Positions 1-64,000 of a stretch of 64,000 nucleotides of DNA are shown one piece after another (positions within the stretch are counted from its first letter, which is position 1; each line of letters begins with the position of its first letter). The translations under genes were made by a program, and so were the position numbers. The stretch is taken from assembly GCF_015356755.1 (NCBI RefSeq), contig NZ_JADFCO010000065.1, forward strand, positions 186,001 to 250,000. The letters run 5' to 3'. Under the pieces are notes generated by a model. The model saw nothing but the letters and a program-made list of their open reading frames with translations, made no database searches and was not told the DNA's origin. The DNA comes from Nonlabens antarcticus (GTDB lineage Bacteria > Bacteroidota > Bacteroidia > Flavobacteriales > Flavobacteriaceae).

Positions 1-60
1 GAATAGTTCCTGATCTAATGTGAAAGTTAATTCTACTTGGACTTTTTCTTGTTTAGACAT
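1..60 (-). CDS. 5' end of a gene cut by the window edge
   Basis: A minus-strand ATG at 58-60 opens a frame that runs 20 codons to the edge without a stop, beginning MSKQEKVQVELTF. It lies about 100 nt upstream of dut in the same orientation... that is, it is transcribed away from dut towards the left edge, so dut would precede it in an operon. Too little is visible to assign a family. It could be a chance frame; confidence is limited for that reason. Confidence 0.45.
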   Translation of the reverse strand, partial: MSKQEKVQVELTFTLDQELF

Positions 61-160
61 ATATAAGGCGTTTTTTCTTTAAAGATAATGACAATGCGTT
101 TTACAAAGTAAACCTATAACGCTATTTTATTGCCAATCAATAAATTGAGAAGTCCCCAAA

Positions 161-595
161 TCATTTCGCACCCGTACTCCCAAAACCACCAGCACCACGA
201 TCTGTATCACTCAAAACTTCCACCTCTTCCCAAGTCGGTTGTTCGTGTTTTGCGATGACCAGCTGCGCAATGCGCTCGCCGTTTTCTATGATAAAATCCT
301 CATTTGATAAATTGACTAGAATCACGCCTATCTCACCACGGTAATCGGCATCAATGGTTCCTGGAGCGTTGAGAACTGTAATTCCCTTTTTTGCGGCAAG
401 ACCGCTGCGTGGACGTACTTGAGCTTCCGTTCCTACAGGTAATTCTATGAATAAGCCTGTTTTTACGATGGCGCGTTCCAGTGGTTTTAAAGTAATTGAA
501 TTTTCAATAGATGCTCTTATGTCCATTCCAGCACTACCTATAGTTTCATAGGCGGGCAATTTATGAGCAGATTTGTTGATGATTTTTACAGTCAT
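161..595 (-). CDS. dut: dUTP diphosphatase
   Basis: Hydrolyses dUTP to dUMP and pyrophosphate, keeping uracil out of DNA and supplying dTMP synthesis in the cytoplasm. The 144-aa length suits the trimeric dUTPase family, and the five motifs are in order: GSAGMDIRA (from residue 20, with D25), [10 protein letters not shown] (62-71), [10 protein letters not shown] (79-88), RIAQLVI (about 109-115) and the C-terminal GAGGFGSTG that closes over the nucleotide. Its ATG shares one base with the stop codon of the upstream flippase gene (TAATG), so the two are probably translationally coupled. Confidence 0.96.
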
Positions 596-2049
596 TATTT
601 TTTCAATAAGGATTTGATAAATGATTTTTCTCGACTTAGAATGAATAACGATACTATTGTCGCAAGCGCGATTCCAGTAGCGTACATCTGCCAGGTGTTG
701 GGCCCAAAGTAATCGCGGATTCCATAAAAGAAAAAGGCTGTGGAACTTATAGAAATCCCCAGATACAACAGCATATTCTTCACGTCATACGGAATGTAAT
801 AATGCTTTCTACCCAATAAATAGGAAACGACCATCATCAGCCCATAAGCAGCACAAGTGGTCAGTGCACTTGCCATATATCCTATTTGCGGAATTAGCAG
901 AATATTGAATCCTATGGTTATCGCAGCTCCTAAAATCGAAATGTATGCGCCATAGCTCGTCCGATCTGTCACTTTGTACCATACCGAAAGCGTCTGGTAA
1001 ATACCAAAAAATAGATAAGCAACCAATACTATAGGAACAATATCCAGCGCTTCCCAATATTCCTCGGCAATGATAGCGCGTTTGATCAAGTCGATAAAAA
1101 CAGTGTACGACAACAATGCAATGGAACCCAGCACAACGAACATTTTAGTAATCATGGCATAAGTTGCGGTGGCGTTCTCACTTTTAGATTCGCTAAAAAA
1201 GAAGGGTTCTATGCCTAGTTTAAACGCAGTGGCAAACAGCGTCATTCCTACGGCAACGCGGTAGCATGCGGTATAAACACCTACTTGAGCGGTGGAATCT
1301 TCTGGCAGCAACCATTCTAGTAATATTTTATCAAAAGTCTCATTGATGGCAAAGGCAATTCCTGCAATCAGAATAGGAAAACCGTACCTCAACATCTTTC
1401 TCCACAACACCGAATCAAATTCCCACCTGCGGAAGTAGATGCTGGACACCACAACAAGCGTCACAAAACTGGCACTCATCAGTGCAATGAAATACAACTC
1501 GACTTTATCTTCTGGTAGAAATTGTGACAGCCCGGGAATATCTTGCAACCAAATCAAGAAAACAGCCGTCATCCCAACAGATATAATGACATTGATCATT
1601 TTGATCACCGCATATTTCAAAGCCTTTCCGCGAGCGCGCATGTAGGCGAAAGGAATGACCATCAACGTATCAAAAGCTAGAATCCCGATCACCCATTTCC
1701 AGTAATCAGCCGACTTGCCCGACCAGTCGGCAATTTGATCTAAGCCTAGGAAAGCGAAAACTACAAATACCAGAGTTGTTCCTAACAAGGACAACAATCC
1801 GGTACTGATAACTTTGTTTTTATCTTCGTTTTCGCTGTAAAAGCGAAAAAACGAAGTCTCAATCCCGTAGGTTAAGAAAACGTTGGCTAGAATAATCCAG
1901 GAAAATATGATAGAAACCTCGCCAAAAGCAGTTTTGCTAGGCAGATATTCCGTCAATAACAAGGTGAGTAAAACCGTCAGCAATCTGGGCAAAACCGTTG
2001 CCAGACCGTAAACAAAAGTGTGTTTAAAAAGACGTTGTATGGAACTCAA
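595..2049 (-). CDS. oligosaccharide flippase family (Wzx/MVF-like) membrane protein
   Basis: A 484-aa polytopic protein with about 12-14 hydrophobic segments and charged short loops, the pattern of the MATE/PST/MVF flippase superfamily that moves lipid-linked glycans across the inner membrane. The N-terminal amphipathic stretch with [19 protein letters not shown] is typical of bacterial polysaccharide export flippases. It ends in a TAATG overlap with dut. No glycosyltransferases are next to it in the window, so the substrate cannot be named. The family assignment is secure at superfamily level only. Confidence 0.85.
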
Positions 2050-2137
2050 AGACAGTTGTTATTGAACGTCAAAGGTACAATTAAGCCTGCATTTCTATGA
2101 TGGGAATTTTTGCGTTAAAACTTGCTTTTTAGGCAGA

Positions 2138-2626
2138 TTATTGAGGTTTTGACGGCAAATCCATCGCAGACTTTTTTTGAACTCCCTTAATTTTGGTAAA
2201 GGTGAACTTCCCGTCTTTGACAAATTTTACGATCGCCTCATCATCTTCTAAATCAAATGGAAACTTCTCTTCATTCTTAGTTGACGCGTTACCGTATTCC
2301 TTTTTGGGATCTAGATTCATGTTCATGTCTGGTTTAGTATTGAAATTAGTTGAAAACCTAGCAATGGTATATCGAGGAGTTCCTGTACTTATTTCTACAA
2401 CCGTTGTAGTCATTCCCTTATAATAGACGATTTCCACACTTTCTTTATCTGCATCAAACAAGGGTAAAAATAGGTTAATCCCACTGCCAGAACCTGGAAT
2501 TCCGCCAGTCCAGGATTGAGCGAACGGCTGATAATCACCGGTAAATGGCCCAATGGTATTCGTGATTTTCTGTGAAGAACAACTGGAGATAATTACGGTA
2601 AAAGCAAATAGACACAGAAATTTCAT
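2138..2626 (-). CDS. predicted lipoprotein of unknown function
   Basis: 162 aa with a lipoprotein signal peptide: MKFLCLFAFTVIISSC places a lipobox cysteine at residue 16. The mature part is rich in Gly, Ser, Thr and Lys without a family I recognise; it contains short segments alternating polar and hydrophobic residues, suggesting beta structure. It is separated from the flippase by 88 nt on the same strand, so it may be expressed separately. The location would be the periplasmic face of a membrane or the cell surface. Function unknown. Confidence 0.8.
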   Translation of the reverse strand: MKFLCLFAFTVIISSCSSQKITNTIGPFTGDYQPFAQSWTGGIPGSGSGINLFLPLFDADKESVEIVYYKGMTTTVVEISTGTPRYTIARFSTNFNTKPDMNMNLDPKKEYGNASTKNEEKFPFDLEDDEAIVKFVKDGKFTFTKIKGVQKKSAMDLPSKPQ

Positions 2627-2687
2627 AATTGGATTTTCATTTAATCTTCAACGACTGTGCCGTTCCTTAAAAGTAACGCAACCATAA

Positions 2688-2990
2688 TTAGGCAACATTT
2701 CTATCTTCCAGTTGCTTGATTTGATCAAACTCATTTTCCTTTTCAATTTGTTCTTTCTCAATATCATAATCATCCTGCAAACCCAACCAGAACTTAGCTG
2801 AATTTCCAAAATACTTGCTTAACCTAAGAGCTGTATCCGCTGTGATCCTGCGATTGCCTTTCACGATTTCTGAAATACGGGTTTGCGGTATTTTTAAGTC
2901 TTTTGAAAGTCGGTAGGCCGTTATTTCAAGAGGTTCCAAAAACTCAGTTAATAAAATTTCGCCTGGATGTATATTGTTTAATTTTTCCAT
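2688..2990 (-). CDS. higA: HigA-family antitoxin (XRE helix-turn-helix)
   Basis: 100 aa. The N-terminus, with NIHPGEILLTEFLEPLEI, is the hallmark of the HigA/VapI family, followed by a helix-turn-helix (AYRLSKDLKIPQTRISEIVKG) and the C-terminal FWLGLQDDYDIE motif. It should neutralise the upstream toxin and repress the shared promoter. It starts 4 nt after the stop of the toxin gene, the toxin-first order typical of HigBA. The identity is well supported by motif; activity in this strain is not shown. Confidence 0.92.
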   Translation of the reverse strand: MEKLNNIHPGEILLTEFLEPLEITAYRLSKDLKIPQTRISEIVKGNRRITADTALRLSKYFGNSAKFWLGLQDDYDIEKEQIEKENEFDQIKQLEDRNVA

Positions 2991-2994
2991 GATT

Positions 2995-3276
2995 TTAATG
3001 ATAATCTATTATTTCCACTTGACTTGCTTGACCCATTTCCCATTTGAAAATGATTCGCCATTGATTATTAATTCTAACACTATAGAAATCTTTCCGTTTG
3101 CCGGATAGCTTTTCAAGGCGGTTGGATGGCGGTACTCTCAAGTCATTTATATCTTGGGAGTTGTTCAGCATCCTTAACTTACGTCTTCCGCTTTGTTGAA
3201 TATCGATTGGTAATTTCTTCACTCTTGTTCCACTCCAGATTTTTTCCGTTTCTTTTGTCCCAAATGAAATAATCAT
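2995..3276 (-). CDS. higB: HigB/RelE-type toxin (killer protein family)
   Basis: 93 aa, normal length for the RelE-fold HigB mRNA interferases that cleave ribosome-bound mRNA. The central RVPPSNRLEKLSGKRKDFYSVRINNQWRIIFKW block, here named in pieces as RLEKLSGKR and SVRINNQWRIIF, matches the family core, and it ends with VEIIDYH where a catalytic His is usual. It is the first gene of a two-gene module with the HigA gene, and is divergent from rsmI. A -7 box TATCTTTG lies 20 nt upstream at 3297-3304. Confidence 0.92.
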   Translation of the reverse strand: MIISFGTKETEKIWSGTRVKKLPIDIQQSGRRKLRMLNNSQDINDLRVPPSNRLEKLSGKRKDFYSVRINNQWRIIFKWEMGQASQVEIIDYH

Positions 3277-3296
3277 ATCTTTTACGTTACTAACGC

Positions 3297-3304
3297 CAAA
3301 GATA
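3297..3304 (-). promoter_or_regulatory. -7 promoter box of the first higBA module
   Basis: Minus-strand TATCTTTG matches the Bacteroidetes -7 consensus TAnnTTTG and lies 20 nt before the higB ATG. No TTG was found at the proper distance. A small palindrome CGTTA-C-TAACG at 3285-3295 sits just downstream and could be the HigA operator. Confidence 0.55.
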
Positions 3305-3344
3305 AGTAAAAATTTGTAGACTTATAGACCTAATAATTCTAACT

Positions 3345-3352
3345 TAAATTTG
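3345..3352 (+). promoter_or_regulatory. -7 promoter box of rsmI
   Basis: TAAATTTG is a perfect match to TAnnTTTG, 15 nt before the rsmI ATG. No clear -33 TTG at 17-23 nt upstream. Confidence 0.5.
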
Positions 3353-3367
3353 CACTAAACCACACCC

Positions 3368-4033
3368 ATGAAACTTTATCTCGTCCCAACGCCCATCGGC
3401 AATCTTGCAGATATGACCTACCGCGCCGTAGAGATCTTAAATTCGGTTGATTTGATACTTGCAGAGGACACGCGCACCAGTGGCAAACTCCTCCATCATT
3501 ATGAGATCAAAACGCCCATGCTTTCCTACCACATGCACAACGAGCACAAAATTTCTGACCATATCGTGACTAGGATAAAGGGTGGTGAAACCATGGCCTT
3601 AATTACAGATGCTGGAACTCCTGGTATCAGTGATCCTGGGTTTTTGCTTTCGCGAAAGCTGATTGCCGCAGGACTTCCAATAGAAAGTTTACCTGGTGCT
3701 ACTGCTTTTGTTCCTGCACTGGTGTGCTCCGGTTTGCCCTGTGATAAATTTGTTTTTGAGGGTTTCCTGTCGGTAAAAAAAGGCCGCCAAACCAGACTCA
3801 AAGAACTTGCCGAAGAATCCAGAACCATCATCTTCTACGAATCACCCCACAAACTCCTCAAAACCCTAGCCGACTTCCAAACCCATTACGGCGCAGACCG
3901 CCAGATTTCCATATCGCGTGAGATCACAAAAATGTTTGAAGAACATTATCGAGGCACTGTTACTGAAGCTTTGGAGTATTTCACAGAAAAGAAGCCTAAG
4001 GGAGAGTTTGTGCTGGTGCTTGCTGGCGCTTAA
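3368..4033 (+). CDS. rsmI: 16S rRNA (cytidine(1402)-2'-O)-methyltransferase
   Basis: 221 aa tetrapyrrole-methylase-fold enzyme using S-adenosylmethionine to methylate the ribose of C1402 in the decoding centre. The N-terminus LVPTPIGNLADMTYRAVEIL, then EDTRTSGKLL, TDAGTPGISDPG and LPGATAFVPAL are the RsmI signature blocks in order. The palindrome GCTTTCGCGAAAGC (3646-3659) encodes LSRK inside the conserved DPGFLL-RK-I region without obvious added residues. The gene stands alone between two toxin-antitoxin modules. Confidence 0.96.
   Translation: MKLYLVPTPIGNLADMTYRAVEILNSVDLILAEDTRTSGKLLHHYEIKTPMLSYHMHNEHKISDHIVTRIKGGETMALITDAGTPGISDPGFLLSRKLIAAGLPIESLPGATAFVPALVCSGLPCDKFVFEGFLSVKKGRQTRLKELAEESRTIIFYESPHKLLKTLADFQTHYGADRQISISREITKMFEEHYRGTVTEALEYFTEKKPKGEFVLVLAGA
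3646..3659. repeat. palindrome GCTTTCGCGAAAGC, in rsmI
   Basis: Perfect 14-bp core of the window-wide palindrome family; encodes LSRK in rsmI. Confidence 0.95.
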
Positions 4034-4038
4034 TAATT

Positions 4039-4055
4039 ATTACCAATTTGGTAAT
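4039..4055. promoter_or_regulatory. 17-bp perfect palindrome, likely HigA operator
   Basis: ATTACCAA-T-TTGGTAAT has 8-bp arms about a single central base. It lies 6 nt upstream of the -7 box of the second higBA module (4062-4069), where an autoregulatory HTH antitoxin dimer would block RNA polymerase. That it binds HigA is inference. Confidence 0.7.
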
Positions 4056-4061
4056 TAATAG

Positions 4062-4069
4062 TATCTTTG
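4062..4069 (+). promoter_or_regulatory. -7 promoter box of the second higBA module
   Basis: TATCTTTG fits TAnnTTTG and lies 15 nt before the TTG start of the toxin gene, next to the palindromic operator. Confidence 0.6.
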
Positions 4070-4084
4070 CGGTAAATAATTACT

Positions 4085-4378
4085 TTGAGAGTTATTGCCA
4101 AAAGTACTTTACGGAAATTCTGGGAAATTAATCCAGACAGCGAGCAACAATTGAAATCGTGGTATCAAGAAGCTTCAAAAGCTAATTGGGAAAACCCAAA
4201 TGAAGTTAAACTGAAGTACTCCTCGGCAAGTATCTTAAAAAATAATAGGGTCGTTTTCAATATTTGCGGTAATAAATATCGATTGATTGTCGACATTACT
4301 TATTTGAGAAAACAAGTTTTTATTCTGTTCATTGGTACTCATAATGAGTATGATAAAATTGATGCTAACACAATTTGA
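4085..4378 (+). CDS. higB: HigB-family toxin (HigB_toxin type)
   Basis: 97 aa. The sequence with RKFWEINPDSEQQLKSWYQEA at the N-terminus, here cited in part, and NKYRLIVDITYLRKQVFILF near the C-terminus is characteristic of the HigB_toxin family (RelE superfamily, mRNA interferases). The start is TTG: the only upstream in-frame codons before a stop at 4073-4075 are ATA, ATT and ACT, so TTG at 4085 is the best choice. The gene ends one base before the HigA ATG. This module is unrelated in sequence to the first HigB on the other side of rsmI. Confidence 0.92.
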   Translation: MRVIAKSTLRKFWEINPDSEQQLKSWYQEASKANWENPNEVKLKYSSASILKNNRVVFNICGNKYRLIVDITYLRKQVFILFIGTHNEYDKIDANTI

Positions 4379-4379
4379 T

Positions 4380-4739
4380 ATGGAAATTAAGGCGATTAAA
4401 ACAGAGCAGGATTATGAGGATGCATTGGCAAGATTAAAATCTATTTTTCATGCATTGCCAGATACTCCTGATGGCGATGCTGCAGAAGTTCTCTCTATTC
4501 TTATTGAAAAATATGAAGACGAACATTACCCAATAGAAATGCCAGATCCCATCGAGGCGATAAAATTCCGTATGGAACAATTGGGAATGAAGCAAAAAGA
4601 CCTCGCAGAAGCGGTAGGCTTTACAAGCCGCGTAAGCGAAATTCTGAATCGAAAGCGTAAATTGACTCTAAATATGATCAGAAAATTGAGTGAAACCTTA
4701 CAAATACCCACGGAAGTTTTGGTTCAGAAATATGATTAG
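4380..4739 (+). CDS. higA: HigA-type antitoxin with C-terminal XRE domain
   Basis: 119 aa from the ATG at 4380, one base after the toxin stop, which fits translational coupling better than the longer in-frame start at 4332 that would overlap the toxin. The N-terminal half (EIKAIKTEQDYEDALARL, PDTPDGDAAEVLSILIEKYE) is the toxin-binding region of this antitoxin type, and the C-terminal half (MKQKDLAEAVGFTSRVSEIL) is a helix-turn-helix. It probably binds the 17-bp palindrome upstream of the operon. Confidence 0.93.
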   Translation: MEIKAIKTEQDYEDALARLKSIFHALPDTPDGDAAEVLSILIEKYEDEHYPIEMPDPIEAIKFRMEQLGMKQKDLAEAVGFTSRVSEILNRKRKLTLNMIRKLSETLQIPTEVLVQKYD

Positions 4740-4754
4740 ATCCGCAAAATTTAA

Positions 4755-5569
4755 TTAATTCAACATCAGCTTTCCTTCCAGTACAATACATGCATCACCG
4801 GTTATAGAAATATGTTCATCACTCAGAACAGCAACTTCCAGAATTCCCGTGCGCTGTGAACATTGAAAAGCTCGCAACTTTGTTTTACCTAGTTTCCTGG
4901 CCCAATACCCAGTCAAAAAAGTATGCGTGGCTCCGGTCACAGGATCTTCATCGCCACCGCTCCAAGGCCAGAAATATCTGGATTCAAAGTCAAAATCGGA
5001 TTGATTTGATTTTGCCGTGACCACAACACCGCTTATGTCGCTAATTGATTTCTTCATAGCCGCAAAATCTGGATTTAGGTTTCTGAGTTCATTAACGTCT
5101 TCCAGTTCAATCATCAACTCTAGATTTTCATGATTGTAGCCGCTGTTTTTGATTTCTTTGATTCCCATGGCAGTTAATAATGCTGCTGGAACATCGCGAC
5201 CTACGATCCCATAGTTGGGAAATTTTAGAGAGACTTTTTCTCCACACCTTACCGCTTGCAATTCTAATCCTGAACCTGTTTTAAAATTTAATTTATTCAA
5301 GTTAGAATCTTGCTGAAATAGAATCTTAGCACTGGCTAGCGTTGCGTGACCACAGAGCGGAATTTCCATTATTGCGAAAAGTATCGGATGGAAAAGTAAT
5401 CACCTTGATTTTGTACAAATGCAGTCTCAGATAGATTGACCTCTATTGCAATGGATTGCATGACCTGATCTGAAAGGGGTTCTTCCAGCAAACAAACTCC
5501 CGCAGGATTTCCTTTAAACGGTTCGCTGGTAAATGAGTCCACCATGAAATAAGAAATTGACTTAATCAT
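4755..5569 (-). pseudogene. PhzF-family isomerase gene, split by a one-base frameshift
   Basis: Two minus-strand frames together give a complete PhzF-type protein. The first (from ATG at 5569) has MVDSFTSEPFKGNPAGVCLL, NLSETAFV with the catalytic Glu region, and SIRYFSQ followed by TAA. The second continues from 5369 with MEIPLCGHATLASAK, and later GGDEDPVTGATHTFL. The junction reads TTTTCGCAATAATGGAA; adding one C gives TTT TCG CCA ATA ATG GAA (FSPIMEI), which restores the family motif. So a single base appears lost, or misread. The start overlaps the trhO stop by 8 nt, indicating an operon. If real, the two halves might still be made separately through the TAATG overlap. Confidence 0.85.
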
Positions 5570-6605
5570 TGTCGTACTTTTTAAACTCCAATTTCTCTGA
5601 CCTTCCCTTCTTAAAAATATGATTGCTGTTATAATGTCCAGCACGCAGTTTTTTCTGCTCTTCTATAGGTAGCTGAATTATCTCGTGGCATTCTGTGCTG
5701 CAAGTGTTTAAATATTGCACTTTACATTCCTCGCATTGAATGAAAAGCAAATGACAGGCCTCGTTAGCACAGTTGGTATGGGAATCACAGGACTTCCCAC
5801 ATTGATGACAATGGGCGATTACCTCATCGCTAATCGCTTCAGACAATCGCGCATCAAAAACAAAATTCTTCCCGCGAAATTTATTCTCTAATCCTTGTTC
5901 TGTTACCTGACGATGGTATTCTATGATCCCGCCTTCTAGCTGATATACATCTTCAAAACCACGGTGTTTGTAATAAGCACTCGCCTTTTCACAACGTATA
6001 CCACCGGTGCAATACATGACTAGTTTCTTGCCTTTTTTATGCTCCTTGATTTCCTCCTCAATAATGGATAGACTGTCTCTGAACGTATCCACATCTGGTG
6101 TCCAGGCATTTTCAAAATGACCTATCTCGCTTTCATAATGGTTGCGCATATCGACTAGGATCGTGTCTGGGTCTGCAATCAATTCATTGAACTTAATGGC
6201 ATCAACGTGGGTTCCTATCGCAGTCACATCAAAGGTCTTATCTTCTAATCCGTCAGCAACAATTTTAGAACGAACTTTTACCTTAAGCTTTAGAAAACTC
6301 TCGTTATCATGTTCACGGGCAACATTCAATCGAACGTTTTCAAGAAAATTGATTCCGTCGAGGAAGTCCTTGAAGTCGGCAAACCGGTCTGCGGGAATGG
6401 AAAGCTGGGCGTTGATGCCTTCATGGGCAACATAAATACGTCCCAGGACTTCTTGCGCATCAAAGGCTATGAATAAATAATTTCTAAATAAGGCTGGATT
6501 CCCGATCTGGGCATACTGATAGAAAGAAATCGTGAGCCGTTCCTTACCGGCCTCACGTATTAACTCACGTCTTTCTTCAGCACTTAATTTGTTGTACAGT
6601 TGCAT
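5562..6605 (-). CDS. trhO: tRNA uridine(34) hydroxylase, rhodanese family
   Basis: 347 aa from ATG 6605; a longer in-frame start would put a non-conserved 60-aa tail in the intergenic region. TrhO (formerly YceA) makes 5-hydroxyuridine at the wobble position of tRNA using oxygen. An N-terminal acylphosphatase-like domain (about 20-110, with AHEGINAQLSIP) precedes a rhodanese domain (about 135-235) with active C199 in CTGGIRCEKA. The C-terminus holds a Cys-rich segment (HCHQCGKSCDSHTNC and following) that probably binds metal. A -7 box TACCTTTG lies at 6632-6639. Confidence 0.94.
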   Translation of the reverse strand: MQLYNKLSAEERRELIREAGKERLTISFYQYAQIGNPALFRNYLFIAFDAQEVLGRIYVAHEGINAQLSIPADRFADFKDFLDGINFLENVRLNVAREHDNESFLKLKVKVRSKIVADGLEDKTFDVTAIGTHVDAIKFNELIADPDTILVDMRNHYESEIGHFENAWTPDVDTFRDSLSIIEEEIKEHKKGKKLVMYCTGGIRCEKASAYYKHRGFEDVYQLEGGIIEYHRQVTEQGLENKFRGKNFVFDARLSEAISDEVIAHCHQCGKSCDSHTNCANEACHLLFIQCEECKVQYLNTCSTECHEIIQLPIEEQKKLRAGHYNSNHIFKKGRSEKLEFKKYDND

Positions 6606-6631
6606 GCTATAAACGTCTAGTGTTGAAGCGG

Positions 6632-6639
6632 CAAAGGTA
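6632..6639 (-). promoter_or_regulatory. -7 promoter box of trhO
   Basis: Minus-strand TACCTTTG, a match to TAnnTTTG, 26 nt before the chosen trhO ATG; it supports the shorter start. Confidence 0.5.
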
Positions 6640-6711
6640 TCAAAAAGACGAAAGACCGCTGCGTTGCAAGAAACAAGAAGTAAAATAAATCTTTTCTTAT
6701 GGAGCAGTTTT

Positions 6712-6823
6712 GCGTTAGGGATTGAAGTGAAAATCCTTTTTAAGCATTTTACGCTTAAAAAGATTGCAGCGTAAAGCCCGACCAACAGTATTGAACGTTA
6801 GTGAAATGCTGGTGGGAACGCCC
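6712..6823 (+). repeat. structured intergenic element, copy A
   Basis: Runs from GCGTTAGGGATTG to GGGAACGCCC. In order: GCGTTAGGGAT box, AAATCCTTTT box, hairpin CTTTTTAAGC/GCTTAAAAAG (6736-6745 with 6753-6762), AAAAAGATTGCAGC box, AGCCCGACC box, a second hairpin (CCAACAGTATT with AATGCTGGTGG, one mismatch and one wobble), AACGCCC box. The same boxes in the same order occur on the minus strand at 63864-63971, where both hairpins have other sequences but still pair. Confidence 0.88.
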
Positions 6824-6908
6824 AAATGAAACTCGAACTTTTATTTTACCGCTTTCGCAAAAGTAAAAACCTACAGTTCCAACCGTTAATAACCATTGCT
6901 TCATCCTA

Positions 6909-6939
6909 TTGGAAACTGATATCCTAACGCCTATTTTTA
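6909..6939 (+). promoter_or_regulatory. possible recA promoter
   Basis: TTG (6909-6911), 20-nt spacer, then TATTTTTA (6932-6939), one base off TAnnTTTG, 15 nt before the recA ATG. Spacing fits; the -7 mismatch lowers confidence. No LexA-type palindrome was evident. Confidence 0.35.
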
Positions 6940-6954
6940 CGTAAAATAAATAAA

Positions 6955-7968
6955 ATGGCAGACGATAAAGAAAAAGCAGCAAAAGAGAAGGCACTCAAAT
7001 TGACGCTGGACAAGCTGGATAAAGCATACGGAAAGGGTACGGTAATGAAAATGGGGGATCGCCAGGTGGTCGATATCGAGGCAATCTCTACAGGATCGTT
7101 AGCTCTTAATGCTGCGTTAGGAGTAGGTGGTTACCCACGTGGTCGTGTGGTAGAAATCTATGGACCAGAATCTTCTGGTAAGACGACACTCACGTTACAC
7201 GCAATAGCCGAAGCTCAAAAAGCGGGCGGCATTGCAGCTTTTATTGATGCAGAACATGCTTTTGACCGTTTTTATGCAGAAAAATTAGGGGTTGATCTAG
7301 AAAACCTTATCATTTCCCAACCAGATCATGGAGAACAGGCGTTAGAGATTACAGAGAATCTAATACGTTCTGGAGCAATTGATATAATCGTTATTGACTC
7401 TGTTGCAGCATTGACTCCTAAAGCAGAGATTGAAGGAGAAATGGGTGATAGTAAAATGGGGCTTCACGCACGATTGATGTCTCAAGCTTTGAGAAAATTA
7501 ACGGGTACGATTTCTAAAACTAACTGTACGGTAATTTTCATCAACCAGTTGAGAGAGAAAATAGGTGTGATGTTCGGTAATCCAGAAACTACTACTGGTG
7601 GTAATGCATTGAAGTTTTACGCATCTGTACGTTTAGATATAAGACGTTCTACGCAAATTAAAGGTGCGGCTGGAGATGTTCAAGGAAATAAGACTCGTGT
7701 TAAGGTGGTGAAAAACAAAGTAGCTCCGCCATTCCGAACGGCAGAATTTGACATTCTTTACGGTGAGGGGATTTCTAAAATAGGTGAAGTAATTGACCTA
7801 GGTGTAGAATATGAAATCATCAATAAAGCTGGTTCCTGGTTCTCTTATGGAGATACTAAATTAGGTCAAGGACGTGATTCTGTAAAAGCAATTTTACAAG
7901 ACAATCCAGATTTAATGGATGAGCTGGAAATAAAAATTATGGAATCTATCAAAATGGCAAGCGCTTAA
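6955..7968 (+). CDS. recA: recombinase A
   Basis: 337 aa ATP-dependent strand-exchange protein for homologous repair, SOS induction and integration of transformed DNA. Walker A GPESSGKT is at 70-77, Walker B-like [10 protein letters not shown] at about 140-149, the L2 region around [22 protein letters not shown] follows (cited in part), and [16 protein letters not shown] is in the C-terminal part. The C-terminus is short (MESIKMASA), without the long acidic tail of E. coli RecA. A strong hairpin terminator follows at 7993-8024. Confidence 0.98.
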
Positions 7969-7992
7969 AGCCAGCCTTTTGTAAATCTATTG

Positions 7993-8024
7993 AAACCGTT
8001 TTAAATTTTAAAACGGTTTTTTTG
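7993..8024 (+). terminator. intrinsic terminator of recA
   Basis: 13-bp perfect stem AAACCGTTTTAAA / TTTAAAACGGTTT around one base, followed by T residues. Confidence 0.85.
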
Positions 8025-8075
8025 TTTTTAGTACGCAACCTTTTAAGTTTTTATGCATCTAGTAAGAAAACAGCT

Positions 8076-8495
8076 ATGAGATTAAAAATGATTTTGATGT
8101 TGGCATTAGTAAGTGTAGGCATCACTTCTTGCGACATCGGTGATGATAATGATTACGCGCAAATACAATATCAACTTGCCGAAGTGACTTCTGTAGAAAT
8201 GCCTGAGAATTTGAAGTTCGGAAAAGTAAATGAAATCGTTGTACGGTATGACAACCCCACAAATTGTAACATTTTTGCAGGATTTGATGTGCAATCAAGA
8301 CTCAATGAACGTGATGTTACGGTTGTAACTACTGTTCGAGAAACAGGTGATTGTGACGAACTTAATATTCCAACAGAAAAAACTTTGAAATTTGTTGCAG
8401 TGAGTAACGGCACTTACACTTTTAGGTTTCTTTCAGGAAGAGATGCAGATGGTGAACCAGAATACCTGGAGTTTACAGTTGAGGTAGTCGAATAG
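8076..8495 (+). CDS. predicted lipoprotein upstream of an ECF sigma gene
   Basis: 139 aa from ATG 8076; a longer frame would start inside the recA terminator. MRLKMILMLALVSVGITSC gives a lipobox cysteine at residue 19. The mature part has a beta-rich look (VEMPENLKFGKVNEIVVRY, NGTYTFRF) with a C-N-C pattern around NPTNC and TGDCDE. It lies 14 nt before the sigma factor gene and probably belongs to the same operon, so a role in the same signalling or envelope response is inferred. No known domain recognised. Confidence 0.8.
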   Translation: MRLKMILMLALVSVGITSCDIGDDNDYAQIQYQLAEVTSVEMPENLKFGKVNEIVVRYDNPTNCNIFAGFDVQSRLNERDVTVVTTVRETGDCDELNIPTEKTLKFVAVSNGTYTFRFLSGRDADGEPEYLEFTVEVVE

Positions 8496-8509
8496 ATTAT
8501 TTATTAAAT

Positions 8510-9055
8510 GTGGTTCAGAAACAACTTATCTATAATTGTAAGAATGGCGATCGCAAAGCACAAAAAGAGCTTTACGATCGTTATTCTAATACCTTATTCG
8601 GGTGTTGTTTGAAGTATGCACCCAACTATCAAGAGGCCCAAGATATTCTTCAAGATAGTTTTCTAACCATATTTAAAAAAATAGGACAGTTTGAAGATGC
8701 TGGCTCTTTTGAGGGCTGGTGTAAAAGAATTACAATCAATGTTGCTTTACAACGCTATCGCGGCACAAAAGTATATCGACTTGAAGATGGAGATTGTGTT
8801 ATTGATGAGGTGCTAGAGATAGAAGAGCCAGATAACCTGGGAATGCAGGAAATGTTGCTTATGATCCAGCAGCTACCAGATAGGTATAGACTTGTCTTTT
8901 CGCTATACACATTAGATGGTTATGGGCATAAAGAAATTGCAGACATGATGCAAATTACAGAAGGAACATCTAAATCTAACCTTTCTAGAGCCAGACAAAA
9001 ATTGCAACACATGATTATCAAATGGCGCGAGGATAATACCTGCAATGCCAGCTAA
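8510..9055 (+). CDS. ECF-type RNA polymerase sigma factor
   Basis: 181 aa. Sigma region 2 (NGDRKAQKELYDRYSNTLF, then DILQDSFLTIFKKIGQF) at about 12-75 and region 4 (LPDRYRLVFSLYTLDGYGHKE, cited in part, with EGTSKSNLSRARQKL) at about 120-170 define the ECF subfamily. The start is GTG at 8510; the ATG two bases earlier is in another frame. The next gene starts 2 nt after its stop and codes for an anchored protein with an anti-sigma-like N-terminus, so the two likely form a sigma/regulator pair. Confidence 0.94.
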   Translation: MVQKQLIYNCKNGDRKAQKELYDRYSNTLFGCCLKYAPNYQEAQDILQDSFLTIFKKIGQFEDAGSFEGWCKRITINVALQRYRGTKVYRLEDGDCVIDEVLEIEEPDNLGMQEMLLMIQQLPDRYRLVFSLYTLDGYGHKEIADMMQITEGTSKSNLSRARQKLQHMIIKWREDNTCNAS

Positions 9056-9057
9056 TA

Positions 9058-10536
9058 ATGGAAGATAAAAAAAACATAGACCGTTTATTCCAGGAGCGTT
9101 TCAAAAATATTGAAACACCAGCTCCAGCTGATGCGTGGGAAAATATTTCCAGCAATCTGAATAAAAAGGACAAGCCTGACGTTTTTCCTCTATGGTGGAA
9201 AATCGCTGGTATTGCAGCGGCGCTCGTGCTCATTTTTTCTGCTGTATTGTGGAATTCAGAAGAACCTATAAGCCGTGAAAGCATCGTTATAGAAACCCCA
9301 GCAGATTCAGAAAACGCTGATAGTAATGTAGATACTAATAGTGATCAAAGTAATTCTAAAAACATTGCTCGCGATGCAATTGCAGTAGATGAAACTGAAA
9401 ATTCTCAAAGTGATGAGAATCTGCAAAACAGAACTGGCGAGCTCAAGAATAAATCTAATTTTTCAAAGGATCAAAAAAGTTCGAATGAAAAACAAGGAGG
9501 TTCTTTTCAAAACACTTCTCCAGAGCATGGTCAAAATGCCTTAGCAAATAAGGCTAATTCAAATCCTAAGAATTCTGAGAAATTGAACGGTGGCGGCGTC
9601 ACTGAAAGTATTTCAAAAAGAAAAGGAATTGCGTCTCAGGAAATTCCTGATGTTGAAGAGAAAGTCAGTAAGGATTCTAAGATAAGTTTAGACGCAATAG
9701 CATCTATTGATGATGAAAGAAATAGCGATGCTAATAGCGCTCCAACACTTCAAGAAATTGCAGCAGCGGAAAAAGAGAAATTATCAGAATTCAAATCATT
9801 AGAACAAGATCTTTCTCTGAAAAAATGGAGTGCCGCCACGGTTGTAGCTCCGGTGTATGCAAACACACTAGGTGGATCATCTGTAAATTCTCAGGTAGTG
9901 AATAATGCAAATACCGCTGAAGTTAATTTAAGTTATGGTGTAGCAATAGCTTATAATCTTTCACCGCGATGGAGCGTTCGCAGTGGAGTGAGTCAAATAC
10001 GTATGAATTACAATACAGAGGATATAAATTACGGATTAAAAGCAAGCACATTTGATGTCAACAGGAGCAGTGCCGGGATTGCCTTTGATCCTCGTGCTGT
10101 TAATAAAATCGGAACGTCTTCTCTAAACGATTCCTTTGCGCAGGAGCTCATGAGCGCCTCAACCTTTGCTAGTTTAAGTGGTGAGTTATCGCAGCAATTG
10201 GGGTATATAGAAGTGCCTCTGGAGGTGAAGTATAGGTTGATGGACAGCAAGTTCGGTATTAGTATATTGGGTGGTATGAGCGCACTTTTTTTGACAGATA
10301 ATGAAGTGAGTATAAGCAACGACGGTCGCAAATTAGAGTTAGGAGAAGATGCTAATTTTCAAAACTTTAATCAGAGTGCAAATTTTGGTTTTGGGGTTGA
10401 TTATCGATTTACAGAAAGGTTAGGGATATCTGTAGAACCTACCTTCAAATATCAATTGAACACCTTACGCAATGACACCGCAGACTTCAAACCTTACACC
10501 ATAGGTGTTTATACGGGTTTGATGTATAGATTTTAA
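9058..10536 (+). CDS. inner-membrane-anchored protein with C-terminal beta-barrel-like domain
   Basis: 492 aa. Residues 1-45 are cytoplasmic and polar (DRLFQERFKNIETPAPADAW), like the N-terminus of short Bacteroidetes anti-sigma proteins; 46-65 is one membrane helix (WWKIAGIAAALVLIFSAVLW). About 66-250 is a low-complexity Ser/Asn/Lys/Glu linker, and about 250-492 has alternating strands ending in an aromatic residue (GLMYRF), like an outer-membrane barrel. The gene follows the sigma factor by 2 nt. The combined topology is unusual: it may link an outer-membrane barrel to a cytoplasmic sigma-binding segment. Function is inferred. Confidence 0.8.
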   Translation: MEDKKNIDRLFQERFKNIETPAPADAWENISSNLNKKDKPDVFPLWWKIAGIAAALVLIFSAVLWNSEEPISRESIVIETPADSENADSNVDTNSDQSNSKNIARDAIAVDETENSQSDENLQNRTGELKNKSNFSKDQKSSNEKQGGSFQNTSPEHGQNALANKANSNPKNSEKLNGGGVTESISKRKGIASQEIPDVEEKVSKDSKISLDAIASIDDERNSDANSAPTLQEIAAAEKEKLSEFKSLEQDLSLKKWSAATVVAPVYANTLGGSSVNSQVVNNANTAEVNLSYGVAIAYNLSPRWSVRSGVSQIRMNYNTEDINYGLKASTFDVNRSSAGIAFDPRAVNKIGTSSLNDSFAQELMSASTFASLSGELSQQLGYIEVPLEVKYRLMDSKFGISILGGMSALFLTDNEVSISNDGRKLELGEDANFQNFNQSANFGFGVDYRFTERLGISVEPTFKYQLNTLRNDTADFKPYTIGVYTGLMYRF

Positions 10537-10630
10537 CCACAGAATGTTGTCATTGCAGGCATCTGTGGGGATATGAAAAAGAAGATTGAGGTTGGTTAAT
10601 CATTAAACTCAATTCATGCGATGATCAATG

Positions 10631-10667
10631 AAGCCGCTCTGTTGCTATGCAGAGCGGTTTTTATTTT
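10631..10667 (+). terminator. intrinsic terminator of the sigma/barrel operon
   Basis: Stem CCGCTCTG (10634-10641) with CAGAGCGG (10650-10657), extended by flanking A-T pairs, followed by TTTTTATTTTT. Confidence 0.85.
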
Positions 10668-10692
10668 TAATCAGCACTTTACACTTCTCCTG

Positions 10693-11433
10693 TTACTGAT
10701 ATTTCAATAGATCGTTAAGAATGATGGTACGCACGCTTTCGCGAAAGCGGACTTTATCTCCAGGCAATTGCAACCCGGCAGTTTCCTGAATTTCATGTGT
10801 TCTAGCGCGCATTCTTCCCAAGGATCCATGAAAAAAAGCAAATGGCAACCTTTTTTTATTATCATAAAAACTGATGGGAACGACCGGTATCTGATGCTCA
10901 ATGGCAAGTCTAAATGCACCGTCCTTAAAGTTATCAAGTACAATTGATCTGTCGTCAGGGACACCTCCTTCTGGAAAAATACAGATGCCCACTCCAGCAT
11001 CCAGACGATCGCTAGCTCGCTTGAAAACAGCCTGGCGACTGTGAGCGTCGCTGCGATCCACGAGAATACAACTGCGCTTATAGAAAAAACCAAAAATGGG
11101 GATCTTTGCAAGGGAAGCCTTACCGACAAACACAAACGGATTCTTTGCGACGATCAACATCAACATGATGTCTAACATACTCGTGTGGTTTGCAACGAGC
11201 ATATAACTCTGCCCTTTTATCATTCCAGCGTCTCTATAAATAATAGGTTTCCAGCACATACCATATACAATGATATATGCCCAGATTTGAGCTACTTTAA
11301 AAAACTGAGGATAGGTTTTTTTAGAAATGGTAAAGACCGTTAAGAAAGGTGCCAAAACAATTATAGGAATGCCTATCAGTAGGTAAAACCACAATCTATA
11401 GAGTGGCATGAGAATAAATCGAGTCCATTTCAT
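10693..11433 (-). CDS. plsC: 1-acyl-sn-glycerol-3-phosphate acyltransferase
   Basis: 246 aa from ATG 11433. It acylates lysophosphatidate to phosphatidate in phospholipid synthesis at the inner membrane. An N-terminal hydrophobic helix (about 10-35) precedes the HX4D motif NHTSMLD (H83, D88), and FPEGGVPDD gives the second acyltransferase block. The C-terminus contains RFRES, coded by the palindrome at 10734-10749. The start is supported by a complete promoter (TTG-N19-TATTTTTG) 6 nt upstream; a longer in-frame start at 11469 would lie inside that promoter. Confidence 0.92.
   Translation of the reverse strand: MKWTRFILMPLYRLWFYLLIGIPIIVLAPFLTVFTISKKTYPQFFKVAQIWAYIIVYGMCWKPIIYRDAGMIKGQSYMLVANHTSMLDIMLMLIVAKNPFVFVGKASLAKIPIFGFFYKRSCILVDRSDAHSRQAVFKRASDRLDAGVGICIFPEGGVPDDRSIVLDNFKDGAFRLAIEHQIPVVPISFYDNKKRLPFAFFHGSLGRMRARTHEIQETAGLQLPGDKVRFRESVRTIILNDLLKYQ
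10734..10749. repeat. palindrome CGCTTTCGCGAAAGCG, in plsC
   Basis: Perfect 16-bp copy; read as RFRES near the C-terminus of plsC. Confidence 0.95.
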
Positions 11434-11439
11434 GAGTGT

Positions 11440-11469
11440 CAAAAATAGCAGAATTAAAATACGTGGCAA
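11440..11469 (-). promoter_or_regulatory. plsC promoter
   Basis: Minus strand TTG (11467-11469), 19-nt spacer, TATTTTTG (11440-11447). Only 6 nt separate it from the ATG at 11433, so transcription should start at or next to the start codon. Confidence 0.65.
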
Positions 11470-11485
11470 CCTCTATCTTCCCCAC

Positions 11486-11517
11486 TTGTGGTTTACACTG
11501 CTTAGGAATTACCTTTG
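11486..11517 (+). promoter_or_regulatory. trpS promoter
   Basis: TTG (11486-11488), 21-nt spacer, TACCTTTG (11510-11517), a full match to the Bacteroidetes consensus; the ATG is 17 nt further. It supports the start at 11535. Confidence 0.7.
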
Positions 11518-11534
11518 CAGCTCAATACAGAACG

Positions 11535-12503
11535 ATGGCTAGAGTACTTACAGGAATACAATCTACTGGAATCCCGCATTTAGGAAATGTATTAGGCGCG
11601 ATTTTACCCGCCATAGAAATGTCTGCAAAACTTGAAAATGATTCTTTTTTGTTTATTGCAGACTTCCACTCCTTAACCCAGATTAAGAATGGAGCAACCA
11701 TGCGAGAAAATACGTATGCTACAGCCGCTGTATGGCTCGCTTGTGGTCTAGATACGTCACGTACTACTTTTTACCGTCAAAGTGATGTTCCACAAGTAAC
11801 CGAATTGAACTGGTATCTAAATTGCTTCTTTCCTTATCAAAGATTAACGCTTGCGCATGGTTTTAAGGACAAAGCAGATCGCTTAGACGATGTAAATGCT
11901 GGGTTATTTACATATCCTATGTTGATGGCTGCAGATATTTTAATCTATGACGCTCTTGTGGTCCCTGTAGGGAAAGACCAGTTACAACACCTAGAAATGG
12001 CACGTGATGTAGCAGGTCGTTTCAATAATCAAATGGGAGAAACACTTATCGAACCTCAAGCTGAAATCCAAGAAGGTACTATGTACGTACCAGGAACAGA
12101 CGGTCAGAAAATGAGTAAATCAAAAGGAAACCTCATCAATATTTTTCTTCCCAAAAACGAACTAAAAAAGCAGGTAATGTCCATTGAAACGGATAGTACT
12201 GCTCTTGAGGAACCTAAAAATCCAGATAGCTGCAACGTATTTGCCATTTATCAATTATTAGGCAGCCCTAAGGAAGTAAAAGAAATGAGAGCCCGCTATG
12301 AAGGCGGTAACTACGGTTACGGACATGCAAAAAAAGCTTTACTAGAATTGATTCTTACCAAGTTTGAAATTCACCGTGAAAAATTTGACCATTACATGGC
12401 CCATAAAAATGAGATAGATGAAGCACTGCAAGAGGGCGCTGTCAAAGCTAGGGTTATTGCTAATGGAGTGTTGAAAAGAGTTCGCGAGAAGTTAGGGTAT
12501 TAA
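11535..12503 (+). CDS. trpS: tryptophan--tRNA ligase
   Basis: 322 aa, the usual bacterial length, from ATG 11535 (MARVLTGIQSTGIPHLGN). Class I synthetase charging tRNA-Trp in the cytoplasm. The HIGH-like PHLGN is at 14-18 and KMSKS at 192-196 (GQKMSKSKGN). The DADILIYDALVVPVGKDQLQH region, here AADILIYDA and VGKDQLQH, shapes the Trp and ATP sites. A longer in-frame start at 11436 overlaps the divergent plsC gene and its promoter and is rejected. A palindromic element lies between it and the convergent dprA gene. Confidence 0.97.
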   Translation: MARVLTGIQSTGIPHLGNVLGAILPAIEMSAKLENDSFLFIADFHSLTQIKNGATMRENTYATAAVWLACGLDTSRTTFYRQSDVPQVTELNWYLNCFFPYQRLTLAHGFKDKADRLDDVNAGLFTYPMLMAADILIYDALVVPVGKDQLQHLEMARDVAGRFNNQMGETLIEPQAEIQEGTMYVPGTDGQKMSKSKGNLINIFLPKNELKKQVMSIETDSTALEEPKNPDSCNVFAIYQLLGSPKEVKEMRARYEGGNYGYGHAKKALLELILTKFEIHREKFDHYMAHKNEIDEALQEGAVKARVIANGVLKRVREKLGY

Positions 12504-12511
12504 AGACTCCG

Positions 12512-12550
12512 TTTTCATAGGAGTGGACTTAAGTCCACCCCTATGAAAAA
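12512..12550. repeat. palindromic element, copy 1, between convergent trpS and dprA
   Basis: TTTTCATAGG-A-GTGGACTT followed by its inverse AAGTCCAC-C-CCTATGAAAA: an 18-bp stem with one mismatch. A variant (TAGGGGCGGGCTTAGACCGG...) occurs at 16212-16240. It may end transcription from both sides, but there is no U-run at the 3' side on either strand. Confidence 0.8.
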
Positions 12551-12563
12551 TAGCTCTTGTTGC

Positions 12564-13658
12564 TCACGCAAGCATAAATAGTTTTCCTGGCAATGGCTTT
12601 ACGACGCCTTTCAATTCCATCGACATGAGAATGGAGGCTACTTTATGGACTGGCATTTTAAGGTTAAGAGCAATGATGTCGAGCATTTCCTTTTCAGTTT
12701 CTTTTAAAAGTTGATAAATCTCTTTTTCATCATCATTTAACTCAACAAAGAGTTGTTTTTGGATAGCCACCTTACTTTCTTGCCATCCTAAAATATAGGG
12801 AATATCAGCTGTTTTTGTGAGCATGTGTGCTTTGGACTGTTGAATCAAATCATTACAACCTACAGAATATTTATCATTAACTCTACCGGGAACCGCAAAT
12901 ACCTCTCGATTATAATCACAGGCAAGGCCCGCAGTGACCAGAGACCCGCCTTTACCAGCACTTTCTATAACTACTGTGGCCTCGCTCAACCCAGCAATAA
13001 TCCTATTACGTCCTAGAAAATTCTTGCGGTCAAAGGGATCCGTACTCCAGAAATCCGTCACAAAACCGCCATTTTCTTTTACATCATTGTTGTGGGCAGC
13101 ATGATTGCGCGGATAGGTTTGGTTCAGTCCATGCGCCATTACCGCAATGGTTTGCAAACCGTGTTCTACGGCAAGTTTATGAGCAAGAATATCGACACCA
13201 TATGCATAACCGCTAATAATAGTAGGTTTGAGTGGTGCAATTTCTGCAATAAATTTTTCTAGGAACGCGGCTCCCTGGCTGGTGATCTGCCTTGTTCCTA
13301 CAATGCTTAATGTGTATGGATTACTCCAGTCGATCTTTCCGTTTTCGAAAAATATGGTAGGCCCATCGACGCAATATTGCAGGCGCTCTGGATAATCGTC
13401 GTTGTAATATACCCTGTATTTAAGTTTGTTTTCCTCAATGAATTTAAGCTCATTTTCTGCTTTTAGAAACAGATCTTTTGCTTTAATGAACTGGCCTTTT
13501 TTGTCGCCTATTCCTTCAATCGCTGCAATCTCACGATAGGGTTGCTCAAAAACAGCGGCAGCACTACCGAAGGTTCTGACCAGCTTTTTAGCCATGATAT
13601 CGCCTATTAGAGGCGCTTTTTTCAACGCTAGCAGCGATAACAATTCCTGTTGGTCCAT
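12564..13658 (-). CDS. dprA: DNA-processing protein DprA
   Basis: 364 aa. DprA binds incoming single-stranded DNA and loads RecA during natural transformation. An N-terminal helix-hairpin-helix region (IEGIGDKKG) precedes the Rossmann-like DprA core with SIVGTRQITSQGAAF, SGYAYGVDILAHKLA, GLNQTYPRNH and FLGRNRIIAGLSEATVV, and a C-terminal winged-helix segment (about 300-364). The ATG at 13658 shares one base with the stop of the M23 peptidase gene (TGATG). Its presence makes natural competence possible but does not prove it. Confidence 0.96.
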   Translation of the reverse strand: MDQQELLSLLALKKAPLIGDIMAKKLVRTFGSAAAVFEQPYREIAAIEGIGDKKGQFIKAKDLFLKAENELKFIEENKLKYRVYYNDDYPERLQYCVDGPTIFFENGKIDWSNPYTLSIVGTRQITSQGAAFLEKFIAEIAPLKPTIISGYAYGVDILAHKLAVEHGLQTIAVMAHGLNQTYPRNHAAHNNDVKENGGFVTDFWSTDPFDRKNFLGRNRIIAGLSEATVVIESAGKGGSLVTAGLACDYNREVFAVPGRVNDKYSVGCNDLIQQSKAHMLTKTADIPYILGWQESKVAIQKQLFVELNDDEKEIYQLLKETEKEMLDIIALNLKMPVHKVASILMSMELKGVVKPLPGKLFMLA

Positions 13659-14296
13659 CAACCGAAGATAAACGGATTAGGATCAAGTATGATTTCAGAG
13701 TAGTTATTTAATTGATTTTCAGCAAGAACCCCTGGGAAATCTCCTTGGTAATTTTGCATGGTTGTCATGATTTGAAAGTGCAGGTGTGGTGAGTAACCAC
13801 CGTTTTCTAGGGGTGTTCCCAAGGTTGCAATTTTTTCGCTTTCGCGAAAGCGAACTCCCATTTCCCATCCCTGCATATCACATTTTGAAAGGTGTCCATA
13901 AAGACTGTATAGCTTCTTACCTTCAAAGTCATGCTCTAAAATTAAAGTAGGACCGTAATTTCCCGCATCACCATTGTCTGCAAATGAGTGGATTTTTCCA
14001 TCCATTAAAGCATGAATACTTGTTCCCGCTGGCGCCCACAAATCAGTCCCCATGTGTACATCTCTAACCTCACCATCTTGAAATCGAGTCGATCTGCGGT
14101 ACAAAGCGCGCTGTTCCTTAAATCCACCGTGAGCTATGAATTTACCATTCTTTGAGCGCTTCTCTTCTAAATACTTTTCAAAAGTCGGAATATTACTCAC
14201 GTCGTTTTCCTCCCAAAATGAATTGCTAACCGATAAATCTATAGAAAAATAATCAGCCGCTTTATACTGCGGATTTAATAAGGCTTTAAAAGTCAT
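13658..14296 (-). CDS. M23-family (LytM) metallopeptidase
   Basis: 212 aa, predicted murein endopeptidase or related zinc peptidase. Zinc ligands are visible in HMGTD (HxxxD) at about residue 81 and HLHFQ near 171; YGHLSKCDMQGW lies between. There is no clear signal peptide, unusual for a murein enzyme, so a cytoplasmic or indirectly exported location is possible. The 20-bp palindrome at 13835-13854 encodes VRFRESEK in the turn before IATLGTPLENGGY. Coupled to dprA by TGATG, suggesting an operon. Confidence 0.9.
   Translation of the reverse strand: MTFKALLNPQYKAADYFSIDLSVSNSFWEENDVSNIPTFEKYLEEKRSKNGKFIAHGGFKEQRALYRRSTRFQDGEVRDVHMGTDLWAPAGTSIHALMDGKIHSFADNGDAGNYGPTLILEHDFEGKKLYSLYGHLSKCDMQGWEMGVRFRESEKIATLGTPLENGGYSPHLHFQIMTTMQNYQGDFPGVLAENQLNNYSEIILDPNPFIFG
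13835..13854. repeat. palindrome copy extended to 20 bp, in M23 gene
   Basis: TTCGCTTTCGCGAAAGCGAA is fully self-complementary; read as RFRES in the peptidase. Confidence 0.95.
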
Positions 14297-14400
14297 TTGG
14301 GTTTTCTAAATACGAAAAAGTGTTATCAAGAATCACTGCATTATCTATATTGCGTCAGTATGATGACGGTATTTAGATAAATTCAATAGATAGAAGCTTT

Positions 14401-15057
14401 TTATACATTCATTTCAGGTATCTCACCTTCTACAATTAATGTTCCTTCGGTTGCTTTTTGAATCTCTTCAACGCTTACTCCTGGTGCTCGTTCGAGGAGT
14501 TTAAAACCTTTATCTGTGATTTCTATAACAGCTAGATTTGAAACCACCTTAGTAATGCAATTAACTCCTGTAAGTGGCAATGTACATCGCTTCAAAAGTT
14601 TAGACTCGCCCGCACGGTTTGTGTGCATCATGGCTACAATAATGTTTTCTGCACTGGCTACCAGGTCCATGGCACCGCCCATTCCTTTGACCATTTTACC
14701 AGGTATTTTCCAGTTAGCGATATCACCATTTTCTGCAACTTCCATCGCTCCTAGAATCGTCAAGTCCACATGCTGACCGCGTATCATCCCAAAACTTGTG
14801 GCGCTATCAAAGAAGCTCGCACCAGGCAATGTAGTAATGGTTTGTTTACCGGCGTTAATGATATCTGCATCTTCTTCACCTTCATAGGGAAATGGTCCCA
14901 TTCCCAAAACGCCGTTTTCCGACTGGAATTCAACATCAATTCCATCTGGAACATAGTTTACTACTAATGTAGGGATTCCTATTCCTAGGTTGACATAGTA
15001 GCCATCCTTGACTTCCTGAGCGATTCTTTTTGCAATTTGTTCTTTACTAAGACTCAT
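14401..15057 (-). CDS. scoB: 3-oxoacid CoA-transferase subunit B
   Basis: 218 aa. With subunit A it transfers CoA from succinyl-CoA to acetoacetate or another 3-oxoacid. The catalytic glutamate is E47 in FQSENGVLGMG. The blocks INAGKQTITTLPGASFFDS and GQHVDLTILGAMEV are standard for this subunit. Subunit A is 146 nt upstream on the same strand; the gap is larger than in most sco operons but co-transcription is likely. Substrate preference cannot be read from sequence alone. Confidence 0.95.
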   Translation of the reverse strand: MSLSKEQIAKRIAQEVKDGYYVNLGIGIPTLVVNYVPDGIDVEFQSENGVLGMGPFPYEGEEDADIINAGKQTITTLPGASFFDSATSFGMIRGQHVDLTILGAMEVAENGDIANWKIPGKMVKGMGGAMDLVASAENIIVAMMHTNRAGESKLLKRCTLPLTGVNCITKVVSNLAVIEITDKGFKLLERAPGVSVEEIQKATEGTLIVEGEIPEMNV

Positions 15058-15203
15058 TATAATTTGTTGATTTGCTAATTTGACAAAAGACTTTCTAATT
15101 CCTAATTATCAAATTCATTAATAGATAATTTCTAAGATTTCTAGAGGACATTAGAAATTGATGAAGTAATTCTAGAATTTTTCCTCAAAGAAAACAGCTG
15201 AAT

Positions 15204-15905
15204 TTAGCTGCGCACTCGTGTCGTACGTTGCTCTATGCGCTTTTCATATTTTTCTCCCTGAAATATACGTTTGACAAAAATTCCCGAAATATGGATTTGA
15301 TTAGGGTCCAATTCACCGGCGGGAACAAGTTCTTCAACCTCAGCCACTGTAATCGTTGCTGCACCGCACATTACTGGATTAAAATTTCTGGCGGTTCCTT
15401 TGAAAATTAAATTTCCAGCAGTATCTCCTTTCCATGCTTTAATAAAAGCAAAGTCGGCTTTAAATGCTTGTTCTAAAATGTGTGGTTTGCCATTGAAATC
15501 TCGTTCTTCTTTACCTTCGGCCACTTCTGTACCGTATCCAGCTGGTGTGTAGAACGCTGGGATTCCTGCTTGAGCCGCACGACAACGTTCTGCCAGAGTT
15601 CCTTGTGGAACTAATTCTACATCTAGTTCACCGCTCAACATCTGTCTTTCAAACTCGTCATTTTCCCCTACGTAAGAGGAAATCATTTTCTTGATTTGTT
15701 TGCCCTGAAGTAAAAGTCCCAAACCAAAATCATCAACTCCCGCATTGTTGGAAATGCAAGTCAAATCAGTCACTCCTAGTTTGACCAATTGTGCTATACT
15801 ATTCTCAGGAATTCCAGAAAGGCCAAAACCTCCAACCATCAATGTCATCCCATCTTCAAGACCGGTTAGTGCTTCCTTTACGCTTGCCACTGTTCTATTA
15901 ATCAT
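15204..15905 (-). CDS. scoA: 3-oxoacid CoA-transferase subunit A
   Basis: 233 aa, the CoA-binding partner of subunit [17 protein letters not shown] (about 25-40), [16 protein letters not shown] and [16 protein letters not shown] are family blocks in the right order, and [20 protein letters not shown] lies near the C-terminus. Forms an alpha2-beta2 enzyme with the downstream product for ketone body-type CoA exchange. The C-terminus ends in a basic tail ([12 protein letters not shown]). Confidence 0.95.
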
Positions 15906-16043
15906 GCAATAAATTATTTGCTATGAAAATACGGAATTTAGACGTAGAATATTCGGTAATAATTGAGAATGTGAATGAGGTATGTAGTAAAGTCAGGAAC
16001 GTTACATAGTAAATTGATTTAATAAAGAATTCTTATCCACGAT

Positions 16044-16068
16044 CCTGCTCCCTCGCCAATGGAGCAGG
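16044..16068. repeat. inverted repeat, 8-bp arms
   Basis: CCTGCTCC and GGAGCAGG around a 9-nt loop. No U-run follows on either strand. Confidence 0.7.
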
Positions 16069-16089
16069 CTGGAGCGAGATGTCTTTGAT

Positions 16090-16110
16090 CTTGATTCTTG
16101 ATTCTTGATT
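16090..16110. repeat. heptamer tandem repeat (CTTGATT)x3
   Basis: Three perfect CTTGATT units, preceded by a partial unit TTTGAT at 16084-16089. Confidence 0.9.
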
Positions 16111-16211
16111 TCTAATCTTACTCATTTTCAACTACATCAGAAGCTTGAGAACTTATCCGAATGATATCAGTTTAGACTATGTCTTAAGATAAAAAATCAC
16201 ACCTAAATTTG

Positions 16212-16240
16212 TAGGGGCGGGCTTAGACCGGCCTTTATGG
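16212..16240. repeat. palindromic element, copy 2
   Basis: TAGGGGCGGGCTTA-GACCGG-CCTTTATGG aligns with the element at 12518-12545 (TAGGAGTGGACTTA-AGTCCA-CCCCTATG) but its stem is less complete. Confidence 0.6.
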
Positions 16241-16401
16241 AAATGCATTTCACAATCAATTATAGATTATTAGTGTATTTTAAAATTAACTAACCTCCAA
16301 ACAATCCGTCATCAAAATGAATGCGCGGTGTTGTATTTCACTTTCTAGTTGAAAGGGTTGAGTTGAAAAATATTCAATGATAATTGAAAATGAGAGCTAA
16401 T

Positions 16402-17469
16402 CTATACCTCATCAAAATTAACCTTCACTTTTGCACTTGTTGGGCTAGCCTGACAGGTTAAGGTCAAACCATCAGAAACCTCATCATCTGTGAGAATGGC
16501 ATTTTTGCGCATTTTGACATCGCCTTCCTCAATAAATCCTACACAAGAACTGCAAATACCACCTTGACAAGAATAGGGCGCATCGATGTCATTTTTGAGC
16601 ATGACGTCTAGCATGGTTTCATCCCGACGCATGGTAAAGCTATGTTGCTCGTCATCTAGAATTACAGTTATCTCTGATAAATGACTGTCTTCTGTGATTT
16701 CTACCTCGCTATCTGCGGTGGTAAAAAGCTCGAATTTGATATTTTCTGCAGTAAGTAATTTCTTTTCGATCAAGTTATCCTTGACCATGTGGATCATTTC
16801 TTCAGGACCGCAGAGATATGCTTTTGCGAAACCTGACTGTCGTTCCTTGGCAGGCAGAGCGAACTCATCACAGTCTTGTTTCAAGAAAAAATTCAGATTT
16901 GATTTTGTAATCCTTCCAAATAACGCATCCTGACGCTCTTCCCTGCTGAAACAATATTTTAGGATCAATCGATCTTCATATTGATCTTTCAAATCATTGA
17001 GTTGCTCTAGATAAATAGTCTGGCTTTCTGTTTGATTGCCATAAAGCAATGCCACTCTATTTTCAGAATTGCTGTTCAACGCGGTTTTCAAAATAGACAT
17101 CATGGGAGTTATTCCACTACCCGCAGCTATCAATAGGAAATTCCCTGTTTCAGTTTTCTCATGGACAAAAAGTCCGTCTGGTGGTGCTACTTCTAGCACA
17201 TCACCCACTCGCAATTTCATGGCATAGTTTGAAAACACGCCTTTATCTACAGCCTTTACCACTACTTTCAAAGCATCGTCTGATGGAGCGCTGCTTATGG
17301 AATAAGCCCTGCGCAGGTCAGTGCCATCCACAGTGGCCTTTAACGTTAAATATTGTCCTGCAGTGAATGAAAAAGCTTCATTAAGATCTTCTGGGATCTC
17401 AAAGACAATTTCCACAGCTCGTGGTGTAACTTTAGTGACTTGTTTTATGGAAAGGGAATGAAAGATCAT
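16402..17469 (-). CDS. PaaE-like ferredoxin-NADP reductase with C-terminal 2Fe-2S domain
   Basis: 355 aa flavoprotein moving electrons between NAD(P)H and a 2Fe-2S centre. FAD-binding RAYSISSAPSD is at about residue 54, NAD(P)-binding AAGSGITPMMSIL near 115, and the C-terminal ferredoxin domain has C301, C306, C309 and C339 (CQGGICSSC plus LTCQ). The domain order matches PaaE of phenylacetyl-CoA epoxidase, but no paaABCD genes are nearby, so it may serve another oxygenase or desaturase. A -7 box TACTTTTG lies at 17489-17496. Confidence 0.92.
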   Translation of the reverse strand: MIFHSLSIKQVTKVTPRAVEIVFEIPEDLNEAFSFTAGQYLTLKATVDGTDLRRAYSISSAPSDDALKVVVKAVDKGVFSNYAMKLRVGDVLEVAPPDGLFVHEKTETGNFLLIAAGSGITPMMSILKTALNSNSENRVALLYGNQTESQTIYLEQLNDLKDQYEDRLILKYCFSREERQDALFGRITKSNLNFFLKQDCDEFALPAKERQSGFAKAYLCGPEEMIHMVKDNLIEKKLLTAENIKFELFTTADSEVEITEDSHLSEITVILDDEQHSFTMRRDETMLDVMLKNDIDAPYSCQGGICSSCVGFIEEGDVKMRKNAILTDDEVSDGLTLTCQASPTSAKVKVNFDEV

Positions 17470-17488
17470 GCGTCATTTAATTGGGTTG

Positions 17489-17496
17489 CAAAAGTA
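17489..17496 (-). promoter_or_regulatory. -7 promoter box of the PaaE-like gene
   Basis: Minus-strand TACTTTTG fits TAnnTTTG, 19 nt before the ATG at 17469. Confidence 0.5.
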
Positions 17497-17564
17497 AGAA
17501 ACAGACCTATAGTTGTAACATTTTTAATTTTATCTTCACTAATTGGTCATCTAACCAAATCATT

Positions 17565-19049
17565 ATGTTCAAACTTTTTGCAAATCTCGAATGGAAAAGC
17601 TTTGTCAGGTCTGCAGCCTTTAAGCAAAATCTATTTTTAAAGATTATTATTGGCTTTTTTGCGATCGTCTTTTTATTAGAATTTGCTGGTGCCGGAGCAG
17701 TAAGTTTTTACATTATTGAAGGATTGATTGAGGATGGAAAGATTACCGCTACAAATCCATTTGAAGTAGTAAACAAATTTCTCATTTACTGGTTTGTTAT
17801 CGACTTAATTTTTAGATACTTCATGCAAAAAATGCCTGTATCTAACATAAAACCTTTGCTCTACCTTCCTTTTACTAAGGGTAAAATTGTAAAATATGCT
17901 TTAGGAAAAACGGTCGTCTCTTTTTTCAATATCCTGCCGGCCTTCTTTTTTATTCCGTTTACCGTCGTTTTACTTATTGAAGGTTATGACCCCATAGGTG
18001 TAATAAGCTGGCACATTGCCATGCTATCAATCACCTTACTTCTCAACTTCTTAAACGTATTTCTCAATAATCTCAATAAGGTATTTTATCCAGTACTGGC
18101 TATTCTAGTAGCTCTAGGGGTTTCTCAATACTATGGTTATTTTGATGTTACTGCCTACACGGGTCCTGCTTTTGAATTTTTCTATAACCAGCCGTGGAGT
18201 TTTATCATCCCCTTAGCACTTGCTTATGTGACGTACAAATATTCCTATACTTACTTTATAAAGGAACTCTATCTAGATGCAGGTTTACAAGCTAAACATG
18301 AGGTAGCCAAAACAGAAAACCTAGAATTCCTGGATCGTTTTGGTAAAATTTCTACATATTTAAAGAATGACATAAAACTTATCAAGCGCAACAAGCGTGC
18401 GAGAACTACCTTCATAATGGGTTTCTTTTTCATTTTTTACGGGCTGTTTTTTACCGCTGGAATATATGGCGGGTCCGATTTTGGGAAAGTGTTTGCCGCT
18501 TTGTTTTGTACTGGTGGTTTTCTATTCAGTTTTGGAGGACTGGTACCATCTTGGGACAGCAGTTATTATAAATTAATGATGTCTCAAAACATTCCCTACC
18601 GGGAGTTTTTGTTGAGCAAGTGGTGGTTGATGGCCGTTGTGACTGCGATCAGCACATTACTTAGTTGCTTCTACGTTTATTTTGGAATTGAATGGCTGTG
18701 GGCGATACTTGCCGGTGGTGTTTATAACATAGGCCTCAATGGAACGGTAACTCTACTGGGAGGTGCTTTTGTAAAAACCCCTATTGATTTGACCAGCAAT
18801 AAAAAAGCTTTCGGTGATAGTAAGGCATTTAATATAAAGACGCTATTGCTCACCATTCCTAAAATGGTGCTGCCTGTACTGATCTATTACGCTTTTGCAC
18901 TTACCATAAGCGATGCCGCAGGGTTTATCGCCATTGCGGTTACTGGATTGCTGGGGTTACTCTTCCGCGATAGGATGTTTACGCTTATTGAAAACATTTA
19001 TAAAAACGAGAAATACGACACGATTGCTGCTTATGCACAAAAAGATTGA
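17565..19049 (+). CDS. DUF5687-type ABC exporter membrane subunit
   Basis: 494 aa from ATG 17565 (MFKLFANLEWKSFVRSAAF), with about 12 hydrophobic segments and a central cytoplasmic part (about 255-300, with FLDRFGKISTYLKNDIKLIKRNKRAR). This is the pattern of DUF5687 permeases found in Flavobacteriia next to an ATPase. The ATP-binding gene follows 80 nt later, so the two form an exporter of unknown substrate. An upstream in-frame start would overlap the divergent reductase promoter. Confidence 0.85.
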   Translation: MFKLFANLEWKSFVRSAAFKQNLFLKIIIGFFAIVFLLEFAGAGAVSFYIIEGLIEDGKITATNPFEVVNKFLIYWFVIDLIFRYFMQKMPVSNIKPLLYLPFTKGKIVKYALGKTVVSFFNILPAFFFIPFTVVLLIEGYDPIGVISWHIAMLSITLLLNFLNVFLNNLNKVFYPVLAILVALGVSQYYGYFDVTAYTGPAFEFFYNQPWSFIIPLALAYVTYKYSYTYFIKELYLDAGLQAKHEVAKTENLEFLDRFGKISTYLKNDIKLIKRNKRARTTFIMGFFFIFYGLFFTAGIYGGSDFGKVFAALFCTGGFLFSFGGLVPSWDSSYYKLMMSQNIPYREFLLSKWWLMAVVTAISTLLSCFYVYFGIEWLWAILAGGVYNIGLNGTVTLLGGAFVKTPIDLTSNKKAFGDSKAFNIKTLLLTIPKMVLPVLIYYAFALTISDAAGFIAIAVTGLLGLLFRDRMFTLIENIYKNEKYDTIAAYAQKD

Positions 19050-19071
19050 TGTCCCTATTACTCACGTTAGT

Positions 19072-19089
19072 TCGCTTTCGCGAAAGCGA
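19072..19089. repeat. palindrome copy extended to 18 bp, intergenic
   Basis: TCGCTTTCGCGAAAGCGA between the exporter membrane gene and its ATPase gene. Confidence 0.95.
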
Positions 19090-19129
19090 GCTATCATCAA
19101 AATCACTACAACCCATTAAATTTTAAGAA

Positions 19130-19888
19130 ATGATCGACATACAAAATCTCTCTAAAAAATATAACGACACCACCGTTCTTGATATCGAGAGCCTGCAAAT
19201 TCCAAAGGGTCAATCCGTTGGGCTGGTCGGGAATAATGGTGCTGGGAAAACAACTCTGTTTTCGCTATTTTTAGATTTGATCCAGCCTACTACTGGGCAT
19301 ATTATTTCTAGCGACATACGGGTCGATGAAAGTGAGGACTGGAAACCATTTACCAGTGCTTTTGTGGATGAGAGTTTTCTAATAGGTTACCTGACTCCAG
19401 AGGAATATCTCTATTTCATAGGTGAGTTGCGAGGACAGACAAAAGAAGATATTGATGCGCTCATGGTCAAGCATGCCGATTTTTTTAACGGCGAGGCAAT
19501 AGGTCAGAAAAAATACCTGCGCGACCTTTCAAAAGGGAACCAGAAGAAAGTAGGGATCATAGCCACATTAATAGGTGATCCTGAAGTAATTATCCTAGAT
19601 GAGCCTTTTGCAAACCTAGATCCATCAACACAAATACGATTGAAAGCGATTATCAAAGAGCTTTCTCTTAATCCTAATGTTACCATGCTTATTTCCAGTC
19701 ACGATCTAGCGCATGTTACTGAAGTAGCACAGCGGGTAGTTCTTTTAGAAAAAGGTAAAGTTGTCATGGATAAGGTGAAAGATGCGGGTACCTTTGCACA
19801 ACTGGAACAATATTTCATGGGAATTAGTGAGTTACATGCGGTACCGGTTGAAGAGAACGCTGCACCTGTAATAATTGAAGAAGAATAA
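19130..19888 (+). CDS. ABC transporter ATP-binding protein
   Basis: 252 aa nucleotide-binding domain. Walker A GNNGAGKTTL is near residue 35, the signature is LSKGNQKKVG at about 134, Walker B is VIILDEPFANLD near 155, and the switch His is in SSHDLAHV. The signature's LSKG form is common in CcmA/NatA-type exporters. It pairs with the DUF5687 membrane subunit upstream; two small membrane proteins follow at 2 and 7 nt spacing, making a likely four-gene operon. The C-terminal tail (about 225-252) is Glu-rich. Confidence 0.95.
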   Translation: MIDIQNLSKKYNDTTVLDIESLQIPKGQSVGLVGNNGAGKTTLFSLFLDLIQPTTGHIISSDIRVDESEDWKPFTSAFVDESFLIGYLTPEEYLYFIGELRGQTKEDIDALMVKHADFFNGEAIGQKKYLRDLSKGNQKKVGIIATLIGDPEVIILDEPFANLDPSTQIRLKAIIKELSLNPNVTMLISSHDLAHVTEVAQRVVLLEKGKVVMDKVKDAGTFAQLEQYFMGISELHAVPVEENAAPVIIEEE

Positions 19889-19890
19889 AT

Positions 19891-20124
19891 ATGTCCCCAA
19901 AAATTAAAGTATTTCTTATCTACGGTTTGAGTTTTTTGATTCTTTTCTCGATCGCCAGATTGATTATGGTTCAATTTTATCCAGAACCCACGCTTTGGTT
20001 GACATTTATTCCCTTGGCTTTCGGAATGATCCTGGCGCCTAAGCCACATATTGAGGAATCTGAGGAAGGTCGGGTTTATGGTCTTAAAAGTATATTTTTC
20101 AAAAAGATAATTTACATCTCATAA
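19891..20124 (+). CDS. small two-helix membrane protein, paralogue 1
   Basis: 77 aa with two hydrophobic helices (about 6-26 and 34-49), then a polar tail with PKPHIEESEEGRVYGLKSIF and KKII. It starts 2 nt after the ABC ATPase stop. The next gene encodes a protein with the same layout and tail (PKPHVVEAQSGNQYGVKSIF), so they are tandem duplicates. No known domain is recognised; a link to the ABC exporter is inferred from position. Confidence 0.75.
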   Translation: MSPKIKVFLIYGLSFLILFSIARLIMVQFYPEPTLWLTFIPLAFGMILAPKPHIEESEEGRVYGLKSIFFKKIIYIS

Positions 20125-20131
20125 TCACCTA

Positions 20132-20368
20132 ATGTCTCTTAAACTAAAAATGTATCTCATTACTAGCCTGAGCTATTTGGGTATGTTTTTGATTTGCTGG
20201 ACTATTACGTCCGCACTATTTACGGGTGAATATTCCGTATGGTCCACCTTTATTCCAGTGATGGTCGCCTACGTCCTGTCGCCTAAACCGCATGTTGTAG
20301 AGGCACAATCAGGAAATCAGTATGGAGTAAAAAGTATCTTTTCTAAGAAAATCATACGCTTAAAATAA
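20132..20368 (+). CDS. small two-helix membrane protein, paralogue 2
   Basis: 78 aa, starting 7 nt after its neighbour. Two hydrophobic helices (about 7-27 and 36-49) and a tail containing LSPKPHVVEAQSGNQYGVKSIFSKK match paralogue 1 position by position (SPKxK/SLKLK start, TFIP, PKPH, YG-KSIF, KKII). The first helix differs most. Function unknown; probably part of the same exporter operon. Confidence 0.75.
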   Translation: MSLKLKMYLITSLSYLGMFLICWTITSALFTGEYSVWSTFIPVMVAYVLSPKPHVVEAQSGNQYGVKSIFSKKIIRLK

Positions 20369-20408
20369 TCTGGAAAATCCGACAGGTTAAGGGTTGTAGT
20401 TAATTCCT

Positions 20409-20416
20409 TATTTTTG
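20409..20416 (+). promoter_or_regulatory. -7 promoter box upstream of the sprE-like gene
   Basis: TATTTTTG fits TAnnTTTG, 59 nt before the TTG start. The nearest TTG is only 12 nt upstream, so the -33 is not convincing. Confidence 0.4.
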
Positions 20417-20475
20417 ACCATAGTTACAATATCATGACCACCTAACAGTTATGATAGCTAGAAACCAGAGCTCGC

Positions 20476-23097
20476 TTGAAATACATTTCTTCCTATACGA
20501 TTCTGATTACCTGCATATTGCTAGTTTTTGCTAGCTGCAGTCGTAAAAGTGATTCCTTTATATCGCGCAACCTTCATGCAATAGGCACAGAATATAATGT
20601 CCTATATAATGGAAATCTAGCTCTAGAAGCAGGCCTTGAAAACATTGAAGCAAATTATGGCGATAACTATTGGGACATTCTTCCTGTAGAACGTCTGGCT
20701 GTAAAGGACGAAATACGCATTAGCACTGATGATCAAACAGATCCCAACTTCAAACGCGCAGAGGAAAAGGCCGTAAAAGCGGTGCAGAAACACAGCATGC
20801 AAATTGATGGCGAGGAGGTGAACCCACAGATTGATGAAGCTTATATGCTCCTGGGAAAAGCAAGGTATTATGATCAGCGGTTTATTCCCGCTCTAGAAGC
20901 TTTCAATTACATCCTACAATTCATGCCAGAATCGGATAACATTCGGGTGGCAAAAATCTGGCGTGAGAAAACCAACATGCGTTTAGAAAGCAATGAGATC
21001 GCCATTGAAAATCTTCTAGACCTGATTACAAAAGACAGTCTTGATATCAATCGCGAAGAATTGATTCTTGCTAACGCCACGCTGGCACAAGCTTATTTAA
21101 ACATTCAAAAGACCGATAGCGCCTTGATCTACATGAGTCGCGCTGCCCAAAAAACAAAAGACCGCTCCACAGAGGGGCGCTATAAATTTATCGCGGGCCA
21201 GCTTTTTGCCCGGGAAGGACAAAAAGTTAGCGCTATTGTCCACTTTGACCAGGTTATTGAACTCCATCGTAAAATACCGCGCAATTATTATATCAATGCT
21301 TTTATTGAAAAGATCAAGTTGCGAGACACCATTCAAGAAGGCGACGATGAGTTACTTGTCATCCTTGATAAACTGGAAGAGGATCGTGAAAACAGACCTT
21401 GGCTGGATCTGATTAATTATAGAAAAGCTATATATCTGGAGTCCGTGGATAGCGTGGATGGAGCGATTGCCTATTACAATAAATCCTTAAAAGCAGGTGA
21501 TCAGGATTTATTCCTACAAGGAAATACTTATGATGCACTAGGTCGCATTAGTTTTGATGATGCTCGGTTTGAAACAGCTGGAAAGTATTTTGACAGTGCT
21601 TCCACAAAATATTTGAACAAGTCTAGAGAGCAGCGATCTGTTTTGAAAAAACGAGAAAACCTAGCTGACATTATTCTGTATGAAAACAACCGCCGCAGCG
21701 CTGACAGTATTTTATCTGTGATTGCTATGAGTGACGATCAACGGGCTAATTATTACAACGTTTACATCAATAAGCTTAAAGAACGTGAAGCACAACTAGC
21801 AGAACAAGCTGAAATTACAGAAGCAAATCTTGCCCAGCAAAAAACAGCTCTTTCGACCATTAAAACTAACAATAACCTTAATAACAATAGATTAGGACCA
21901 CCAGGAGCGCCTGTTGATAATGCTGGTTTCTCTGGAGATGACAATGGCGCGGTGTTTTATTTCTACGTTCCCGCTACTGTAGCTCGTGGGAAATTACAAT
22001 TCAGATCGGTTTGGGGTGGTCGCCCACTCGAGGATAACTGGAGGTTATCCAGCACTAGCTCTGGGCTAATTGATCAGGCTACAGAAAACCAGGTCACTGC
22101 TATTGAAAACAATGGAACGGCGCCAGAATATCTGGCATCCTATTACATTGATCAACTGCCACAAGGAGATATAGCCCTAGACAGCATTGCAGACTCCCGG
22201 GATTTTGCATATTATCAACTGGGCGTTCTTTACAAGGAGAAATTCAAGCGCAAGGATCTTGCTATCGATCGCTTTGAGACCTTGTTGACCTATGAGCCTG
22301 AGGAAAAGTTATTGTTACCTACTTTATATAACCTGTATTTAATGGGTCGCGATGGGAGTGATAACAATACCGCTTTCGCGAAAGCGGAACAATACAAATC
22401 CACCATCATATCAAAATATCCTAACACGAGATATGCGCAAATCTTGCAGAATCCCGAAAGTGCACTAGACAATACCGGCAGCCCAGAAGGAATTTACAAT
22501 GGCATTTTTAAGGAATATGAGCAAGGAAATTATGCAACAGTCATCACACAAACCGAAGAGCAGATCATCAGATTCAACGGTGATCCCATTGTTCCAAAAC
22601 TAGAGCTCTTAAAAACCTATGCCACTGGAAGGTTGTATGGTTTCAAGGCCTATAAAGAAGGTCTTGATTTTGTAGCATTTAATTATCCCAGTAGTGCAAC
22701 CGGTCAAGAAGCCGCAATTCTAGCTGCCGAAGCTGAAAAATTGAGGATTCCAGAAACCTTTGTTCCAGAAGAGGGCCTAGACAGTTTCAAAATTTTATAT
22801 CAAGTCGCAGCATCAGACACCACAACACAAGAGAAACTTGCTGCACAGTTAAAGCAAGGCCTGACTGCTGCTGGCGAACAGCTCACCTATTCCATAGACG
22901 TTTATTCACCTAAATTTTCATTGATAGTTATTCATGGTTTCAATAGCAAGGAGCGTTCTAAAGAAGTAGCAAACTATCTTGAAAAGTCTAAAAATAAAAT
23001 TGGCTTACCAAAAATCTCTGTTTCTATCGCCACAGATAATTACAAAATCGTCCAGGTTTATAAAAGCCTAGACGATTATAAGAAACAGTCTCAATAA
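20476..23097 (+). CDS. sprE: SprE/PorW-like type IX secretion lipoprotein with TPR repeats
   Basis: 873 aa. MKYISSYTILITCILLVFASC gives a lipobox with Cys at 21. The N-terminal NLHAIGTEYNVLYNGNLALE is the characteristic SprE/PorW start, followed by many tetratricopeptide-type helices (about 100-450) and a second helical region (about 560-760). SprE is needed for gliding and type IX secretion in Flavobacteriia. The start is TTG at 20476: an in-frame stop at 20455 leaves no ATG. A palindrome (22370-22387) encodes AFAKA. Bactofilin follows by 10 nt. Confidence 0.9.
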   Translation: MKYISSYTILITCILLVFASCSRKSDSFISRNLHAIGTEYNVLYNGNLALEAGLENIEANYGDNYWDILPVERLAVKDEIRISTDDQTDPNFKRAEEKAVKAVQKHSMQIDGEEVNPQIDEAYMLLGKARYYDQRFIPALEAFNYILQFMPESDNIRVAKIWREKTNMRLESNEIAIENLLDLITKDSLDINREELILANATLAQAYLNIQKTDSALIYMSRAAQKTKDRSTEGRYKFIAGQLFAREGQKVSAIVHFDQVIELHRKIPRNYYINAFIEKIKLRDTIQEGDDELLVILDKLEEDRENRPWLDLINYRKAIYLESVDSVDGAIAYYNKSLKAGDQDLFLQGNTYDALGRISFDDARFETAGKYFDSASTKYLNKSREQRSVLKKRENLADIILYENNRRSADSILSVIAMSDDQRANYYNVYINKLKEREAQLAEQAEITEANLAQQKTALSTIKTNNNLNNNRLGPPGAPVDNAGFSGDDNGAVFYFYVPATVARGKLQFRSVWGGRPLEDNWRLSSTSSGLIDQATENQVTAIENNGTAPEYLASYYIDQLPQGDIALDSIADSRDFAYYQLGVLYKEKFKRKDLAIDRFETLLTYEPEEKLLLPTLYNLYLMGRDGSDNNTAFAKAEQYKSTIISKYPNTRYAQILQNPESALDNTGSPEGIYNGIFKEYEQGNYATVITQTEEQIIRFNGDPIVPKLELLKTYATGRLYGFKAYKEGLDFVAFNYPSSATGQEAAILAAEAEKLRIPETFVPEEGLDSFKILYQVAASDTTTQEKLAAQLKQGLTAAGEQLTYSIDVYSPKFSLIVIHGFNSKERSKEVANYLEKSKNKIGLPKISVSIATDNYKIVQVYKSLDDYKKQSQ
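22370..22387. repeat. palindrome copy extended to 18 bp, in sprE-like gene
   Basis: CCGCTTTCGCGAAAGCGG; read as AFAKA between two helical repeats. Confidence 0.95.
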
Positions 23098-23107
23098 AAA
23101 TCCAAGC

Positions 23108-23497
23108 ATGAAATCAAATAAGAATACAGAAGTAATCGGGAATTCACAAAACCGTATTGCACAAGGAACAATAATTACTGGTGACATAGAAAGCGAGGCT
23201 GGTTTTAGAATAGATGGGGAAATCAAAGGCACGTTAAAAACAAAAGCTAAAGTTGTTATAGGAAAAGACGGGAAAATTGATGGAACTCTAGAATGCTCTA
23301 ATGCAGATATAGAAGGTTCTTTCTCTGGCACATTGAAAGTAGACGGTTTGTTATCCCTAAAATCAACAGCGATTATAGAAGGTGAAGTTTCTACTCATAA
23401 ACTATCTGTAGAGCCTGGAGCGACTTTCAACGCGTCCTGCAATATGAGTAGTAATGTGAAATCAATGAATAGTGGAAGTAAAGAGCAATCTGCTTAA
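23108..23497 (+). CDS. bactofilin-family cytoskeletal protein
   Basis: 129 aa. A beta-helix core with repeated IDGEIKGTLKTKAKVVIG / KIDGTLECSNADIEGSFSG / LKVDGLLSLKSTAIIEGEV turns, here listed as separate turns, is typical of bactofilins, which polymerise without nucleotide into filaments at the membrane or cell envelope. It starts 10 nt after sprE and precedes the ATP synthase genes, an order seen in many flavobacteria as far as I recall. Short unstructured tails flank the core. Confidence 0.93.
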   Translation: MKSNKNTEVIGNSQNRIAQGTIITGDIESEAGFRIDGEIKGTLKTKAKVVIGKDGKIDGTLECSNADIEGSFSGTLKVDGLLSLKSTAIIEGEVSTHKLSVEPGATFNASCNMSSNVKSMNSGSKEQSA

Positions 23498-23696
23498 AGA
23501 AGCTCACCTTTGTTCTACTCTATTGAATTTATTTGCAAAATATTCTAATATCAGTAGTGTGGAATTATCAGTGTGGAACAATAATCTTTGCTACCATTTT
23601 AACATTGAGACGATCCTAAAAATAAGAACGCGATACCATTCTTCAAACGTTAAAAGAGAATAGAATGTAATTCCTTAAACAACTTTTTAAGCCTCG

Positions 23697-23704
23697 TATA
23701 TTTG
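23697..23704 (+). promoter_or_regulatory. -7 promoter box of the small membrane gene before atpB
   Basis: TATATTTG fits TAnnTTTG, 17 nt before the GTG start at 23722. Confidence 0.5.
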
Positions 23705-23721
23705 CAGCTTAATTTTATCTC

Positions 23722-24087
23722 GTGAATTTTTACCTTAAAACCTTTCTTCTAGTTCTACTGCTTTCACTTGTTGCCTATGGTGTTCATTCCTGGCTCATTG
23801 TGGACCCAGCACTTTCTCTGGAAAAAACCTATATTTTTCTGGGAGTTGCCACTTTTATAACGGTTAGCGGTTTGAAATTTACACACAATTATGTTCCAGA
23901 TAAATTGGGGTTCGGTTTTCTGGCATTGGTATTTGTAAAATGTGGAGCTGCTCTTCTCATATTTCCTGACCTATTGAATGAAGATCCTGCTTTAACACAG
24001 GCAGAAATGTTAGGGTTTCTCACTCCATATTTCATCTTCCTATTTATAGAAGTCACTATTGTTATTAAATGGCTCAATGATAATTGA
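23722..24087 (+). CDS. four-helix membrane protein preceding atpB (AtpI-like position)
   Basis: 121 aa with four hydrophobic helices (about 4-24, 36-52, 64-82, 98-116). The start is GTG at 23722. In many bacteria an AtpI or AtpZ protein occupies this place before atpB and helps c-ring assembly or ion supply; the four-helix form resembles AtpI in size, but sequence similarity is not clear to me. The short two-helix AtpZ is not visible in the 224 nt upstream. A role with ATP synthase is inferred from position only. Confidence 0.75.
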   Translation: MNFYLKTFLLVLLLSLVAYGVHSWLIVDPALSLEKTYIFLGVATFITVSGLKFTHNYVPDKLGFGFLALVFVKCGAALLIFPDLLNEDPALTQAEMLGFLTPYFIFLFIEVTIVIKWLNDN

Positions 24088-24174
24088 TTGAACCTTTTTT
24101 TATAACCAGTACTTGTAGGTTTATAGAGATCAAATAATCGAAATAAAGAACTGTTTTAAGATTGTTTTTTGTCA

Positions 24175-24182
24175 TACATTTG
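24175..24182 (+). promoter_or_regulatory. -7 promoter box of the atp operon
   Basis: TACATTTG fits TAnnTTTG, 39 nt before the atpB ATG. Confidence 0.5.
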
Positions 24183-24221
24183 CACCCGAATTAAAGGACC
24201 TAACTTTTTAAGGTGATTTTC

Positions 24222-25415
24222 ATGTTTAGAGCTTACTTAAAAACAGCTTTTTTTGCTTTGTTACTCGCTGCTTCTTCTGGGATGCAGGCACAGGATGATC
24301 ATCTATTAGATCATGATGTCCACGTTACTGATGCCGAAAATGACGGCAGAGTTAATACTAAGGACGAGATAGATTCCTATATCGAGCATCACTTAAAAGA
24401 TGTTCACGACTTCCATTTATTTTCTTTTACAAATGATGCAAACGAACGCATTCATGTAGGATTCCCGTTGCCAGTCATTGTCTGGACTACAGAAGGATTG
24501 AAAACTTTTATGTCTTCTGAGTTTCACCATGATGATAGCGGTGAAGTCCTGGTTCAAAAAGGCGACGTGACACTTGCGAAGTACCATAGCAAGATCTATG
24601 AGATTGACAATGGTGCAAATGTTCTCAGTTTTGATGAAGAGCTTCATCCCAACAATGCCTATAAAGTACTAGACTTTTCCATTACAAAATCCGTTTTCGG
24701 ATTGTTGCTTATAGGATTGTTGATGGTCTTTATGTTTGGAACACTAGCTAAACAATATAAGAAACGATCTATTCCTAAAGGATTCGGCCGTGCGTTGGAA
24801 CCTTTGGTTTTATATGTAAGAGACGAGATGGCTCGCCCTAACATAGGAGTGGAGAAGTCTAAAAAGTTCATGCCTTACCTGTTAACGGTATTCTTCATGA
24901 TCTGGATCGCAAACCTTTTAGGTTTAACTCCGTTAGGATTTAATATCACTGGACAAATTTCAATAACCGTTTGTCTTGCTTTATTTACATTCGTTATAGT
25001 ACAGTTTAACGGAAACAAGGATTACTGGAAACACATTTTCTGGATGCCCGATGTTCCTATCCTTATGAAGATCTTCCTAATCCCTATTGAACTATTGGGA
25101 ATCTTCACAAAACCATTTTCATTATTAGTGCGACTTTTTGCAAACATTACGGCAGGTCACGTGATAGTTATGGGTCTGGTTGCTTTGACAATTACACTTA
25201 AAGAACAGTTTGGTGTTGTAGGTTCCACTGGTTTGTCCCTATTCCTCACGCTATTCTTGATGGTCATAGAATTATTAGTAGCTTTTCTACAAGCCTTTAT
25301 TTTCACATTGCTTTCTTCCCTTTTCATAGGAATGGCGGTTGCAGAGCATGATCACCCAGAACATACGGGTACGGGAGAAGAAGATGTAGATATAGTTAGA
25401 GAACGTTTTGTTTAA
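24222..25415 (+). CDS. atpB: F0F1 ATP synthase subunit a
   Basis: 397 aa from ATG 24222. It forms the proton half-channels beside the c-ring. The first ~22 residues are a signal-like segment (AFFALLLAASSGMQAQ) and about 25-145 is a polar, His/Asp-rich extracytoplasmic domain, an extension usual in Bacteroidetes. The membrane core follows, with the essential Arg in LLVRLFANITAGHVIV and a last helix pair around LLVAFLQAFIFTLLSSLFIG. A GTG three codons earlier is an alternative start. First gene of atpB-E-F-H-A-G. Confidence 0.95.
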   Translation: MFRAYLKTAFFALLLAASSGMQAQDDHLLDHDVHVTDAENDGRVNTKDEIDSYIEHHLKDVHDFHLFSFTNDANERIHVGFPLPVIVWTTEGLKTFMSSEFHHDDSGEVLVQKGDVTLAKYHSKIYEIDNGANVLSFDEELHPNNAYKVLDFSITKSVFGLLLIGLLMVFMFGTLAKQYKKRSIPKGFGRALEPLVLYVRDEMARPNIGVEKSKKFMPYLLTVFFMIWIANLLGLTPLGFNITGQISITVCLALFTFVIVQFNGNKDYWKHIFWMPDVPILMKIFLIPIELLGIFTKPFSLLVRLFANITAGHVIVMGLVALTITLKEQFGVVGSTGLSLFLTLFLMVIELLVAFLQAFIFTLLSSLFIGMAVAEHDHPEHTGTGEEDVDIVRERFV

Positions 25416-25432
25416 TTTTTAAATCGATTGTT

Positions 25433-25621
25433 ATGTACAATTTAATTGGAGCTGGTCTTATTGTAATAGGAGGTGGTCTCGGTCTTGGTCAAATAGGTGG
25501 AAAAGCGATGGAAGCTATCGCTCGTCAACCTGAAGCAGCTGGAAAAATCCAAACTGCGATGATTATCATCGGTGCACTTCTTGAAGGACTTGCATTTGGA
25601 GCGTTACTACTAGGAAAGTAG
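25433..25621 (+). CDS. atpE: F0F1 ATP synthase subunit c
   Basis: 62 aa, two helices forming one hairpin of the rotor ring. The polar loop ARQPEA is at 30-35 and the ion-carrying carboxylate is E51 in GALLEGLAFGALL. The residue after E51 is Gly, not the Ser/Thr usual in sodium-binding rings, which points to proton coupling. At 62 residues it is short for the family. A perfect hairpin follows the gene (25641-25671), before atpF. Confidence 0.96.
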   Translation: MYNLIGAGLIVIGGGLGLGQIGGKAMEAIARQPEAAGKIQTAMIIIGALLEGLAFGALLLGK

Positions 25622-25640
25622 TAAATCCATTAAAACTAAG

Positions 25641-25676
25641 TCAAGCTTGTAACGGTTGGTTACAAGCTTGATTTTA
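25641..25676 (+). terminator. hairpin between atpE and atpF, possible partial terminator or mRNA stabiliser
   Basis: TCAAGCTTGTAAC pairs perfectly with GTTACAAGCTTGA (13 bp, 5-nt loop), followed by TTTTAATTA. It lies inside the operon, so full termination is unlikely. It could favour high atpE expression, as needed for a multi-copy c-ring. Confidence 0.75.
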
Positions 25677-25708
25677 ATTAAAGATTAAAACATTTAGAAC
25701 ACCTTATT

Positions 25709-26206
25709 ATGGAGGAATTAATCAACGACTTTTCGCCAGGCTTATTTGCCATGCAGGCAATTGTATTAATCATCTTGATTATCTTGTTAGGTAAATTTGC
25801 ATGGAAACCTATATTAAGCGCTCTTGACGATCGTGAACAGGGTATTGCAGACGCACTTGCTGCTGCAGAAGATGCAAAGCTTGAAATGGCTAGACTGGAA
25901 GCATCAAATGAAGCTGCTGCTCAAGAAGCACGTGCACAACGCGATGTGATGATGAAAGACGCACGTGAGATCAAAGAGAAAATGATTTCTGATGCCACTA
26001 TTCAAGCTCAAGAAAAAGCCGATACTATTATAGCTAACGCTCAAGAAGCTATACTAGCAGAGAAAAAAGCAGCTCTTGCCGATATTAAATCACAAGTGGC
26101 TAATCTTTCTGTAGAAATTGCAGAAAAGGTGACGCGCCAGCAGCTTTCTGAAAAGGATGCACAGCTTGCACTAATTGATAAAATGCTGGCAGAAGCCAAC
26201 ATCTAG
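25709..26206 (+). CDS. atpF: F0F1 ATP synthase subunit b
   Basis: 165 aa peripheral stalk protein. One N-terminal membrane helix (about 13-32, AMQAIVLIILIILLGKFAW) followed by a long Ala/Glu-rich coiled coil (about 45-150) that dimerises and contacts delta. WKPILSALDDREQGI at the helix exit is typical. Located between atpE and atpH, 10 nt before atpH. Confidence 0.96.
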   Translation: MEELINDFSPGLFAMQAIVLIILIILLGKFAWKPILSALDDREQGIADALAAAEDAKLEMARLEASNEAAAQEARAQRDVMMKDAREIKEKMISDATIQAQEKADTIIANAQEAILAEKKAALADIKSQVANLSVEIAEKVTRQQLSEKDAQLALIDKMLAEANI

Positions 26207-26215
26207 AAGATATTT

Positions 26216-26752
26216 ATGAAACTTTCAAGAGCAGCATCCCGATACGCCAAAGCCATTCTCGATCTAGCAATAGATAAGAAGGAAGCGGCTGCCGTGAATG
26301 AAGAAATGAAATCTGTCCTAACGACGGTTCATAAAAATACAGAGCTTCAGGATTTTCTAAAAAGTCCCGTAGTAAAGACAGAACAAAAACGTGGTGCATT
26401 GCGTCAGATATTCAAAGATGCTGGTGGAATTACCATGGGTGCCTTTGACTTGATCGTTGATAACCAGCGTGCAGATATATTAGGAGATATAGCAACTAAA
26501 TATATCCTGCTTTTTGAAGAAATGAACAAGCGTGAGGTTGCCACGGTAACTACAGCGGTTGAAATTACTCCTGAGCTAGAAGCTAAGGTTTTGGCCAAAG
26601 CAAAAGAACTTGCTGGAACTGAAGTAACTTTAGAAAAGAAAATCGATCCTAGTATTGTGGGTGGGTTTATTCTAAGAGTAGGCGATAAAGAAATTAATGC
26701 AAGTGTCCACAATACATTAGGTGAACTCAAAAGAGAGTTTGCCAGTAAATAG
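26216..26752 (+). CDS. atpH: F0F1 ATP synthase subunit delta
   Basis: 178 aa. It joins the b stalk to the top of the alpha3-beta3 head. The N-terminal helical domain begins SRAASRYAKAILDLA, the OSCP family start, and the C-terminal part has KIDPSIVGGFILRVGDKEINAS, here cited around VGGFILRVGD. 142 nt with one palindrome copy separate it from atpA. Confidence 0.95.
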   Translation: MKLSRAASRYAKAILDLAIDKKEAAAVNEEMKSVLTTVHKNTELQDFLKSPVVKTEQKRGALRQIFKDAGGITMGAFDLIVDNQRADILGDIATKYILLFEEMNKREVATVTTAVEITPELEAKVLAKAKELAGTEVTLEKKIDPSIVGGFILRVGDKEINASVHNTLGELKREFASK

Positions 26753-26776
26753 ATAGTAAGAAATTTGAGTTCTTTT

Positions 26777-26792
26777 CGCTTTCGCGAAAGCG
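26777..26792. repeat. palindrome CGCTTTCGCGAAAGCG, intergenic in the atp operon
   Basis: Perfect 16-bp copy between atpH and atpA. Confidence 0.95.
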
Positions 26793-26894
26793 GTATTTTG
26801 GAAATTGCAATATTAAAATTAAGAAAATAAATAAAAGTTTTGTCCTGCTTAGTTTGTCCGAGCATAGACGATTAAAAAGTATAAATAGAACAAC

Positions 26895-28469
26895 ATGGCA
26901 GAAGTAAATCCAGCAGAAGTATCTGCAATACTTAAGCAACAATTATCAGGTTTTGACGCTACAGCATCCCTTGATGAAGTAGGAACAGTGCTTACCGTAG
27001 GTGATGGTATCGCACGTGTTTATGGTCTTTCAAACGCACAGTATGGAGAACTAGTTTCTTTTGCAAGCGGGATGGAAGGCATCGTTTTGAACCTTGAAGA
27101 AGACAATGTAGGTGTGGTACTTTTAGGCCCCTCTGTTGAAATCAAAGAAGGTGACACGGTAAAGCGTACAGAGCGTATTGCTTCCCTTAAAGTAGGTGAA
27201 GGAATTGTAGGTCGTGTAGTAAACACACTGGGTTTACCTATCGATGGTAAAGGACCTATAGAGGGCGATCTTTATGAAATGCCTCTAGAGCGTAAGGCAC
27301 CTGGAGTTATCTATCGTGAGCCTGTAACTGAGCCTATGCAGACTGGTATCAAAGCGATTGACGCAATGATTCCCGTAGGTCGTGGCCAGCGTGAATTGGT
27401 TATCGGTGACCGTCAGACTGGAAAGTCAACAGTTTGTATCGATACAATCATCAACCAGAAAGAATTTTACGATGCTGGCGAGCCAGTTTATTGTATTTAT
27501 GTTGCGATAGGTCAAAAGGCTTCTACTGTTGCATTGATTGCTAACGTACTTGAAGAAGCAGGCGCGCTTGCTTATACTACTATCGTTGCTGCAAATGCAT
27601 CAGATCCTGCACCTATGCAGGTATATGCACCATTTGCTGGAGCAGCTATTGGCGAGTACTTCCGTGATACAGGTCGTCCTGCACTGATTGTTTTTGATGA
27701 TTTGTCAAAACAAGCAGTTGCATATCGTGAGGTTTCCCTGTTGCTACGTCGTCCTCCAGGGCGTGAAGCATATCCAGGTGACGTTTTCTTCCTTCACTCA
27801 AGGTTGTTAGAACGCGCGGCTAAAGTTATCAATGATGACGCGATCGCGGCAACGATGAATGACCTGCCAGAAAGTTTGAAACCCATCGTTAAAGGTGGTG
27901 GATCGCTAACGGCACTTCCTATTATTGAAACTCAGGCTGGTGATGTATCTGCTTATATCCCAACGAACGTAATTTCTATTACAGACGGTCAGATTTTCCT
28001 AGATGGTGACTTGTTCAACGCAGGTGTTCGTCCAGCGATAAATGTGGGAATTTCAGTTTCTCGTGTGGGTGGTAACGCACAGATCAAATCGATGAAAAAA
28101 GTTGCGGGTACTTTAAAGCTGGATCAAGCGGCTTTCCGTGAATTGGAAGCTTTCGCGAAATTTGGTTCAGATCTAGATGCTGCTACACTAAGCGTTATTG
28201 AAAAAGGAAAAAGAAACGTAGAGATCTTAAAGCAAGCTCAAAACAGCCCTTATCCTGTAGAAAACCAAATTGCAATTATCTATGCAGGTTCTAAAAACCT
28301 TCTTAGAAACGTGCCGGTAGATAAAGTAAAAGAATTTGAAAGAGACTATCTAGAACTCCTTAATGCTAAGCATAGAGAAACTTTAGATTTATTGAAAGCT
28401 GGTAAATTGACTGATGAAGTTATTGATACGTTGACTTCAGTAGCGAAAGATTTATCTTCCCGTTATTAA
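26895..28469 (+). CDS. atpA: F0F1 ATP synthase subunit alpha
   Basis: 524 aa non-catalytic nucleotide-binding subunit of the F1 head. Walker [10 protein letters not shown] is near residue 172, Walker B region [16 protein letters not shown] near 262, and the alpha signature [15 protein letters not shown] follows. The segment [13 protein letters not shown] contains a half-match to the palindrome (GCTTTCGCGAAA at 28149-28160) but is conserved in AtpA generally. The beta and epsilon genes are absent here, as is usual in Bacteroidetes where they form another operon. Confidence 0.98.
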
Positions 28470-28517
28470 TTCAATATTAAATAACAGCTTCAAACTCATA
28501 ACTCTGAACTAGAGAAA

Positions 28518-29390
28518 ATGGCAAATCTTAAGGAAATACGAAATAGGATTACATCAGTATCTTCAACGATGCAGATCACATCTGCTATGAAAATGGTGAG
28601 TGCGGCAAAGTTGAAGAAGGCACAAGATGCCATTACTGCAATGCGTCCCTATTCTGATAAGCTGACTGAGCTGCTGCAAACTTTAAGTGCTTCCATGGCG
28701 GAAGATGCAACAAGCAAGTATGCAGAGCAGCGAGAGGTTGAAAGAGCTCTAGTGGTTGCTATTACTTCAAACCGTGGTCTTGCTGGTGCATTCAACTCAA
28801 ATATTATTAAAGAGTTGATTCGTTTGAACCAAGAAGATTTGAAAGGAGCTGCGGTTTCCTACATGACGATCGGTAAAAAAGGAAATGATTTTGCTAAAAA
28901 GAGCGATAACGTTAAGGCAAACCACAGTGATTTGTTTGACGATATTTCCTTTGAGAAAGTATCTGTCATTGCAGAAGAGTTGATGGCATTATTCGTTGCT
29001 GGCGAATTTGATAAAATTGTAATTGTATACAATAGTTTCAAAAATGCTGCTACACAGCAAGTGATGAGCGAGGAATTCCTTCCATTGAAGCCTCTGGCTC
29101 AATTAGAAGGAGAAGCACCAGCAAACGCTACAGAATACATTTATGAGCCTTCAAAAGAAGAGATCATAGCGGAGTTGATTCCTAAGTCTTTAAAAATGCA
29201 ACTCTACAAGGGAGTTCGCGATTCATGGGCCAGTGAACACGGCGCACGTATGACAGCTATGCACAAGGCAACAGACAATGCAACTGAACTTAGAGATCAA
29301 TTAAAATTGACCTATAACAAAGCACGTCAAGCTTCTATCACGAACGAAATTTTAGAAATCGTTGGTGGTGCAGAGGCTCTGAATAATTAA
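28518..29390 (+). CDS. atpG: F0F1 ATP synthase subunit gamma
   Basis: 290 aa central rotor shaft. N-terminal helix MANLKEIRNRITSVSSTMQI and QITSAMKMVSAAKLKKAQ, and C-terminal helix SEHGARMTAMHKATDNATEL form the coiled coil that turns in the head. ALVVAITSNRGLAGAFNSN is the family's central block. It is the last gene of the cluster; a terminator hairpin lies about 70 nt downstream. Confidence 0.97.
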   Translation: MANLKEIRNRITSVSSTMQITSAMKMVSAAKLKKAQDAITAMRPYSDKLTELLQTLSASMAEDATSKYAEQREVERALVVAITSNRGLAGAFNSNIIKELIRLNQEDLKGAAVSYMTIGKKGNDFAKKSDNVKANHSDLFDDISFEKVSVIAEELMALFVAGEFDKIVIVYNSFKNAATQQVMSEEFLPLKPLAQLEGEAPANATEYIYEPSKEEIIAELIPKSLKMQLYKGVRDSWASEHGARMTAMHKATDNATELRDQLKLTYNKARQASITNEILEIVGGAEALNN

Positions 29391-29457
29391 ATTCCTGCGC
29401 TGTACGTATCTCTTTGATACTTCAAAACTGCAGTTCATTTACAAACATTTTAATATT

Positions 29458-29487
29458 AACCTCTTAGGAAACTAGGAGGTTTATTTG
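29458..29487 (+). terminator. terminator of the atp operon
   Basis: AACCTCTTAG with CTAGGAGGTT (one G-U pair) closed by a GAAA tetraloop, then TTTATTT. Confidence 0.8.
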
Positions 29488-29679
29488 TGCGATGCATTTA
29501 AAGTTCGAATTTGATTGAGGAGACTGGGTAGAAAACAAAACTATTCATTGCTTTATTTGCAAAGAATAAGCCTCTTAATCGATGCATACGACGTCCTTTA
29601 TTGTTTAAAAATTATGTTGAAAAGAACTGAGCCGGTAAAACACCATGAGGATTTCACTGAATAAACCGTAACAATTTAC

Positions 29680-29719
29680 GAGTTGGTTATCTAAAGGATA
29701 AACGATAATTATCCAACTC
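29680..29719 (+). promoter_or_regulatory. inverted repeat abutting the hydrolase start codon
   Basis: GAGTTGG-TTATC (29680-29691) can pair with GATAA-TTAT-CCAACTC (29704-29719), which ends immediately before the ATG. A second pairing GGATAA (29696-29701) / TTATCC (29709-29714) competes with it. Could control translation or bind a regulator. Confidence 0.6.
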
Positions 29720-30565
29720 ATGAAAACAATATCTAAAATTCTATTTACAATCTTTATCGCTTGTACTGCGATTTCAAATGCTCAGAACAACCCTATTGAA
29801 GTAACCGTTACTGGCGACGGTGCTCCCATCATTCTACTTTCTGGCTTTGCCACCAATGGTAACGAAGTCTGGCAAACCACCGTTGACGAGCTATCAAAAA
29901 CTCACAAATGTCACGTGATTAATTACGCCGGATTTGCCGGAATGAAGCCCATTGAATTCCCATGGTTACCGAAAGTATTGACCAATATAGAAGATTATAT
30001 CAAAGAAAAACAATTAAAGAAACCGGTGATTATTGGTCATAGTCTAGGCGGTACTTTGGGGATAAAACTCGCTTCAAATCCAGACCTCAACATTTCTAGA
30101 TTGCTTATTGTCGATGCCCTTCCAGCCACTGGTGCTTTACTCTTTCCAGATTTCAAACCTGAAACCTTGCAATATGAAAGCCCCTATAATCAGCAAATGC
30201 TAGGTATGGATGAAGCCGCCTTTGCCCAGATGGCAATGGGAATGGCTGCAGGAATGACAAGCAATACCATTGGGCAGGAACAAATCATCAAATGGATGAA
30301 AACTACAGATCGTAAGACCTTTGTATATGCCTATACAGATTACCTTAAGTTTGATATGCGTGAGGGTTTGAAACAAATCAACATTCCGGTAACGATTTTA
30401 GGGGCTGGAAAACCATACGGTGAAGAAATGGCCAAAGCAAACTATACCAAACAATATCAAAATCTATCAGATTACAATCTTGTGATGAACGCAGACAGCG
30501 CCCATTTTATCATGATGGATCAACCCAAATGGTTTATGGAACAACTCAACCTGTTTCTCAAATAG
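29720..30565 (+). CDS. secreted alpha/beta hydrolase
   Basis: 281 aa with a signal peptide (MKTISKILFTIFIACTAISNAQ). Alpha/beta hydrolase fold: the nucleophile is S108 in GHSLGG, the acid is probably in the DAL region or the later loop, and the His is H262 in NADSAHFIMMDQP. It would act in the periplasm or outside on an ester, amide or lactone. A sigma factor gene starts 6 nt after its stop, so the enzyme may be part of a sigma-controlled response. Substrate unknown. Confidence 0.9.
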   Translation: MKTISKILFTIFIACTAISNAQNNPIEVTVTGDGAPIILLSGFATNGNEVWQTTVDELSKTHKCHVINYAGFAGMKPIEFPWLPKVLTNIEDYIKEKQLKKPVIIGHSLGGTLGIKLASNPDLNISRLLIVDALPATGALLFPDFKPETLQYESPYNQQMLGMDEAAFAQMAMGMAAGMTSNTIGQEQIIKWMKTTDRKTFVYAYTDYLKFDMREGLKQINIPVTILGAGKPYGEEMAKANYTKQYQNLSDYNLVMNADSAHFIMMDQPKWFMEQLNLFLK

Positions 30566-30571
30566 ACGGCT

Positions 30572-31057
30572 GTGAACGAAAAAGAATTTACAGGTCTCTA
30601 CAATCAGCTTTATCCCAAGGTGTACCGGCTTTGTTTAGGATACGTGACTGGCGATGAACCCACCGCTAGAGATTTGTCTCAACAGACTTTCATTAAAGTA
30701 TGGAACCATCGCCATTCTTTTAAAGGAGATTCTCAAATCAGTACGTGGATTTATAGAATAGCGGTAAACTGTTGTCTGGGTCATTTGAAAAAAAAACATC
30801 CAATAAAATTTGAAATTGATCCAAAAACTACAGATGCCCCTAACGATGACGAACCACGTAACAGCAAAAACATCCAGCAATTGTATCGCTGTATCGACCA
30901 GCTCAAACCATTGAACAAAATCGTAATCCTGCTAGAACTGGAACAGATTCCACAAGAAGAAATTGCCTCAACTTTAGGCTACTCACATGGCTCAATAAGA
31001 ACCCGATTGTCCCGAATACGAGAAGCCCTTTTTAAATGTATGACACATGGAAAATAA
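30572..31057 (+). CDS. ECF-type RNA polymerase sigma factor
   Basis: 161 aa. Region 2 (TARDLSQQTFIKVWNHRHSF) at about 33-52 with WIYRIAVNCCLGHLKK after it, and region 4 (LEQIPQEEIASTLGYSHGSI) at about 125-145. The start is GTG at 30572. Its end overlaps the next gene by 11 nt. It is unlike the sigma factor at 8.5 kb in its neighbours: here the flanking genes are a hydrolase and a helical membrane protein, the latter a plausible anti-sigma. Confidence 0.94.
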   Translation: MNEKEFTGLYNQLYPKVYRLCLGYVTGDEPTARDLSQQTFIKVWNHRHSFKGDSQISTWIYRIAVNCCLGHLKKKHPIKFEIDPKTTDAPNDDEPRNSKNIQQLYRCIDQLKPLNKIVILLELEQIPQEEIASTLGYSHGSIRTRLSRIREALFKCMTHGK

Positions 31058-31607
31058 ATTTTTAGATGCGATATGGCAAGAGCAGTCAGCGGCGATCCCG
31101 CCGTTTGGGTCTCAGGAGATTATTAAAAAAGCAATTGCACAGCGGCTTAATCAAAAAATAGGAATGGCGGTGATGTGTATTACAGTAGGAATTTTGATTC
31201 TATATGCCATCTGGCAGTTTCCTGATGAAATCAATATGTTCATAGTGGGAATTTTTATAATGATAGCGTCGTTAACCATCAGGATTGCGATTGAATATTA
31301 TTCGAAGCTGCGCAAAATATCCGGTTTGTTAAAAATGGACGGCAAACAGTATTTAGCATACCTCAAATCCTATTATCGATGGAGGAAACGCATCCATTTT
31401 GTAATCACACCGGTTTGTTTTAGTGGTTATCTATATGGCCTGTGGGAACTGTTCCCATATTTCAAAGCAGAATTTTCTGATGGTTTTTACACCTACTTAA
31501 TCATTAGTGCGAGTGTATCACTAACCGTTATTGCCGTGATCATTATCAATCAGATACGTAAGGAGTTAGTATTTGAGAAATCTCTAATAGATGCAAAACC
31601 TCGATAA
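31047..31607 (+). CDS. membrane protein downstream of ECF sigma, putative anti-sigma
   Basis: 186 aa. A cytoplasmic N-terminus of about 35 residues (IWQEQSAAIPPFGSQEIIKK) is followed by four hydrophobic helices (about 38-56, 62-80, 115-135, 146-167). It overlaps the sigma factor gene by 11 nt, the arrangement expected for an anti-sigma partner, but no zinc-binding HxxxCxxC motif is present. The role is inferred from position. Confidence 0.75.
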   Translation: MENKFLDAIWQEQSAAIPPFGSQEIIKKAIAQRLNQKIGMAVMCITVGILILYAIWQFPDEINMFIVGIFIMIASLTIRIAIEYYSKLRKISGLLKMDGKQYLAYLKSYYRWRKRIHFVITPVCFSGYLYGLWELFPYFKAEFSDGFYTYLIISASVSLTVIAVIIINQIRKELVFEKSLIDAKPR

Positions 31608-31663
31608 GACTAGATTAATACTAAATAATTATGACGCAAGTGTTTCCTAATTTAGATAAAGTC

Positions 31664-31679
31664 CGCTTTCGCAAAAGCG
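31664..31679. repeat. palindrome copy with one mismatch, intergenic
   Basis: CGCTTTCGCAAAAGCG: one change (G to A) from the consensus. Confidence 0.75.
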
Positions 31680-31698
31680 AACAGAGCTTTATTGATTT

Positions 31699-32052
31699 TT
31701 AAAACAAGGGACGCACTTTATTTCCTAAAAAATAAGAACCTAACGCTAAAAGTAAAGCCGTCAAAGCAGTCCATTGATCACCATCTGCTATTGTTAAATG
31801 TGCGGTGAACGCAAGTAAAATGTTAAACACAAAACCTGCGTAGGCCCATTCCACAAGCGATCTATTATTCCTAATTAAAATAACTGCCGCACCTAAAATT
31901 TTTAACGCCGCAAGCGGATACATCAACCAGGTAGGAAAACCTAGTTTGATAAATTCAGAAGAAAACTCATCATAATTTACAAAGTACATCGCAGCAGTAA
32001 CAACCATCATCGCACAAAAAAGTACGGTGACAATCCAATAGGTGTATTTCAT
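31699..32052 (-). CDS. DoxX-like membrane protein
   Basis: 117 aa with four hydrophobic helices. KLGFPTWLMYPLAALKILGAAVIL (cited around LAALKILGAA) and a first helix MVVTAAMYFVNYDEF match the DoxX_2-like family, small proteins of uncertain function sometimes tied to redox or thiosulfate metabolism. It stands alone, transcribed towards the preceding sigma cluster. Family assignment moderate. Confidence 0.8.
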   Translation of the reverse strand: MKYTYWIVTVLFCAMMVVTAAMYFVNYDEFSSEFIKLGFPTWLMYPLAALKILGAAVILIRNNRSLVEWAYAGFVFNILLAFTAHLTIADGDQWTALTALLLALGSYFLGNKVRPLF

Positions 32053-32129
32053 GAATATTAGTCTAAAGTGCAGTGTATGTTCCGTATAAAGTTAGGGCTG
32101 GGTCTACACTAAAATTAAAGCATATGTGC

Positions 32130-33182
32130 TTATTGATATTTACGCTCGATCAATTCTAGGAATCGGTTTTCATAACTTTCCTTCCCTTCCCAGTTGTTAT
32201 AATCTGGTTTAACCATGGATTGGATTAAATTCTGAGCTTCTTGATAGGAACTGATAGTATTCAATTGTGACATCACACGATTGAAATCTTGATTGCTACC
32301 ATTGAATAAATGTTTTACAAACCCCATGCGGTCGTTCATTCCTATTTTCATTCCATCGTTCAATCTAGAGTTTAAAGATTTAGGACGGTCTGATTCCTGA
32401 CTGGTGGATTTGCGTTCAAAAATAGGCATCTGCTGAAAATCTGCCGTAAGCTGTTGCAAATCCGTTTTTTGATGTGTTTTCATCGCTTGAGGCTCTGAAT
32501 TAGCTTCTGGCTTTGACTTTGTTTCAGGTTCTGAATCCATTTCTGATTTTGTATGCGCAGTCGCATCGGGCACTTCCGCAGGCTCATCTGGCATTTCAAA
32601 AACCATTTTATTAATCGTAGATATTCCTGGAAGGTCTATTTCTTCCCGATCATCTTCTTCAGGAACAACAAGATCATTCAAGCTATTAGTGGTAAATGAA
32701 TCGCGGTATCTATTGGGTAGTTTTTTACGTGTGTTTTCAGATTCTTCCCTACTGTTCTCCAGTGCTTCTAAAGCTTCATCAGGCATTTCAATGACCATTT
32801 TATGGATAGTAGAAATTCCTGGTAATTCCATTTCTTCCCTATTGTCCTTCTCTTCAGGAACAAAAAGCTCACTCAGATCATTACTAGAAAATGCCTCACG
32901 AACTTCTTCTTGAGCATCTTCCATAACCTTTCCTACATCTTTAGAAACAGATTGAACATCTTTCTGAGCATCTGTAAACGCTTGATCAAGTTTTGATTCT
33001 ATCTCCTGTTTTTCAGTAGTAGGTTTTACATCAGAAAAATAATTCTCTGTATAAACTAGGACAGTTAGCTTTTCATAAAGTTCTTTAGCAATTGCTTGCA
33101 GTTCAAGGATGTTTTCCTCTTCCTTAATTCGTAGTATGCGATGGGCGAGACTTGTGAGGTCTTCAACAATTTTCTTTTTCAT
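32130..33182 (-). CDS. uncharacterised acidic protein with an internal duplicated module
   Basis: 350 aa from ATG 33182; a longer frame to 33269 overlaps the divergent tdk promoter. Residues about 1-100 are helical and charged. Then a module of about 40 residues occurs twice: LSELFVPEEKDNREEMELPG plus ISTIHKMVIEMPDEALEAL, and LNDLVVPEEDDREEIDLPG plus ISTINKMVFEMPDEPAEV. A Pro/Glu/Ser-rich linker (about 190-250) leads to a C-terminal helical part (FVKHLFNGSNQDFNRVMSQL). No signal peptide and no known domain. It may be cytoplasmic. Confidence 0.8.
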   Translation of the reverse strand: MKKKIVEDLTSLAHRILRIKEEENILELQAIAKELYEKLTVLVYTENYFSDVKPTTEKQEIESKLDQAFTDAQKDVQSVSKDVGKVMEDAQEEVREAFSSNDLSELFVPEEKDNREEMELPGISTIHKMVIEMPDEALEALENSREESENTRKKLPNRYRDSFTTNSLNDLVVPEEDDREEIDLPGISTINKMVFEMPDEPAEVPDATAHTKSEMDSEPETKSKPEANSEPQAMKTHQKTDLQQLTADFQQMPIFERKSTSQESDRPKSLNSRLNDGMKIGMNDRMGFVKHLFNGSNQDFNRVMSQLNTISSYQEAQNLIQSMVKPDYNNWEGKESYENRFLELIERKYQ

Positions 33183-33211
33183 AATGGTTCTATATGCCGC
33201 GCGTTTCTTTG

Positions 33212-33219
33212 TATTTTTG
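33212..33219 (+). promoter_or_regulatory. -7 promoter box of tdk
   Basis: TATTTTTG fits TAnnTTTG, 51 nt before the tdk ATG. Confidence 0.4.
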
Positions 33220-33270
33220 GAATAATTGCAGGAGCAAAGCGGCATCCCGCAAGAGGTTGTAAAATACAAA

Positions 33271-33906
33271 ATGTTTCTAGAAAATACGGTGAATCATGAA
33301 GAGCAATTCGGCTGGATCGAGGTGATTTGTGGTTCCATGTTTTCAGGCAAGACAGAAGAGTTGATACGCAGGCTTAAACGTGCGCAGTTTGCAAATCAAA
33401 AAGTCGAGATCTTCAAACCTTCCATCGATAACAGGTACGACGAGGAGAAAGTTGTTTCCCACGATTCTAATGAAATTCACTCCACACCAGTTCCTGCAGC
33501 TGCAAATATCCCCTTGCTAGCCACTGGTTGTCAGGTGGTAGGAATTGATGAGGCCCAGTTTTTTGATGATGAAATCGTTACCGTTTGTAACAATCTTGCA
33601 AATCGTGGTATACGCGTTATTGTCGCTGGACTCGATATGGATTTTAAGGGCAACCCATTCGGCCCCATGCCAGCATTAATGGCAACAGCAGAATATGTTA
33701 CTAAAGTTCACGCGGTGTGCACCCGCACAGGAAATCTTGCGCAATACAGCTATCGCAAGACCAGCAATGAAAATGTGGTTATGCTGGGAGAGCAACAGGA
33801 ATATGAACCTTTAAGTCGTGGCGCCTATTATAAAGCGATGCTAGCGGGTAAAGTAAAAGAAATTCCAGTCACAGACGCACAGGAATTGAACGATAAAACA
33901 GGATAA
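33271..33906 (+). CDS. tdk: thymidine kinase
   Basis: 211 aa from ATG 33271. Phosphorylates thymidine with ATP in the salvage pathway. P-loop GSMFSGKT is at 21-28, Walker B-like [13 protein letters not shown] near 97, and the substrate lasso is around [17 protein letters not shown]. Only one cysteine remains where type II kinases usually have zinc-binding pairs (CxxC), and the C-terminal cysteines are also absent, so this enzyme probably lacks the structural zinc. alr follows by 4 nt. Confidence 0.95.
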
Positions 33907-33910
33907 CATT

Positions 33911-35017
33911 ATGGCATTTCAAGGCACCAGACTAGAAGTAGATCTAGATGCACTCGCTCATAATTTTCAATTTCTCAAGTCCAGAATCCCAGATGACACG
34001 CTATTTATGAGCGTTGTAAAGGCAAATGCCTATGGACACGGTGCCGTTACAGTAGCTCAAAAACTTCAGAAATTAGAAACGGATTATTTTGCGGTTGCTT
34101 ATGTTGAAGAGGCTGTAGAATTGAGGAATGCCGGAATTGTCAAGCCTATTTTAACCCTGCACCCTCAAATTCATACGTTGGAGATATGCATCGACCGTTG
34201 CATAGAACCAGTGATTTATAGTATGGAGATGCTGGAAAAATTTTCCGCTTTCGCGAAAGCGAAATCCCAACAGTCCTACCCCATCCATCTAGAATTCAAC
34301 ACGGGAATGAACCGTTTGGGAATTGACCCTTTAGAAATACCGAAAGCACTAGAACTCGTCCATAAAAATCCTGCCATAAAGGTCATAGGACTTCAGTCAC
34401 ACCTTGCGGCTAGTGAAGATCTAGATGAAAAAGAGTTCACTCTAAGCCAAATTAAAAAATTCAACGATATCTGCAATCGCATAGAGAAAGAGTTGGGGTA
34501 CAAATGCCTGCGCCACACTGACAACACCAGCGGGATCTTAAATTATGACAGCGGCCATTATAATATGGTACGCTCTGGAATAGGTCTTTACGGCTATGGC
34601 AATGATAAAAACCATGACGTTAACCTGAAACCTATAGCTTCCCTAATTTCAAATATCTCACAAATAAGCCACGTGAAAAAAGGGGAAAGCATTAGCTACA
34701 ACCGAAGTTACAAAGCAGAAAAAGACACAACCTATGCCGTGATTGCACTGGGACACGGCGATGGAATCAATAGGATTTACGGTTATGGAAAAGCAAGCGT
34801 TCATATACATGGAAAAGCAGCGCCCACTTTAGGAATCATTTGTATGGATATGTTTATGGTCGATGTCACTGACATACCTAGCAAAGTAGGCGATGAAGTG
34901 ATCGTTTTCAATCTGCAGTATCCCGCTAGTAATATAGCAGAACATGCGGGAACCATATCTTATGAACTTCTCACTGGAATTCAAAGACGGGTTCCAAGAA
35001 TCTACTTGAATCGATAA
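33911..35017 (+). CDS. alr: alanine racemase
   Basis: 368 aa PLP enzyme making D-alanine for peptidoglycan. The cofactor lysine is K37 in VVKANAYGHG; the other catalytic residue, a Tyr, should lie in SISYNRSYKAE; ALGHGDGINRIYG and ICMDMFMVDVT are further family blocks. A palindrome (34246-34261) encodes AFAKA in the loop before YPIHLEFNTGMNRLG. Probably co-transcribed with tdk. Confidence 0.96.
   Translation: MAFQGTRLEVDLDALAHNFQFLKSRIPDDTLFMSVVKANAYGHGAVTVAQKLQKLETDYFAVAYVEEAVELRNAGIVKPILTLHPQIHTLEICIDRCIEPVIYSMEMLEKFSAFAKAKSQQSYPIHLEFNTGMNRLGIDPLEIPKALELVHKNPAIKVIGLQSHLAASEDLDEKEFTLSQIKKFNDICNRIEKELGYKCLRHTDNTSGILNYDSGHYNMVRSGIGLYGYGNDKNHDVNLKPIASLISNISQISHVKKGESISYNRSYKAEKDTTYAVIALGHGDGINRIYGYGKASVHIHGKAAPTLGIICMDMFMVDVTDIPSKVGDEVIVFNLQYPASNIAEHAGTISYELLTGIQRRVPRIYLNR
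34246..34261. repeat. palindrome CGCTTTCGCGAAAGCG, in alr
   Basis: Perfect 16-bp copy; read as AFAKA. Confidence 0.95.
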
Positions 35018-35130
35018 ATAATTGGATTTTAAGTACTTAATTGGTATTCATTAAAGTTATGAGACCTATACTTCTTATTACAACTACAATACTTTAAATT
35101 TCGCCAACCTAACTAACTAACACATAAATT

Positions 35131-35547
35131 ATGCTTAAAGAATTTAAGAAGTTTATTTTGACTGGGAATGTCATTGATCTTGCCGTTGCGGTTTTACTTG
35201 CAGGAGCAACTGCTCTCGTTGTAAATGGATTTGTAAAATTGATCATGATGCCTATCGTAGGTCATTTCACTGGAGGAGTTGATTTTTCAGATTTAAAGAT
35301 AGTACTGGATCAAGCTGTTCTAGCAGCAGACGGAACGATTGAAGTTGCAGAAAATGCGATACTCTATGGAGAATGGATCAATACGATTATCAATCTTATT
35401 ATTGTAGGTTTTGTACTCTTTATGATTGTAAGAGCCTATAACAAAGCCAAGAAAAAAGAAGAAGCTGCACCAGCTGCTCCAGCAGGACCTACTAAGGAAG
35501 AAGCATTACTCATGGAAATACGGGATGCGATAAAAGCTAAGAATTAA
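35131..35547 (+). CDS. mscL: large-conductance mechanosensitive channel
   Basis: 138 aa, usual size. Opens under membrane tension on hypo-osmotic shock. N-terminal helix KEFKKFILTGNVIDLAVAV, first membrane helix to about residue 48, periplasmic loop (about 49-80), second helix FVLFMIVRAYNKAKKK region, and a C-terminal helical bundle after an Ala/Pro-rich linker. Followed by a strong terminator. Confidence 0.96.
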   Translation: MLKEFKKFILTGNVIDLAVAVLLAGATALVVNGFVKLIMMPIVGHFTGGVDFSDLKIVLDQAVLAADGTIEVAENAILYGEWINTIINLIIVGFVLFMIVRAYNKAKKKEEAAPAAPAGPTKEEALLMEIRDAIKAKN

Positions 35548-35570
35548 TTCTAGCCAAGTTTACAAATCAC

Positions 35571-35600
35571 AAACCGTTTCTTTTCAGAAACGGTTTTTTT
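35571..35600 (+). terminator. intrinsic terminator of mscL
   Basis: AAACCGTTTC (35571-35580) with GAAACGGTTT (35587-35596), 6-nt loop, then a T-run. Confidence 0.9.
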
Positions 35601-35642
35601 ATTTTAAATACACATTCCATATATAGATCAATCACTGGCACT

Positions 35643-35650
35643 TAAATTTG
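35643..35650 (+). promoter_or_regulatory. -7 promoter box of asd
   Basis: TAAATTTG fits TAnnTTTG, 18 nt before the asd ATG; supports the start at 35669. Confidence 0.5.
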
Positions 35651-35668
35651 CCAGATAAACTTTACCTC

Positions 35669-36667
35669 ATGAAAATAGCTGTTGTAGGCGTTACCGGAAT
35701 GGTAGGCCAGGTTATACTTAAAGTTCTGGAAGAACGCAACCTAAAAATTACAGAATTGATTCCCGTAGCATCTGAGAAATCAGTAGGAACTGAAATTATT
35801 TTTAAGGGTAAACCCTATAAAGTAGTGAGCATGGAACAAGCTATTGCAATAAAGCCCGCTATCGCTTTATTTTCTGCTGGTGGTAATGTTAGTCTAGCAA
35901 ATGCCCCAAAATTTGCGGCAGCAGGAACTACCGTTATCGATAATTCCAGCGCATGGAGAATGGATGCGGACAAACCGCTTACCGTGCCAGAAATAAATGC
36001 AGACCAATTGACTTCCAGCGATAAAATCATTGCAAACCCTAATTGCTCCACGATCCAGCTCGTTATGGCTCTTGCACCATTGCATAAGAAATACGGAATC
36101 AAACGTTTGGTAATCTCCACATATCAATCCATTACAGGAACTGGCGTTAAAGCCGTGCAACAGTTAGAAAATGAATACTCTGATTCTAAAGGAGAAATGG
36201 CCTATCCATACCAGATTCATAGAAATGCCATTCCTCACTGCGACGTCTTTGAAGAAAACGGTTACACTAAAGAAGAACTGAAATTAATTAGAGAGACTCA
36301 AAAGATTCTTGATGATAAAACAATTGCCGTTACCGCAACAGCAGTACGTATTCCAGTTGTAGGAGGTCATTCTGAGTCTGTAAACATCGAGTTCCACAAA
36401 GATTTTACAGAGACAGAAGTACGTTTGTTACTAGCAAACACGCCAGGTGTTACAGTACAAGACAACCCAGATGTCAATCTTTATCCTATGCCGCTTATAG
36501 CCCAAGGAAAGGATGATGTATTTGTAGGCCGCATACGTAGAGATCATTCTGCAGAAAACGCATTGAATATGTGGATCGTTGCAGACAACCTGAGAAAAGG
36601 TGCTGCAACTAACGCGGTACAGATAGCTGAGTATTTAATCGAAAATAAGCTGGTAAATGCTCAATAA
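35669..36667 (+). CDS. asd: aspartate-semialdehyde dehydrogenase
   Basis: 332 aa. Reduces aspartyl phosphate to aspartate semialdehyde for lysine, methionine, threonine and diaminopimelate synthesis. The NADP-binding start KIAVVGVTGMVGQVIL, the catalytic C126 in NPNCSTIQL, and RIPVVGGHSESVN with the substrate-binding region are clear. ATG at 35669 follows the -7 box by 18 nt. Stands alone on the plus strand. Confidence 0.97.
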   Translation: MKIAVVGVTGMVGQVILKVLEERNLKITELIPVASEKSVGTEIIFKGKPYKVVSMEQAIAIKPAIALFSAGGNVSLANAPKFAAAGTTVIDNSSAWRMDADKPLTVPEINADQLTSSDKIIANPNCSTIQLVMALAPLHKKYGIKRLVISTYQSITGTGVKAVQQLENEYSDSKGEMAYPYQIHRNAIPHCDVFEENGYTKEELKLIRETQKILDDKTIAVTATAVRIPVVGGHSESVNIEFHKDFTETEVRLLLANTPGVTVQDNPDVNLYPMPLIAQGKDDVFVGRIRRDHSAENALNMWIVADNLRKGAATNAVQIAEYLIENKLVNAQ

Positions 36668-36721
36668 TGGGTGATGCGCGAGGAAAAGAGCTAACTTTAA
36701 TCATTATCAAAAAACAATCCT

Positions 36722-38029
36722 ATGCGTTCACTTTTACTTTCTTTTTTTTTAATTGCTTTCTGTCTATCAGCTCAAGCACAATTCTGGAATGAGTATTCTA
36801 CTGGTTTTCCTACACCTTCCACCGGTATTTCAAGATTTGATATCGTGGATGAAAATGTGGTTTGGGGTATAGGATATAACGGTATCAATCCCAGTAATAA
36901 CATTCAGCAATTCTCTAAATCTTCTGACGGTGGGTTAACATGGACTAATGGCAATTTTACATTAGGTGATGTAGGTCTAGGAATAGGTGATATTACTGCA
37001 ATAGATGATCAAATAGCATTTATAGCTGTACATGCGAGAAGCGAGAGTCAAACAGGAGGCGTCTGGAAAACGGAAGATGGTGGTTCCATCTGGACAAAGG
37101 TGACTCAAACTGAATTTACGGCAGCAGCGAGTTTCCCTAATGTCATTCAATTTTACGATAATGGCGATGGAGTTGTCATAGGTGACCCTGTAAATGGGAA
37201 ATGGGAAATTTATCGATCCGCAGATTTTGGAAGCACCTTCACAGAATTAAATCCAGCAAATATTCGAGCTCCGTTAGATAATGAAACAGGTTACCTGGCA
37301 AAAAAACATGTTGTGGACAATTCCATTTGGTTTACAACTAGTAAAGGAAGAATCTTTCATTCTATTGACCGTGGAGTAAATTGGAACGTTTACCCCTCAC
37401 CTATCAGTGATTTTGGAGGTGCAGATACCTTTGGCGATCTTAGTTTTTCAGATACAAACAAGGGGGTTTTACAGACTAATGCAGGCGTGGTTTACTCAAC
37501 AGTTAACGCAGGTGTCACCTGGAATCAAATTACCACCAGCGGTTCTGGCAGCCCTTACGGCGATAATATAGCCTACATTCCAGGGACCAGTTCCATAGTA
37601 AGTGTGGGTTCTGATCCTGCAGCTGCAGGAAGTTCCTACTCTCTAGATGATGGTGTTTCCTGGACTAACATAGACTCTGAACAACATGTTGATGTTGCGT
37701 TTTTTAATCTAACGACCGGCTTTAGCGGTGGTTTTACAGTGACATCTGATGACAGTGGTGTTTTCAAATACTCGTCTAATATTCTTACTGAGAATGATAT
37801 CGCTTTCGCGAAAGCGATATCATTCTACCCTAATCCTACTAAAAATCTAATTAATATCTCTGGGTACGATTCTATAATGAATCTGGAATTGATTAATTTA
37901 AGCGGTCAAACGGTAAAAGTTCTCGAACCTATGGAAAAAGTTTCCCTAGAAGGTGTGCAAAGTGGCATGTATCTTTTGAAAATAACAACAAATCAAGGAA
38001 CGGAAACGCTCCCCATCATAAAAGAGTAA
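36722..38029 (+). CDS. secreted protein with beta-propeller-like repeats and T9SS sorting domain
   Basis: 435 aa. A signal peptide (FLIAFCLSAQA) is followed by BNR/Ycf48-like repeats (SSDGGLTWTNG, TEDGGSIWTKV, SIDRGVNWNVY, TVNAGVTWNQI, SLDDGVSWTNI), each ending in a W, which form a propeller. The C-terminal ~75 residues (ISFYPNPTKNLINISG onwards, ending LKITTNQGTETLPIIKE) are a type A type IX secretion sorting domain. The junction (AFAKA just before ISFYPNP) is made by a 36-bp perfect palindrome. Next gene begins 2 nt later. Confidence 0.92.
   Translation: MRSLLLSFFLIAFCLSAQAQFWNEYSTGFPTPSTGISRFDIVDENVVWGIGYNGINPSNNIQQFSKSSDGGLTWTNGNFTLGDVGLGIGDITAIDDQIAFIAVHARSESQTGGVWKTEDGGSIWTKVTQTEFTAAASFPNVIQFYDNGDGVVIGDPVNGKWEIYRSADFGSTFTELNPANIRAPLDNETGYLAKKHVVDNSIWFTTSKGRIFHSIDRGVNWNVYPSPISDFGGADTFGDLSFSDTNKGVLQTNAGVVYSTVNAGVTWNQITTSGSGSPYGDNIAYIPGTSSIVSVGSDPAAAGSSYSLDDGVSWTNIDSEQHVDVAFFNLTTGFSGGFTVTSDDSGVFKYSSNILTENDIAFAKAISFYPNPTKNLINISGYDSIMNLELINLSGQTVKVLEPMEKVSLEGVQSGMYLLKITTNQGTETLPIIKE
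37791..37826. repeat. 36-bp perfect palindrome centred on the palindrome repeat
   Basis: AGAATGATAT-CGCTTTCGCGAAAGCG-ATATCATTCT: both 10-bp flanks are also exact inverse complements. Read in frame at the linker before the T9SS sorting domain. Confidence 0.95.
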
Positions 38030-38031
38030 TT

Positions 38032-40203
38032 ATGAAAGTGAAACCTATTTATATAGCTGCTTTAAGCATTCTTGCGCTCAATTCCTGCAAGGTGAAAGAA
38101 CCAGAACAACAAGTAAACATGGCCGTAACCTACCCGGAAACTAAGAAAGTTGATACTCAAGATACGTATTTTGGCAATGTGGTTGCAGACCCGTACCGCT
38201 GGCTGGAAGATGACCGCAGCGCAGAAACTGGCGCCTGGGTAAAAGCCCAAAACAAGGTGACTCGCGATTACCTAGCAAAAATCCCATACCGCAAGCAAAT
38301 AGAAGACCGCCTGACAGAGTTGTGGAACTATGAAAAAGTAAGCGCTCCCTTTATTGAGGGTGATTATGCCTATTACTATAAAAATGATGGTTTGCAAAAT
38401 CAGTCCGTTATCTATAGGTATCAAAAAGAGGCTGATCCCTCGACGGCAACGGTTTTCCTAGATCCTAATTCGTTTGCGGCAGACGGTACGATATCACTAG
38501 GCGGAATGAGCTTTACAGAAGATGGGTCAAAACTTGCTTATGCAGTTTCAGAAGGTGGTAGCGACTGGCGCAAGATCATTGTGCTCGATTCAGAAACTAA
38601 ACAAAAAATAGGCGACACGATCATCGACGTGAAATTCTCAGGAATGTCCTGGTATAAAAATGAAGGGATTTATTATTCTAGTTATGATAAGCCTAAGGGG
38701 AGCGAACTGAGCGCTATGACAGACCAGCATAAATTATATTATCATAAACTGGGAACGCCACAAAACTCTGACAAAGTGATTTTTGGCGCCACAGCAGACC
38801 AGAAATATCGATACATAGGCGGCGGAGTGACACAGGACCAGAACTTTTTAATCATATCTGCCAGTACTAGTACGAATGGCGGTAAATTGTTTATGAAACG
38901 CCTGAATCAACCGGATGCGCCCCTAGTTACCGTCCTCGATAACTTTGATACGAACAGCAATATCATTCACAATGAATGCGATAAACTGTGGATTGTAACT
39001 GACTACAACGCACCTAATAAAAAAGTTGTTACGACGGACTTTTCAAACCCCACGCCAGAGAACTGGAAAGATTTGATTCCAGAAACCGCAAGCGTGCTCT
39101 CCCCTTCTACTGGTGGTGGTTATATTTTTACAGAATATATGGTGGATGCCGTTTCCCAGATCAAGCAATACAATTATGATGGCACGTTAGTACGTGATGT
39201 GAAATTACCGGGTGTTGGGAACGTTGGTGGTTTTGGCGCTAAAGATGAAGACGAAACCTTGTATTACTCGTTTACAAACTATGTGACGCCGGGAAGCACC
39301 TATAAATACGATATAGAAAAAGGAACTTCAGAAGTGTACAATAAACCAGACGTGAAGTTTGATCCAGCAATGTATGAAAGCAAACAAGTTTTCTATAAAT
39401 CAAAAGACGGTACTAAAATCCCAATGATTATTTCTTATAAAAAAGGAATGAAACAAGATGGAACAAACCCAACGATCCTTTATGGGTATGGTGGTTTCAA
39501 TATATCGTTATATCCAGGATTCTCGGTTTCACGTGCTGCATGGATGGAAATGGGTGGTATTTATGCCGTTGCCAACTTGCGAGGTGGTGGAGAATATGGA
39601 ACTAAATGGCATAATGCGGGAACTAAAATGGAGAAGCAAAATGTATTTGACGACTTCATCGCAGCCGCAGAATTCTTGAAAAAGGAAAAATATACCTCTA
39701 CAGAAAAACTGGCCATTCAAGGTGGTTCCAATGGTGGTCTTTTAGTAGGCGCTACCATGACGCAACGTCCAGACCTTGCCGCCGTTGCGATCCCTCAAGT
39801 AGGCGTTCTTGATATGTTGAGATACAATAAATTTACTGCCGGTGCTGGATGGGCCTATGATTATGGAACTGCTGAGGATAACGTAGAAATGTTTGAATAC
39901 CTAAAAGGTTATTCACCGCTCCATAATATCAAAAAGGGAACAAAATATCCTGCGACGCTTGTGACAACTGGAGATCACGACGATCGTGTGGTTCCTGCAC
40001 ATTCTTTTAAGTTTGCTGCAGAGTTGCAATCTAAGCAGTCCGGTAATAACCCAACGCTTATCCGCATTGAGACAGATGCTGGCCATGGCGCTGGAAAACC
40101 CACCAGCAAAACCATTGAGGAATTGACAGATATTTATGGATTTACTCTTTATAATATGGGATATAAATCTCTCCCTCTTTCAGATCAAAATACAAGAATG
40201 TAA
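38032..40203 (+). CDS. prolyl oligopeptidase family (S9A) lipoprotein
   Basis: 723 aa. MKVKPIYIAALSILALNSC gives a lipobox Cys at 19. The N-terminal beta-propeller (about 80-420) covers an alpha/beta hydrolase domain with S566 in GGSNGGLLVG, D651 in GDHDDRVVP and H685 in DAGHGAGKP. It should cut proline-containing peptides outside the inner membrane. It starts 2 nt after the T9SS cargo gene, so the two are probably co-transcribed. A terminator follows at 40227. Confidence 0.95.
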   Translation: MKVKPIYIAALSILALNSCKVKEPEQQVNMAVTYPETKKVDTQDTYFGNVVADPYRWLEDDRSAETGAWVKAQNKVTRDYLAKIPYRKQIEDRLTELWNYEKVSAPFIEGDYAYYYKNDGLQNQSVIYRYQKEADPSTATVFLDPNSFAADGTISLGGMSFTEDGSKLAYAVSEGGSDWRKIIVLDSETKQKIGDTIIDVKFSGMSWYKNEGIYYSSYDKPKGSELSAMTDQHKLYYHKLGTPQNSDKVIFGATADQKYRYIGGGVTQDQNFLIISASTSTNGGKLFMKRLNQPDAPLVTVLDNFDTNSNIIHNECDKLWIVTDYNAPNKKVVTTDFSNPTPENWKDLIPETASVLSPSTGGGYIFTEYMVDAVSQIKQYNYDGTLVRDVKLPGVGNVGGFGAKDEDETLYYSFTNYVTPGSTYKYDIEKGTSEVYNKPDVKFDPAMYESKQVFYKSKDGTKIPMIISYKKGMKQDGTNPTILYGYGGFNISLYPGFSVSRAAWMEMGGIYAVANLRGGGEYGTKWHNAGTKMEKQNVFDDFIAAAEFLKKEKYTSTEKLAIQGGSNGGLLVGATMTQRPDLAAVAIPQVGVLDMLRYNKFTAGAGWAYDYGTAEDNVEMFEYLKGYSPLHNIKKGTKYPATLVTTGDHDDRVVPAHSFKFAAELQSKQSGNNPTLIRIETDAGHGAGKPTSKTIEELTDIYGFTLYNMGYKSLPLSDQNTRM

Positions 40204-40226
40204 TTGGTTTTATCAAATAGTCACTG

Positions 40227-40257
40227 AACCGTCATCCTTACAGATGGCGGTTTTTTT
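40227..40257 (+). terminator. intrinsic terminator of the S9 peptidase operon
   Basis: AACCGTCATC with GATGGCGGTT (one G-U pair), 6-nt loop, then TTTTTTT. Confidence 0.88.
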
Positions 40258-40304
40258 ATGTGTTCAAATCAAAGTTGATATCCCGTTTTACGACCGGCTA
40301 TTTA

Positions 40305-40318
40305 GCTTTCGCAAAAGC
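40305..40318. repeat. palindrome core with one mismatch, intergenic
   Basis: GCTTTCGCAAAAGC, one change (G to A) from the core. Confidence 0.7.
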
Positions 40319-40463
40319 CAATTCATACTAATTAGGTGGTAGATTTAATAAGATAGAATCAATAACTATTTGAATAACAATAGGCTGTAAAATATTTTCT
40401 TTCCATAAAGTGGCAAATTAATTTAGTTTTATATAATTTGTATAGACCTAAACCAGCGGTTAT

Positions 40464-42191
40464 ATGAACAAATTTTACCTCAGGAACTATGCAACTGGCT
40501 GCTTTTTGTTCTTATTAATTATTCCTTTTTTAGTTCAGGCACAGCAAGAGCTAGTAGAAACATACCGACAAAAAGCAAGAGTTAACAGCAGAAACACTGA
40601 CTCTCTATTGCATTATGGGAATAAGTTAATGAGGCTAGATGACGCCACGAGCGCAACAGAAGGCAGTTTCATGAAAGCAAATGCCTATAGACAACTAAGA
40701 TTACCAGACAGCGCATTGTATTACTATCAGAAGGCAGAGCAAACTATGCCTATGAATGATTCAGGTTTAAATGGGCGTATTTATCTAGGTTTGTCAAAAT
40801 CATATTCGGCTACGGGAAAACCTAATAATGCTATCAGATATTCTACGCTTCAGGAAGAAATTGCCAGGAAAAACAGTGATAAGCGTTTATTAACCTCAGC
40901 ATTATTTACTAAGGGTAAATCCTTAATTGATGTGGGTGATTATGAAGCAGGTATTAAATCGTTAGTTGAAACTGCAAGATTAGAACAAGATTTGATGCCT
41001 AATCAATTGCCTACCACCTATTACATGATAGGCTCTGCATACCGACACATGAATAGGCCTGAAATGGTCACGCGCTGGTTTCATAAAGCATTAAAAGCGG
41101 CTCGGGAAAATCCTAATCCCGTTTTTATGCACAGTGCCTTGCACAATTTGTCTTCACAACATGAAAAGGAAAAACAACTGGATAGCAGTAAATTTTATGC
41201 AAAACAGTTACTAGAGCTTCCTCATCAAGATCCAGCTAGAAAAGTAGCTGGTTATATGCTGATGTTGAGGATAGCCATAGCAGATGGGAATCTTGCAGAG
41301 TCCGAAAAGTATCTTGAAATGGCAAAGTCATTACCCTTACCAGACGGGTTGCGTGGCATTAAATTAGGGCTGCTATTACATGAGCAGAAGATCTTAAGAA
41401 TGAAAGGCGATTATGGCAAGGCCGAAAAGATCTTAGATAGCATCACCTCTAATGAAATCGATAGAGAGTCTAGGGTGATGAATTATCCCGGATTATTAGA
41501 AAAAGCAGAATTATATAAAGAACAAGAAAAATTCAAAGAGGCTTATCTCGCCTTTACGGAATACACTACAATAAAGGATAGCCTAATTGAAAATAACGAT
41601 CTCGCGCTTATCCAGCGCTCCGCAGACCAGTTTGATCTAGAAAATAAAGAAAAGGCAGTAGTAGAAGCTTTAGAAAAAAATGAATCTTCCCAAAAGACCA
41701 TTATTATTTTAATATTAGTGGGGTTAGGCATCATCGTGACACTTTTTATTGTTTATCGCAGGTACCGCAAGAGTAAATCACATGCTGATGGCTTAGAGCA
41801 GCAAAATGCAGAAATTACTGCTTCTTTCCAAAAACTAAAAGATCAAGTGGCACAGAATAAAAAACCAGAAGTGCCCTTGAGTATTTTGATTAATTCAAAG
41901 CAAGTAATCAGACTTGACCAGCTGGAATATGTAAAAAGTGAAGGTCATTATCTGGACTATTTTGTCATCGACGAACAGCTTCCTATAACAGAAAGAAGCG
42001 CTTTAAAGGATCGTTTAACCGAATTAGAAACTAGTGGGTTCCTACAAGTCCATCGATCTTTTGTTATCAATATCGATAAGGTAAAGTCAATTCAGTCGGG
42101 ATTAGTAGTCATGGAAACAGGAAGTCAAATACCGCTATCGCGTACTTATAAGCAAAGATTGCGTGAGGAACGGCACCCGCTCTTTGCTTAA
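40464..42191 (+). CDS. membrane-anchored TPR protein with LytTR DNA-binding domain
   Basis: 575 aa. A signal-like helix (about 9-26) leads to extracytoplasmic tetratricopeptide-type repeats (about 30-390, e.g. LPDSALYYYQKAEQ), one membrane helix (about 413-433, IIILILVGLGIIVTLFIVY), a short coiled coil, and a C-terminal LytTR domain (about 470-575: LDQLEYVKSEGHYLDYF, FLQVHRSFVINIDKV). This is a one-piece sensor-regulator that would bind DNA while anchored in the membrane. No histidine kinase is present. Target genes are unknown. Confidence 0.9.
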   Translation: MNKFYLRNYATGCFLFLLIIPFLVQAQQELVETYRQKARVNSRNTDSLLHYGNKLMRLDDATSATEGSFMKANAYRQLRLPDSALYYYQKAEQTMPMNDSGLNGRIYLGLSKSYSATGKPNNAIRYSTLQEEIARKNSDKRLLTSALFTKGKSLIDVGDYEAGIKSLVETARLEQDLMPNQLPTTYYMIGSAYRHMNRPEMVTRWFHKALKAARENPNPVFMHSALHNLSSQHEKEKQLDSSKFYAKQLLELPHQDPARKVAGYMLMLRIAIADGNLAESEKYLEMAKSLPLPDGLRGIKLGLLLHEQKILRMKGDYGKAEKILDSITSNEIDRESRVMNYPGLLEKAELYKEQEKFKEAYLAFTEYTTIKDSLIENNDLALIQRSADQFDLENKEKAVVEALEKNESSQKTIIILILVGLGIIVTLFIVYRRYRKSKSHADGLEQQNAEITASFQKLKDQVAQNKKPEVPLSILINSKQVIRLDQLEYVKSEGHYLDYFVIDEQLPITERSALKDRLTELETSGFLQVHRSFVINIDKVKSIQSGLVVMETGSQIPLSRTYKQRLREERHPLFA

Positions 42192-42382
42192 TTGGTTTTG
42201 AAACCAATAGGTTCATCTCTTTATCGATTTATAATTCCTACAAGGCCACCTCTTTAAAGTGTCATTCATGTTGCTTCTTATACATTTCACGACATAGCGT
42301 CGTTCTACTAAGGTTTCAAAGCAGATAGTTTTAATATTTGATAGTGCGGGAAAATAGTTCCAGCTCTTCCAATAGAATTAAA

Positions 42383-43123
42383 ATGAAACAAATCTACAAG
42401 TCTGATTACCTCACGATTCATGATTTTGATAACATTCTAATCCAAGAATGGAGTTCAAAAACAATAAGCGTCGATCATTTTAAAAAAGAATTGAGTGCTT
42501 TTTTATGTCATTTTAAAAAAATAAAGCCTGCCGGGGTTTTATGGTTACAAGAGAATTTTTCCCTGTCTATTCCCGTAGATCTCCATCAATGGATCGAGAA
42601 AAATATTTTAGAACCACAATACAAGTGTGGGTTACGTAAACTGGCATTCACAATTCCCGCAGACCAAAACGCCCATAGATCCATGATCGATTCATTTAAT
42701 GGTGTGAGCTCTGTGATGCATCCCAGATATTTCATCAGTAAGGAAAAGGCGCTAAATTTCTTGACAGAAAGCGCTACCCGTCCTGAAAGTAAGGAGGTTT
42801 ATTATGAGATTTCTAGATCTTTAGATATGACTCAGATCACGTTGCAGGTAGATCACAGGCACTTGCCACATGCTATTAGGCACTTAGACCGATTGAAGTC
42901 TCAGTTTCATTTCCGCATGAAAAATACGGACGATTTTGCGCAGCTCACCTTGCGAGAATTGGAGATTTTTAAAGCAATCTGTTCTGGTGCGGTGAATCGC
43001 GTTATTGCAGATCAATTGTTTCTCTCAGAATCTACCGTGGCGACTCATAGAAAATCCATCGTTAAAAAGTTAGGGATTAAGACCAGTAAAGACTGGCATC
43101 AATTCGGTCAGGCCTTTCTCTAA
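42383..43123 (+). CDS. LuxR-type helix-turn-helix regulator with STAS-like N-terminus
   Basis: 246 aa from ATG 42383 (MKQIYKSDYLTIHDF). The C-terminal 65 residues (LTLRELEIFKAICSGAVNRV, ADQLFLSESTVATHRKSI) are a LuxR/GerE DNA-binding domain. The N-terminal ~130 residues (YLTIHDFDNILIQEWSS, PAGVLWLQENFSL, RKLAFTIPADQNAH) resemble the single-domain STAS-like sensor proteins common in Bacteroidetes; this part is a tentative match. It follows the LytTR regulator and precedes a lone ABC ATPase gene by 39 nt. Confidence 0.88.
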   Translation: MKQIYKSDYLTIHDFDNILIQEWSSKTISVDHFKKELSAFLCHFKKIKPAGVLWLQENFSLSIPVDLHQWIEKNILEPQYKCGLRKLAFTIPADQNAHRSMIDSFNGVSSVMHPRYFISKEKALNFLTESATRPESKEVYYEISRSLDMTQITLQVDHRHLPHAIRHLDRLKSQFHFRMKNTDDFAQLTLRELEIFKAICSGAVNRVIADQLFLSESTVATHRKSIVKKLGIKTSKDWHQFGQAFL

Positions 43124-43150
43124 ACAAGTCCTAAAAATCCTTTTGCGCAG

Positions 43151-43158
43151 TACCTTTG
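43151..43158 (+). promoter_or_regulatory. -7 promoter box of the lone ABC ATPase gene
   Basis: TACCTTTG fits TAnnTTTG and is only 4 nt before the ATG, implying a leaderless mRNA if used. Confidence 0.5.
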
Positions 43159-43162
43159 TAAA

Positions 43163-44089
43163 ATGTTACAGCTAGATGGTATTAATTTCGCTTTCGCGAA
43201 AGCGGAAACTCTCACAAACATTTCCTTTCAACTAGATCAAGGGTCTCACGCAGCCATCATGGGCGAGAGCGGCTGTGGAAAAAGCACCTTGCTTAACGTG
43301 ATTTATGGCCTTCTACAAGCGCAAAAAGGAACCGTTGCATGGAATGGTGACGAGTTGCTGGGCGCAGATCATCACCTAATTCCAGGTCATCCCATGATGA
43401 AATATGTGCCACAGGAATTTAATTTGATGCCGTTTACAACAGTAACAGAAAATGTGGGCGAGCATCTTTCCATACAAATCGAGCACCGACTGGACCGAAT
43501 TATGGAATTATTAGAAATCGTGGAAATGCAGGATTTTGCAGATCGCAAAGTAAAAACATTGTCGGGCGGTCAGAAACAACGTGTCGCCATTGCCAAAGCA
43601 TTAGCTCAAGAACCTCAACTTTTACTGCTGGACGAGCCATTCTCACACGTGGATAATTTCCGTAAAAACAGTTTACGCAGGCGCTTATTCCATTATCTCA
43701 AAATGCAAAATATAAGCTGTCTTATGGCCACCCACGATAGTGGCGACGTACTTTCCTTTACCGATGAGACTATCGTGGTGCAAGCTGGTAAAATCATCGA
43801 TCACAGAGAAACTAAAACACTTTTTCAAGATCCACAGACTCCATATATAGCGTCGCTTTTTGATGATGTCAATGAAATTCCGGCGAGCTGGTTTGATACT
43901 AAAAAAGACTTGTTGTTATACCCCTATCAGATGGGAATTTTAAATTCTGGGTTGGAAGCTGTAGTTATTAATTCTTATTTCAAGGGTGATCATTTCTTGA
44001 TTTCCTGTGGTTGTAAAAAGAAAAACATTTTGATCAAATCAGCAACGGATGTAAAAGCTGGAAAGCGTATTTATGTTAATTTAGTTTAA
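43163..44089 (+). CDS. lone ABC transporter ATP-binding protein
   Basis: 308 aa. Walker A GESGCGKSTL near residue 34, signature LSGGQKQRVAIAKAL near 133, Walker B LLLLDEPFSHVD near 153, switch His in ATHDSGDVLSF. The C-terminal ~75 residues after the ATPase domain (LLLYPYQMGILNSGLEAVVI) look like a TOBE-type regulatory domain, as in PotA/FbpC importers. No permease gene is adjacent. A palindrome (43189-43204) encodes AFAKA within the first 15 residues (INFAFAKAETL), between the first two strands. Confidence 0.93.
   Translation: MLQLDGINFAFAKAETLTNISFQLDQGSHAAIMGESGCGKSTLLNVIYGLLQAQKGTVAWNGDELLGADHHLIPGHPMMKYVPQEFNLMPFTTVTENVGEHLSIQIEHRLDRIMELLEIVEMQDFADRKVKTLSGGQKQRVAIAKALAQEPQLLLLDEPFSHVDNFRKNSLRRRLFHYLKMQNISCLMATHDSGDVLSFTDETIVVQAGKIIDHRETKTLFQDPQTPYIASLFDDVNEIPASWFDTKKDLLLYPYQMGILNSGLEAVVINSYFKGDHFLISCGCKKKNILIKSATDVKAGKRIYVNLV
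43189..43204. repeat. palindrome CGCTTTCGCGAAAGCG, in ABC ATPase gene
   Basis: Perfect 16-bp copy; read as AFAKA near the N-terminus. Confidence 0.95.
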
Positions 44090-44502
44090 GTCATTGTTGG
44101 TAGTGTCGACATATTTTGAGTATTTGGACTTTTATTTAGATCAATTTTGCTATAATATTTGAATCCTCATCCCTATTACTTTTACAGAAACAACCTCTCG
44201 CCTTTTAAACTGACCTTTCAGCAACTCTAGTAACGCATAGACATGTCATGCCAGTGAAAGATTTATGAACGGTCACAAAACATTGCTAACAGATTTCCAG
44301 CGTCACTGTATTGAAGCCAACACGCGTCAAAATCACTTCACGATAAACAGTAATTACTAGAATAGAGTTCTTGAAAATAGTCTTTTTCATTCTAATAATA
44401 AAGCGCCGTTCTTAAACTATAAGATTTAGCAACTAGATAGCCCCAAAACAAAACGCCCACTGCAAAGCAGTGGGTGTTTTCTTATATAATTTCAAAAGCT
44501 TA
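44090..44502. other. 413-nt convergent intergenic region
   Basis: Lies between the ABC ATPase gene and the 3' end of accC. A terminator hairpin is at 44450-44480. The remaining ~350 nt show no gene or repeat that I can support. Confidence 0.7.
44450..44480 (-). terminator. terminator of the accC end of the cluster
   Basis: AAAACGCCCACTGC with GCAGTGGGTGTTTT (one G-U pair), AAA loop. On the minus strand the stem is followed by GTTTTGTTTTGG, so it fits as accC terminator; it may act both ways. Confidence 0.8.
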
Positions 44503-45855
44503 TTAATCCTCTTCCAAAGGTTTCATTTTAAATGTGTCCATAAAGGCAGTGGTGTATTCTCCAGCAACATAAGCTGGCTCATCCATCAACTGTCTGTGGA
44601 ATGGAATGGTCGTTTTCACTCCTTCAATCACAAACTCATCCAGCGCGCGCTTCATCTTATCAATCGCTTCCTGACGCGTGCGTGCAGTCGTGATCAACTT
44701 AGCAATCATGCTGTCATAATTAGGAGGAATAGAATATCCTGCATAAACATGAGTATCTAGACGCACACCATGACCTCCCGGTGCATGTAATGTCGTTATT
44801 TTACCCGGTGAAGGTCTAAAGTTATGGTAAGGATCCTCCGCATTGATACGGCATTCAATAGAATGCAGTGATGGCTCATAGTTCTTACCAGAAATTTTAA
44901 TGCCACTGGCAACTAAAATTTGCTCACGTATCAAGTCAAAATCAATGACTTGCTCCGTTATCGGGTGTTCTACTTGGATACGGGTATTCATTTCCATAAA
45001 GTAGAATTTGCGGTGTTTATCCACAAGAAACTCAACAGTTCCTGCTCCTTCATAGGCAATGTATTCTGCTGCACGAACGGCAGCTTCACCCATTTCTTTG
45101 CGTAACTTTTTTGTCATGAAAGGTGATGGCACTTCCTCCGTCAATTTCTGGTGACGGCGTTGAATACTACAATCGCGCTCACTTAAATGACAGGCTGTTC
45201 CATAGCTATCGCCTACCACTTGAATTTCAATGTGACGTGGCTCTTCAATGAGTTTTTCCATGTACATATCGTCATTGCCAAATGCGGCTTTACTCTCTTG
45301 ACGTGCACTATCCCAAGCGTCCTTCAATTTATCTGCAGACCAAACAGCACGCATTCCCTTACCACCACCACCGGCAGTAGCTTTGAGCATTACTGGATAA
45401 CCTGTTTCTAAAGCAACTTTCTTACAGTCTTCAAAATCTTCAATAATTCCTTCTGATCCTGGAACGCAAGGAACTCCAGCTTCTCTCATAGTAGCTTTTG
45501 CAGTTGCCTTATCTCCCATTTTGGAGATCATCTCTGCACTTGCACCTATGAATTTAATCTTATGCTCGTCACAGATTCTAGAAAAGTCGGCGTTTTCTGA
45601 GAGAAATCCATAACCCGGATGGATCGCATCTGCATTGGTAATTTCTGCGGCACTTATGATGTTTGACATCTTTAAGTAGGACAGGTTGCTGGGCGGTGGG
45701 CCTATGCAAACTGCCTCGTCTGCAAACTTAACGTGGAGGCTATCTGCGTCTGCAGTAGAATATACGGCAACGGTTTTGATACCCATTTCCTTACAGGTAC
45801 GAATTACTCTAAGAGCAATCTCGCCACGGTTTGCGATTAATATCTTTTTAAACAT
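44503..45855 (-). CDS. accC: acetyl-CoA carboxylase, biotin carboxylase subunit
   Basis: 450 aa from ATG 45855 ([19 protein letters not shown]). Carboxylates biotin on AccB with ATP and bicarbonate, the first step of fatty acid synthesis. ATP-grasp blocks: [63 protein letters not shown] region (cited around [14 protein letters not shown]). A 132-nt gap with one palindrome copy separates it from accB, but they are likely one transcript. Confidence 0.97.
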
Positions 45856-45936
45856 GATGTTTCTTTTAGTGGATGTTTTGTTGGGTAAATTCAGTTTCAT
45901 GCTGCAATGAATGGCGCAAAAAACTTCTTTTAAATT

Positions 45937-45952
45937 CGCTTTCGCGAAAGCG
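45937..45952. repeat. palindrome, intergenic between accB and accC (20 bp with flanks)
   Basis: CGCTTTCGCGAAAGCG; self-complementarity extends to TT...AA at 45935-45954, the same 20-mer as in the M23 gene. Confidence 0.95.
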
Positions 45953-45987
45953 AACTAACCTCAACTTTAACTACTTCAATCCTTTTA

Positions 45988-46476
45988 TTAAGAAGGGTCT
46001 ACTAAAAATAGCGGCTGGTCAAACTCAACAGGCGAAGAATCGTCGATCAAGATTTTAACTACAGTTCCAGAAACCTCACTCTCAATCTCGTTGAAGAGTT
46101 TCATCGCCTCAATGATACAAAGCGTATCGCCTACTTTAATGCTATCGCCCACCTCTGCAAAATTAGGCTTGTCAGGTGATGGTTTTCTGTAAAATGTTCC
46201 AATAATGGGGGACTTTACAGTAATATACTTGTCTTCACTTGCGCTAGCTGCAGGCGCTGCAGTGGCTTGTAAAGATGTGTCTTGGGCTGCTTGAGGCGCT
46301 GCTGCTTGCTGCTGCATTTGAGGTGCGGCCTGCATGGGTTGTTGCAAATAGGTAACATTAGGTTCGTCTGAGCCTGTTTTGATTGTGATCTTGAAATCAT
46401 CCATTTCTAGCTTCACCTCGCTCGCGCCAGATTTTGCTACAAATTTGATCAGATTCTGTATTTCCTTGATTTCCAT
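45988..46476 (-). CDS. accB: acetyl-CoA carboxylase biotin carboxyl carrier protein
   Basis: 162 aa. The C-terminal biotinyl domain (about 84-162) carries the biotin lysine K126 in EAMKLFNE; AccB usually has EAMKLMNE, so the Met after the lysine-leucine pair is Phe here. A Gln/Ala/Pro-rich linker (about 45-80) joins it to the N-terminal helix. It passes carboxybiotin from AccC to the carboxyltransferase. 20 nt after fabH in the cluster order. Confidence 0.96.
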   Translation of the reverse strand: MEIKEIQNLIKFVAKSGASEVKLEMDDFKITIKTGSDEPNVTYLQQPMQAAPQMQQQAAAPQAAQDTSLQATAAPAASASEDKYITVKSPIIGTFYRKPSPDKPNFAEVGDSIKVGDTLCIIEAMKLFNEIESEVSGTVVKILIDDSSPVEFDQPLFLVDPS

Positions 46477-46496
46477 AAGGTAAGTTATTAAATGTG

Positions 46497-47492
46497 TTAA
46501 CTGTTATAAGCCCATTTCAACAAGATGGATCCCCACGTAAACCCGCCACCGAATGCAGCAAACACGAGATTGTCTCCTTGTTTTAATTGGCTTTCATAAT
46601 CATTAATGCACAACGGTAATGTTGCGCTGGTCGTGTTTCCATACTTGTGGATGTTGACCATTACTTTTTCACTAGGTAATTCTACTCGCTTTGCAGTAGC
46701 ATCTATGATTCTTTTATTTGCCTGATGTGGCACAAGCCAGTCAATATCTTCATTTGACATGTGATTGCGCTTGACAATTTGTTCCGCAACATCTGCCATA
46801 TTATTTACAGCATGTTTAAAAACACTCTTTCCATCTTGAGAGACATAATGCTGACCATTTTCTACTGTTTCATGAGAGGTAGGCAATAGAGAACCTCCTG
46901 CTTCAATTCTCAGAAAAGCACGGCCACCTCCATCTGATCGCATGATTTCATCTTGCAATCCATATCCCTCAAAATTAGGTTCAAAAAGAACCGCCCCAGC
47001 ACCATCTCCAAAGATTATGCAAGTAGCGCGGTCTGTATAATCTATTATGCTGGACATTTTATCTGCTCCTATCAGTAGAATCTTTTTATAGCGGCCGGAT
47101 TCAATATATGCTGCAGCGGTACTCATCCCATAAAGAAAACCAGAGCATGCGGCCATCATATCGTAAGAAAAGGCGTTAGTAGCACCTATTTGAGTAGCTA
47201 CATAAGCTGATGTGGATGCAACTGGTTGATCTGGAGTTATGGTGGCTACTATAACGAGATCAATTTCTAGAGGATCAACTCCAGATTTTGCTATCAAGTC
47301 TTCAGCTGCTTTAATAGCAAGAAAGGAGGTACCTTTATCTGGATCCTTTAATATACGACGTTCTTGAATACCAGTGCGCGAGAGAATCCACTCATCGTTT
47401 GTATCCACCATGGTTTCCAGGATGGAATTAGTGAGCTTATATTCGGGAACGTATGCACCTACGGCAGTTATCGCCGCTTTCATGTCAGTCAT
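46497..47492 (-). CDS. fabH: beta-ketoacyl-ACP synthase III
   Basis: 331 aa from ATG 47492 (MTDMKAAITAVGAYVPEY); ATG 47483 is an alternative. Starts fatty acid synthesis by condensing acetyl-CoA (or a branched primer) with malonyl-ACP. Catalytic C116 is in MMAACSGFLYG, the His in WLVPHQANKRI and the Asn in NIHKYGNTTSATLP. Separated from rpmF by a terminator hairpin (47546-47586), so it probably has its own promoter in the short gap. Confidence 0.96.
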   Translation of the reverse strand: MTDMKAAITAVGAYVPEYKLTNSILETMVDTNDEWILSRTGIQERRILKDPDKGTSFLAIKAAEDLIAKSGVDPLEIDLVIVATITPDQPVASTSAYVATQIGATNAFSYDMMAACSGFLYGMSTAAAYIESGRYKKILLIGADKMSSIIDYTDRATCIIFGDGAGAVLFEPNFEGYGLQDEIMRSDGGGRAFLRIEAGGSLLPTSHETVENGQHYVSQDGKSVFKHAVNNMADVAEQIVKRNHMSNEDIDWLVPHQANKRIIDATAKRVELPSEKVMVNIHKYGNTTSATLPLCINDYESQLKQGDNLVFAAFGGGFTWGSILLKWAYNS

Positions 47493-47545
47493 ACCTTTTT
47501 TAAATCTAGATAAATTACTACAGCCTTGAAAGCTAACAAAAAACA

Positions 47546-47586
47546 ACAAAAAATGACACGTTTTGTTTGAAAACGTGTCATTTTTT
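47546..47586 (-). terminator. terminator after rpmF
   Basis: AATGACACGTTTT / AAAACGTGTCATT stem with a short loop; on the minus strand it is followed by TTTTTTGTTG. Confidence 0.85.
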
Positions 47587-47639
47587 ATCAATTATTATAG
47601 AAAACTAGCCAATTAGATAGTTAAAAAGAGACTATTGAG

Positions 47640-47837
47640 TTATGCCTCTGCTACTTCGGTCTTGTCAATCAAGACATTACCGCGATAGTATAATTTACCT
47701 TCATGCCAGTGTGCTCTGTGATACAAGTGAGCTTCACCTGTAGTGGAGTCTGTAGCAATTTGAGGAACAGTTGCTTTATAATGTGTTCTTCTTTTATCTC
47801 TTCTTGTTTTCGAGATTTTTCTCTTAGGATGCGCCAT
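47640..47837 (-). CDS. rpmF: 50S ribosomal protein L32
   Basis: 65 aa. [20 protein letters not shown] is the standard L32 N-terminus. The zinc-binding cysteines of many L32 proteins are absent ([18 protein letters not shown]), the C-minus form. Located between the DUF177 gene (2 nt gap) and fabH, the usual neighbourhood. Confidence 0.97.
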
Positions 47838-47839
47838 GG

Positions 47840-48382
47840 CTATTTATTATTATCCGTTTTTAAATTCTTTAATGCTTCCCATCTGGGATCCATTTCTATG
47901 TCATCTTCAGCTTCAGAGGAATCTGAAGGTTTCAATTCTTCTAATTTATCTAGAACGTCAGACTTTAATGTACCGTCTTCTATTCCAGGATGAACTTTTT
48001 TATAAGGTATGGATAGAACGATTAATTCATAAAGGTATTGCGCGACATTAACCTGGTAATCTCCATGAGGTAAGATCAACAGATCTTCATTCTCATCATT
48101 AAATTCATCACCAAATTTAACTACAATATCCATTGCTGCATCAACAGACATGTCAAAGGTCTCATCAGTAACATCACAATTGACATTTACTGAACCCGAA
48201 CCTTTAAACACTAGATCCATCAAAGTAGATCTTTTGTCCAGTTCCACATCGACAACTACTGCTGCCGAATTAAAATCTTCGTATCCAAAACTTTCAAAAA
48301 ACTCATTATCAAGCTCAAATTCGAAATCATGTTTGCCGTCTTTTAATCCAGCAAAGGCTATGTTGAAGGCCTTGAGTTTCAT
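47840..48382 (-). CDS. YceD/DUF177 family protein
   Basis: 180 aa acidic protein. The family is nearly always found just before rpmF and is implicated in 23S rRNA accumulation. Visible features are a cysteine in [26 protein letters not shown] in the core beta region, and an acidic C-terminus ([17 protein letters not shown]). The stop is 2 nt before the L32 start, so the two are coupled. Confidence 0.92.
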
Positions 48383-48438
48383 AATCTTCTCTTTTCAAAG
48401 AGTCGGCAAAGATAATAAAAGTTATTAAAAACCTATTG

Positions 48439-49494
48439 TTAATACTCTCTACGTTTTCTAGATTGAGATTTCAACTGGTTTACGGTCAACTTATCATACA
48501 ATTTACGGTTGCGATGGATTGCAGCAGCTGTATGAATTGCAGCAATCATTGAGCTAGCATTTGCCTCGTTCTTTCCAGCAATATCAAAGCCTGTCCCGTG
48601 GTCTGGGCTGGTTCTAATATGACTAAGACCAGCCGTAAAATTCACTCCAGAACCAAAGCTAATGGTTTTAAAAGGAATGAGTCCCTGGTCGTGATAGCTA
48701 GCTAAAATGGCATCAAAATTTTTATAATTAGCGCTTCCAAAAAAAGCATCTGCCGCATAAGGACCAAAAATCATGTTTCCATCTTCGCGCAATTCTTCCA
48801 ATGCCGGTATTAATTTGTCCTGATCATCTGTTCCAATAACCCCATTATCTCCCACGTGAGGATTGATTCCCAATACTGCAATTTTAGGTCTTGTAATTCC
48901 AAAATCTTTTTTGAGCGATTCCTTTATGGTTCCTATCTTAGTCTTAATTAGCTTATCTGTAATATTCATTGAAACCTCACTGATGGGAAGATGATCCGTT
49001 AACAAACCAACTCTAAGGGTTTCAGAAATCATAAACATAAGACTCTCCCCTTCTAGTTCTTGATTTAAATAATCAGTGTGTCCTGGAAATTTAAATCCCT
49101 CTGACTGGATGGACTCCTTATTTATAGGAGCAGTCACTAAAACATCTACCAATCCTTCTTTTAAAGCAGTTACTGCCGCTTTTAAACTTGTAATAGCAAC
49201 ATCACCCGCTGACTTACTAACTTTTCCCCACTCCACAACATAATCTTCTTTGAGTAAACGCATGACGTTAATCTTTCCAGGGATTACATCTTCTAATGAT
49301 TTGATGCCGTGAATCTTTGCAGTTAGATTGAGTTCCTTTAAATAAAATGAGAATAATCGAGCGCTACCAAATATCACTGGAGTATACATCTCGAGCATAG
49401 CAGGGTCTTCAAAAGCTTTCAAAATCACTTCTCCACCTATACCATTGGGGTCACCTATACTTATTCCTACTCTAATGTTCTTTTGCTTTGCCAT
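48439..49494 (-). CDS. pdxA: 4-hydroxythreonine-4-phosphate dehydrogenase
   Basis: 351 aa from ATG 49494. NAD-dependent oxidation in pyridoxal phosphate synthesis. Blocks: GISIGDPNGIGGEVIL at the N-terminus, GHTDYLNQEL with a metal-binding His, INPHVGDNGVIGTDDQ, ASYHDQGLIPFKTISFG with another metal His, and SPDHGTGFDIAGK. It begins the pdxA-DUF177-rpmF-fabH-accB-accC run and is divergent from ribE. Longer in-frame starts would cover the ribE start. Confidence 0.97.
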   Translation of the reverse strand: MAKQKNIRVGISIGDPNGIGGEVILKAFEDPAMLEMYTPVIFGSARLFSFYLKELNLTAKIHGIKSLEDVIPGKINVMRLLKEDYVVEWGKVSKSAGDVAITSLKAAVTALKEGLVDVLVTAPINKESIQSEGFKFPGHTDYLNQELEGESLMFMISETLRVGLLTDHLPISEVSMNITDKLIKTKIGTIKESLKKDFGITRPKIAVLGINPHVGDNGVIGTDDQDKLIPALEELREDGNMIFGPYAADAFFGSANYKNFDAILASYHDQGLIPFKTISFGSGVNFTAGLSHIRTSPDHGTGFDIAGKNEANASSMIAAIHTAAAIHRNRKLYDKLTVNQLKSQSRKRREY

Positions 49495-49515
49495 AAGATG
49501 CGCGCTTTTTCGCAG

Positions 49516-49523
49516 TATTTTTG
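49516..49523 (+). promoter_or_regulatory. -7 promoter box of ribE
   Basis: TATTTTTG fits TAnnTTTG, 31 nt before the ATG; a TTG lies 25 nt upstream (49488-49490), slightly beyond usual spacing. No FMN riboswitch fits in the 60-nt gap. Confidence 0.5.
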
Positions 49524-49554
49524 AAAGTCTAAAAATAACAGTTTTCCCACACTT

Positions 49555-50139
49555 ATGTTTACAGGAATCATAGAGTCTACCGCGACAATCGTAAATCTTC
49601 AAAAAGATAAATCAAATCTTCAAATCACTTTTGAAAACAAACTTGCAACCGAGTTCAAAATCGATCAAAGTGTGAGCCATAACGGAGTCTGTCTTACCGT
49701 GGTAGCAATCAATGGTATGGAATACAAAGTGACGGCCATACAAGAAACACTGGATAAGACGAGTTTGAGTGAATGGCAAGTAGGGGATTTGGTAAATCTA
49801 GAACGTGCGATGAAGTTGGATGCCCGGCTGGATGGCCACATTGTTCAAGGTCATGTAGACCAAATTGCTACCTGCACAGATGTTTTAGAAAAAAATGGTT
49901 CTTGGGTATTTACATTCGAATATGATAGAACCCCACAAAATGTTACTATTGAGAAGGGCAGCATCTGCATAAATGGTGTAAGTCTTACAGTTGTGGATTC
50001 TAAGAAAAGCTCATTTTCTGTTGCTATTATTCCATATACCTATAAGCATACAAATTTTAACAAATATCAGAAAGGGACAATAGTGAACTTAGAATTTGAT
50101 GTAATTGGTAAATACGTAAAGCGCTTGTTGAATCTTTAG
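49555..50139 (+). CDS. ribE: riboflavin synthase, alpha subunit
   Basis: 194 aa. Converts two 6,7-dimethyl-8-ribityllumazines to riboflavin. Two lumazine-binding repeats: the first starts MFTGIIESTATI with SHNGVCLTVV, the second has HIVQGHVDQIATC and INGVSLTVVD. It stands alone, 60 nt from divergent pdxA, and its end overlaps the convergent small gene by 4 nt. Confidence 0.97.
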   Translation: MFTGIIESTATIVNLQKDKSNLQITFENKLATEFKIDQSVSHNGVCLTVVAINGMEYKVTAIQETLDKTSLSEWQVGDLVNLERAMKLDARLDGHIVQGHVDQIATCTDVLEKNGSWVFTFEYDRTPQNVTIEKGSICINGVSLTVVDSKKSSFSVAIIPYTYKHTNFNKYQKGTIVNLEFDVIGKYVKRLLNL

Positions 50140-50345
50140 TTAGCGATCCTTGATGATTTCCAAATCTTATAAAAGTGATACCCCGCTATTATTACTGCTG
50201 CAATAATTAAAACCCATATTACATCATCAATCGGAACTGACAGCCCTGGTCCTGGAGTTAATGCTTTAGGAACCGGTGGCGGAGGATTTTTAGACCCATC
50301 CGATACCAGAAGCATTATGACAAAATAAGAGATTTGATGTAACAT
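50136..50345 (-). CDS. small PID-CTERM-like sorting-signal protein
   Basis: 69 aa. A short N-terminal hydrophobic segment (about 4-14), a Pro-rich stretch (NPPPPVPKALTPGPG), then VPID directly before a membrane helix (VIWVLIIAAVIIAGYHFY) and a basic end (KIWKSSRIAN). The Pro-rich/PID/helix/basic layout resembles the PID-CTERM sorting signals of small Flavobacteriia proteins thought to be handled by an exosortase-like enzyme. Its 3' end overlaps ribE by 4 nt. Assignment is by layout and remains tentative. Confidence 0.7.
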   Translation of the reverse strand: MLHQISYFVIMLLVSDGSKNPPPPVPKALTPGPGLSVPIDDVIWVLIIAAVIIAGYHFYKIWKSSRIAN

Positions 50346-50526
50346 TAGGGGATGTCGATGTTCAAAAATAAGCTGTTCTTATTGTTTATACGAATATTTG
50401 AACGTATTGGTTTATAAAATCGATGGTTTGCGTTGCTTGTCGATATTTTTAACGATTGTTATCATAACTTTATAAACAATGAGATACTAAAACCACAGTT
50501 TTACAATCCTTAAATATATTAAAACG

Positions 50527-50562
50527 CAAAAAGCCCTGAAATCTTACGATTTCAGGGCTTAT
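50527..50562 (-). terminator. terminator of the S8 protease gene
   Basis: AAGCCCTGAAATC with GATTTCAGGGCTT, TTAC loop; on the minus strand followed by TTTTGCGTTTT, on the plus by ATTTTTTT. Can act on both sides. Confidence 0.88.
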
Positions 50563-50582
50563 TTTTTTAAATTCAACTAGAC

Positions 50583-52229
50583 TTACATCTTAGATGCTAA
50601 AATCAATGCGTTGTACAAATTAACCATTTTTCCAGAGGTAGTAATATCCATGAATGGCTTTTTAGATTGATCTCCTAGAACTACATCAATACTTGTAGTC
50701 AGTCCACTATTCATGATAATAGTTTTAGTTTGGGCAGCTGTTAAATTTGGAAATTGAGATCTAATTACGGCTGCAACACCCGCAACTGCTGGAGAAGCCA
50801 TACTCGTACCACCCGCGTTTCTATACGTATTTAGCGGCGCTGTTGAATACACTGCAACTCCTGGAGCAAATACATCTACAGATGATTTTCCATAGTTGGA
50901 GAATCCCGCAACCATATTAGGACCATAAGCAGGTGCAAGCGCTCCTACAGTTATGAAGTTATCTGAGATATCAGCATTGCTTCCTAATTGATCTTGTGGA
51001 TAAACCTGAGTAAAATCTGTATCAATAGATTCATTTCCTGCGGCGTTCACAATTAATACATCTTTACTAGCTGCATATTTGATCGCATCCCATACCCATT
51101 CCGGATTTGGGGAGTGATACTTACCAAAGCTCGCGTTAATTACTTTAGCTCCGTTGTCAGCAGCGTAGCGAATTGCTTTTGCGATGTCCTTATCATATTC
51201 ATCAGCTTGAGAAACCGCTCGCAATACCATAATTTGTGCATTGTTTGCAACACCGTTAACTCCTAGACCGTTATCACGCTCTGCAGCTACGATACCAGCA
51301 ACGTGCGTACCATGGAATGCATCAGCTTTTTCTGGATCTGGACCAGTATATTCATTATTTCCATATACTGGAGTATCAAAAACATACGGGTCATCGCCTA
51401 GCAAGTCTTTTCTGTAGTTGGTTTTCAGTTTGGCACCATTCATAAGGCTGATAGCATCATCTATCAACTTCGTCAACTCTTCTCTTGCCTGGTCTGCAGA
51501 TTCAAGTCCTTGATTCATGAAGAATACCATCACACCAGCAGCTTGCTGCACTTCTTCAGATTCTGATTTTTTAGCACCTTCTAAATCTTCTTTAGAATAG
51601 TCTTTCTTACCAGTTGCTTTTACAAGAACAGCATCTGCTTGATTCACTTGCTGTAATATTTGCTCGTATTGCATTTTTGTTTGAGAGGCCTCTTCTACTT
51701 TCTCATCATATTCCTTTTGAGCCTTTGCCACGATATCAGCAGGAAGTTTGTCCTTATCGCGTACAATTCTCTCATACTCTAGGTTCTCATCTACGATATC
51801 TCCTAAAAAGTTCCATCCATGAATATCATCTATATATCCATTTTTGTCGTCATCAATTCCATTTCCTGCAATTTCACCTGGATTTGTCCAGATGACACCG
51901 TCAAGATCTTCATGATCTATATCTACACCTGAATCTATAATGGCAACAATCACTGGCGAACCTTTGCGGATTGTTTTCTTTCCATTAACCGTTGTAGTCA
52001 ATAATTCTGAATAGGCTCTGTCTACTGACATTCCCGGAATCGTATCGTTTACAAGGTCATAATCCTTCCAGTTCTTTGCCTGAACATCTGTAAGCGCAGA
52101 AACTTTTAATGGTTGTTGATCAATATTCTCAATGGGTGGAGAAACAATATTTAGTTGGCTGCCTCCACAACTGGCGAGGAGTCCTGCCGCTGCTACGCTT
52201 AAAAAGCTATATTTAAAAAAGGTATTCAT
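50583..52229 (-). CDS. S8 (subtilisin-like) serine protease, lipoprotein
   Basis: 548 aa. A lipobox Cys at 21 (AAAGLLASCGG). The catalytic Asp is D99 in AIIDSGVDIDHED, the His is in FHGTHVAGIVAAERD (about 310), and the Ser is in GGTSMASPAVAGVAA (about 480). Between Asp and His lies an insertion of about 150 residues, largely helical and charged (KLPADIVAKAQKEYDEKVEE, QAREELTKLIDDAISL), absent from classical subtilisins. A 21-nt gap follows the upstream metallo-hydrolase gene. Confidence 0.95.
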   Translation of the reverse strand: MNTFFKYSFLSVAAAGLLASCGGSQLNIVSPPIENIDQQPLKVSALTDVQAKNWKDYDLVNDTIPGMSVDRAYSELLTTTVNGKKTIRKGSPVIVAIIDSGVDIDHEDLDGVIWTNPGEIAGNGIDDDKNGYIDDIHGWNFLGDIVDENLEYERIVRDKDKLPADIVAKAQKEYDEKVEEASQTKMQYEQILQQVNQADAVLVKATGKKDYSKEDLEGAKKSESEEVQQAAGVMVFFMNQGLESADQAREELTKLIDDAISLMNGAKLKTNYRKDLLGDDPYVFDTPVYGNNEYTGPDPEKADAFHGTHVAGIVAAERDNGLGVNGVANNAQIMVLRAVSQADEYDKDIAKAIRYAADNGAKVINASFGKYHSPNPEWVWDAIKYAASKDVLIVNAAGNESIDTDFTQVYPQDQLGSNADISDNFITVGALAPAYGPNMVAGFSNYGKSSVDVFAPGVAVYSTAPLNTYRNAGGTSMASPAVAGVAAVIRSQFPNLTAAQTKTIIMNSGLTTSIDVVLGDQSKKPFMDITTSGKMVNLYNALILASKM

Positions 52230-52250
52230 ATAATTAAAGGATTTAAGTTT

Positions 52251-53108
52251 CTAATTAAAAATCTGATTGAAAGTGAAAGTCTTATCATGCCTTACACCTT
52301 TGTCTGTATGTTTTACAGTAATTATTTCATGGTTGGGATCATGCTCTAGGATCAAGTAATATCCATTCGTTGCTGCTTTATCAAGGAACTTCTCCTTTTC
52401 ATCCAGCGTTAATAATGGTCTAGTGTCATAGCCCATAACATAAGGCAATGGCACGTGACCGGCAGTAGGAAGCAAGTCTGCCATGTAAACGAAAGTCTTT
52501 CCATTCATGCTGAAATGTGGTATCATCATTTTTTCGGTGTGACCATTGACGAAGAGAATATCAAAATCCATTTCATTTGCCTTATGATAATCAGCTTTTT
52601 GATCGATAAAATTAAGCTGACCACTTTCCTTAATGGGCTGGATATTTTCTGATAAAAAACTTGCTTTCTCTCTATCGTTAGGATCTGTTGCCCAGTTCCA
52701 ATGGTTTGAATTTGAAAAGAATTTCGCTTTCGCGAAAGCGGGCTCAAAATAATCTCCCCTACTACTTTTCTGGATTACACCCCCACAATGATCAAAATGT
52801 AAATGCGTCAAAAAAACATCTGTAATATCATCACGTGAAAATCCTAGCTTTTTGAGAGAGCTGTCCAGATCGTATTTATGATCCATATAATAATAACCGA
52901 AGAATTTCTCTGACTGCTTCTTCCCCATTCCAGAATCGATTAGGGTCAATCGATCGCCGTTTTCCACTAAAAGGCAGCGTGCTGCCATATCAATCATATT
53001 ATTAGAATCTGCGGGATTTGTACGTTGCCACAAACTTTTAGGTACAACGCCAAACATGGCGCCACCATCCAACTTAAAATTTCCAGCTTCTACAGGGTGA
53101 ATTTTCAT
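52251..53108 (-). CDS. metallo-beta-lactamase-fold hydrolase
   Basis: 285 aa from ATG 53108. The zinc motif HLHFDHCGG (HxHxDH) is near residue 109, with a further His in VNGHTEKMMIPHFS and a C-terminal LEHDPNHE. Sequence style is that of the AHL-lactonase-like branch, but lactonase activity is not implied. No signal peptide. A palindrome (52725-52740) encodes AFAKA after DYFEP. Probably co-transcribed with the S8 protease gene. Confidence 0.9.
   Translation of the reverse strand: MKIHPVEAGNFKLDGGAMFGVVPKSLWQRTNPADSNNMIDMAARCLLVENGDRLTLIDSGMGKKQSEKFFGYYYMDHKYDLDSSLKKLGFSRDDITDVFLTHLHFDHCGGVIQKSSRGDYFEPAFAKAKFFSNSNHWNWATDPNDREKASFLSENIQPIKESGQLNFIDQKADYHKANEMDFDILFVNGHTEKMMIPHFSMNGKTFVYMADLLPTAGHVPLPYVMGYDTRPLLTLDEKEKFLDKAATNGYYLILEHDPNHEIITVKHTDKGVRHDKTFTFNQIFN
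52725..52740. repeat. palindrome CGCTTTCGCGAAAGCG, in metallo-hydrolase gene
   Basis: Perfect 16-bp copy; read as AFAKA. Confidence 0.95.
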
Positions 53109-54011
53109 AGGTCTCGCAAAATACAAAATCGGCTAGATTGTCGTTTGCTGTTCTTGTAATATTATGAGTTGTTTAATATTCTAAAGGTTATAAAGCATAC
53201 TTGTACCATAAATATCTAGTCCAGAAAGCACAGGTTCATCTTTACACTGCATTCTTCCAGGCCATAAGGTTGATCTTTCTCTATTTTTAAAAACTTGATG
53301 GTTTACGTCAAATTTATCCAGACTGGTAGTTCCTTAAGAAAAAACGTAATCCTAGGTTATAGCGAGCTTTTATATTACGTCTTGATATACTCATTTACGC
53401 CTATCATTAATAGGTATGGCAAATCATTACAGCCTAAGATCGATGAATTTTATGGTTTCCACAATACTCGCATCAAATATGCCTGGCGAAACTTTCAACT
53501 AATAGTCTATAATACTCTTTTCAAAAAATTAATAATTTGTTCCTCTGATTTTTTGGGTGTTTACAATAGTACCTAACATTATGATGAAACATTAAGAGCA
53601 AGAAAACTGTCATAAAAATGTTTTTGAGAATACAAAATCATGAAGTGCGTCGATAAATTGAAATACTCTGAATTGGGTAATTTTTTAATTTACATCAAAC
53701 ATAAGTTCTGTTCTTTATTTCATTATCTAACGACACATTCCTAAAAGATTATCTAGAAGGTAAACGGGTGAACAACCTATTTCAGTTATGTCGAGACGTG
53801 CCAAGACTGCTACTCCTTAAAAACAAATTTTAAGATGTCAATTATTAACAATCTGTATAATTTATTTATATTTTCAAACTTCCAGCTCTTCTGAGATTAC
53901 AACCGTTTATCCAATAGTGTTGATAGGGTGCGAGTTTACACGCTTTCGCGAAAGCGAACTCTTTAAATTTCTTATAAAAAAGGTTGTATTTTCACAGCTT
54001 ATAAAAAATTT
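53109..54011. other. 903-nt stretch without a supported gene
   Basis: Very AT-rich, with no convincing gene. One frame of 93 codons (53295-53576, starting at TTG or ATG 53298) has no recognisable family, and its composition matches translated intergenic DNA. A palindrome copy is at 53941-53956, just before the antiporter gene. Confidence 0.7.
53941..53956. repeat. palindrome CGCTTTCGCGAAAGCG, upstream of antiporter
   Basis: Perfect 16-bp copy, 55 nt before the start codon at 54012. Confidence 0.95.
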
Positions 54012-55877
54012 ATGGTAGAATTAGCTGGAATTATAATCTTAGGAATACTTGCGCAATGGGTGGCATGGCGCTTTAAGCTTCCCGCTATTTTACCACTTAT
54101 AATAATAGGCTTATTAGTAGGACCGCTAGCGACTCTTTACACGGAAGATGCCACTAAATTAATCCAACCTATATATGATGGGGAAAAAGGTCTTTTTCCT
54201 GGAGAGAGTCTGTTTTACTTTGTCTCGCTAGCCATAAGCATCATTCTTTTTGAGGGAGGATTAACTCTTAAAAGAGAAGAAATTTTAAATACGGGTCCCG
54301 TAATTGGTAAGCTAATTTCTGTTGCAGTAATTATCACATTTGTAGGTGGCGGCATAGCAGCACATTATATTTTTGACTTTTCCTGGGAAATATCACTGCT
54401 TTTTTCAGCCATGATTATTGTGACTGGACCTACGGTTATCACTCCTATTTTAAGAAATATACCGCTTAAAAAAGATGTTAGCTCCATTCTTAAATGGGAA
54501 GGAATTTTAATTGATCCTATAGGTGCTCTTTTTGCGGTTTTAGTGTTTGAATTTATAAGCGCAAATGCTGGTGGTGAATTTACGATTGTTGCCCTAGAAG
54601 AGTTCGGTAAAATCGTGTTGTTCGGGTTTTCCTTTGGTTTCTCCTTTGCTCATGCTTTGGCATTTTTGATCAAGAGAAAAATCATTCCTCATTACCTCCT
54701 CAATGTATTTACGCTGGCTGCCGTTTTAGGCGTTTTTGTATTAAGTGAAGCATTTGCTCATGAATCTGGACTTCTCGCAGTCGTTGTGATGGGAATGGTT
54801 ATGGGTAATATGAGCTTACCTAATCTTAAAGAATTACTTTACTTCAAAGAATCGTTAAGTGTACTCCTAATTTCTATCCTCTTTATATTATTATCTGCAA
54901 ACATCAACATGGAAGATCTTTATTTGATCTATTCCTGGAAAACTGCAGCATTATTTGCGATCGTTGTTCTGATATTACGACCATTAGGAGTGTTTGCAAG
55001 TACAAAGGGAAGTGGCTTAAAGCTCAATGAGAAATTATTTATTTCATGGGTAGGGCCACGAGGGATTGTGGCTGCAGGTATTGCGTCGCTCTTTGGGACT
55101 AAACTAGCAAATCAAGGTGTTCCTGGAGCAGAATATATAACACCCCTAGTATTTATGATCGTACTGGGAACCGTACTTCTTAATGCAACTACCGCTCGGT
55201 TGTTTGCTAAACTCGTGGGTGTATTCCTTAAACAGTCTGAAGGAATTATGATCGTGGGAGCTTCTAAATTCTCAAGACTTATTGCGCAATACCTTAAGGA
55301 ACACGGTCGCAGTGTTGTATTGATTGACACTAACAACAACAACATAAGGATCGCAAAAGAGCAAGGCCTAGACGCAAAAGTGGCTGATATCTATAGCGAT
55401 TCTCTTACCGACGATATAGAATATAATAACGTAGGCTATTTGCTCGCGATGACTGGCAACTCTCAAATTAATGATTTTGCGATCGAACGTTTTGGTAAAT
55501 TATATGGTGAAAATGGAGCTTTCAGAATTGTTCATTCTACAGAAGTAAGCAATCCAAATGAAAATCCAGGTTCTGGCCTTTTCTCGTCGACAGATGATTA
55601 TGTAAACCTGATGGAAGTCGCTCGTCATTATGGAGAAATTCATGAAATACAACTTAGCTCTATAGAGCATTTTAAAGGATTGATAGAAATCACTAAAACT
55701 GACTCTGACATTGTTCCATTATTCACCCGCCATGGAAAAATAGTAGACTTAATTCCTTCCATGTCGCAAGATGTGGAAGTAGATATTTTAGAAGATGAAG
55801 AAGTATTTCTTGTCTACATGGGAAAAAGGATTGTGGAACAAGCTAGCGGTGAAGTGACGATGGAAGAAGCCGGGTAA
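54012..55877 (+). CDS. CPA1-type cation/proton antiporter with TrkA-N domain
   Basis: 621 aa. About 12 membrane helices (residues 1-405) with the NhaP-like ion-binding region IDPIGALFAVLVFEF and the WVGPRGIVAAGIAS motif; then a RCK/TrkA-N nucleotide-binding domain (about 410-530: GIMIVGASKFSRLIAQYL, VVLIDTNNNNIRIAKEQGL) and a C-terminal TrkA-C-like part. It exports Na+ or K+ in exchange for protons and may be gated by NAD(H) or a cyclic dinucleotide. It stands alone. Confidence 0.95.
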   Translation: MVELAGIIILGILAQWVAWRFKLPAILPLIIIGLLVGPLATLYTEDATKLIQPIYDGEKGLFPGESLFYFVSLAISIILFEGGLTLKREEILNTGPVIGKLISVAVIITFVGGGIAAHYIFDFSWEISLLFSAMIIVTGPTVITPILRNIPLKKDVSSILKWEGILIDPIGALFAVLVFEFISANAGGEFTIVALEEFGKIVLFGFSFGFSFAHALAFLIKRKIIPHYLLNVFTLAAVLGVFVLSEAFAHESGLLAVVVMGMVMGNMSLPNLKELLYFKESLSVLLISILFILLSANINMEDLYLIYSWKTAALFAIVVLILRPLGVFASTKGSGLKLNEKLFISWVGPRGIVAAGIASLFGTKLANQGVPGAEYITPLVFMIVLGTVLLNATTARLFAKLVGVFLKQSEGIMIVGASKFSRLIAQYLKEHGRSVVLIDTNNNNIRIAKEQGLDAKVADIYSDSLTDDIEYNNVGYLLAMTGNSQINDFAIERFGKLYGENGAFRIVHSTEVSNPNENPGSGLFSSTDDYVNLMEVARHYGEIHEIQLSSIEHFKGLIEITKTDSDIVPLFTRHGKIVDLIPSMSQDVEVDILEDEEVFLVYMGKRIVEQASGEVTMEEAG

Positions 55878-55980
55878 GTGGTAGCTTATTCCACCCCATC
55901 GATGAATGAGGGAATCAAAAATTAGAAATCTGATTTAGAAGTTATAAGTGAATCTTAATTTTAAAGATTTATAATATTCT

Positions 55981-56034
55981 AGGCATGAGGCATGAGGCAT
56001 GAGGCATGAGGCATGAGGCATGAGGCATGAGGCA
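55981..56034. repeat. heptamer tandem repeat (AGGCATG)x7.7
   Basis: Seven perfect AGGCATG units followed by a partial AGGCA; no interruptions. Confidence 0.97.
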
Positions 56035-56102
56035 AAATTAATTTTTCTGAAAACGGCACCTAATTAACAGTGAAAAATTCAGCGATCAAGTAGCTTTAAT
56101 GT

Positions 56103-56123
56103 TGTGAGCTGTGCGCTGTGAGC
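56103..56123. repeat. heptamer tandem repeat (TGTGAGC)x3, one unit variant
   Basis: TGTGAGC, TGTGCGC, TGTGAGC in tandem, 68 nt after the larger heptamer array. Confidence 0.8.
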
Positions 56124-56221
56124 AAAAAATCAAGTCCAAAAAGAATTCCCGATAATGTCAAAAACACACCACCTTTCGTTTCGGGATTTGCTATTTACAG
56201 ATTCTTATCCATGAAAAACAA

Positions 56222-56269
56222 CAATCGGCAATTAATTGCTGAATGGTATCAGAAACTAATTGCCGATTG
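56222..56269 (-). terminator. long hairpin, probable lepA terminator
   Basis: CAATCGGCAATTA with TAATTGCCGATTG (13 bp); an inner CTGA/TCAG pair shortens the loop. On the minus strand it is followed by TTGTTTTTC. Confidence 0.75.
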
Positions 56270-56311
56270 AGATTTGTTTTATTGAAGTTTAAAAGTTTGC
56301 GACTTCTCCGC

Positions 56312-58111
56312 TTAGTCATTCAACTTTAAAACTGCCATAAACGCCTCTTGTGGGATTTCTACATTTCCTACCTGACGCATGCGTTTCTTTCCTTTTTTCT
56401 GCTTTTCCAGAAGTTTACGTTTACGGGAAATATCTCCACCATAACATTTTGCGGTAACATCTTTACGTAAAGCCTTGATCGTTTCCCTAGAAATAATCTT
56501 AGCACCGATCGCTGCCTGCACGGGAATATCAAACTGCTGGCGCGGGATCAACTCTCTCAACTTCTCCACCATTTTCTTACCTATATTGTAGGCATTGTCT
56601 GCATGAATAAGCGCACTCAAGGCATCCACCGTTTGTGCATTTAAAAGAATATCCACTCGAACCAATTTAGACACCCGCAAACCAATAGGCGCATAATCAA
56701 AAGAGGCATATCCTTTAGAAACGGTTTTGAGTCGGTCGTAGAAATCAAAAACAATCTCTGCCAGTGGCATGTCAAAAGTCAATTCAACCCGTTCTGTGGT
56801 TAGGTAAGTTTGATTAGTTACGATTCCGCGTTTTTCAATACATAAAGACATCACGTTTCCAACGAAATCAGATTTTGTAATAATCGTAGCTTTGATATAT
56901 GGCTCCTCTACTCTATTGAGCGTTGATGGCTCTGGAAGATCTGTTGGATTGTTGACGATGATCACGTCATTAGGATTCTTGTTAGTAAACGCGTGGTAGG
57001 AAACATTGGGAACTGTAGTGATAACAGTCATGTCAAATTCACGTTCCAATCGCTCTTGGATAATTTCTAGGTGCAACATTCCTAAGAATCCGCATCTAAA
57101 ACCGAAGCCTAACGCCGCACTACTTTCTGCCTGGAAGACCAGTGATGCATCATTCAGCTGGAGTTTTTCCATACTCGATCTCAAGTCTTCATAATCTTCT
57201 GTATCCACGGGATAAATTCCCGCAAAAACCATCGGTTTCACGTCCTCAAATCCTCCTATGGGGTTTGTAGTTGGGTTTTCATGATCAGTGATCGTGTCTC
57301 CTACCTTAACTTCTTTGGCTTCTTTAATACCTGTTATTAGATAACCTACATCGCCCGCTTTAATTTCTTGTTTGGGAACCTGGTTTAACTTCAAGGTTCC
57401 TATTTCGTCTGCATAATAGCTTTCACCAGTTGCAACAAATTTAATACGCTGACCTTTCTTGATAGAGCCGTTAATAACTCTAAAAATAGTCTCCACTCCG
57501 CGGAACTGGTTGTACTGAGAGTCAAATACCAAAGCCTGCAACGGTTCATCCACATTTCCTTTAGGTGGTGGAACGCGTGCAATGATGGCATCCAGAATTT
57601 CCTGGATTCCCTGACCGGTTTTTGCACTGGCAGGAATTACCTCACTAGGATCACAACCTAAAAGATCCACGATATCGTCCGTAACCTCTTCAATATTAGC
57701 AGATGGTAAATCCACTTTATTCAAAACTGGAATGATTTCTAGATCATTTTCTAACGCTAGATAAAGGTTTGAAATCGTCTGTGCCTGAATGCTTTGAGCC
57801 GCATCAACTATAAGTAGGGCACCCTCACAGGCCGCAATGGAACGAGAAACCTCGTAAGAGAAATCAACGTGTCCGGGAGTATCAATCAGGTTCAGGATAT
57901 ATTTCTCGCCATCAGGCGCCGTATAATCCATTTGTATAGCGTGTGATTTGATGGTGATCCCGCGCTCGCGTTCCAGGTCCATGGTATCCAGCAACTGCGC
58001 CTTAGACTCGCGTTTAGTCACCGTTTGGGTAGCGTCCAGCAAACGATCTGCCAGCGTGCTTTTCCCGTGGTCAATGTGAGCGATAATACAAAAGTTACGT
58101 ATGTTTTTCAT
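56312..58111 (-). CDS. lepA: elongation factor 4 (LepA)
   Basis: 599 aa, full length. Ribosome-bound GTPase acting on stalled or misplaced translocation states. G1 [10 protein letters not shown] (about 10-19), G3 DTPGHVDF (about 77-84), G4 NKVDLP (about 130-135); EF-G-like domains follow, and the LepA-specific C-terminus has [21 protein letters not shown] -7 box TATATTTG lies at 58130-58137 on the minus strand, 18 nt before the ATG. Confidence 0.98.
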
Positions 58112-58129
58112 AGAAATTTAATCGGTTAC

Positions 58130-58137
58130 AAATATAA
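58130..58137 (-). promoter_or_regulatory. -7 promoter box of lepA
   Basis: Minus-strand TATATTTG fits TAnnTTTG; a TTG is present but 27 nt further, beyond usual spacing. Confidence 0.5.
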
Positions 58138-58203
58138 TCTAAATCCGCGCGGGTGATTAAGTAGCAAGCTTTCGTTATTTTTAGCCTCAACTTAATTTGT
58201 CGT

Positions 58204-60618
58204 ATGAGAATTTTTACATTACTGTTCCTGCTTTTTTCCTTTAGTATGTATTCGCAAAAAACGATTCAAGGAACAGTTACTGACGACGGCAAGCAACCTT
58301 TGGCCTATGCCACAGCCCTACTTTTTAAAATGCCAGACAGTACATTTTACAAAGGCACCACCACAGATGAAAAAGGCAGTTTCAAAATGACCGGCGTAGA
58401 CGCTGGAATCTATACTCTTGCTATAAGTTCTGTGGGATATGTTACGCTTTCGCGAAAGCTGACTCTCGACAATTCCATAACACTAAACGAACTACAATTA
58501 TCAACCGCCACTGAATCGCTGGAAGGAATTACCGTAACAGCACGGCGTCCCACCATTGAAAAGCGTCCCGACCGTTTGATCTTTAATGTGGAAAATAGTT
58601 CGCTAAGTACTGGAAACACGGCAGATATTCTCAAGAAGACTCCTGGCGTTTTTGAAATGAACGGCAGTTATATGGTGCAGAATTCTCCCGCCGTGATCTA
58701 TATCAACGATAAACGGGTCTACATCACAGCAGATGAACTAAATGCGCTGTTGACCGGTTATAGCGCAGACAACATCAAAAGTGTTGAGGTAATTACAAAC
58801 CCGTCTGCAAACTATGATGCAGAGGGCGCTGCAGTTATCAACATCAACACCAGCAAGGGTATATCGCTGGGTTACAAAGGATCCATCAATGGCAGTTATT
58901 CCATCGATGAACTGGCGAAGTACCAGATAGGAACTTCCCAGTTTTACAAGAACGACTGGATCAATATTTATGCAAACTATAATTACAACCCGCGCAGGGA
59001 TTTGAAGCTGGACGAGGCTCAAGTGGGTTTTTTCAACCCAGATGGCACGCGCAAATCCCGTTGGTTTACAGATTTTGAAAAAACAACCAAAAGCGCCGCC
59101 CATAATTTGAATACAGTGATTGATTTTACGTTAAATGACAGCAATTCTATAAGTGTTTCTGGAAATTATTCTGCTAACAATAATCAGGATGTGCGTACTG
59201 ATGTCCAAACGTTAATTTTACCCAATGGTGCTACCAACTCTAATGGATTCAATACAAATTCAGACCTGGGAATTGACCGGACCACAGGATTTGTAAATGG
59301 TCAGTATCAACATACGTTCAATGAAGGATCTGGTAAATTATCACTGGAAGGAAACTACATCTTTACAGATCGCGACAAGACCCAGGATTTATCAAGTATC
59401 TTTTTTGACACCGCTGGCATTACTACAGGAACTAATAGTTTTTTTACAGATGCCATTCAGAATATTGATATCTACGTGGGCAAACTGGATTATGAAAACA
59501 CACTGGGAAATTATATTGTAAAAACAGGTGCCAAATTCTCTGATGTTTCCTCCACCAGCTCGCTGGACTTTTTTGACACCGATTCTGGAACCAGAGATTT
59601 CAACACCGCACTTTCTGATGAATTTTTATACGATGAAAACATCTATGCCGCTTACCTTCAGCTGGATCGCGATTGGGATAAATGGGCCATCGCCGCAGGC
59701 CTGCGCGCAGAACAAACTGATGTAGAAGGCGACAGCCGTTCTTTAGGCCAGGTCAACACCCAAAATTATTTTGAGTTATTCCCAAACATTGCAGTCACAA
59801 ACCAAGTCAATGACAACAACTCACTAACATTAAGCTACAGAAGATCTATTGATAGGCCACGTTACGAGAGCTTGAATCCGTTTTCTTATTTTATTAATGA
59901 TAATAATGTAAACACGGGAAATCCAAATTTACAGCCTGCTTTCACTAACAAAATCAACCTCAACTGGAACATAAAGAACCAGTATTTCTTTGACGCTTAT
60001 TACACGAGAACGGATAATGCGCTGGCGGTTTTACCATTTCAAAATAACCAGACTAACTTCGTGAATTCTCAAAATTTCAACATGGATTATGAGCTTCAAT
60101 ACAGTCTGGATTTTATGACAATACAAAATCTAGGCGGTACCATTTTTACGCAGATTCAATCCAGCCTTTTTTACATGGAGAACGAATTCACCGCGATACA
60201 ATCTGGTGGTGTGAAACAAAAAAATGATGTAACCGGATTTTTGCTAACTACGTTCAACCGAATTCCCTTGTCAAAGGATCAAACATTTAGTCTTGATGTG
60301 CAAATGAGTTATCTCACCAATATTCTATTTGGCTCCTATGAATTTAAAAACCAGTTTGAATCAAGCATAGGGTTTTACAAAAGCATTTGGAACAATCGGG
60401 CCATCATTACACTCAATTATAACGATATATTCTTGAGCCAGAATCAGCCTTTAAAATCACGTTATCTCAATCAGGATAACGAATATTTAGCATTACCAGA
60501 AACAAACACTATTGAATTAGGTTTTACCTACAAGTTCGGAAACTTTAGGTTGCGTAACAATGAGGTAGCTGCTCCAGAAGATCAAAAACGTACAGAATCT
60601 AAAGGTGTTGGATTTTAA
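58204..60618 (+). CDS. TonB-type outer-membrane beta-barrel protein with carboxypeptidase-like N-domain
   Basis: 804 aa. A signal peptide (FLLFSFSMYSQ) leads to a CarboxypepD_reg-like domain (about 20-100, IQGTVTDDGKQPLAYATALL), a plug domain (ADILKKTPGVFEMNG, VEVITNPSANYDAEGAAVIN) and a large C-terminal barrel (about 240-804) of the OMP_b-brl_3 type, ending in a Gly-Phe. It differs from classical SusC in size and has no SusD partner. A palindrome (58446-58459) encodes LSRK in the N-domain. Ligand unknown. Confidence 0.92.
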   Translation: MRIFTLLFLLFSFSMYSQKTIQGTVTDDGKQPLAYATALLFKMPDSTFYKGTTTDEKGSFKMTGVDAGIYTLAISSVGYVTLSRKLTLDNSITLNELQLSTATESLEGITVTARRPTIEKRPDRLIFNVENSSLSTGNTADILKKTPGVFEMNGSYMVQNSPAVIYINDKRVYITADELNALLTGYSADNIKSVEVITNPSANYDAEGAAVININTSKGISLGYKGSINGSYSIDELAKYQIGTSQFYKNDWINIYANYNYNPRRDLKLDEAQVGFFNPDGTRKSRWFTDFEKTTKSAAHNLNTVIDFTLNDSNSISVSGNYSANNNQDVRTDVQTLILPNGATNSNGFNTNSDLGIDRTTGFVNGQYQHTFNEGSGKLSLEGNYIFTDRDKTQDLSSIFFDTAGITTGTNSFFTDAIQNIDIYVGKLDYENTLGNYIVKTGAKFSDVSSTSSLDFFDTDSGTRDFNTALSDEFLYDENIYAAYLQLDRDWDKWAIAAGLRAEQTDVEGDSRSLGQVNTQNYFELFPNIAVTNQVNDNNSLTLSYRRSIDRPRYESLNPFSYFINDNNVNTGNPNLQPAFTNKINLNWNIKNQYFFDAYYTRTDNALAVLPFQNNQTNFVNSQNFNMDYELQYSLDFMTIQNLGGTIFTQIQSSLFYMENEFTAIQSGGVKQKNDVTGFLLTTFNRIPLSKDQTFSLDVQMSYLTNILFGSYEFKNQFESSIGFYKSIWNNRAIITLNYNDIFLSQNQPLKSRYLNQDNEYLALPETNTIELGFTYKFGNFRLRNNEVAAPEDQKRTESKGVGF
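58446..58459. repeat. palindrome GCTTTCGCGAAAGC, in barrel-protein gene
   Basis: Perfect 14-bp core; read as LSRK in the carboxypeptidase-like domain. Confidence 0.95.
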
Positions 60619-60653
60619 GATTGAGTAGATTGAAATAGTAAAAGCCAGTGTGA

Positions 60654-61082
60654 ATGAATACAAAAAACCTAAAACCGATAACCGTTCAAACCACCATTAA
60701 ATCAGGAATTGAAAAGGTGTGGAATTTCTGGATAAAACCGGAACATATTGTCAATTGGAATTTTGCCACCGATGAATGGCGCTGTCCAAAAGCTGAAAAT
60801 GACATGATTCCCAACGGAAAATTCTCTTGGAGAATGGAAGCCAAAGACGGCAGCATGGGGTTTGATTTTGCAGGAGTCTATGAGAAAGTAGTACCAAAAG
60901 AATTGATTACGTATCGATTGCCCGACGGCAGGTTAGTGTCCATTGACTTTGAGGAAAACGAAGATGAAGTAACCATTCGAGAAACCTTTGATGCCGAAGG
61001 AACCAATACCGACGAACAACAACGCGCGGGTTGGCAGGCGATTTTGGAGAATTTTAAAAAGTATGTAGAGGTAGATAAATAG
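60654..61082 (+). CDS. SRPBCC (AHSA1-like) domain protein
   Basis: 142 aa small START/AHSA1-like fold with a hydrophobic cavity. The start TVQTTIKSGIEKVWNFWIKP, the GKFSWRMEAKDGSMGFDFAG strand pair and the C-terminal helix QQRAGWQAILENFKKYVE are typical of the AHSA1 branch in Bacteroidetes. It follows the barrel gene by 35 nt on the same strand. Ligand and function unknown. Confidence 0.92.
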   Translation: MNTKNLKPITVQTTIKSGIEKVWNFWIKPEHIVNWNFATDEWRCPKAENDMIPNGKFSWRMEAKDGSMGFDFAGVYEKVVPKELITYRLPDGRLVSIDFEENEDEVTIRETFDAEGTNTDEQQRAGWQAILENFKKYVEVDK

Positions 61083-61195
61083 ACTCCAAAAATCTAAGCA
61101 CATCATTTGTCAATCGTTTGTTACCAGTTTGAAGTACGTTAATACCCAACCTCAGTTCCTGTTAAACTCGGTTATTTCTTAGCGCCACGCGTTTT

Positions 61196-61225
61196 TTGGT
61201 CAAACCTGATTTAACCATATCTTTG
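61196..61225 (+). promoter_or_regulatory. dus promoter
   Basis: TTG (61196-61198), 19-nt spacer, TATCTTTG (61218-61225). The ATG is 4 nt further, so transcription should begin at or near the start codon. Confidence 0.7.
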
Positions 61226-61229
61226 TCCC

Positions 61230-62222
61230 ATGGTTAAAATTGCCGACATAGAACTACCCGATTTCCCGTTGTTGCTTGCACCTATGGAAGATGTAAGCGA
61301 TCCACCTTTCCGTACGCTGTGTAAGGAAAATGGCGCTGACGTCGTTTTTACGGAGTTTATTTCCAGTGAGGGCTTGATTCGTGATGCGGCAAAAAGCAGG
61401 ATGAAACTTGACATTTATGAAACCGAGCGTCCTGTCGGGATCCAGATTTTTGGGGCCAATATGGAATCCATGTTACAATCTGTAGAGATTGTTGAACGCA
61501 CTAAACCAGATATTATCGATATCAACTTCGGTTGTCCAGTGAAGAAAGTGGTTTCTAAAGGAGCTGGCGCTGGGATTTTAAAAGACATTGACCTCATGGT
61601 TCAGCTTTCTGCAGCCATGGTCAAGCATACCCATCTACCGATTACTGTAAAAACTAGATTAGGTTGGGATCATGATTCCATTAAGATTGTAGAAGTGGCA
61701 GAGCGGTTGCAAGATGTAGGCATTAAAGCTATTAGCATCCACGGTCGCACGCGAGCACAGATGTATAAAGGTGATGCCGACTGGAAACCTATCGCAGATG
61801 TGAAAAATAACCCACGTATGCATATTCCTGTTTTTGGTAACGGTGACGTGAATACTCCAGAGAAAGCGGTAGAAATGCGCGACAAATATGGACTCGACGG
61901 CGCAATGATAGGCCGTGCAAGCATCGGTTATCCGTGGTTTTTTAGAGAAGTGAAACACTTTTTTAAAACAGGTGAACATTTAGCACCACCCACAATGCAA
62001 GAACGTGTGGAAGTTGCCAGACGCCATCTTGAAATGGCAATTGCCTGGAAAGGAGAAAAATTGGGCGTTTTTGAAACCCGTAGACATTATACCAATTATT
62101 TCAAAGGAATTCCAGACTTTAAGGAGCATCGCATGAAAATGGTAACTAGCGACGATAGCGCCGCTGTATTTGCTGCTTTTGAAGAAGTCTTAGAAAATTT
62201 TGCTGATTACAGCTTTGCCTGA
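61230..62222 (+). CDS. dusB: tRNA-dihydrouridine synthase
   Basis: 330 aa flavin enzyme reducing uridines in tRNA D-loops. The N-terminal barrel has LAPMEDVSDPPFR, the active Cys is in DINFGCPVKKVV, and TVKTRLGWD and SIHGRTRAQMYKG contact FMN and phosphate. GAMIGRASIGYPWFF and the C-terminal helical domain follow. DusB is the nearest subgroup, but this is not certain. Its end overlaps the convergent permease gene by 16 nt. Confidence 0.94.
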   Translation: MVKIADIELPDFPLLLAPMEDVSDPPFRTLCKENGADVVFTEFISSEGLIRDAAKSRMKLDIYETERPVGIQIFGANMESMLQSVEIVERTKPDIIDINFGCPVKKVVSKGAGAGILKDIDLMVQLSAAMVKHTHLPITVKTRLGWDHDSIKIVEVAERLQDVGIKAISIHGRTRAQMYKGDADWKPIADVKNNPRMHIPVFGNGDVNTPEKAVEMRDKYGLDGAMIGRASIGYPWFFREVKHFFKTGEHLAPPTMQERVEVARRHLEMAIAWKGEKLGVFETRRHYTNYFKGIPDFKEHRMKMVTSDDSAAVFAAFEEVLENFADYSFA

Positions 62223-63424
62223 GAAAGCAATCTGTCGTTGATCCTGCGACTTCCTATATAACTAGCAATAATTCCCAATACCACAATGGTAGAAAGTGCA
62301 ATCAGCACATTGAGCCAGTCCATCGCAAACGGATAAGGAATTCCCGGCGCGATATAAACCCAATTAAAAGTCATCTGTCCATAGACAAAAGCCATTCCTA
62401 TCAACAATCCTAAGATGCCGCCTGAAATGGTCATTAAAGATCCTTGAAGGAAGAATATCCTGCGCAGTTGGCCGACTTCGGCACCTAGATCGAGTAAAGT
62501 TTTGAGATTTTTCTTCTTGTCAAGAATCATCATAATAATGGATCCCACGACATTGAATAATGCAATAATCAGTACCAAAGTGAATATCAAGTACACCGCT
62601 AGATTTTCAGAATTGAGCATTTTATAGAGTGCACCATTCAATTGCAATTTGTTCTTGATCTCAATATCCACGTCAAACAAAGCCTCGATTTCTTTGCGTA
62701 CGTCATCTTCCATATTGGGATCTGTAAGCTTTATTTCTAGTGCAGACGCCGTAGTGTCACTATAATTGAGCAAGGTTCTGGCAGCGCTCAATCGCATGAA
62801 TATATATTTGTTATCTAACTCTTCATTGACTGAGAACATTCCGGTAGCAATAGCATCTAACGTACTAAACGAGCGGCTCAAGTTCATAACATTGATCGCA
62901 TTAGTTCCAGGTCTGGGAACCATTATTTGCATGAAGGCACTGTAATCATTTACAGATATAGATAAATCATCAGCTATTCCTGCGCCTATAATTACTTGTG
63001 GATCATTATCTGTCAACCAGCTGCCGTAAATCAGGATCGAGTCCGGCTCAATGATCTGATCATAATTTTCTGGAACTCCTTTAATGTAAGCGATATCATT
63101 TTTTTCAGAATAGCTCAAGAATGCCTTTTCTTCTATAACCTCAGAAACTACGGCAATTCCAGTAATGTTCTCGAGAGCCCGCTTTCGCGAAAGCGGAATT
63201 TCCAGCGTTTTACCCTGCACGGCAGTTACTTGCAAATCGGGATCAAAATAACCGGTAAATCCGGTGCTGAATTCTTTCAAACCACTGAATCCGGAAAGCA
63301 CGATAAATAGTGCCGCGGTTCCCACGATGGTGATGATAAAACTGAGGATATTGATGATGTTAATGGCGTTCTTGCCATTTTTTGAGACCAGATACCGTCG
63401 CGCTATGTAAAACGAAAAGTTCAC
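62207..63424 (-). CDS. LolC/E-type FtsX-family ABC permease
   Basis: 405 aa: one N-terminal helix (about 25-48), a large extracytoplasmic domain (about 50-275) and three further helices (about 280-300, 325-350, 375-395), the layout of LolC/E lipoprotein-release permeases. N-terminus YIARRYLVSKNGKNAINIIN fits. A palindrome (63179-63196) encodes PLSRKR. It follows rbfA by 1 nt. The ATPase partner is not in the window. Confidence 0.9.
   Translation of the reverse strand: MNFSFYIARRYLVSKNGKNAINIINILSFIITIVGTAALFIVLSGFSGLKEFSTGFTGYFDPDLQVTAVQGKTLEIPLSRKRALENITGIAVVSEVIEEKAFLSYSEKNDIAYIKGVPENYDQIIEPDSILIYGSWLTDNDPQVIIGAGIADDLSISVNDYSAFMQIMVPRPGTNAINVMNLSRSFSTLDAIATGMFSVNEELDNKYIFMRLSAARTLLNYSDTTASALEIKLTDPNMEDDVRKEIEALFDVDIEIKNKLQLNGALYKMLNSENLAVYLIFTLVLIIALFNVVGSIIMMILDKKKNLKTLLDLGAEVGQLRRIFFLQGSLMTISGGILGLLIGMAFVYGQMTFNWVYIAPGIPYPFAMDWLNVLIALSTIVVLGIIASYIGSRRINDRLLSQAKL
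63179..63196. repeat. palindrome copy extended to 18 bp, in LolC/E-type gene
   Basis: CCGCTTTCGCGAAAGCGG; read as PLSRKR in the extracytoplasmic domain. Confidence 0.95.
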
Positions 63425-63425
63425 T

Positions 63426-63821
63426 CTAGGACTTCTTGCGTCTAGGTAAAATGTCTGGGTTCTCGATAGGATTGTTATGCCCTTTCAACTCTTTGTCAAT
63501 CTGATCCATGTATTCCAGACTGTCATCATTAAAAAACTGAAGCTCTGGCATGCGACGGAACTGGTGACGGACTTTGGCAGCCACATCGTATCGCAACTCA
63601 CTGGTCATTTCTACAATCTCTTCAACTACAGTAGTCGCTTTGTCTGGTGGAAAAACCGACACATAAACTTTAGCATACCCTAAATCTGGTGTCACAGTAA
63701 CTCTAGTGACAGAAACAATCAAATTTTTCACGGCGTTTTCACGCATTTTATCTTGTAAAACCTGAGAAATATCCCCTTGAAGGATCCCAGCAATTTTTTT
63801 CTGACGTTGACTTTCTTCCAT
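63426..63821 (-). CDS. rbfA: 30S ribosome-binding factor A
   Basis: 131 aa from ATG 63821 (MEESQRQKKIAGILQGD). Helps 16S rRNA maturation and cold adaptation. A single KH-type domain: SVTRVTVTPDLGYAKVYVS, then RYDVAAKVRHQFRRMPELQF with the family helix, and a basic tail. Its stop is 1 nt before the permease start. A -7 box TACCTTTG at 63826-63833 lies 4 nt from the ATG, which favours this start over ATG 63839. Confidence 0.95.
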   Translation of the reverse strand: MEESQRQKKIAGILQGDISQVLQDKMRENAVKNLIVSVTRVTVTPDLGYAKVYVSVFPPDKATTVVEEIVEMTSELRYDVAAKVRHQFRRMPELQFFNDDSLEYMDQIDKELKGHNNPIENPDILPRRKKS

Positions 63822-63825
63822 CTTA

Positions 63826-63833
63826 CAAAGGTA
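63826..63833 (-). promoter_or_regulatory. -7 promoter box of rbfA
   Basis: Minus-strand TACCTTTG fits TAnnTTTG, 4 nt before the ATG at 63821; implies a leaderless mRNA if used. Confidence 0.5.
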
Positions 63834-63863
63834 ACTCAAGAAATGATATTATGATGATAATAT

Positions 63864-63971
63864 GGGCGTTACCTCGGCTTAAGCCTCGGTCGGGCTATCT
63901 GCTGCAATCTTTTTCTTTCTACCGCCTAAAAGCGGCAACTAGAAAAGGATTTACGCTACTATCCCTAACGC
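63864..63971 (-). repeat. structured intergenic element, copy B
   Basis: On the minus strand it reads GCGTTAGGGAT box, AAATCCTTTT box, a hairpin (TTTCTA/TAGAAA with inner CCGC/GCGG), AAAAGATTGCAGC box, AGCCCGACC box, a second hairpin with GGCTTAAGCC, then TAACGCCC box. Same boxes and order as copy A at 6712-6823 on the plus strand; hairpin sequences differ. Confidence 0.85.
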
Positions 63972-64000
63972 AAAGAGATCAAATACATTTTTTCATTTCA

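What the first reader, a model, noticed from the sequence alone, without database searches (positions are those of the whole stretch)
3646..63196. Interspersed palindrome CGCTTTCGCGAAAGCG, 14 perfect-core copies, mostly inside genes
The 14-bp core GCTTTCGCGAAAGC occurs perfectly at 3646, 10735, 13838, 19074, 22372, 26778, 34247, 37802, 43190, 45938, 52726, 53942, 58446 and 63181 (approximate core starts); near copies with one A are at 6851, 31665 and 40305. Chance would give far fewer than one. Ten perfect copies are in genes, on both strands, and read in all three frames without a stop: AFAKA (5), LSRKx (3), RFRES (2). In RsmI it sits in a conserved segment with no obvious extra residues, which suggests replacement or mutation towards the motif rather than simple insertion. 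This resembles HIP1 of cyanobacteria in style but differs in sequence. Possible roles: DNA uptake signal (dprA is in the window), methylation site (TCGCGA/CGCG), chromosome-organising protein site, or a selfish micro-repeat.
Basis: partly seen in the sequence, partly recalled or inferred. Interest (0 to 1): 0.92.

Follow-up and report, generated by a model that had tools for sequence, protein, structure and literature searches.

The report
Evenly spaced genome-wide palindrome in Nonlabens
A marine bacterium and its close relatives carry hundreds of exact copies of one 14-letter DNA palindrome, spread at regular distances and kept almost unchanged by evolution, which points to an unrecognised genome-wide DNA mark, possibly for telling its own DNA from foreign DNA or for organising the chromosome.

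Summary
All 14 perfect copies are where stated. The genome holds 611 copies in 3.27 Mb, the reversed control 0. All 23 held genomes of the genus (Nonlabens, Flavobacteriaceae) have 288-857. Two genomes of two other genera have 408 and 857; the rest of the family and phylum samples 0-19. New here: (i) regular spacing (CV 0.53 and 0.60 in two samples; 0 of 2113 control words as regular); (ii) 177 of 217 site comparisons perfectly conserved at 71-89% identity, against 2-7% of random 14-mers (27.5% in the closest pair); (iii) near copies fill gaps of the lattice; (iv) an extended flank, C-poor and GT-rich 5' on each strand; (v) no perfect copy in two cultured Nonlabens phages or in a resident BREX element. 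The site is strongly maintained. Its function is not shown. A DNA-uptake/self-recognition site fits the distribution best, but no pilus ATPase was found; a chromosome-organising lattice is nearly as likely. Chi-like, ParB/Noc and C5-methylase readings were tested and not supported.

The parts
6851..6864 (.). near copy, 2 mismatches
10735..10748 (.). perfect core, in acyltransferase gene (- strand), RFRES
13838..13851 (.). perfect core, in M23 peptidase gene (- strand), RFRES
16820..16833 (.). near copy, 2 mismatches; the aligned place is a perfect copy in G397, G401 and L016, and here holds an insert
19074..19087 (.). perfect core, intergenic
22372..22385 (.). perfect core, in PorW/SprE gene, AFAKAE; also a perfect copy at the aligned place in G206 and G190 (two other genera)
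26778..26791 (.). perfect core, intergenic by the ORF rule used, upstream of atpA
28149..28162 (.). near copy, 2 mismatches, in atpA
31665..31678 (.). near copy, 1 mismatch
34247..34260 (.). perfect core, in alanine racemase gene, AFAKA
37802..37815 (.). perfect core inside a perfect 36-bp palindrome (37791-37826), in a gene with a Por_Secre_tail sorting domain, AFAKA
40305..40318 (.). near copy, 1 mismatch
43190..43203 (.). perfect core, in ABC-transporter ATPase gene, AFAKA
45938..45951 (.). perfect core, intergenic
52726..52739 (.). perfect core, in metallo-beta-lactamase-fold gene (- strand), AFAKA
53942..53955 (.). perfect core, intergenic
58446..58459 (.). perfect core, in outer-membrane barrel protein gene, TLSRKL
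63181..63194 (.). perfect core, in FtsX/MacB-type permease gene (- strand), PLSRKR

Best explanation
SHOWN: GCTTTCGCGAAAGC (consensus C-GCTTTCGCGAAAGC-G, with flanks that are C-poor and G/T-rich on the 5' side of each strand out to about 25-30 bp) is a clade-specific, genome-wide, evenly spaced and strongly maintained DNA site of Nonlabens, found also in sampled genomes of two other genera. INFERRED: as it is a perfect dyad read in all frames, on both strands and between genes, it is recognised as double-stranded DNA by a dimeric protein not yet identified. INFERRED, most likely role: a self-recognition site for DNA exchange (an uptake-sequence analogue). DNA carrying a site is preferentially taken up and recombined, so that lost sites are restored, sites accumulate in the shared genome, and they settle at roughly one per exchanged fragment (mean gaps 3.5-4.9 kb in the Nonlabens samples), which gives the regular spacing. 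Probability of the uptake role about 0.4; of the maintained-site part about 0.97.
For: Count and range. Conservation: G397 vs G404 at 95.0% identity, 53 of 53 G397 sites identical (742/742 positions) against 95.6% in their 15-base flanks; of 56 G404 sites 53 conserved. 177 of 217 comparisons perfect over 15 chosen pairs. Regular spacing: pooled CV 0.54 over 295 gaps, gamma shape 3.7; 0 of 2113 control words as regular. Near copies lie mid-gap (1 mismatch: n=66, p=8e-13). Intergenic excess: 27 of 91 sites in about 13% of DNA. Scarce in DNA not shared by close relatives: 4 in 27.7 kb against 53 in 172 kb. No perfect copy in a 53-kb ICE-like element (two 2-mismatch copies there) and none within 2 mismatches in two cultured phages. 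High conservation, scarcity in newly acquired DNA, under-representation in coding sequence and fairly even spacing are what two papers report for Neisseria DUS and Haemophilus USS (PMC2397512, PMC7811141; passages read). ComEC is in 14 of 14 genomes. Riemerella columbina, same family, prefers its own DNA for transformation; that paper lists k-mers but establishes no uptake sequence (PMC7965970, section 16 read).
Against: No T2SSE ATPase (PilB/PilT/GspE/VirB11) over cut-off in 14 of 14 genomes, 5 of them motif-bearing; only sub-cut-off matches. The DUS/USS systems of Neisseria and Haemophilus use type IV pili (PMC7965970, passage). Known uptake sequences are directional and shorter (recalled); this is a 14-bp dyad. 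ComEC occurs equally in motif-free genomes. Competence of Nonlabens is not known to me. Conservation is weaker in some lineages: G000 vs G410 4 of 11, G399 vs G405 9 of 16, G405 vs G406 9 of 13; window vs L017, the same organism as G410, 0 of 4. Permissive location was not tested beyond the intergenic excess: identity 30-60 bases from the core is about 74%, much like the pairs as a whole. Viral contigs with portal, terminase or transposase genes carry copies, which uptake alone does not obviously predict; their hosts are not known.
Confidence: 0.4

Rival explanations
1. A chromosome-organising lattice: an unidentified nucleoid protein binds each dyad as a dimer, and selection keeps one site about every 3.5-5 kb along the whole chromosome, without preference for origin or terminus.
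For: Perfect dyad with extended flanks; regular spacing with few close pairs and near copies filling gaps; even density around one complete chromosome, 2-9 per 20 kb in 20 samples of G401 (the sample with 2 is half masked, 9874 of 20000 N); a single site kept across genera (SprE).
Against: No factor found. No second short ParB (Noc-like): one TIGR00180 match in each of 4 of 5 motif-bearing genomes; the two extra matches in G000 are in frames of about 600 residues. A canonical parS core is kept in G397 and G404. No perfect site in a resident 53-kb element.
Confidence: 0.3
2. HIP1-like by-product of methylation and mismatch repair: a methylase acting inside the palindrome biases repair so that the sequence is created and kept.
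For: Same style as HIP1 (PMC4390886; abstract and section 3.4 part 1 read); its model also predicts saturation at a set spacing; one-mismatch copies often change the outer bases. CGCG, the centre of the word, is avoided in both phages (0.21-0.22 of expectation), though GGCC and CCGG are avoided more.
Against: No C5-methylase (PF00145) in G000, G402 and G190; 4 of the 7 motif-bearing genomes searched have one. TCGCGA outside the motif is at the Markov expectation in 4 of 5 host samples; G399 has 1 against 5.3. A 14-bp site is longer than usual methylase targets (recalled). N4C and N6A methylases were not tested.
Confidence: 0.1
3. A palindromic, two-way Chi-like site: an AddAB-type nuclease switches to recombination there; GT-rich 5' flanks would favour RecA loading.
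For: AddB-type PDDEXK nuclease present; geometry of the GT-rich flanks (RecA preference recalled); two phages and an ICE-like element lack perfect sites.
Against: The AddB-like protein is equally present, with similar length, in motif-free genomes (14 of 14). Yardstick E. coli Chi (61 sites with full flanks in 250 kb of K-12) is not regular (CV 1.30) and has no such flank skew. Known Chi sites are 5-8 nt (recalled).
Confidence: 0.07
4. A selfish or mobile micro-repeat, or an RNA hairpin or terminator.
For: Interspersed palindrome; the half GCGAAAGC is a known very stable DNA mini-hairpin (PMC6177439, passages read); 2 of 13 folded window sites have z below -2; slight left-right pairing excess at -2, -4 and -9 between genes.
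Against: Short decay series: 294, 60, 28 and 61 copies with 0, 1, 2 and 3 mismatches in 1.31 Mb, of which about 30 of the last are expected by chance (scaled from 10.25 per 450 kb), whereas neutral decay would give similar numbers in each class; conservation; regular spacing; no excess between convergent genes; flank pairing not beyond chance in genes; half sites outside the motif only 2-3 times expectation.
Confidence: 0.03

Closest known systems
DNA uptake sequences (Neisseria DUS; Haemophilus USS)
   Same: Hundreds of copies, enriched between genes, far more conserved than their flanks, rare in newly acquired DNA, fairly even spacing, contributing flanks (PMC2397512, PMC7811141; passages).
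   Different: Palindromic and 14 bp, against a directional core of about 9-12 bp (symmetry recalled); about 1 per 4-9 kb against about 1 per kb; no pilus ATPase found; uptake not tested.
HIP1 and alternate HIPs of cyanobacteria
   Same: Highly repeated exact palindrome, widespread in one group, function unsettled (PMC4390886, abstract and one section part).
   Different: 14-16 bp against 8 bp; no C5-methylase in 3 of 7 motif-bearing genomes; other phylum and other sequence.
Chi (E. coli GCTGGTGG)
   Same: Similar density; absent from some phages (recalled for Chi).
   Different: Chi is not evenly spaced and has no flank skew in the same test.
parS / Noc sites (ParB family)
   Same: Dyad of the TTTC..GAAA type (recalled).
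   Different: Hundreds of sites instead of few; parS core retained in G397 and G404; no extra short ParB in 5 of 5 motif-bearing genomes searched.

Membership tests
DUS/USS uptake sequence | highly over-represented exact word, maintained against decay | tested here: met
DUS/USS uptake sequence | rare in recently acquired DNA | tested here: met
   (one ICE-like element; one pair of genomes)
DUS/USS uptake sequence | DNA with the word is preferentially taken up | not testable with these tools
   needs transformation assays
DUS/USS uptake sequence | type IV pilus-type uptake machine | tested here: not met
   PF00437: 0 of 14 genomes over cut-off; only that family was searched, other uptake routes not
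HIP1 | sequence GCGATCGC | tested here: not met
   sequence differs
HIP-like, methylase-linked | matching DNA methylase present | tested here: inconclusive
   C5 family absent in 3 of 7 motif-bearing genomes; other classes not tested
Chi | recognised by RecBCD/AddAB | not testable with these tools
   AddB-like protein in 14 of 14 genomes, with or without motif
Chi | spacing and flank pattern like E. coli Chi (yardstick) | tested here: not met
parS/Noc site | bound by a ParB-family protein dedicated to it | tested here: not met
   no extra short ParB; parS core retained in G397 and G404
REP/BIME or other mobile repeat | spreads by insertion, leaves decaying copies | tested here: not met
   a small tail of near copies exists
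intrinsic terminator | placed at gene ends, followed by T run | tested here: not met
   27 of 91 sites intergenic, no excess in convergent gaps; 3' flank A/C-rich

The most novel reading that the evidence does not exclude
A new kind of genome-wide DNA mark: a 14-bp dyad with strand-skewed arms of about 30 bp, held at near-regular intervals of a few kb over the whole chromosome of one bacterial clade by a dedicated dimeric protein, so that the chromosome carries a physical ruler or lattice. Some phages appear to have adopted it, while two cultured Nonlabens phages and a resident mobile element lack it.
Probability: 0.3. Interest if true: 0.88.

Novelty: new variant of a known kind. Interest (0 to 1): 0.76.

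Why it matters
Why genomes carry hundreds or thousands of exact iterated words is settled for uptake sequences and a few others; HIP1 has stayed unexplained (as of PMC4390886). This clade offers a clean case: a long, exact, palindromic word with almost no chance background, regular spacing, conservation of single sites, and relatives without it. If it is an uptake sequence, it would be the first for Bacteroidota among what I could search, and palindromic. If it is architectural, it gives a countable lattice for chromosome-folding work. It also tags DNA that may come from this clade: islands with the word turn up in other genera, one of them with metal-efflux genes.

Tried and rejected
Chance: rejected. 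RNA or DNA hairpin as the unit: z-scores for 13 of the 14 window sites (the one at 37802 was not folded) range from -3.08 to +0.76, 10 of 13 negative, 2 below -2; half sites only weakly enriched. Left-right pairing of flanks: not beyond chance in genes, slight at -2, -4 and -9 between genes. Similar palindromes in eight other genus groups: the long ones found occur at about one copy per locus or fewer, as orthologous copies would; orthology was not checked and only SprE neighbourhoods were tested. Origin/terminus gradient: none seen in 20 samples of one chromosome. ParB paralogue, C5-methylase, AddB, ComEC, T2SSE: none sets motif-bearing genomes apart. Tree: SprE places motif-bearing rows on one side of a branch (SH-aLRT 97), but G206 and G190 are long branches that meet, so one origin is likely, not shown. 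Literature: GCTTTCGCGAAAGC in 0 papers of the library; TTTCGCGAAA in 10, none on this topic by title; Nonlabens with palindrom 7 papers, none relevant by title; Nonlabens with genome, repeat, overrepresented 0; highly iterated palindrome with Bacteroidetes 0. The library lacks most subscription papers; a 2018 HIP1 selection paper (recalled) was not held.

Caveats: the blastn seeds of 11 bases can be supplied by the motif itself, so conservation was counted only in alignments over 300 bases with 60 query bases on each side; the earlier count had no such flank rule. The 15 pairs overlap, were chosen and are not independent. The control words overlap each other. ORFs were called by a simple length rule. 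p-values treat pooled related genomes as independent.
Full report
CHECK OF THE OBSERVATION. The window holds 14 perfect copies of GCTTTCGCGAAAGC at the stated starts and 5 near copies; shuffles expect 0.19 in all. The third-order Markov expectation for the perfect word is 0.00015. The genome (3,270,668 bases, 66 contigs) has 611 copies; the word read backwards has none.

WHO HAS IT. A SprE/PorW search gives Nonlabens as nearest named kin (N. tegetincola 56%, uncultured Nonlabens 68%). One genus mate, G410, has a contig of the same length as the named uncultured Nonlabens contig (1,027,445 bases) and an identical SprE, so the genus is Nonlabens. All 23 of 23 genus genomes searched carry 288-857 copies. 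In 397 genomes drawn from the family (237 genera), 80 have at least one copy; besides genus members only G206 (857) and G190 (408) have more than 19. In 148 genomes drawn from the phylum 10 have a match, none but the window's own above 4. The 78 named loci of other genera around SprE (1.65 Mb) have no TTTCGCGAAA. On a SprE tree of 56 rows the 15 motif-bearing rows lie on one side of a branch, with the caution that G206 and G190 are long branches.

SPACING. In 450 kb of the own genome, 91 sites have gap CVs of 0.53 and 0.56, with 1 and 1 gaps under 1 kb where 9.2 and 7.3 are expected. Pooled over 11 samples (295 gaps) the CV is 0.54, gamma shape 3.7, and 1.7% of gaps are under 0.2 of the mean where 18% is expected. 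Of 1194, 191, 706 and 22 control 7- and 8-mers of similar count in two samples, none is as regular. Near copies lie away from perfect copies: median distance 0.50 mean gaps for one mismatch (n=66), 0.44 for two (n=35), against 0.26 for random points. Counts in 20 samples of 20 kb around the complete chromosome G401 are 2-9, 103 in all, with no gradient; the sample with 2 is half masked.

MAINTENANCE. Two close genomes, G397 and G404 (95.0% identical over 172 kb), keep 53 of 53 G397 sites letter for letter, 742 of 742 positions, against 95.6% in the 15-base flanks. Of 56 G404 sites three are not kept: one point change, two inserts of another short palindrome. Over 15 chosen pairs at 71-89% identity, 177 of 217 site comparisons are perfect; random 14-mers are perfect in 2-7% (27.5% for the closest pair). 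The core positions are 91-100% identical, -1 is 93%, +15 is 88%, and the far flanks about 74%. Some lineages keep them less well: G000 vs G410 4 of 11, G399 vs G405 9 of 16, G405 vs G406 9 of 13; window vs L017 (the organism of G410) 0 of 4 and vs L016 1 of 2. Neutral decay of inserted copies would give about as many one- and two-mismatch copies as perfect ones; the genus samples have 294, 60, 28 and 61 with 0-3 mismatches, about 30 of the last by chance. G206 and G190 hold more near copies (1281 and 732 with up to two mismatches, against 857 and 408 perfect; reversed controls 21 and 48). In SprE the site occupies the same alignment columns in 10 of the 12 motif-bearing rows shown, G206 and G190 included (perfect copies there), but not in L016 and L017, and in 0 of 10 outgroup rows.

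ANATOMY OF THE SITE. Beyond the 14-bp core there is C at -1 (0.89), T at -3 and -4, A at -5, and T at -7, -10, -12 and -13. The 5' flank is depleted of C to about -30, with the mirror image 3', both in genes and between genes. Controls centred on TCGCGA, CGCG, GCGC, GAATTC and other words show no such skew. In own-genome samples 64 of 91 sites are in ORFs in all three frames (34, 14, 16), and 27 are intergenic (30% of sites in about 13% of DNA). Intergenic sites do not prefer convergent or divergent gaps (10, 16 and 56 in convergent, divergent and tandem gaps; 0.47, 0.68 and 0.75 per kb). DNA folding of 13 window sites is mostly not special.

FOREIGN DNA. The 53-kb stretch of own contig C58 between two sites has no perfect copy and two 2-mismatch copies; it encodes BREX-type proteins (BrxC, PglZ, Eco57I-type methylase) and conjugation proteins. 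Two cultured Nonlabens phages have no copy within 2 mismatches; no integrase is named in their annotation, and I recall them as lytic. They avoid GGCC, CCGG and, less, CGCG. Some IMG/VR contigs with portal, terminase, head-protein or transposase genes do carry copies; their hosts are not known. In other genera, copies often cluster; 20 proteins of one such region, in G087, were searched and include RteC and metal-efflux proteins. 13 stretches of 7 such genomes (239 kb) hold 31 perfect, 10 one-mismatch and 7 two-mismatch copies with the same flank skew.

MECHANISM. The unit appears to be the double-stranded dyad: half sites are only weakly enriched and the word is read in all frames, on both strands and between genes. 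So a dimeric binding protein is the natural inference. Two readings remain. Uptake or self-recognition: high conservation, scarcity in new DNA, intergenic excess and fairly even spacing are what was reported for DUS and USS (PMC2397512, PMC7811141; passages), ComEC is present and a relative in the family prefers its own DNA (PMC7965970 section 16). Against it, no T2SSE ATPase passes the cut-off in any of 14 genomes, and uptake words known to me are directional. Chromosome lattice: fits the dyad, the regularity and the even coverage, but no factor is known. I put 0.4 on the first and 0.3 on the second.

WHAT WAS TESTED AND FAILED. C5-methylase (absent in G000, G402 and G190, present in 4 other motif-bearing genomes); Noc-like ParB with the parS core retained in G397 and G404; Chi-like by comparison with 61 E. 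coli Chi sites (CV 1.30, no flank skew); AddB-like protein not discriminating.

NOVELTY. No paper in the searched library holds the word, and the searches with Nonlabens, HIP and uptake terms show no report of it in their listings. It belongs loosely to the class of iterated genome words (HIP1, DUS/USS) but differs in length, symmetry, regularity or flanks.

Noticed in passing
L251 near 3957 and 11157, L254 near 12386 (G397); G406 opposite L290 near 13171 (G405): A short palindromic repeat of the form GCCTGCCGGwCAGGC, or close to it, sits inside the 14-bp site in some genus members, splitting it near its centre. The dyad may be a preferred target of a REP-like element.
   Followed up: partly
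G000:C58:45600-98868 (L308-L310): ICE-like element with a BREX-type defence set and conjugation genes, without a perfect motif copy.
   Followed up: partly
L216, L217 (G087); pairs in G101, G078, G215, G160: Metal-efflux genes with RteC beside motif copies in G087; pairs of copies exactly 933 bases apart recur in five genomes of other genera, which looks like spread of one DNA segment.
   Followed up: partly
window 37791-37826: A perfect 36-bp palindrome surrounds one site inside a gene.
   Followed up: no
window 55981-56032: A tandem array of a 7-base unit (AGGCATG), at least 7 units.
   Followed up: no
L246, L247 (Nonlabens phages P12024S/L): GGCC is absent and CCGG and CGCG are strongly avoided, suggesting restriction pressure on these words.
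   Followed up: no
L118, L140, L162, L123 (IMG/VR): Viral contigs with head, terminase or transposase genes carry the motif, unlike the two cultured phages.
   Followed up: partly
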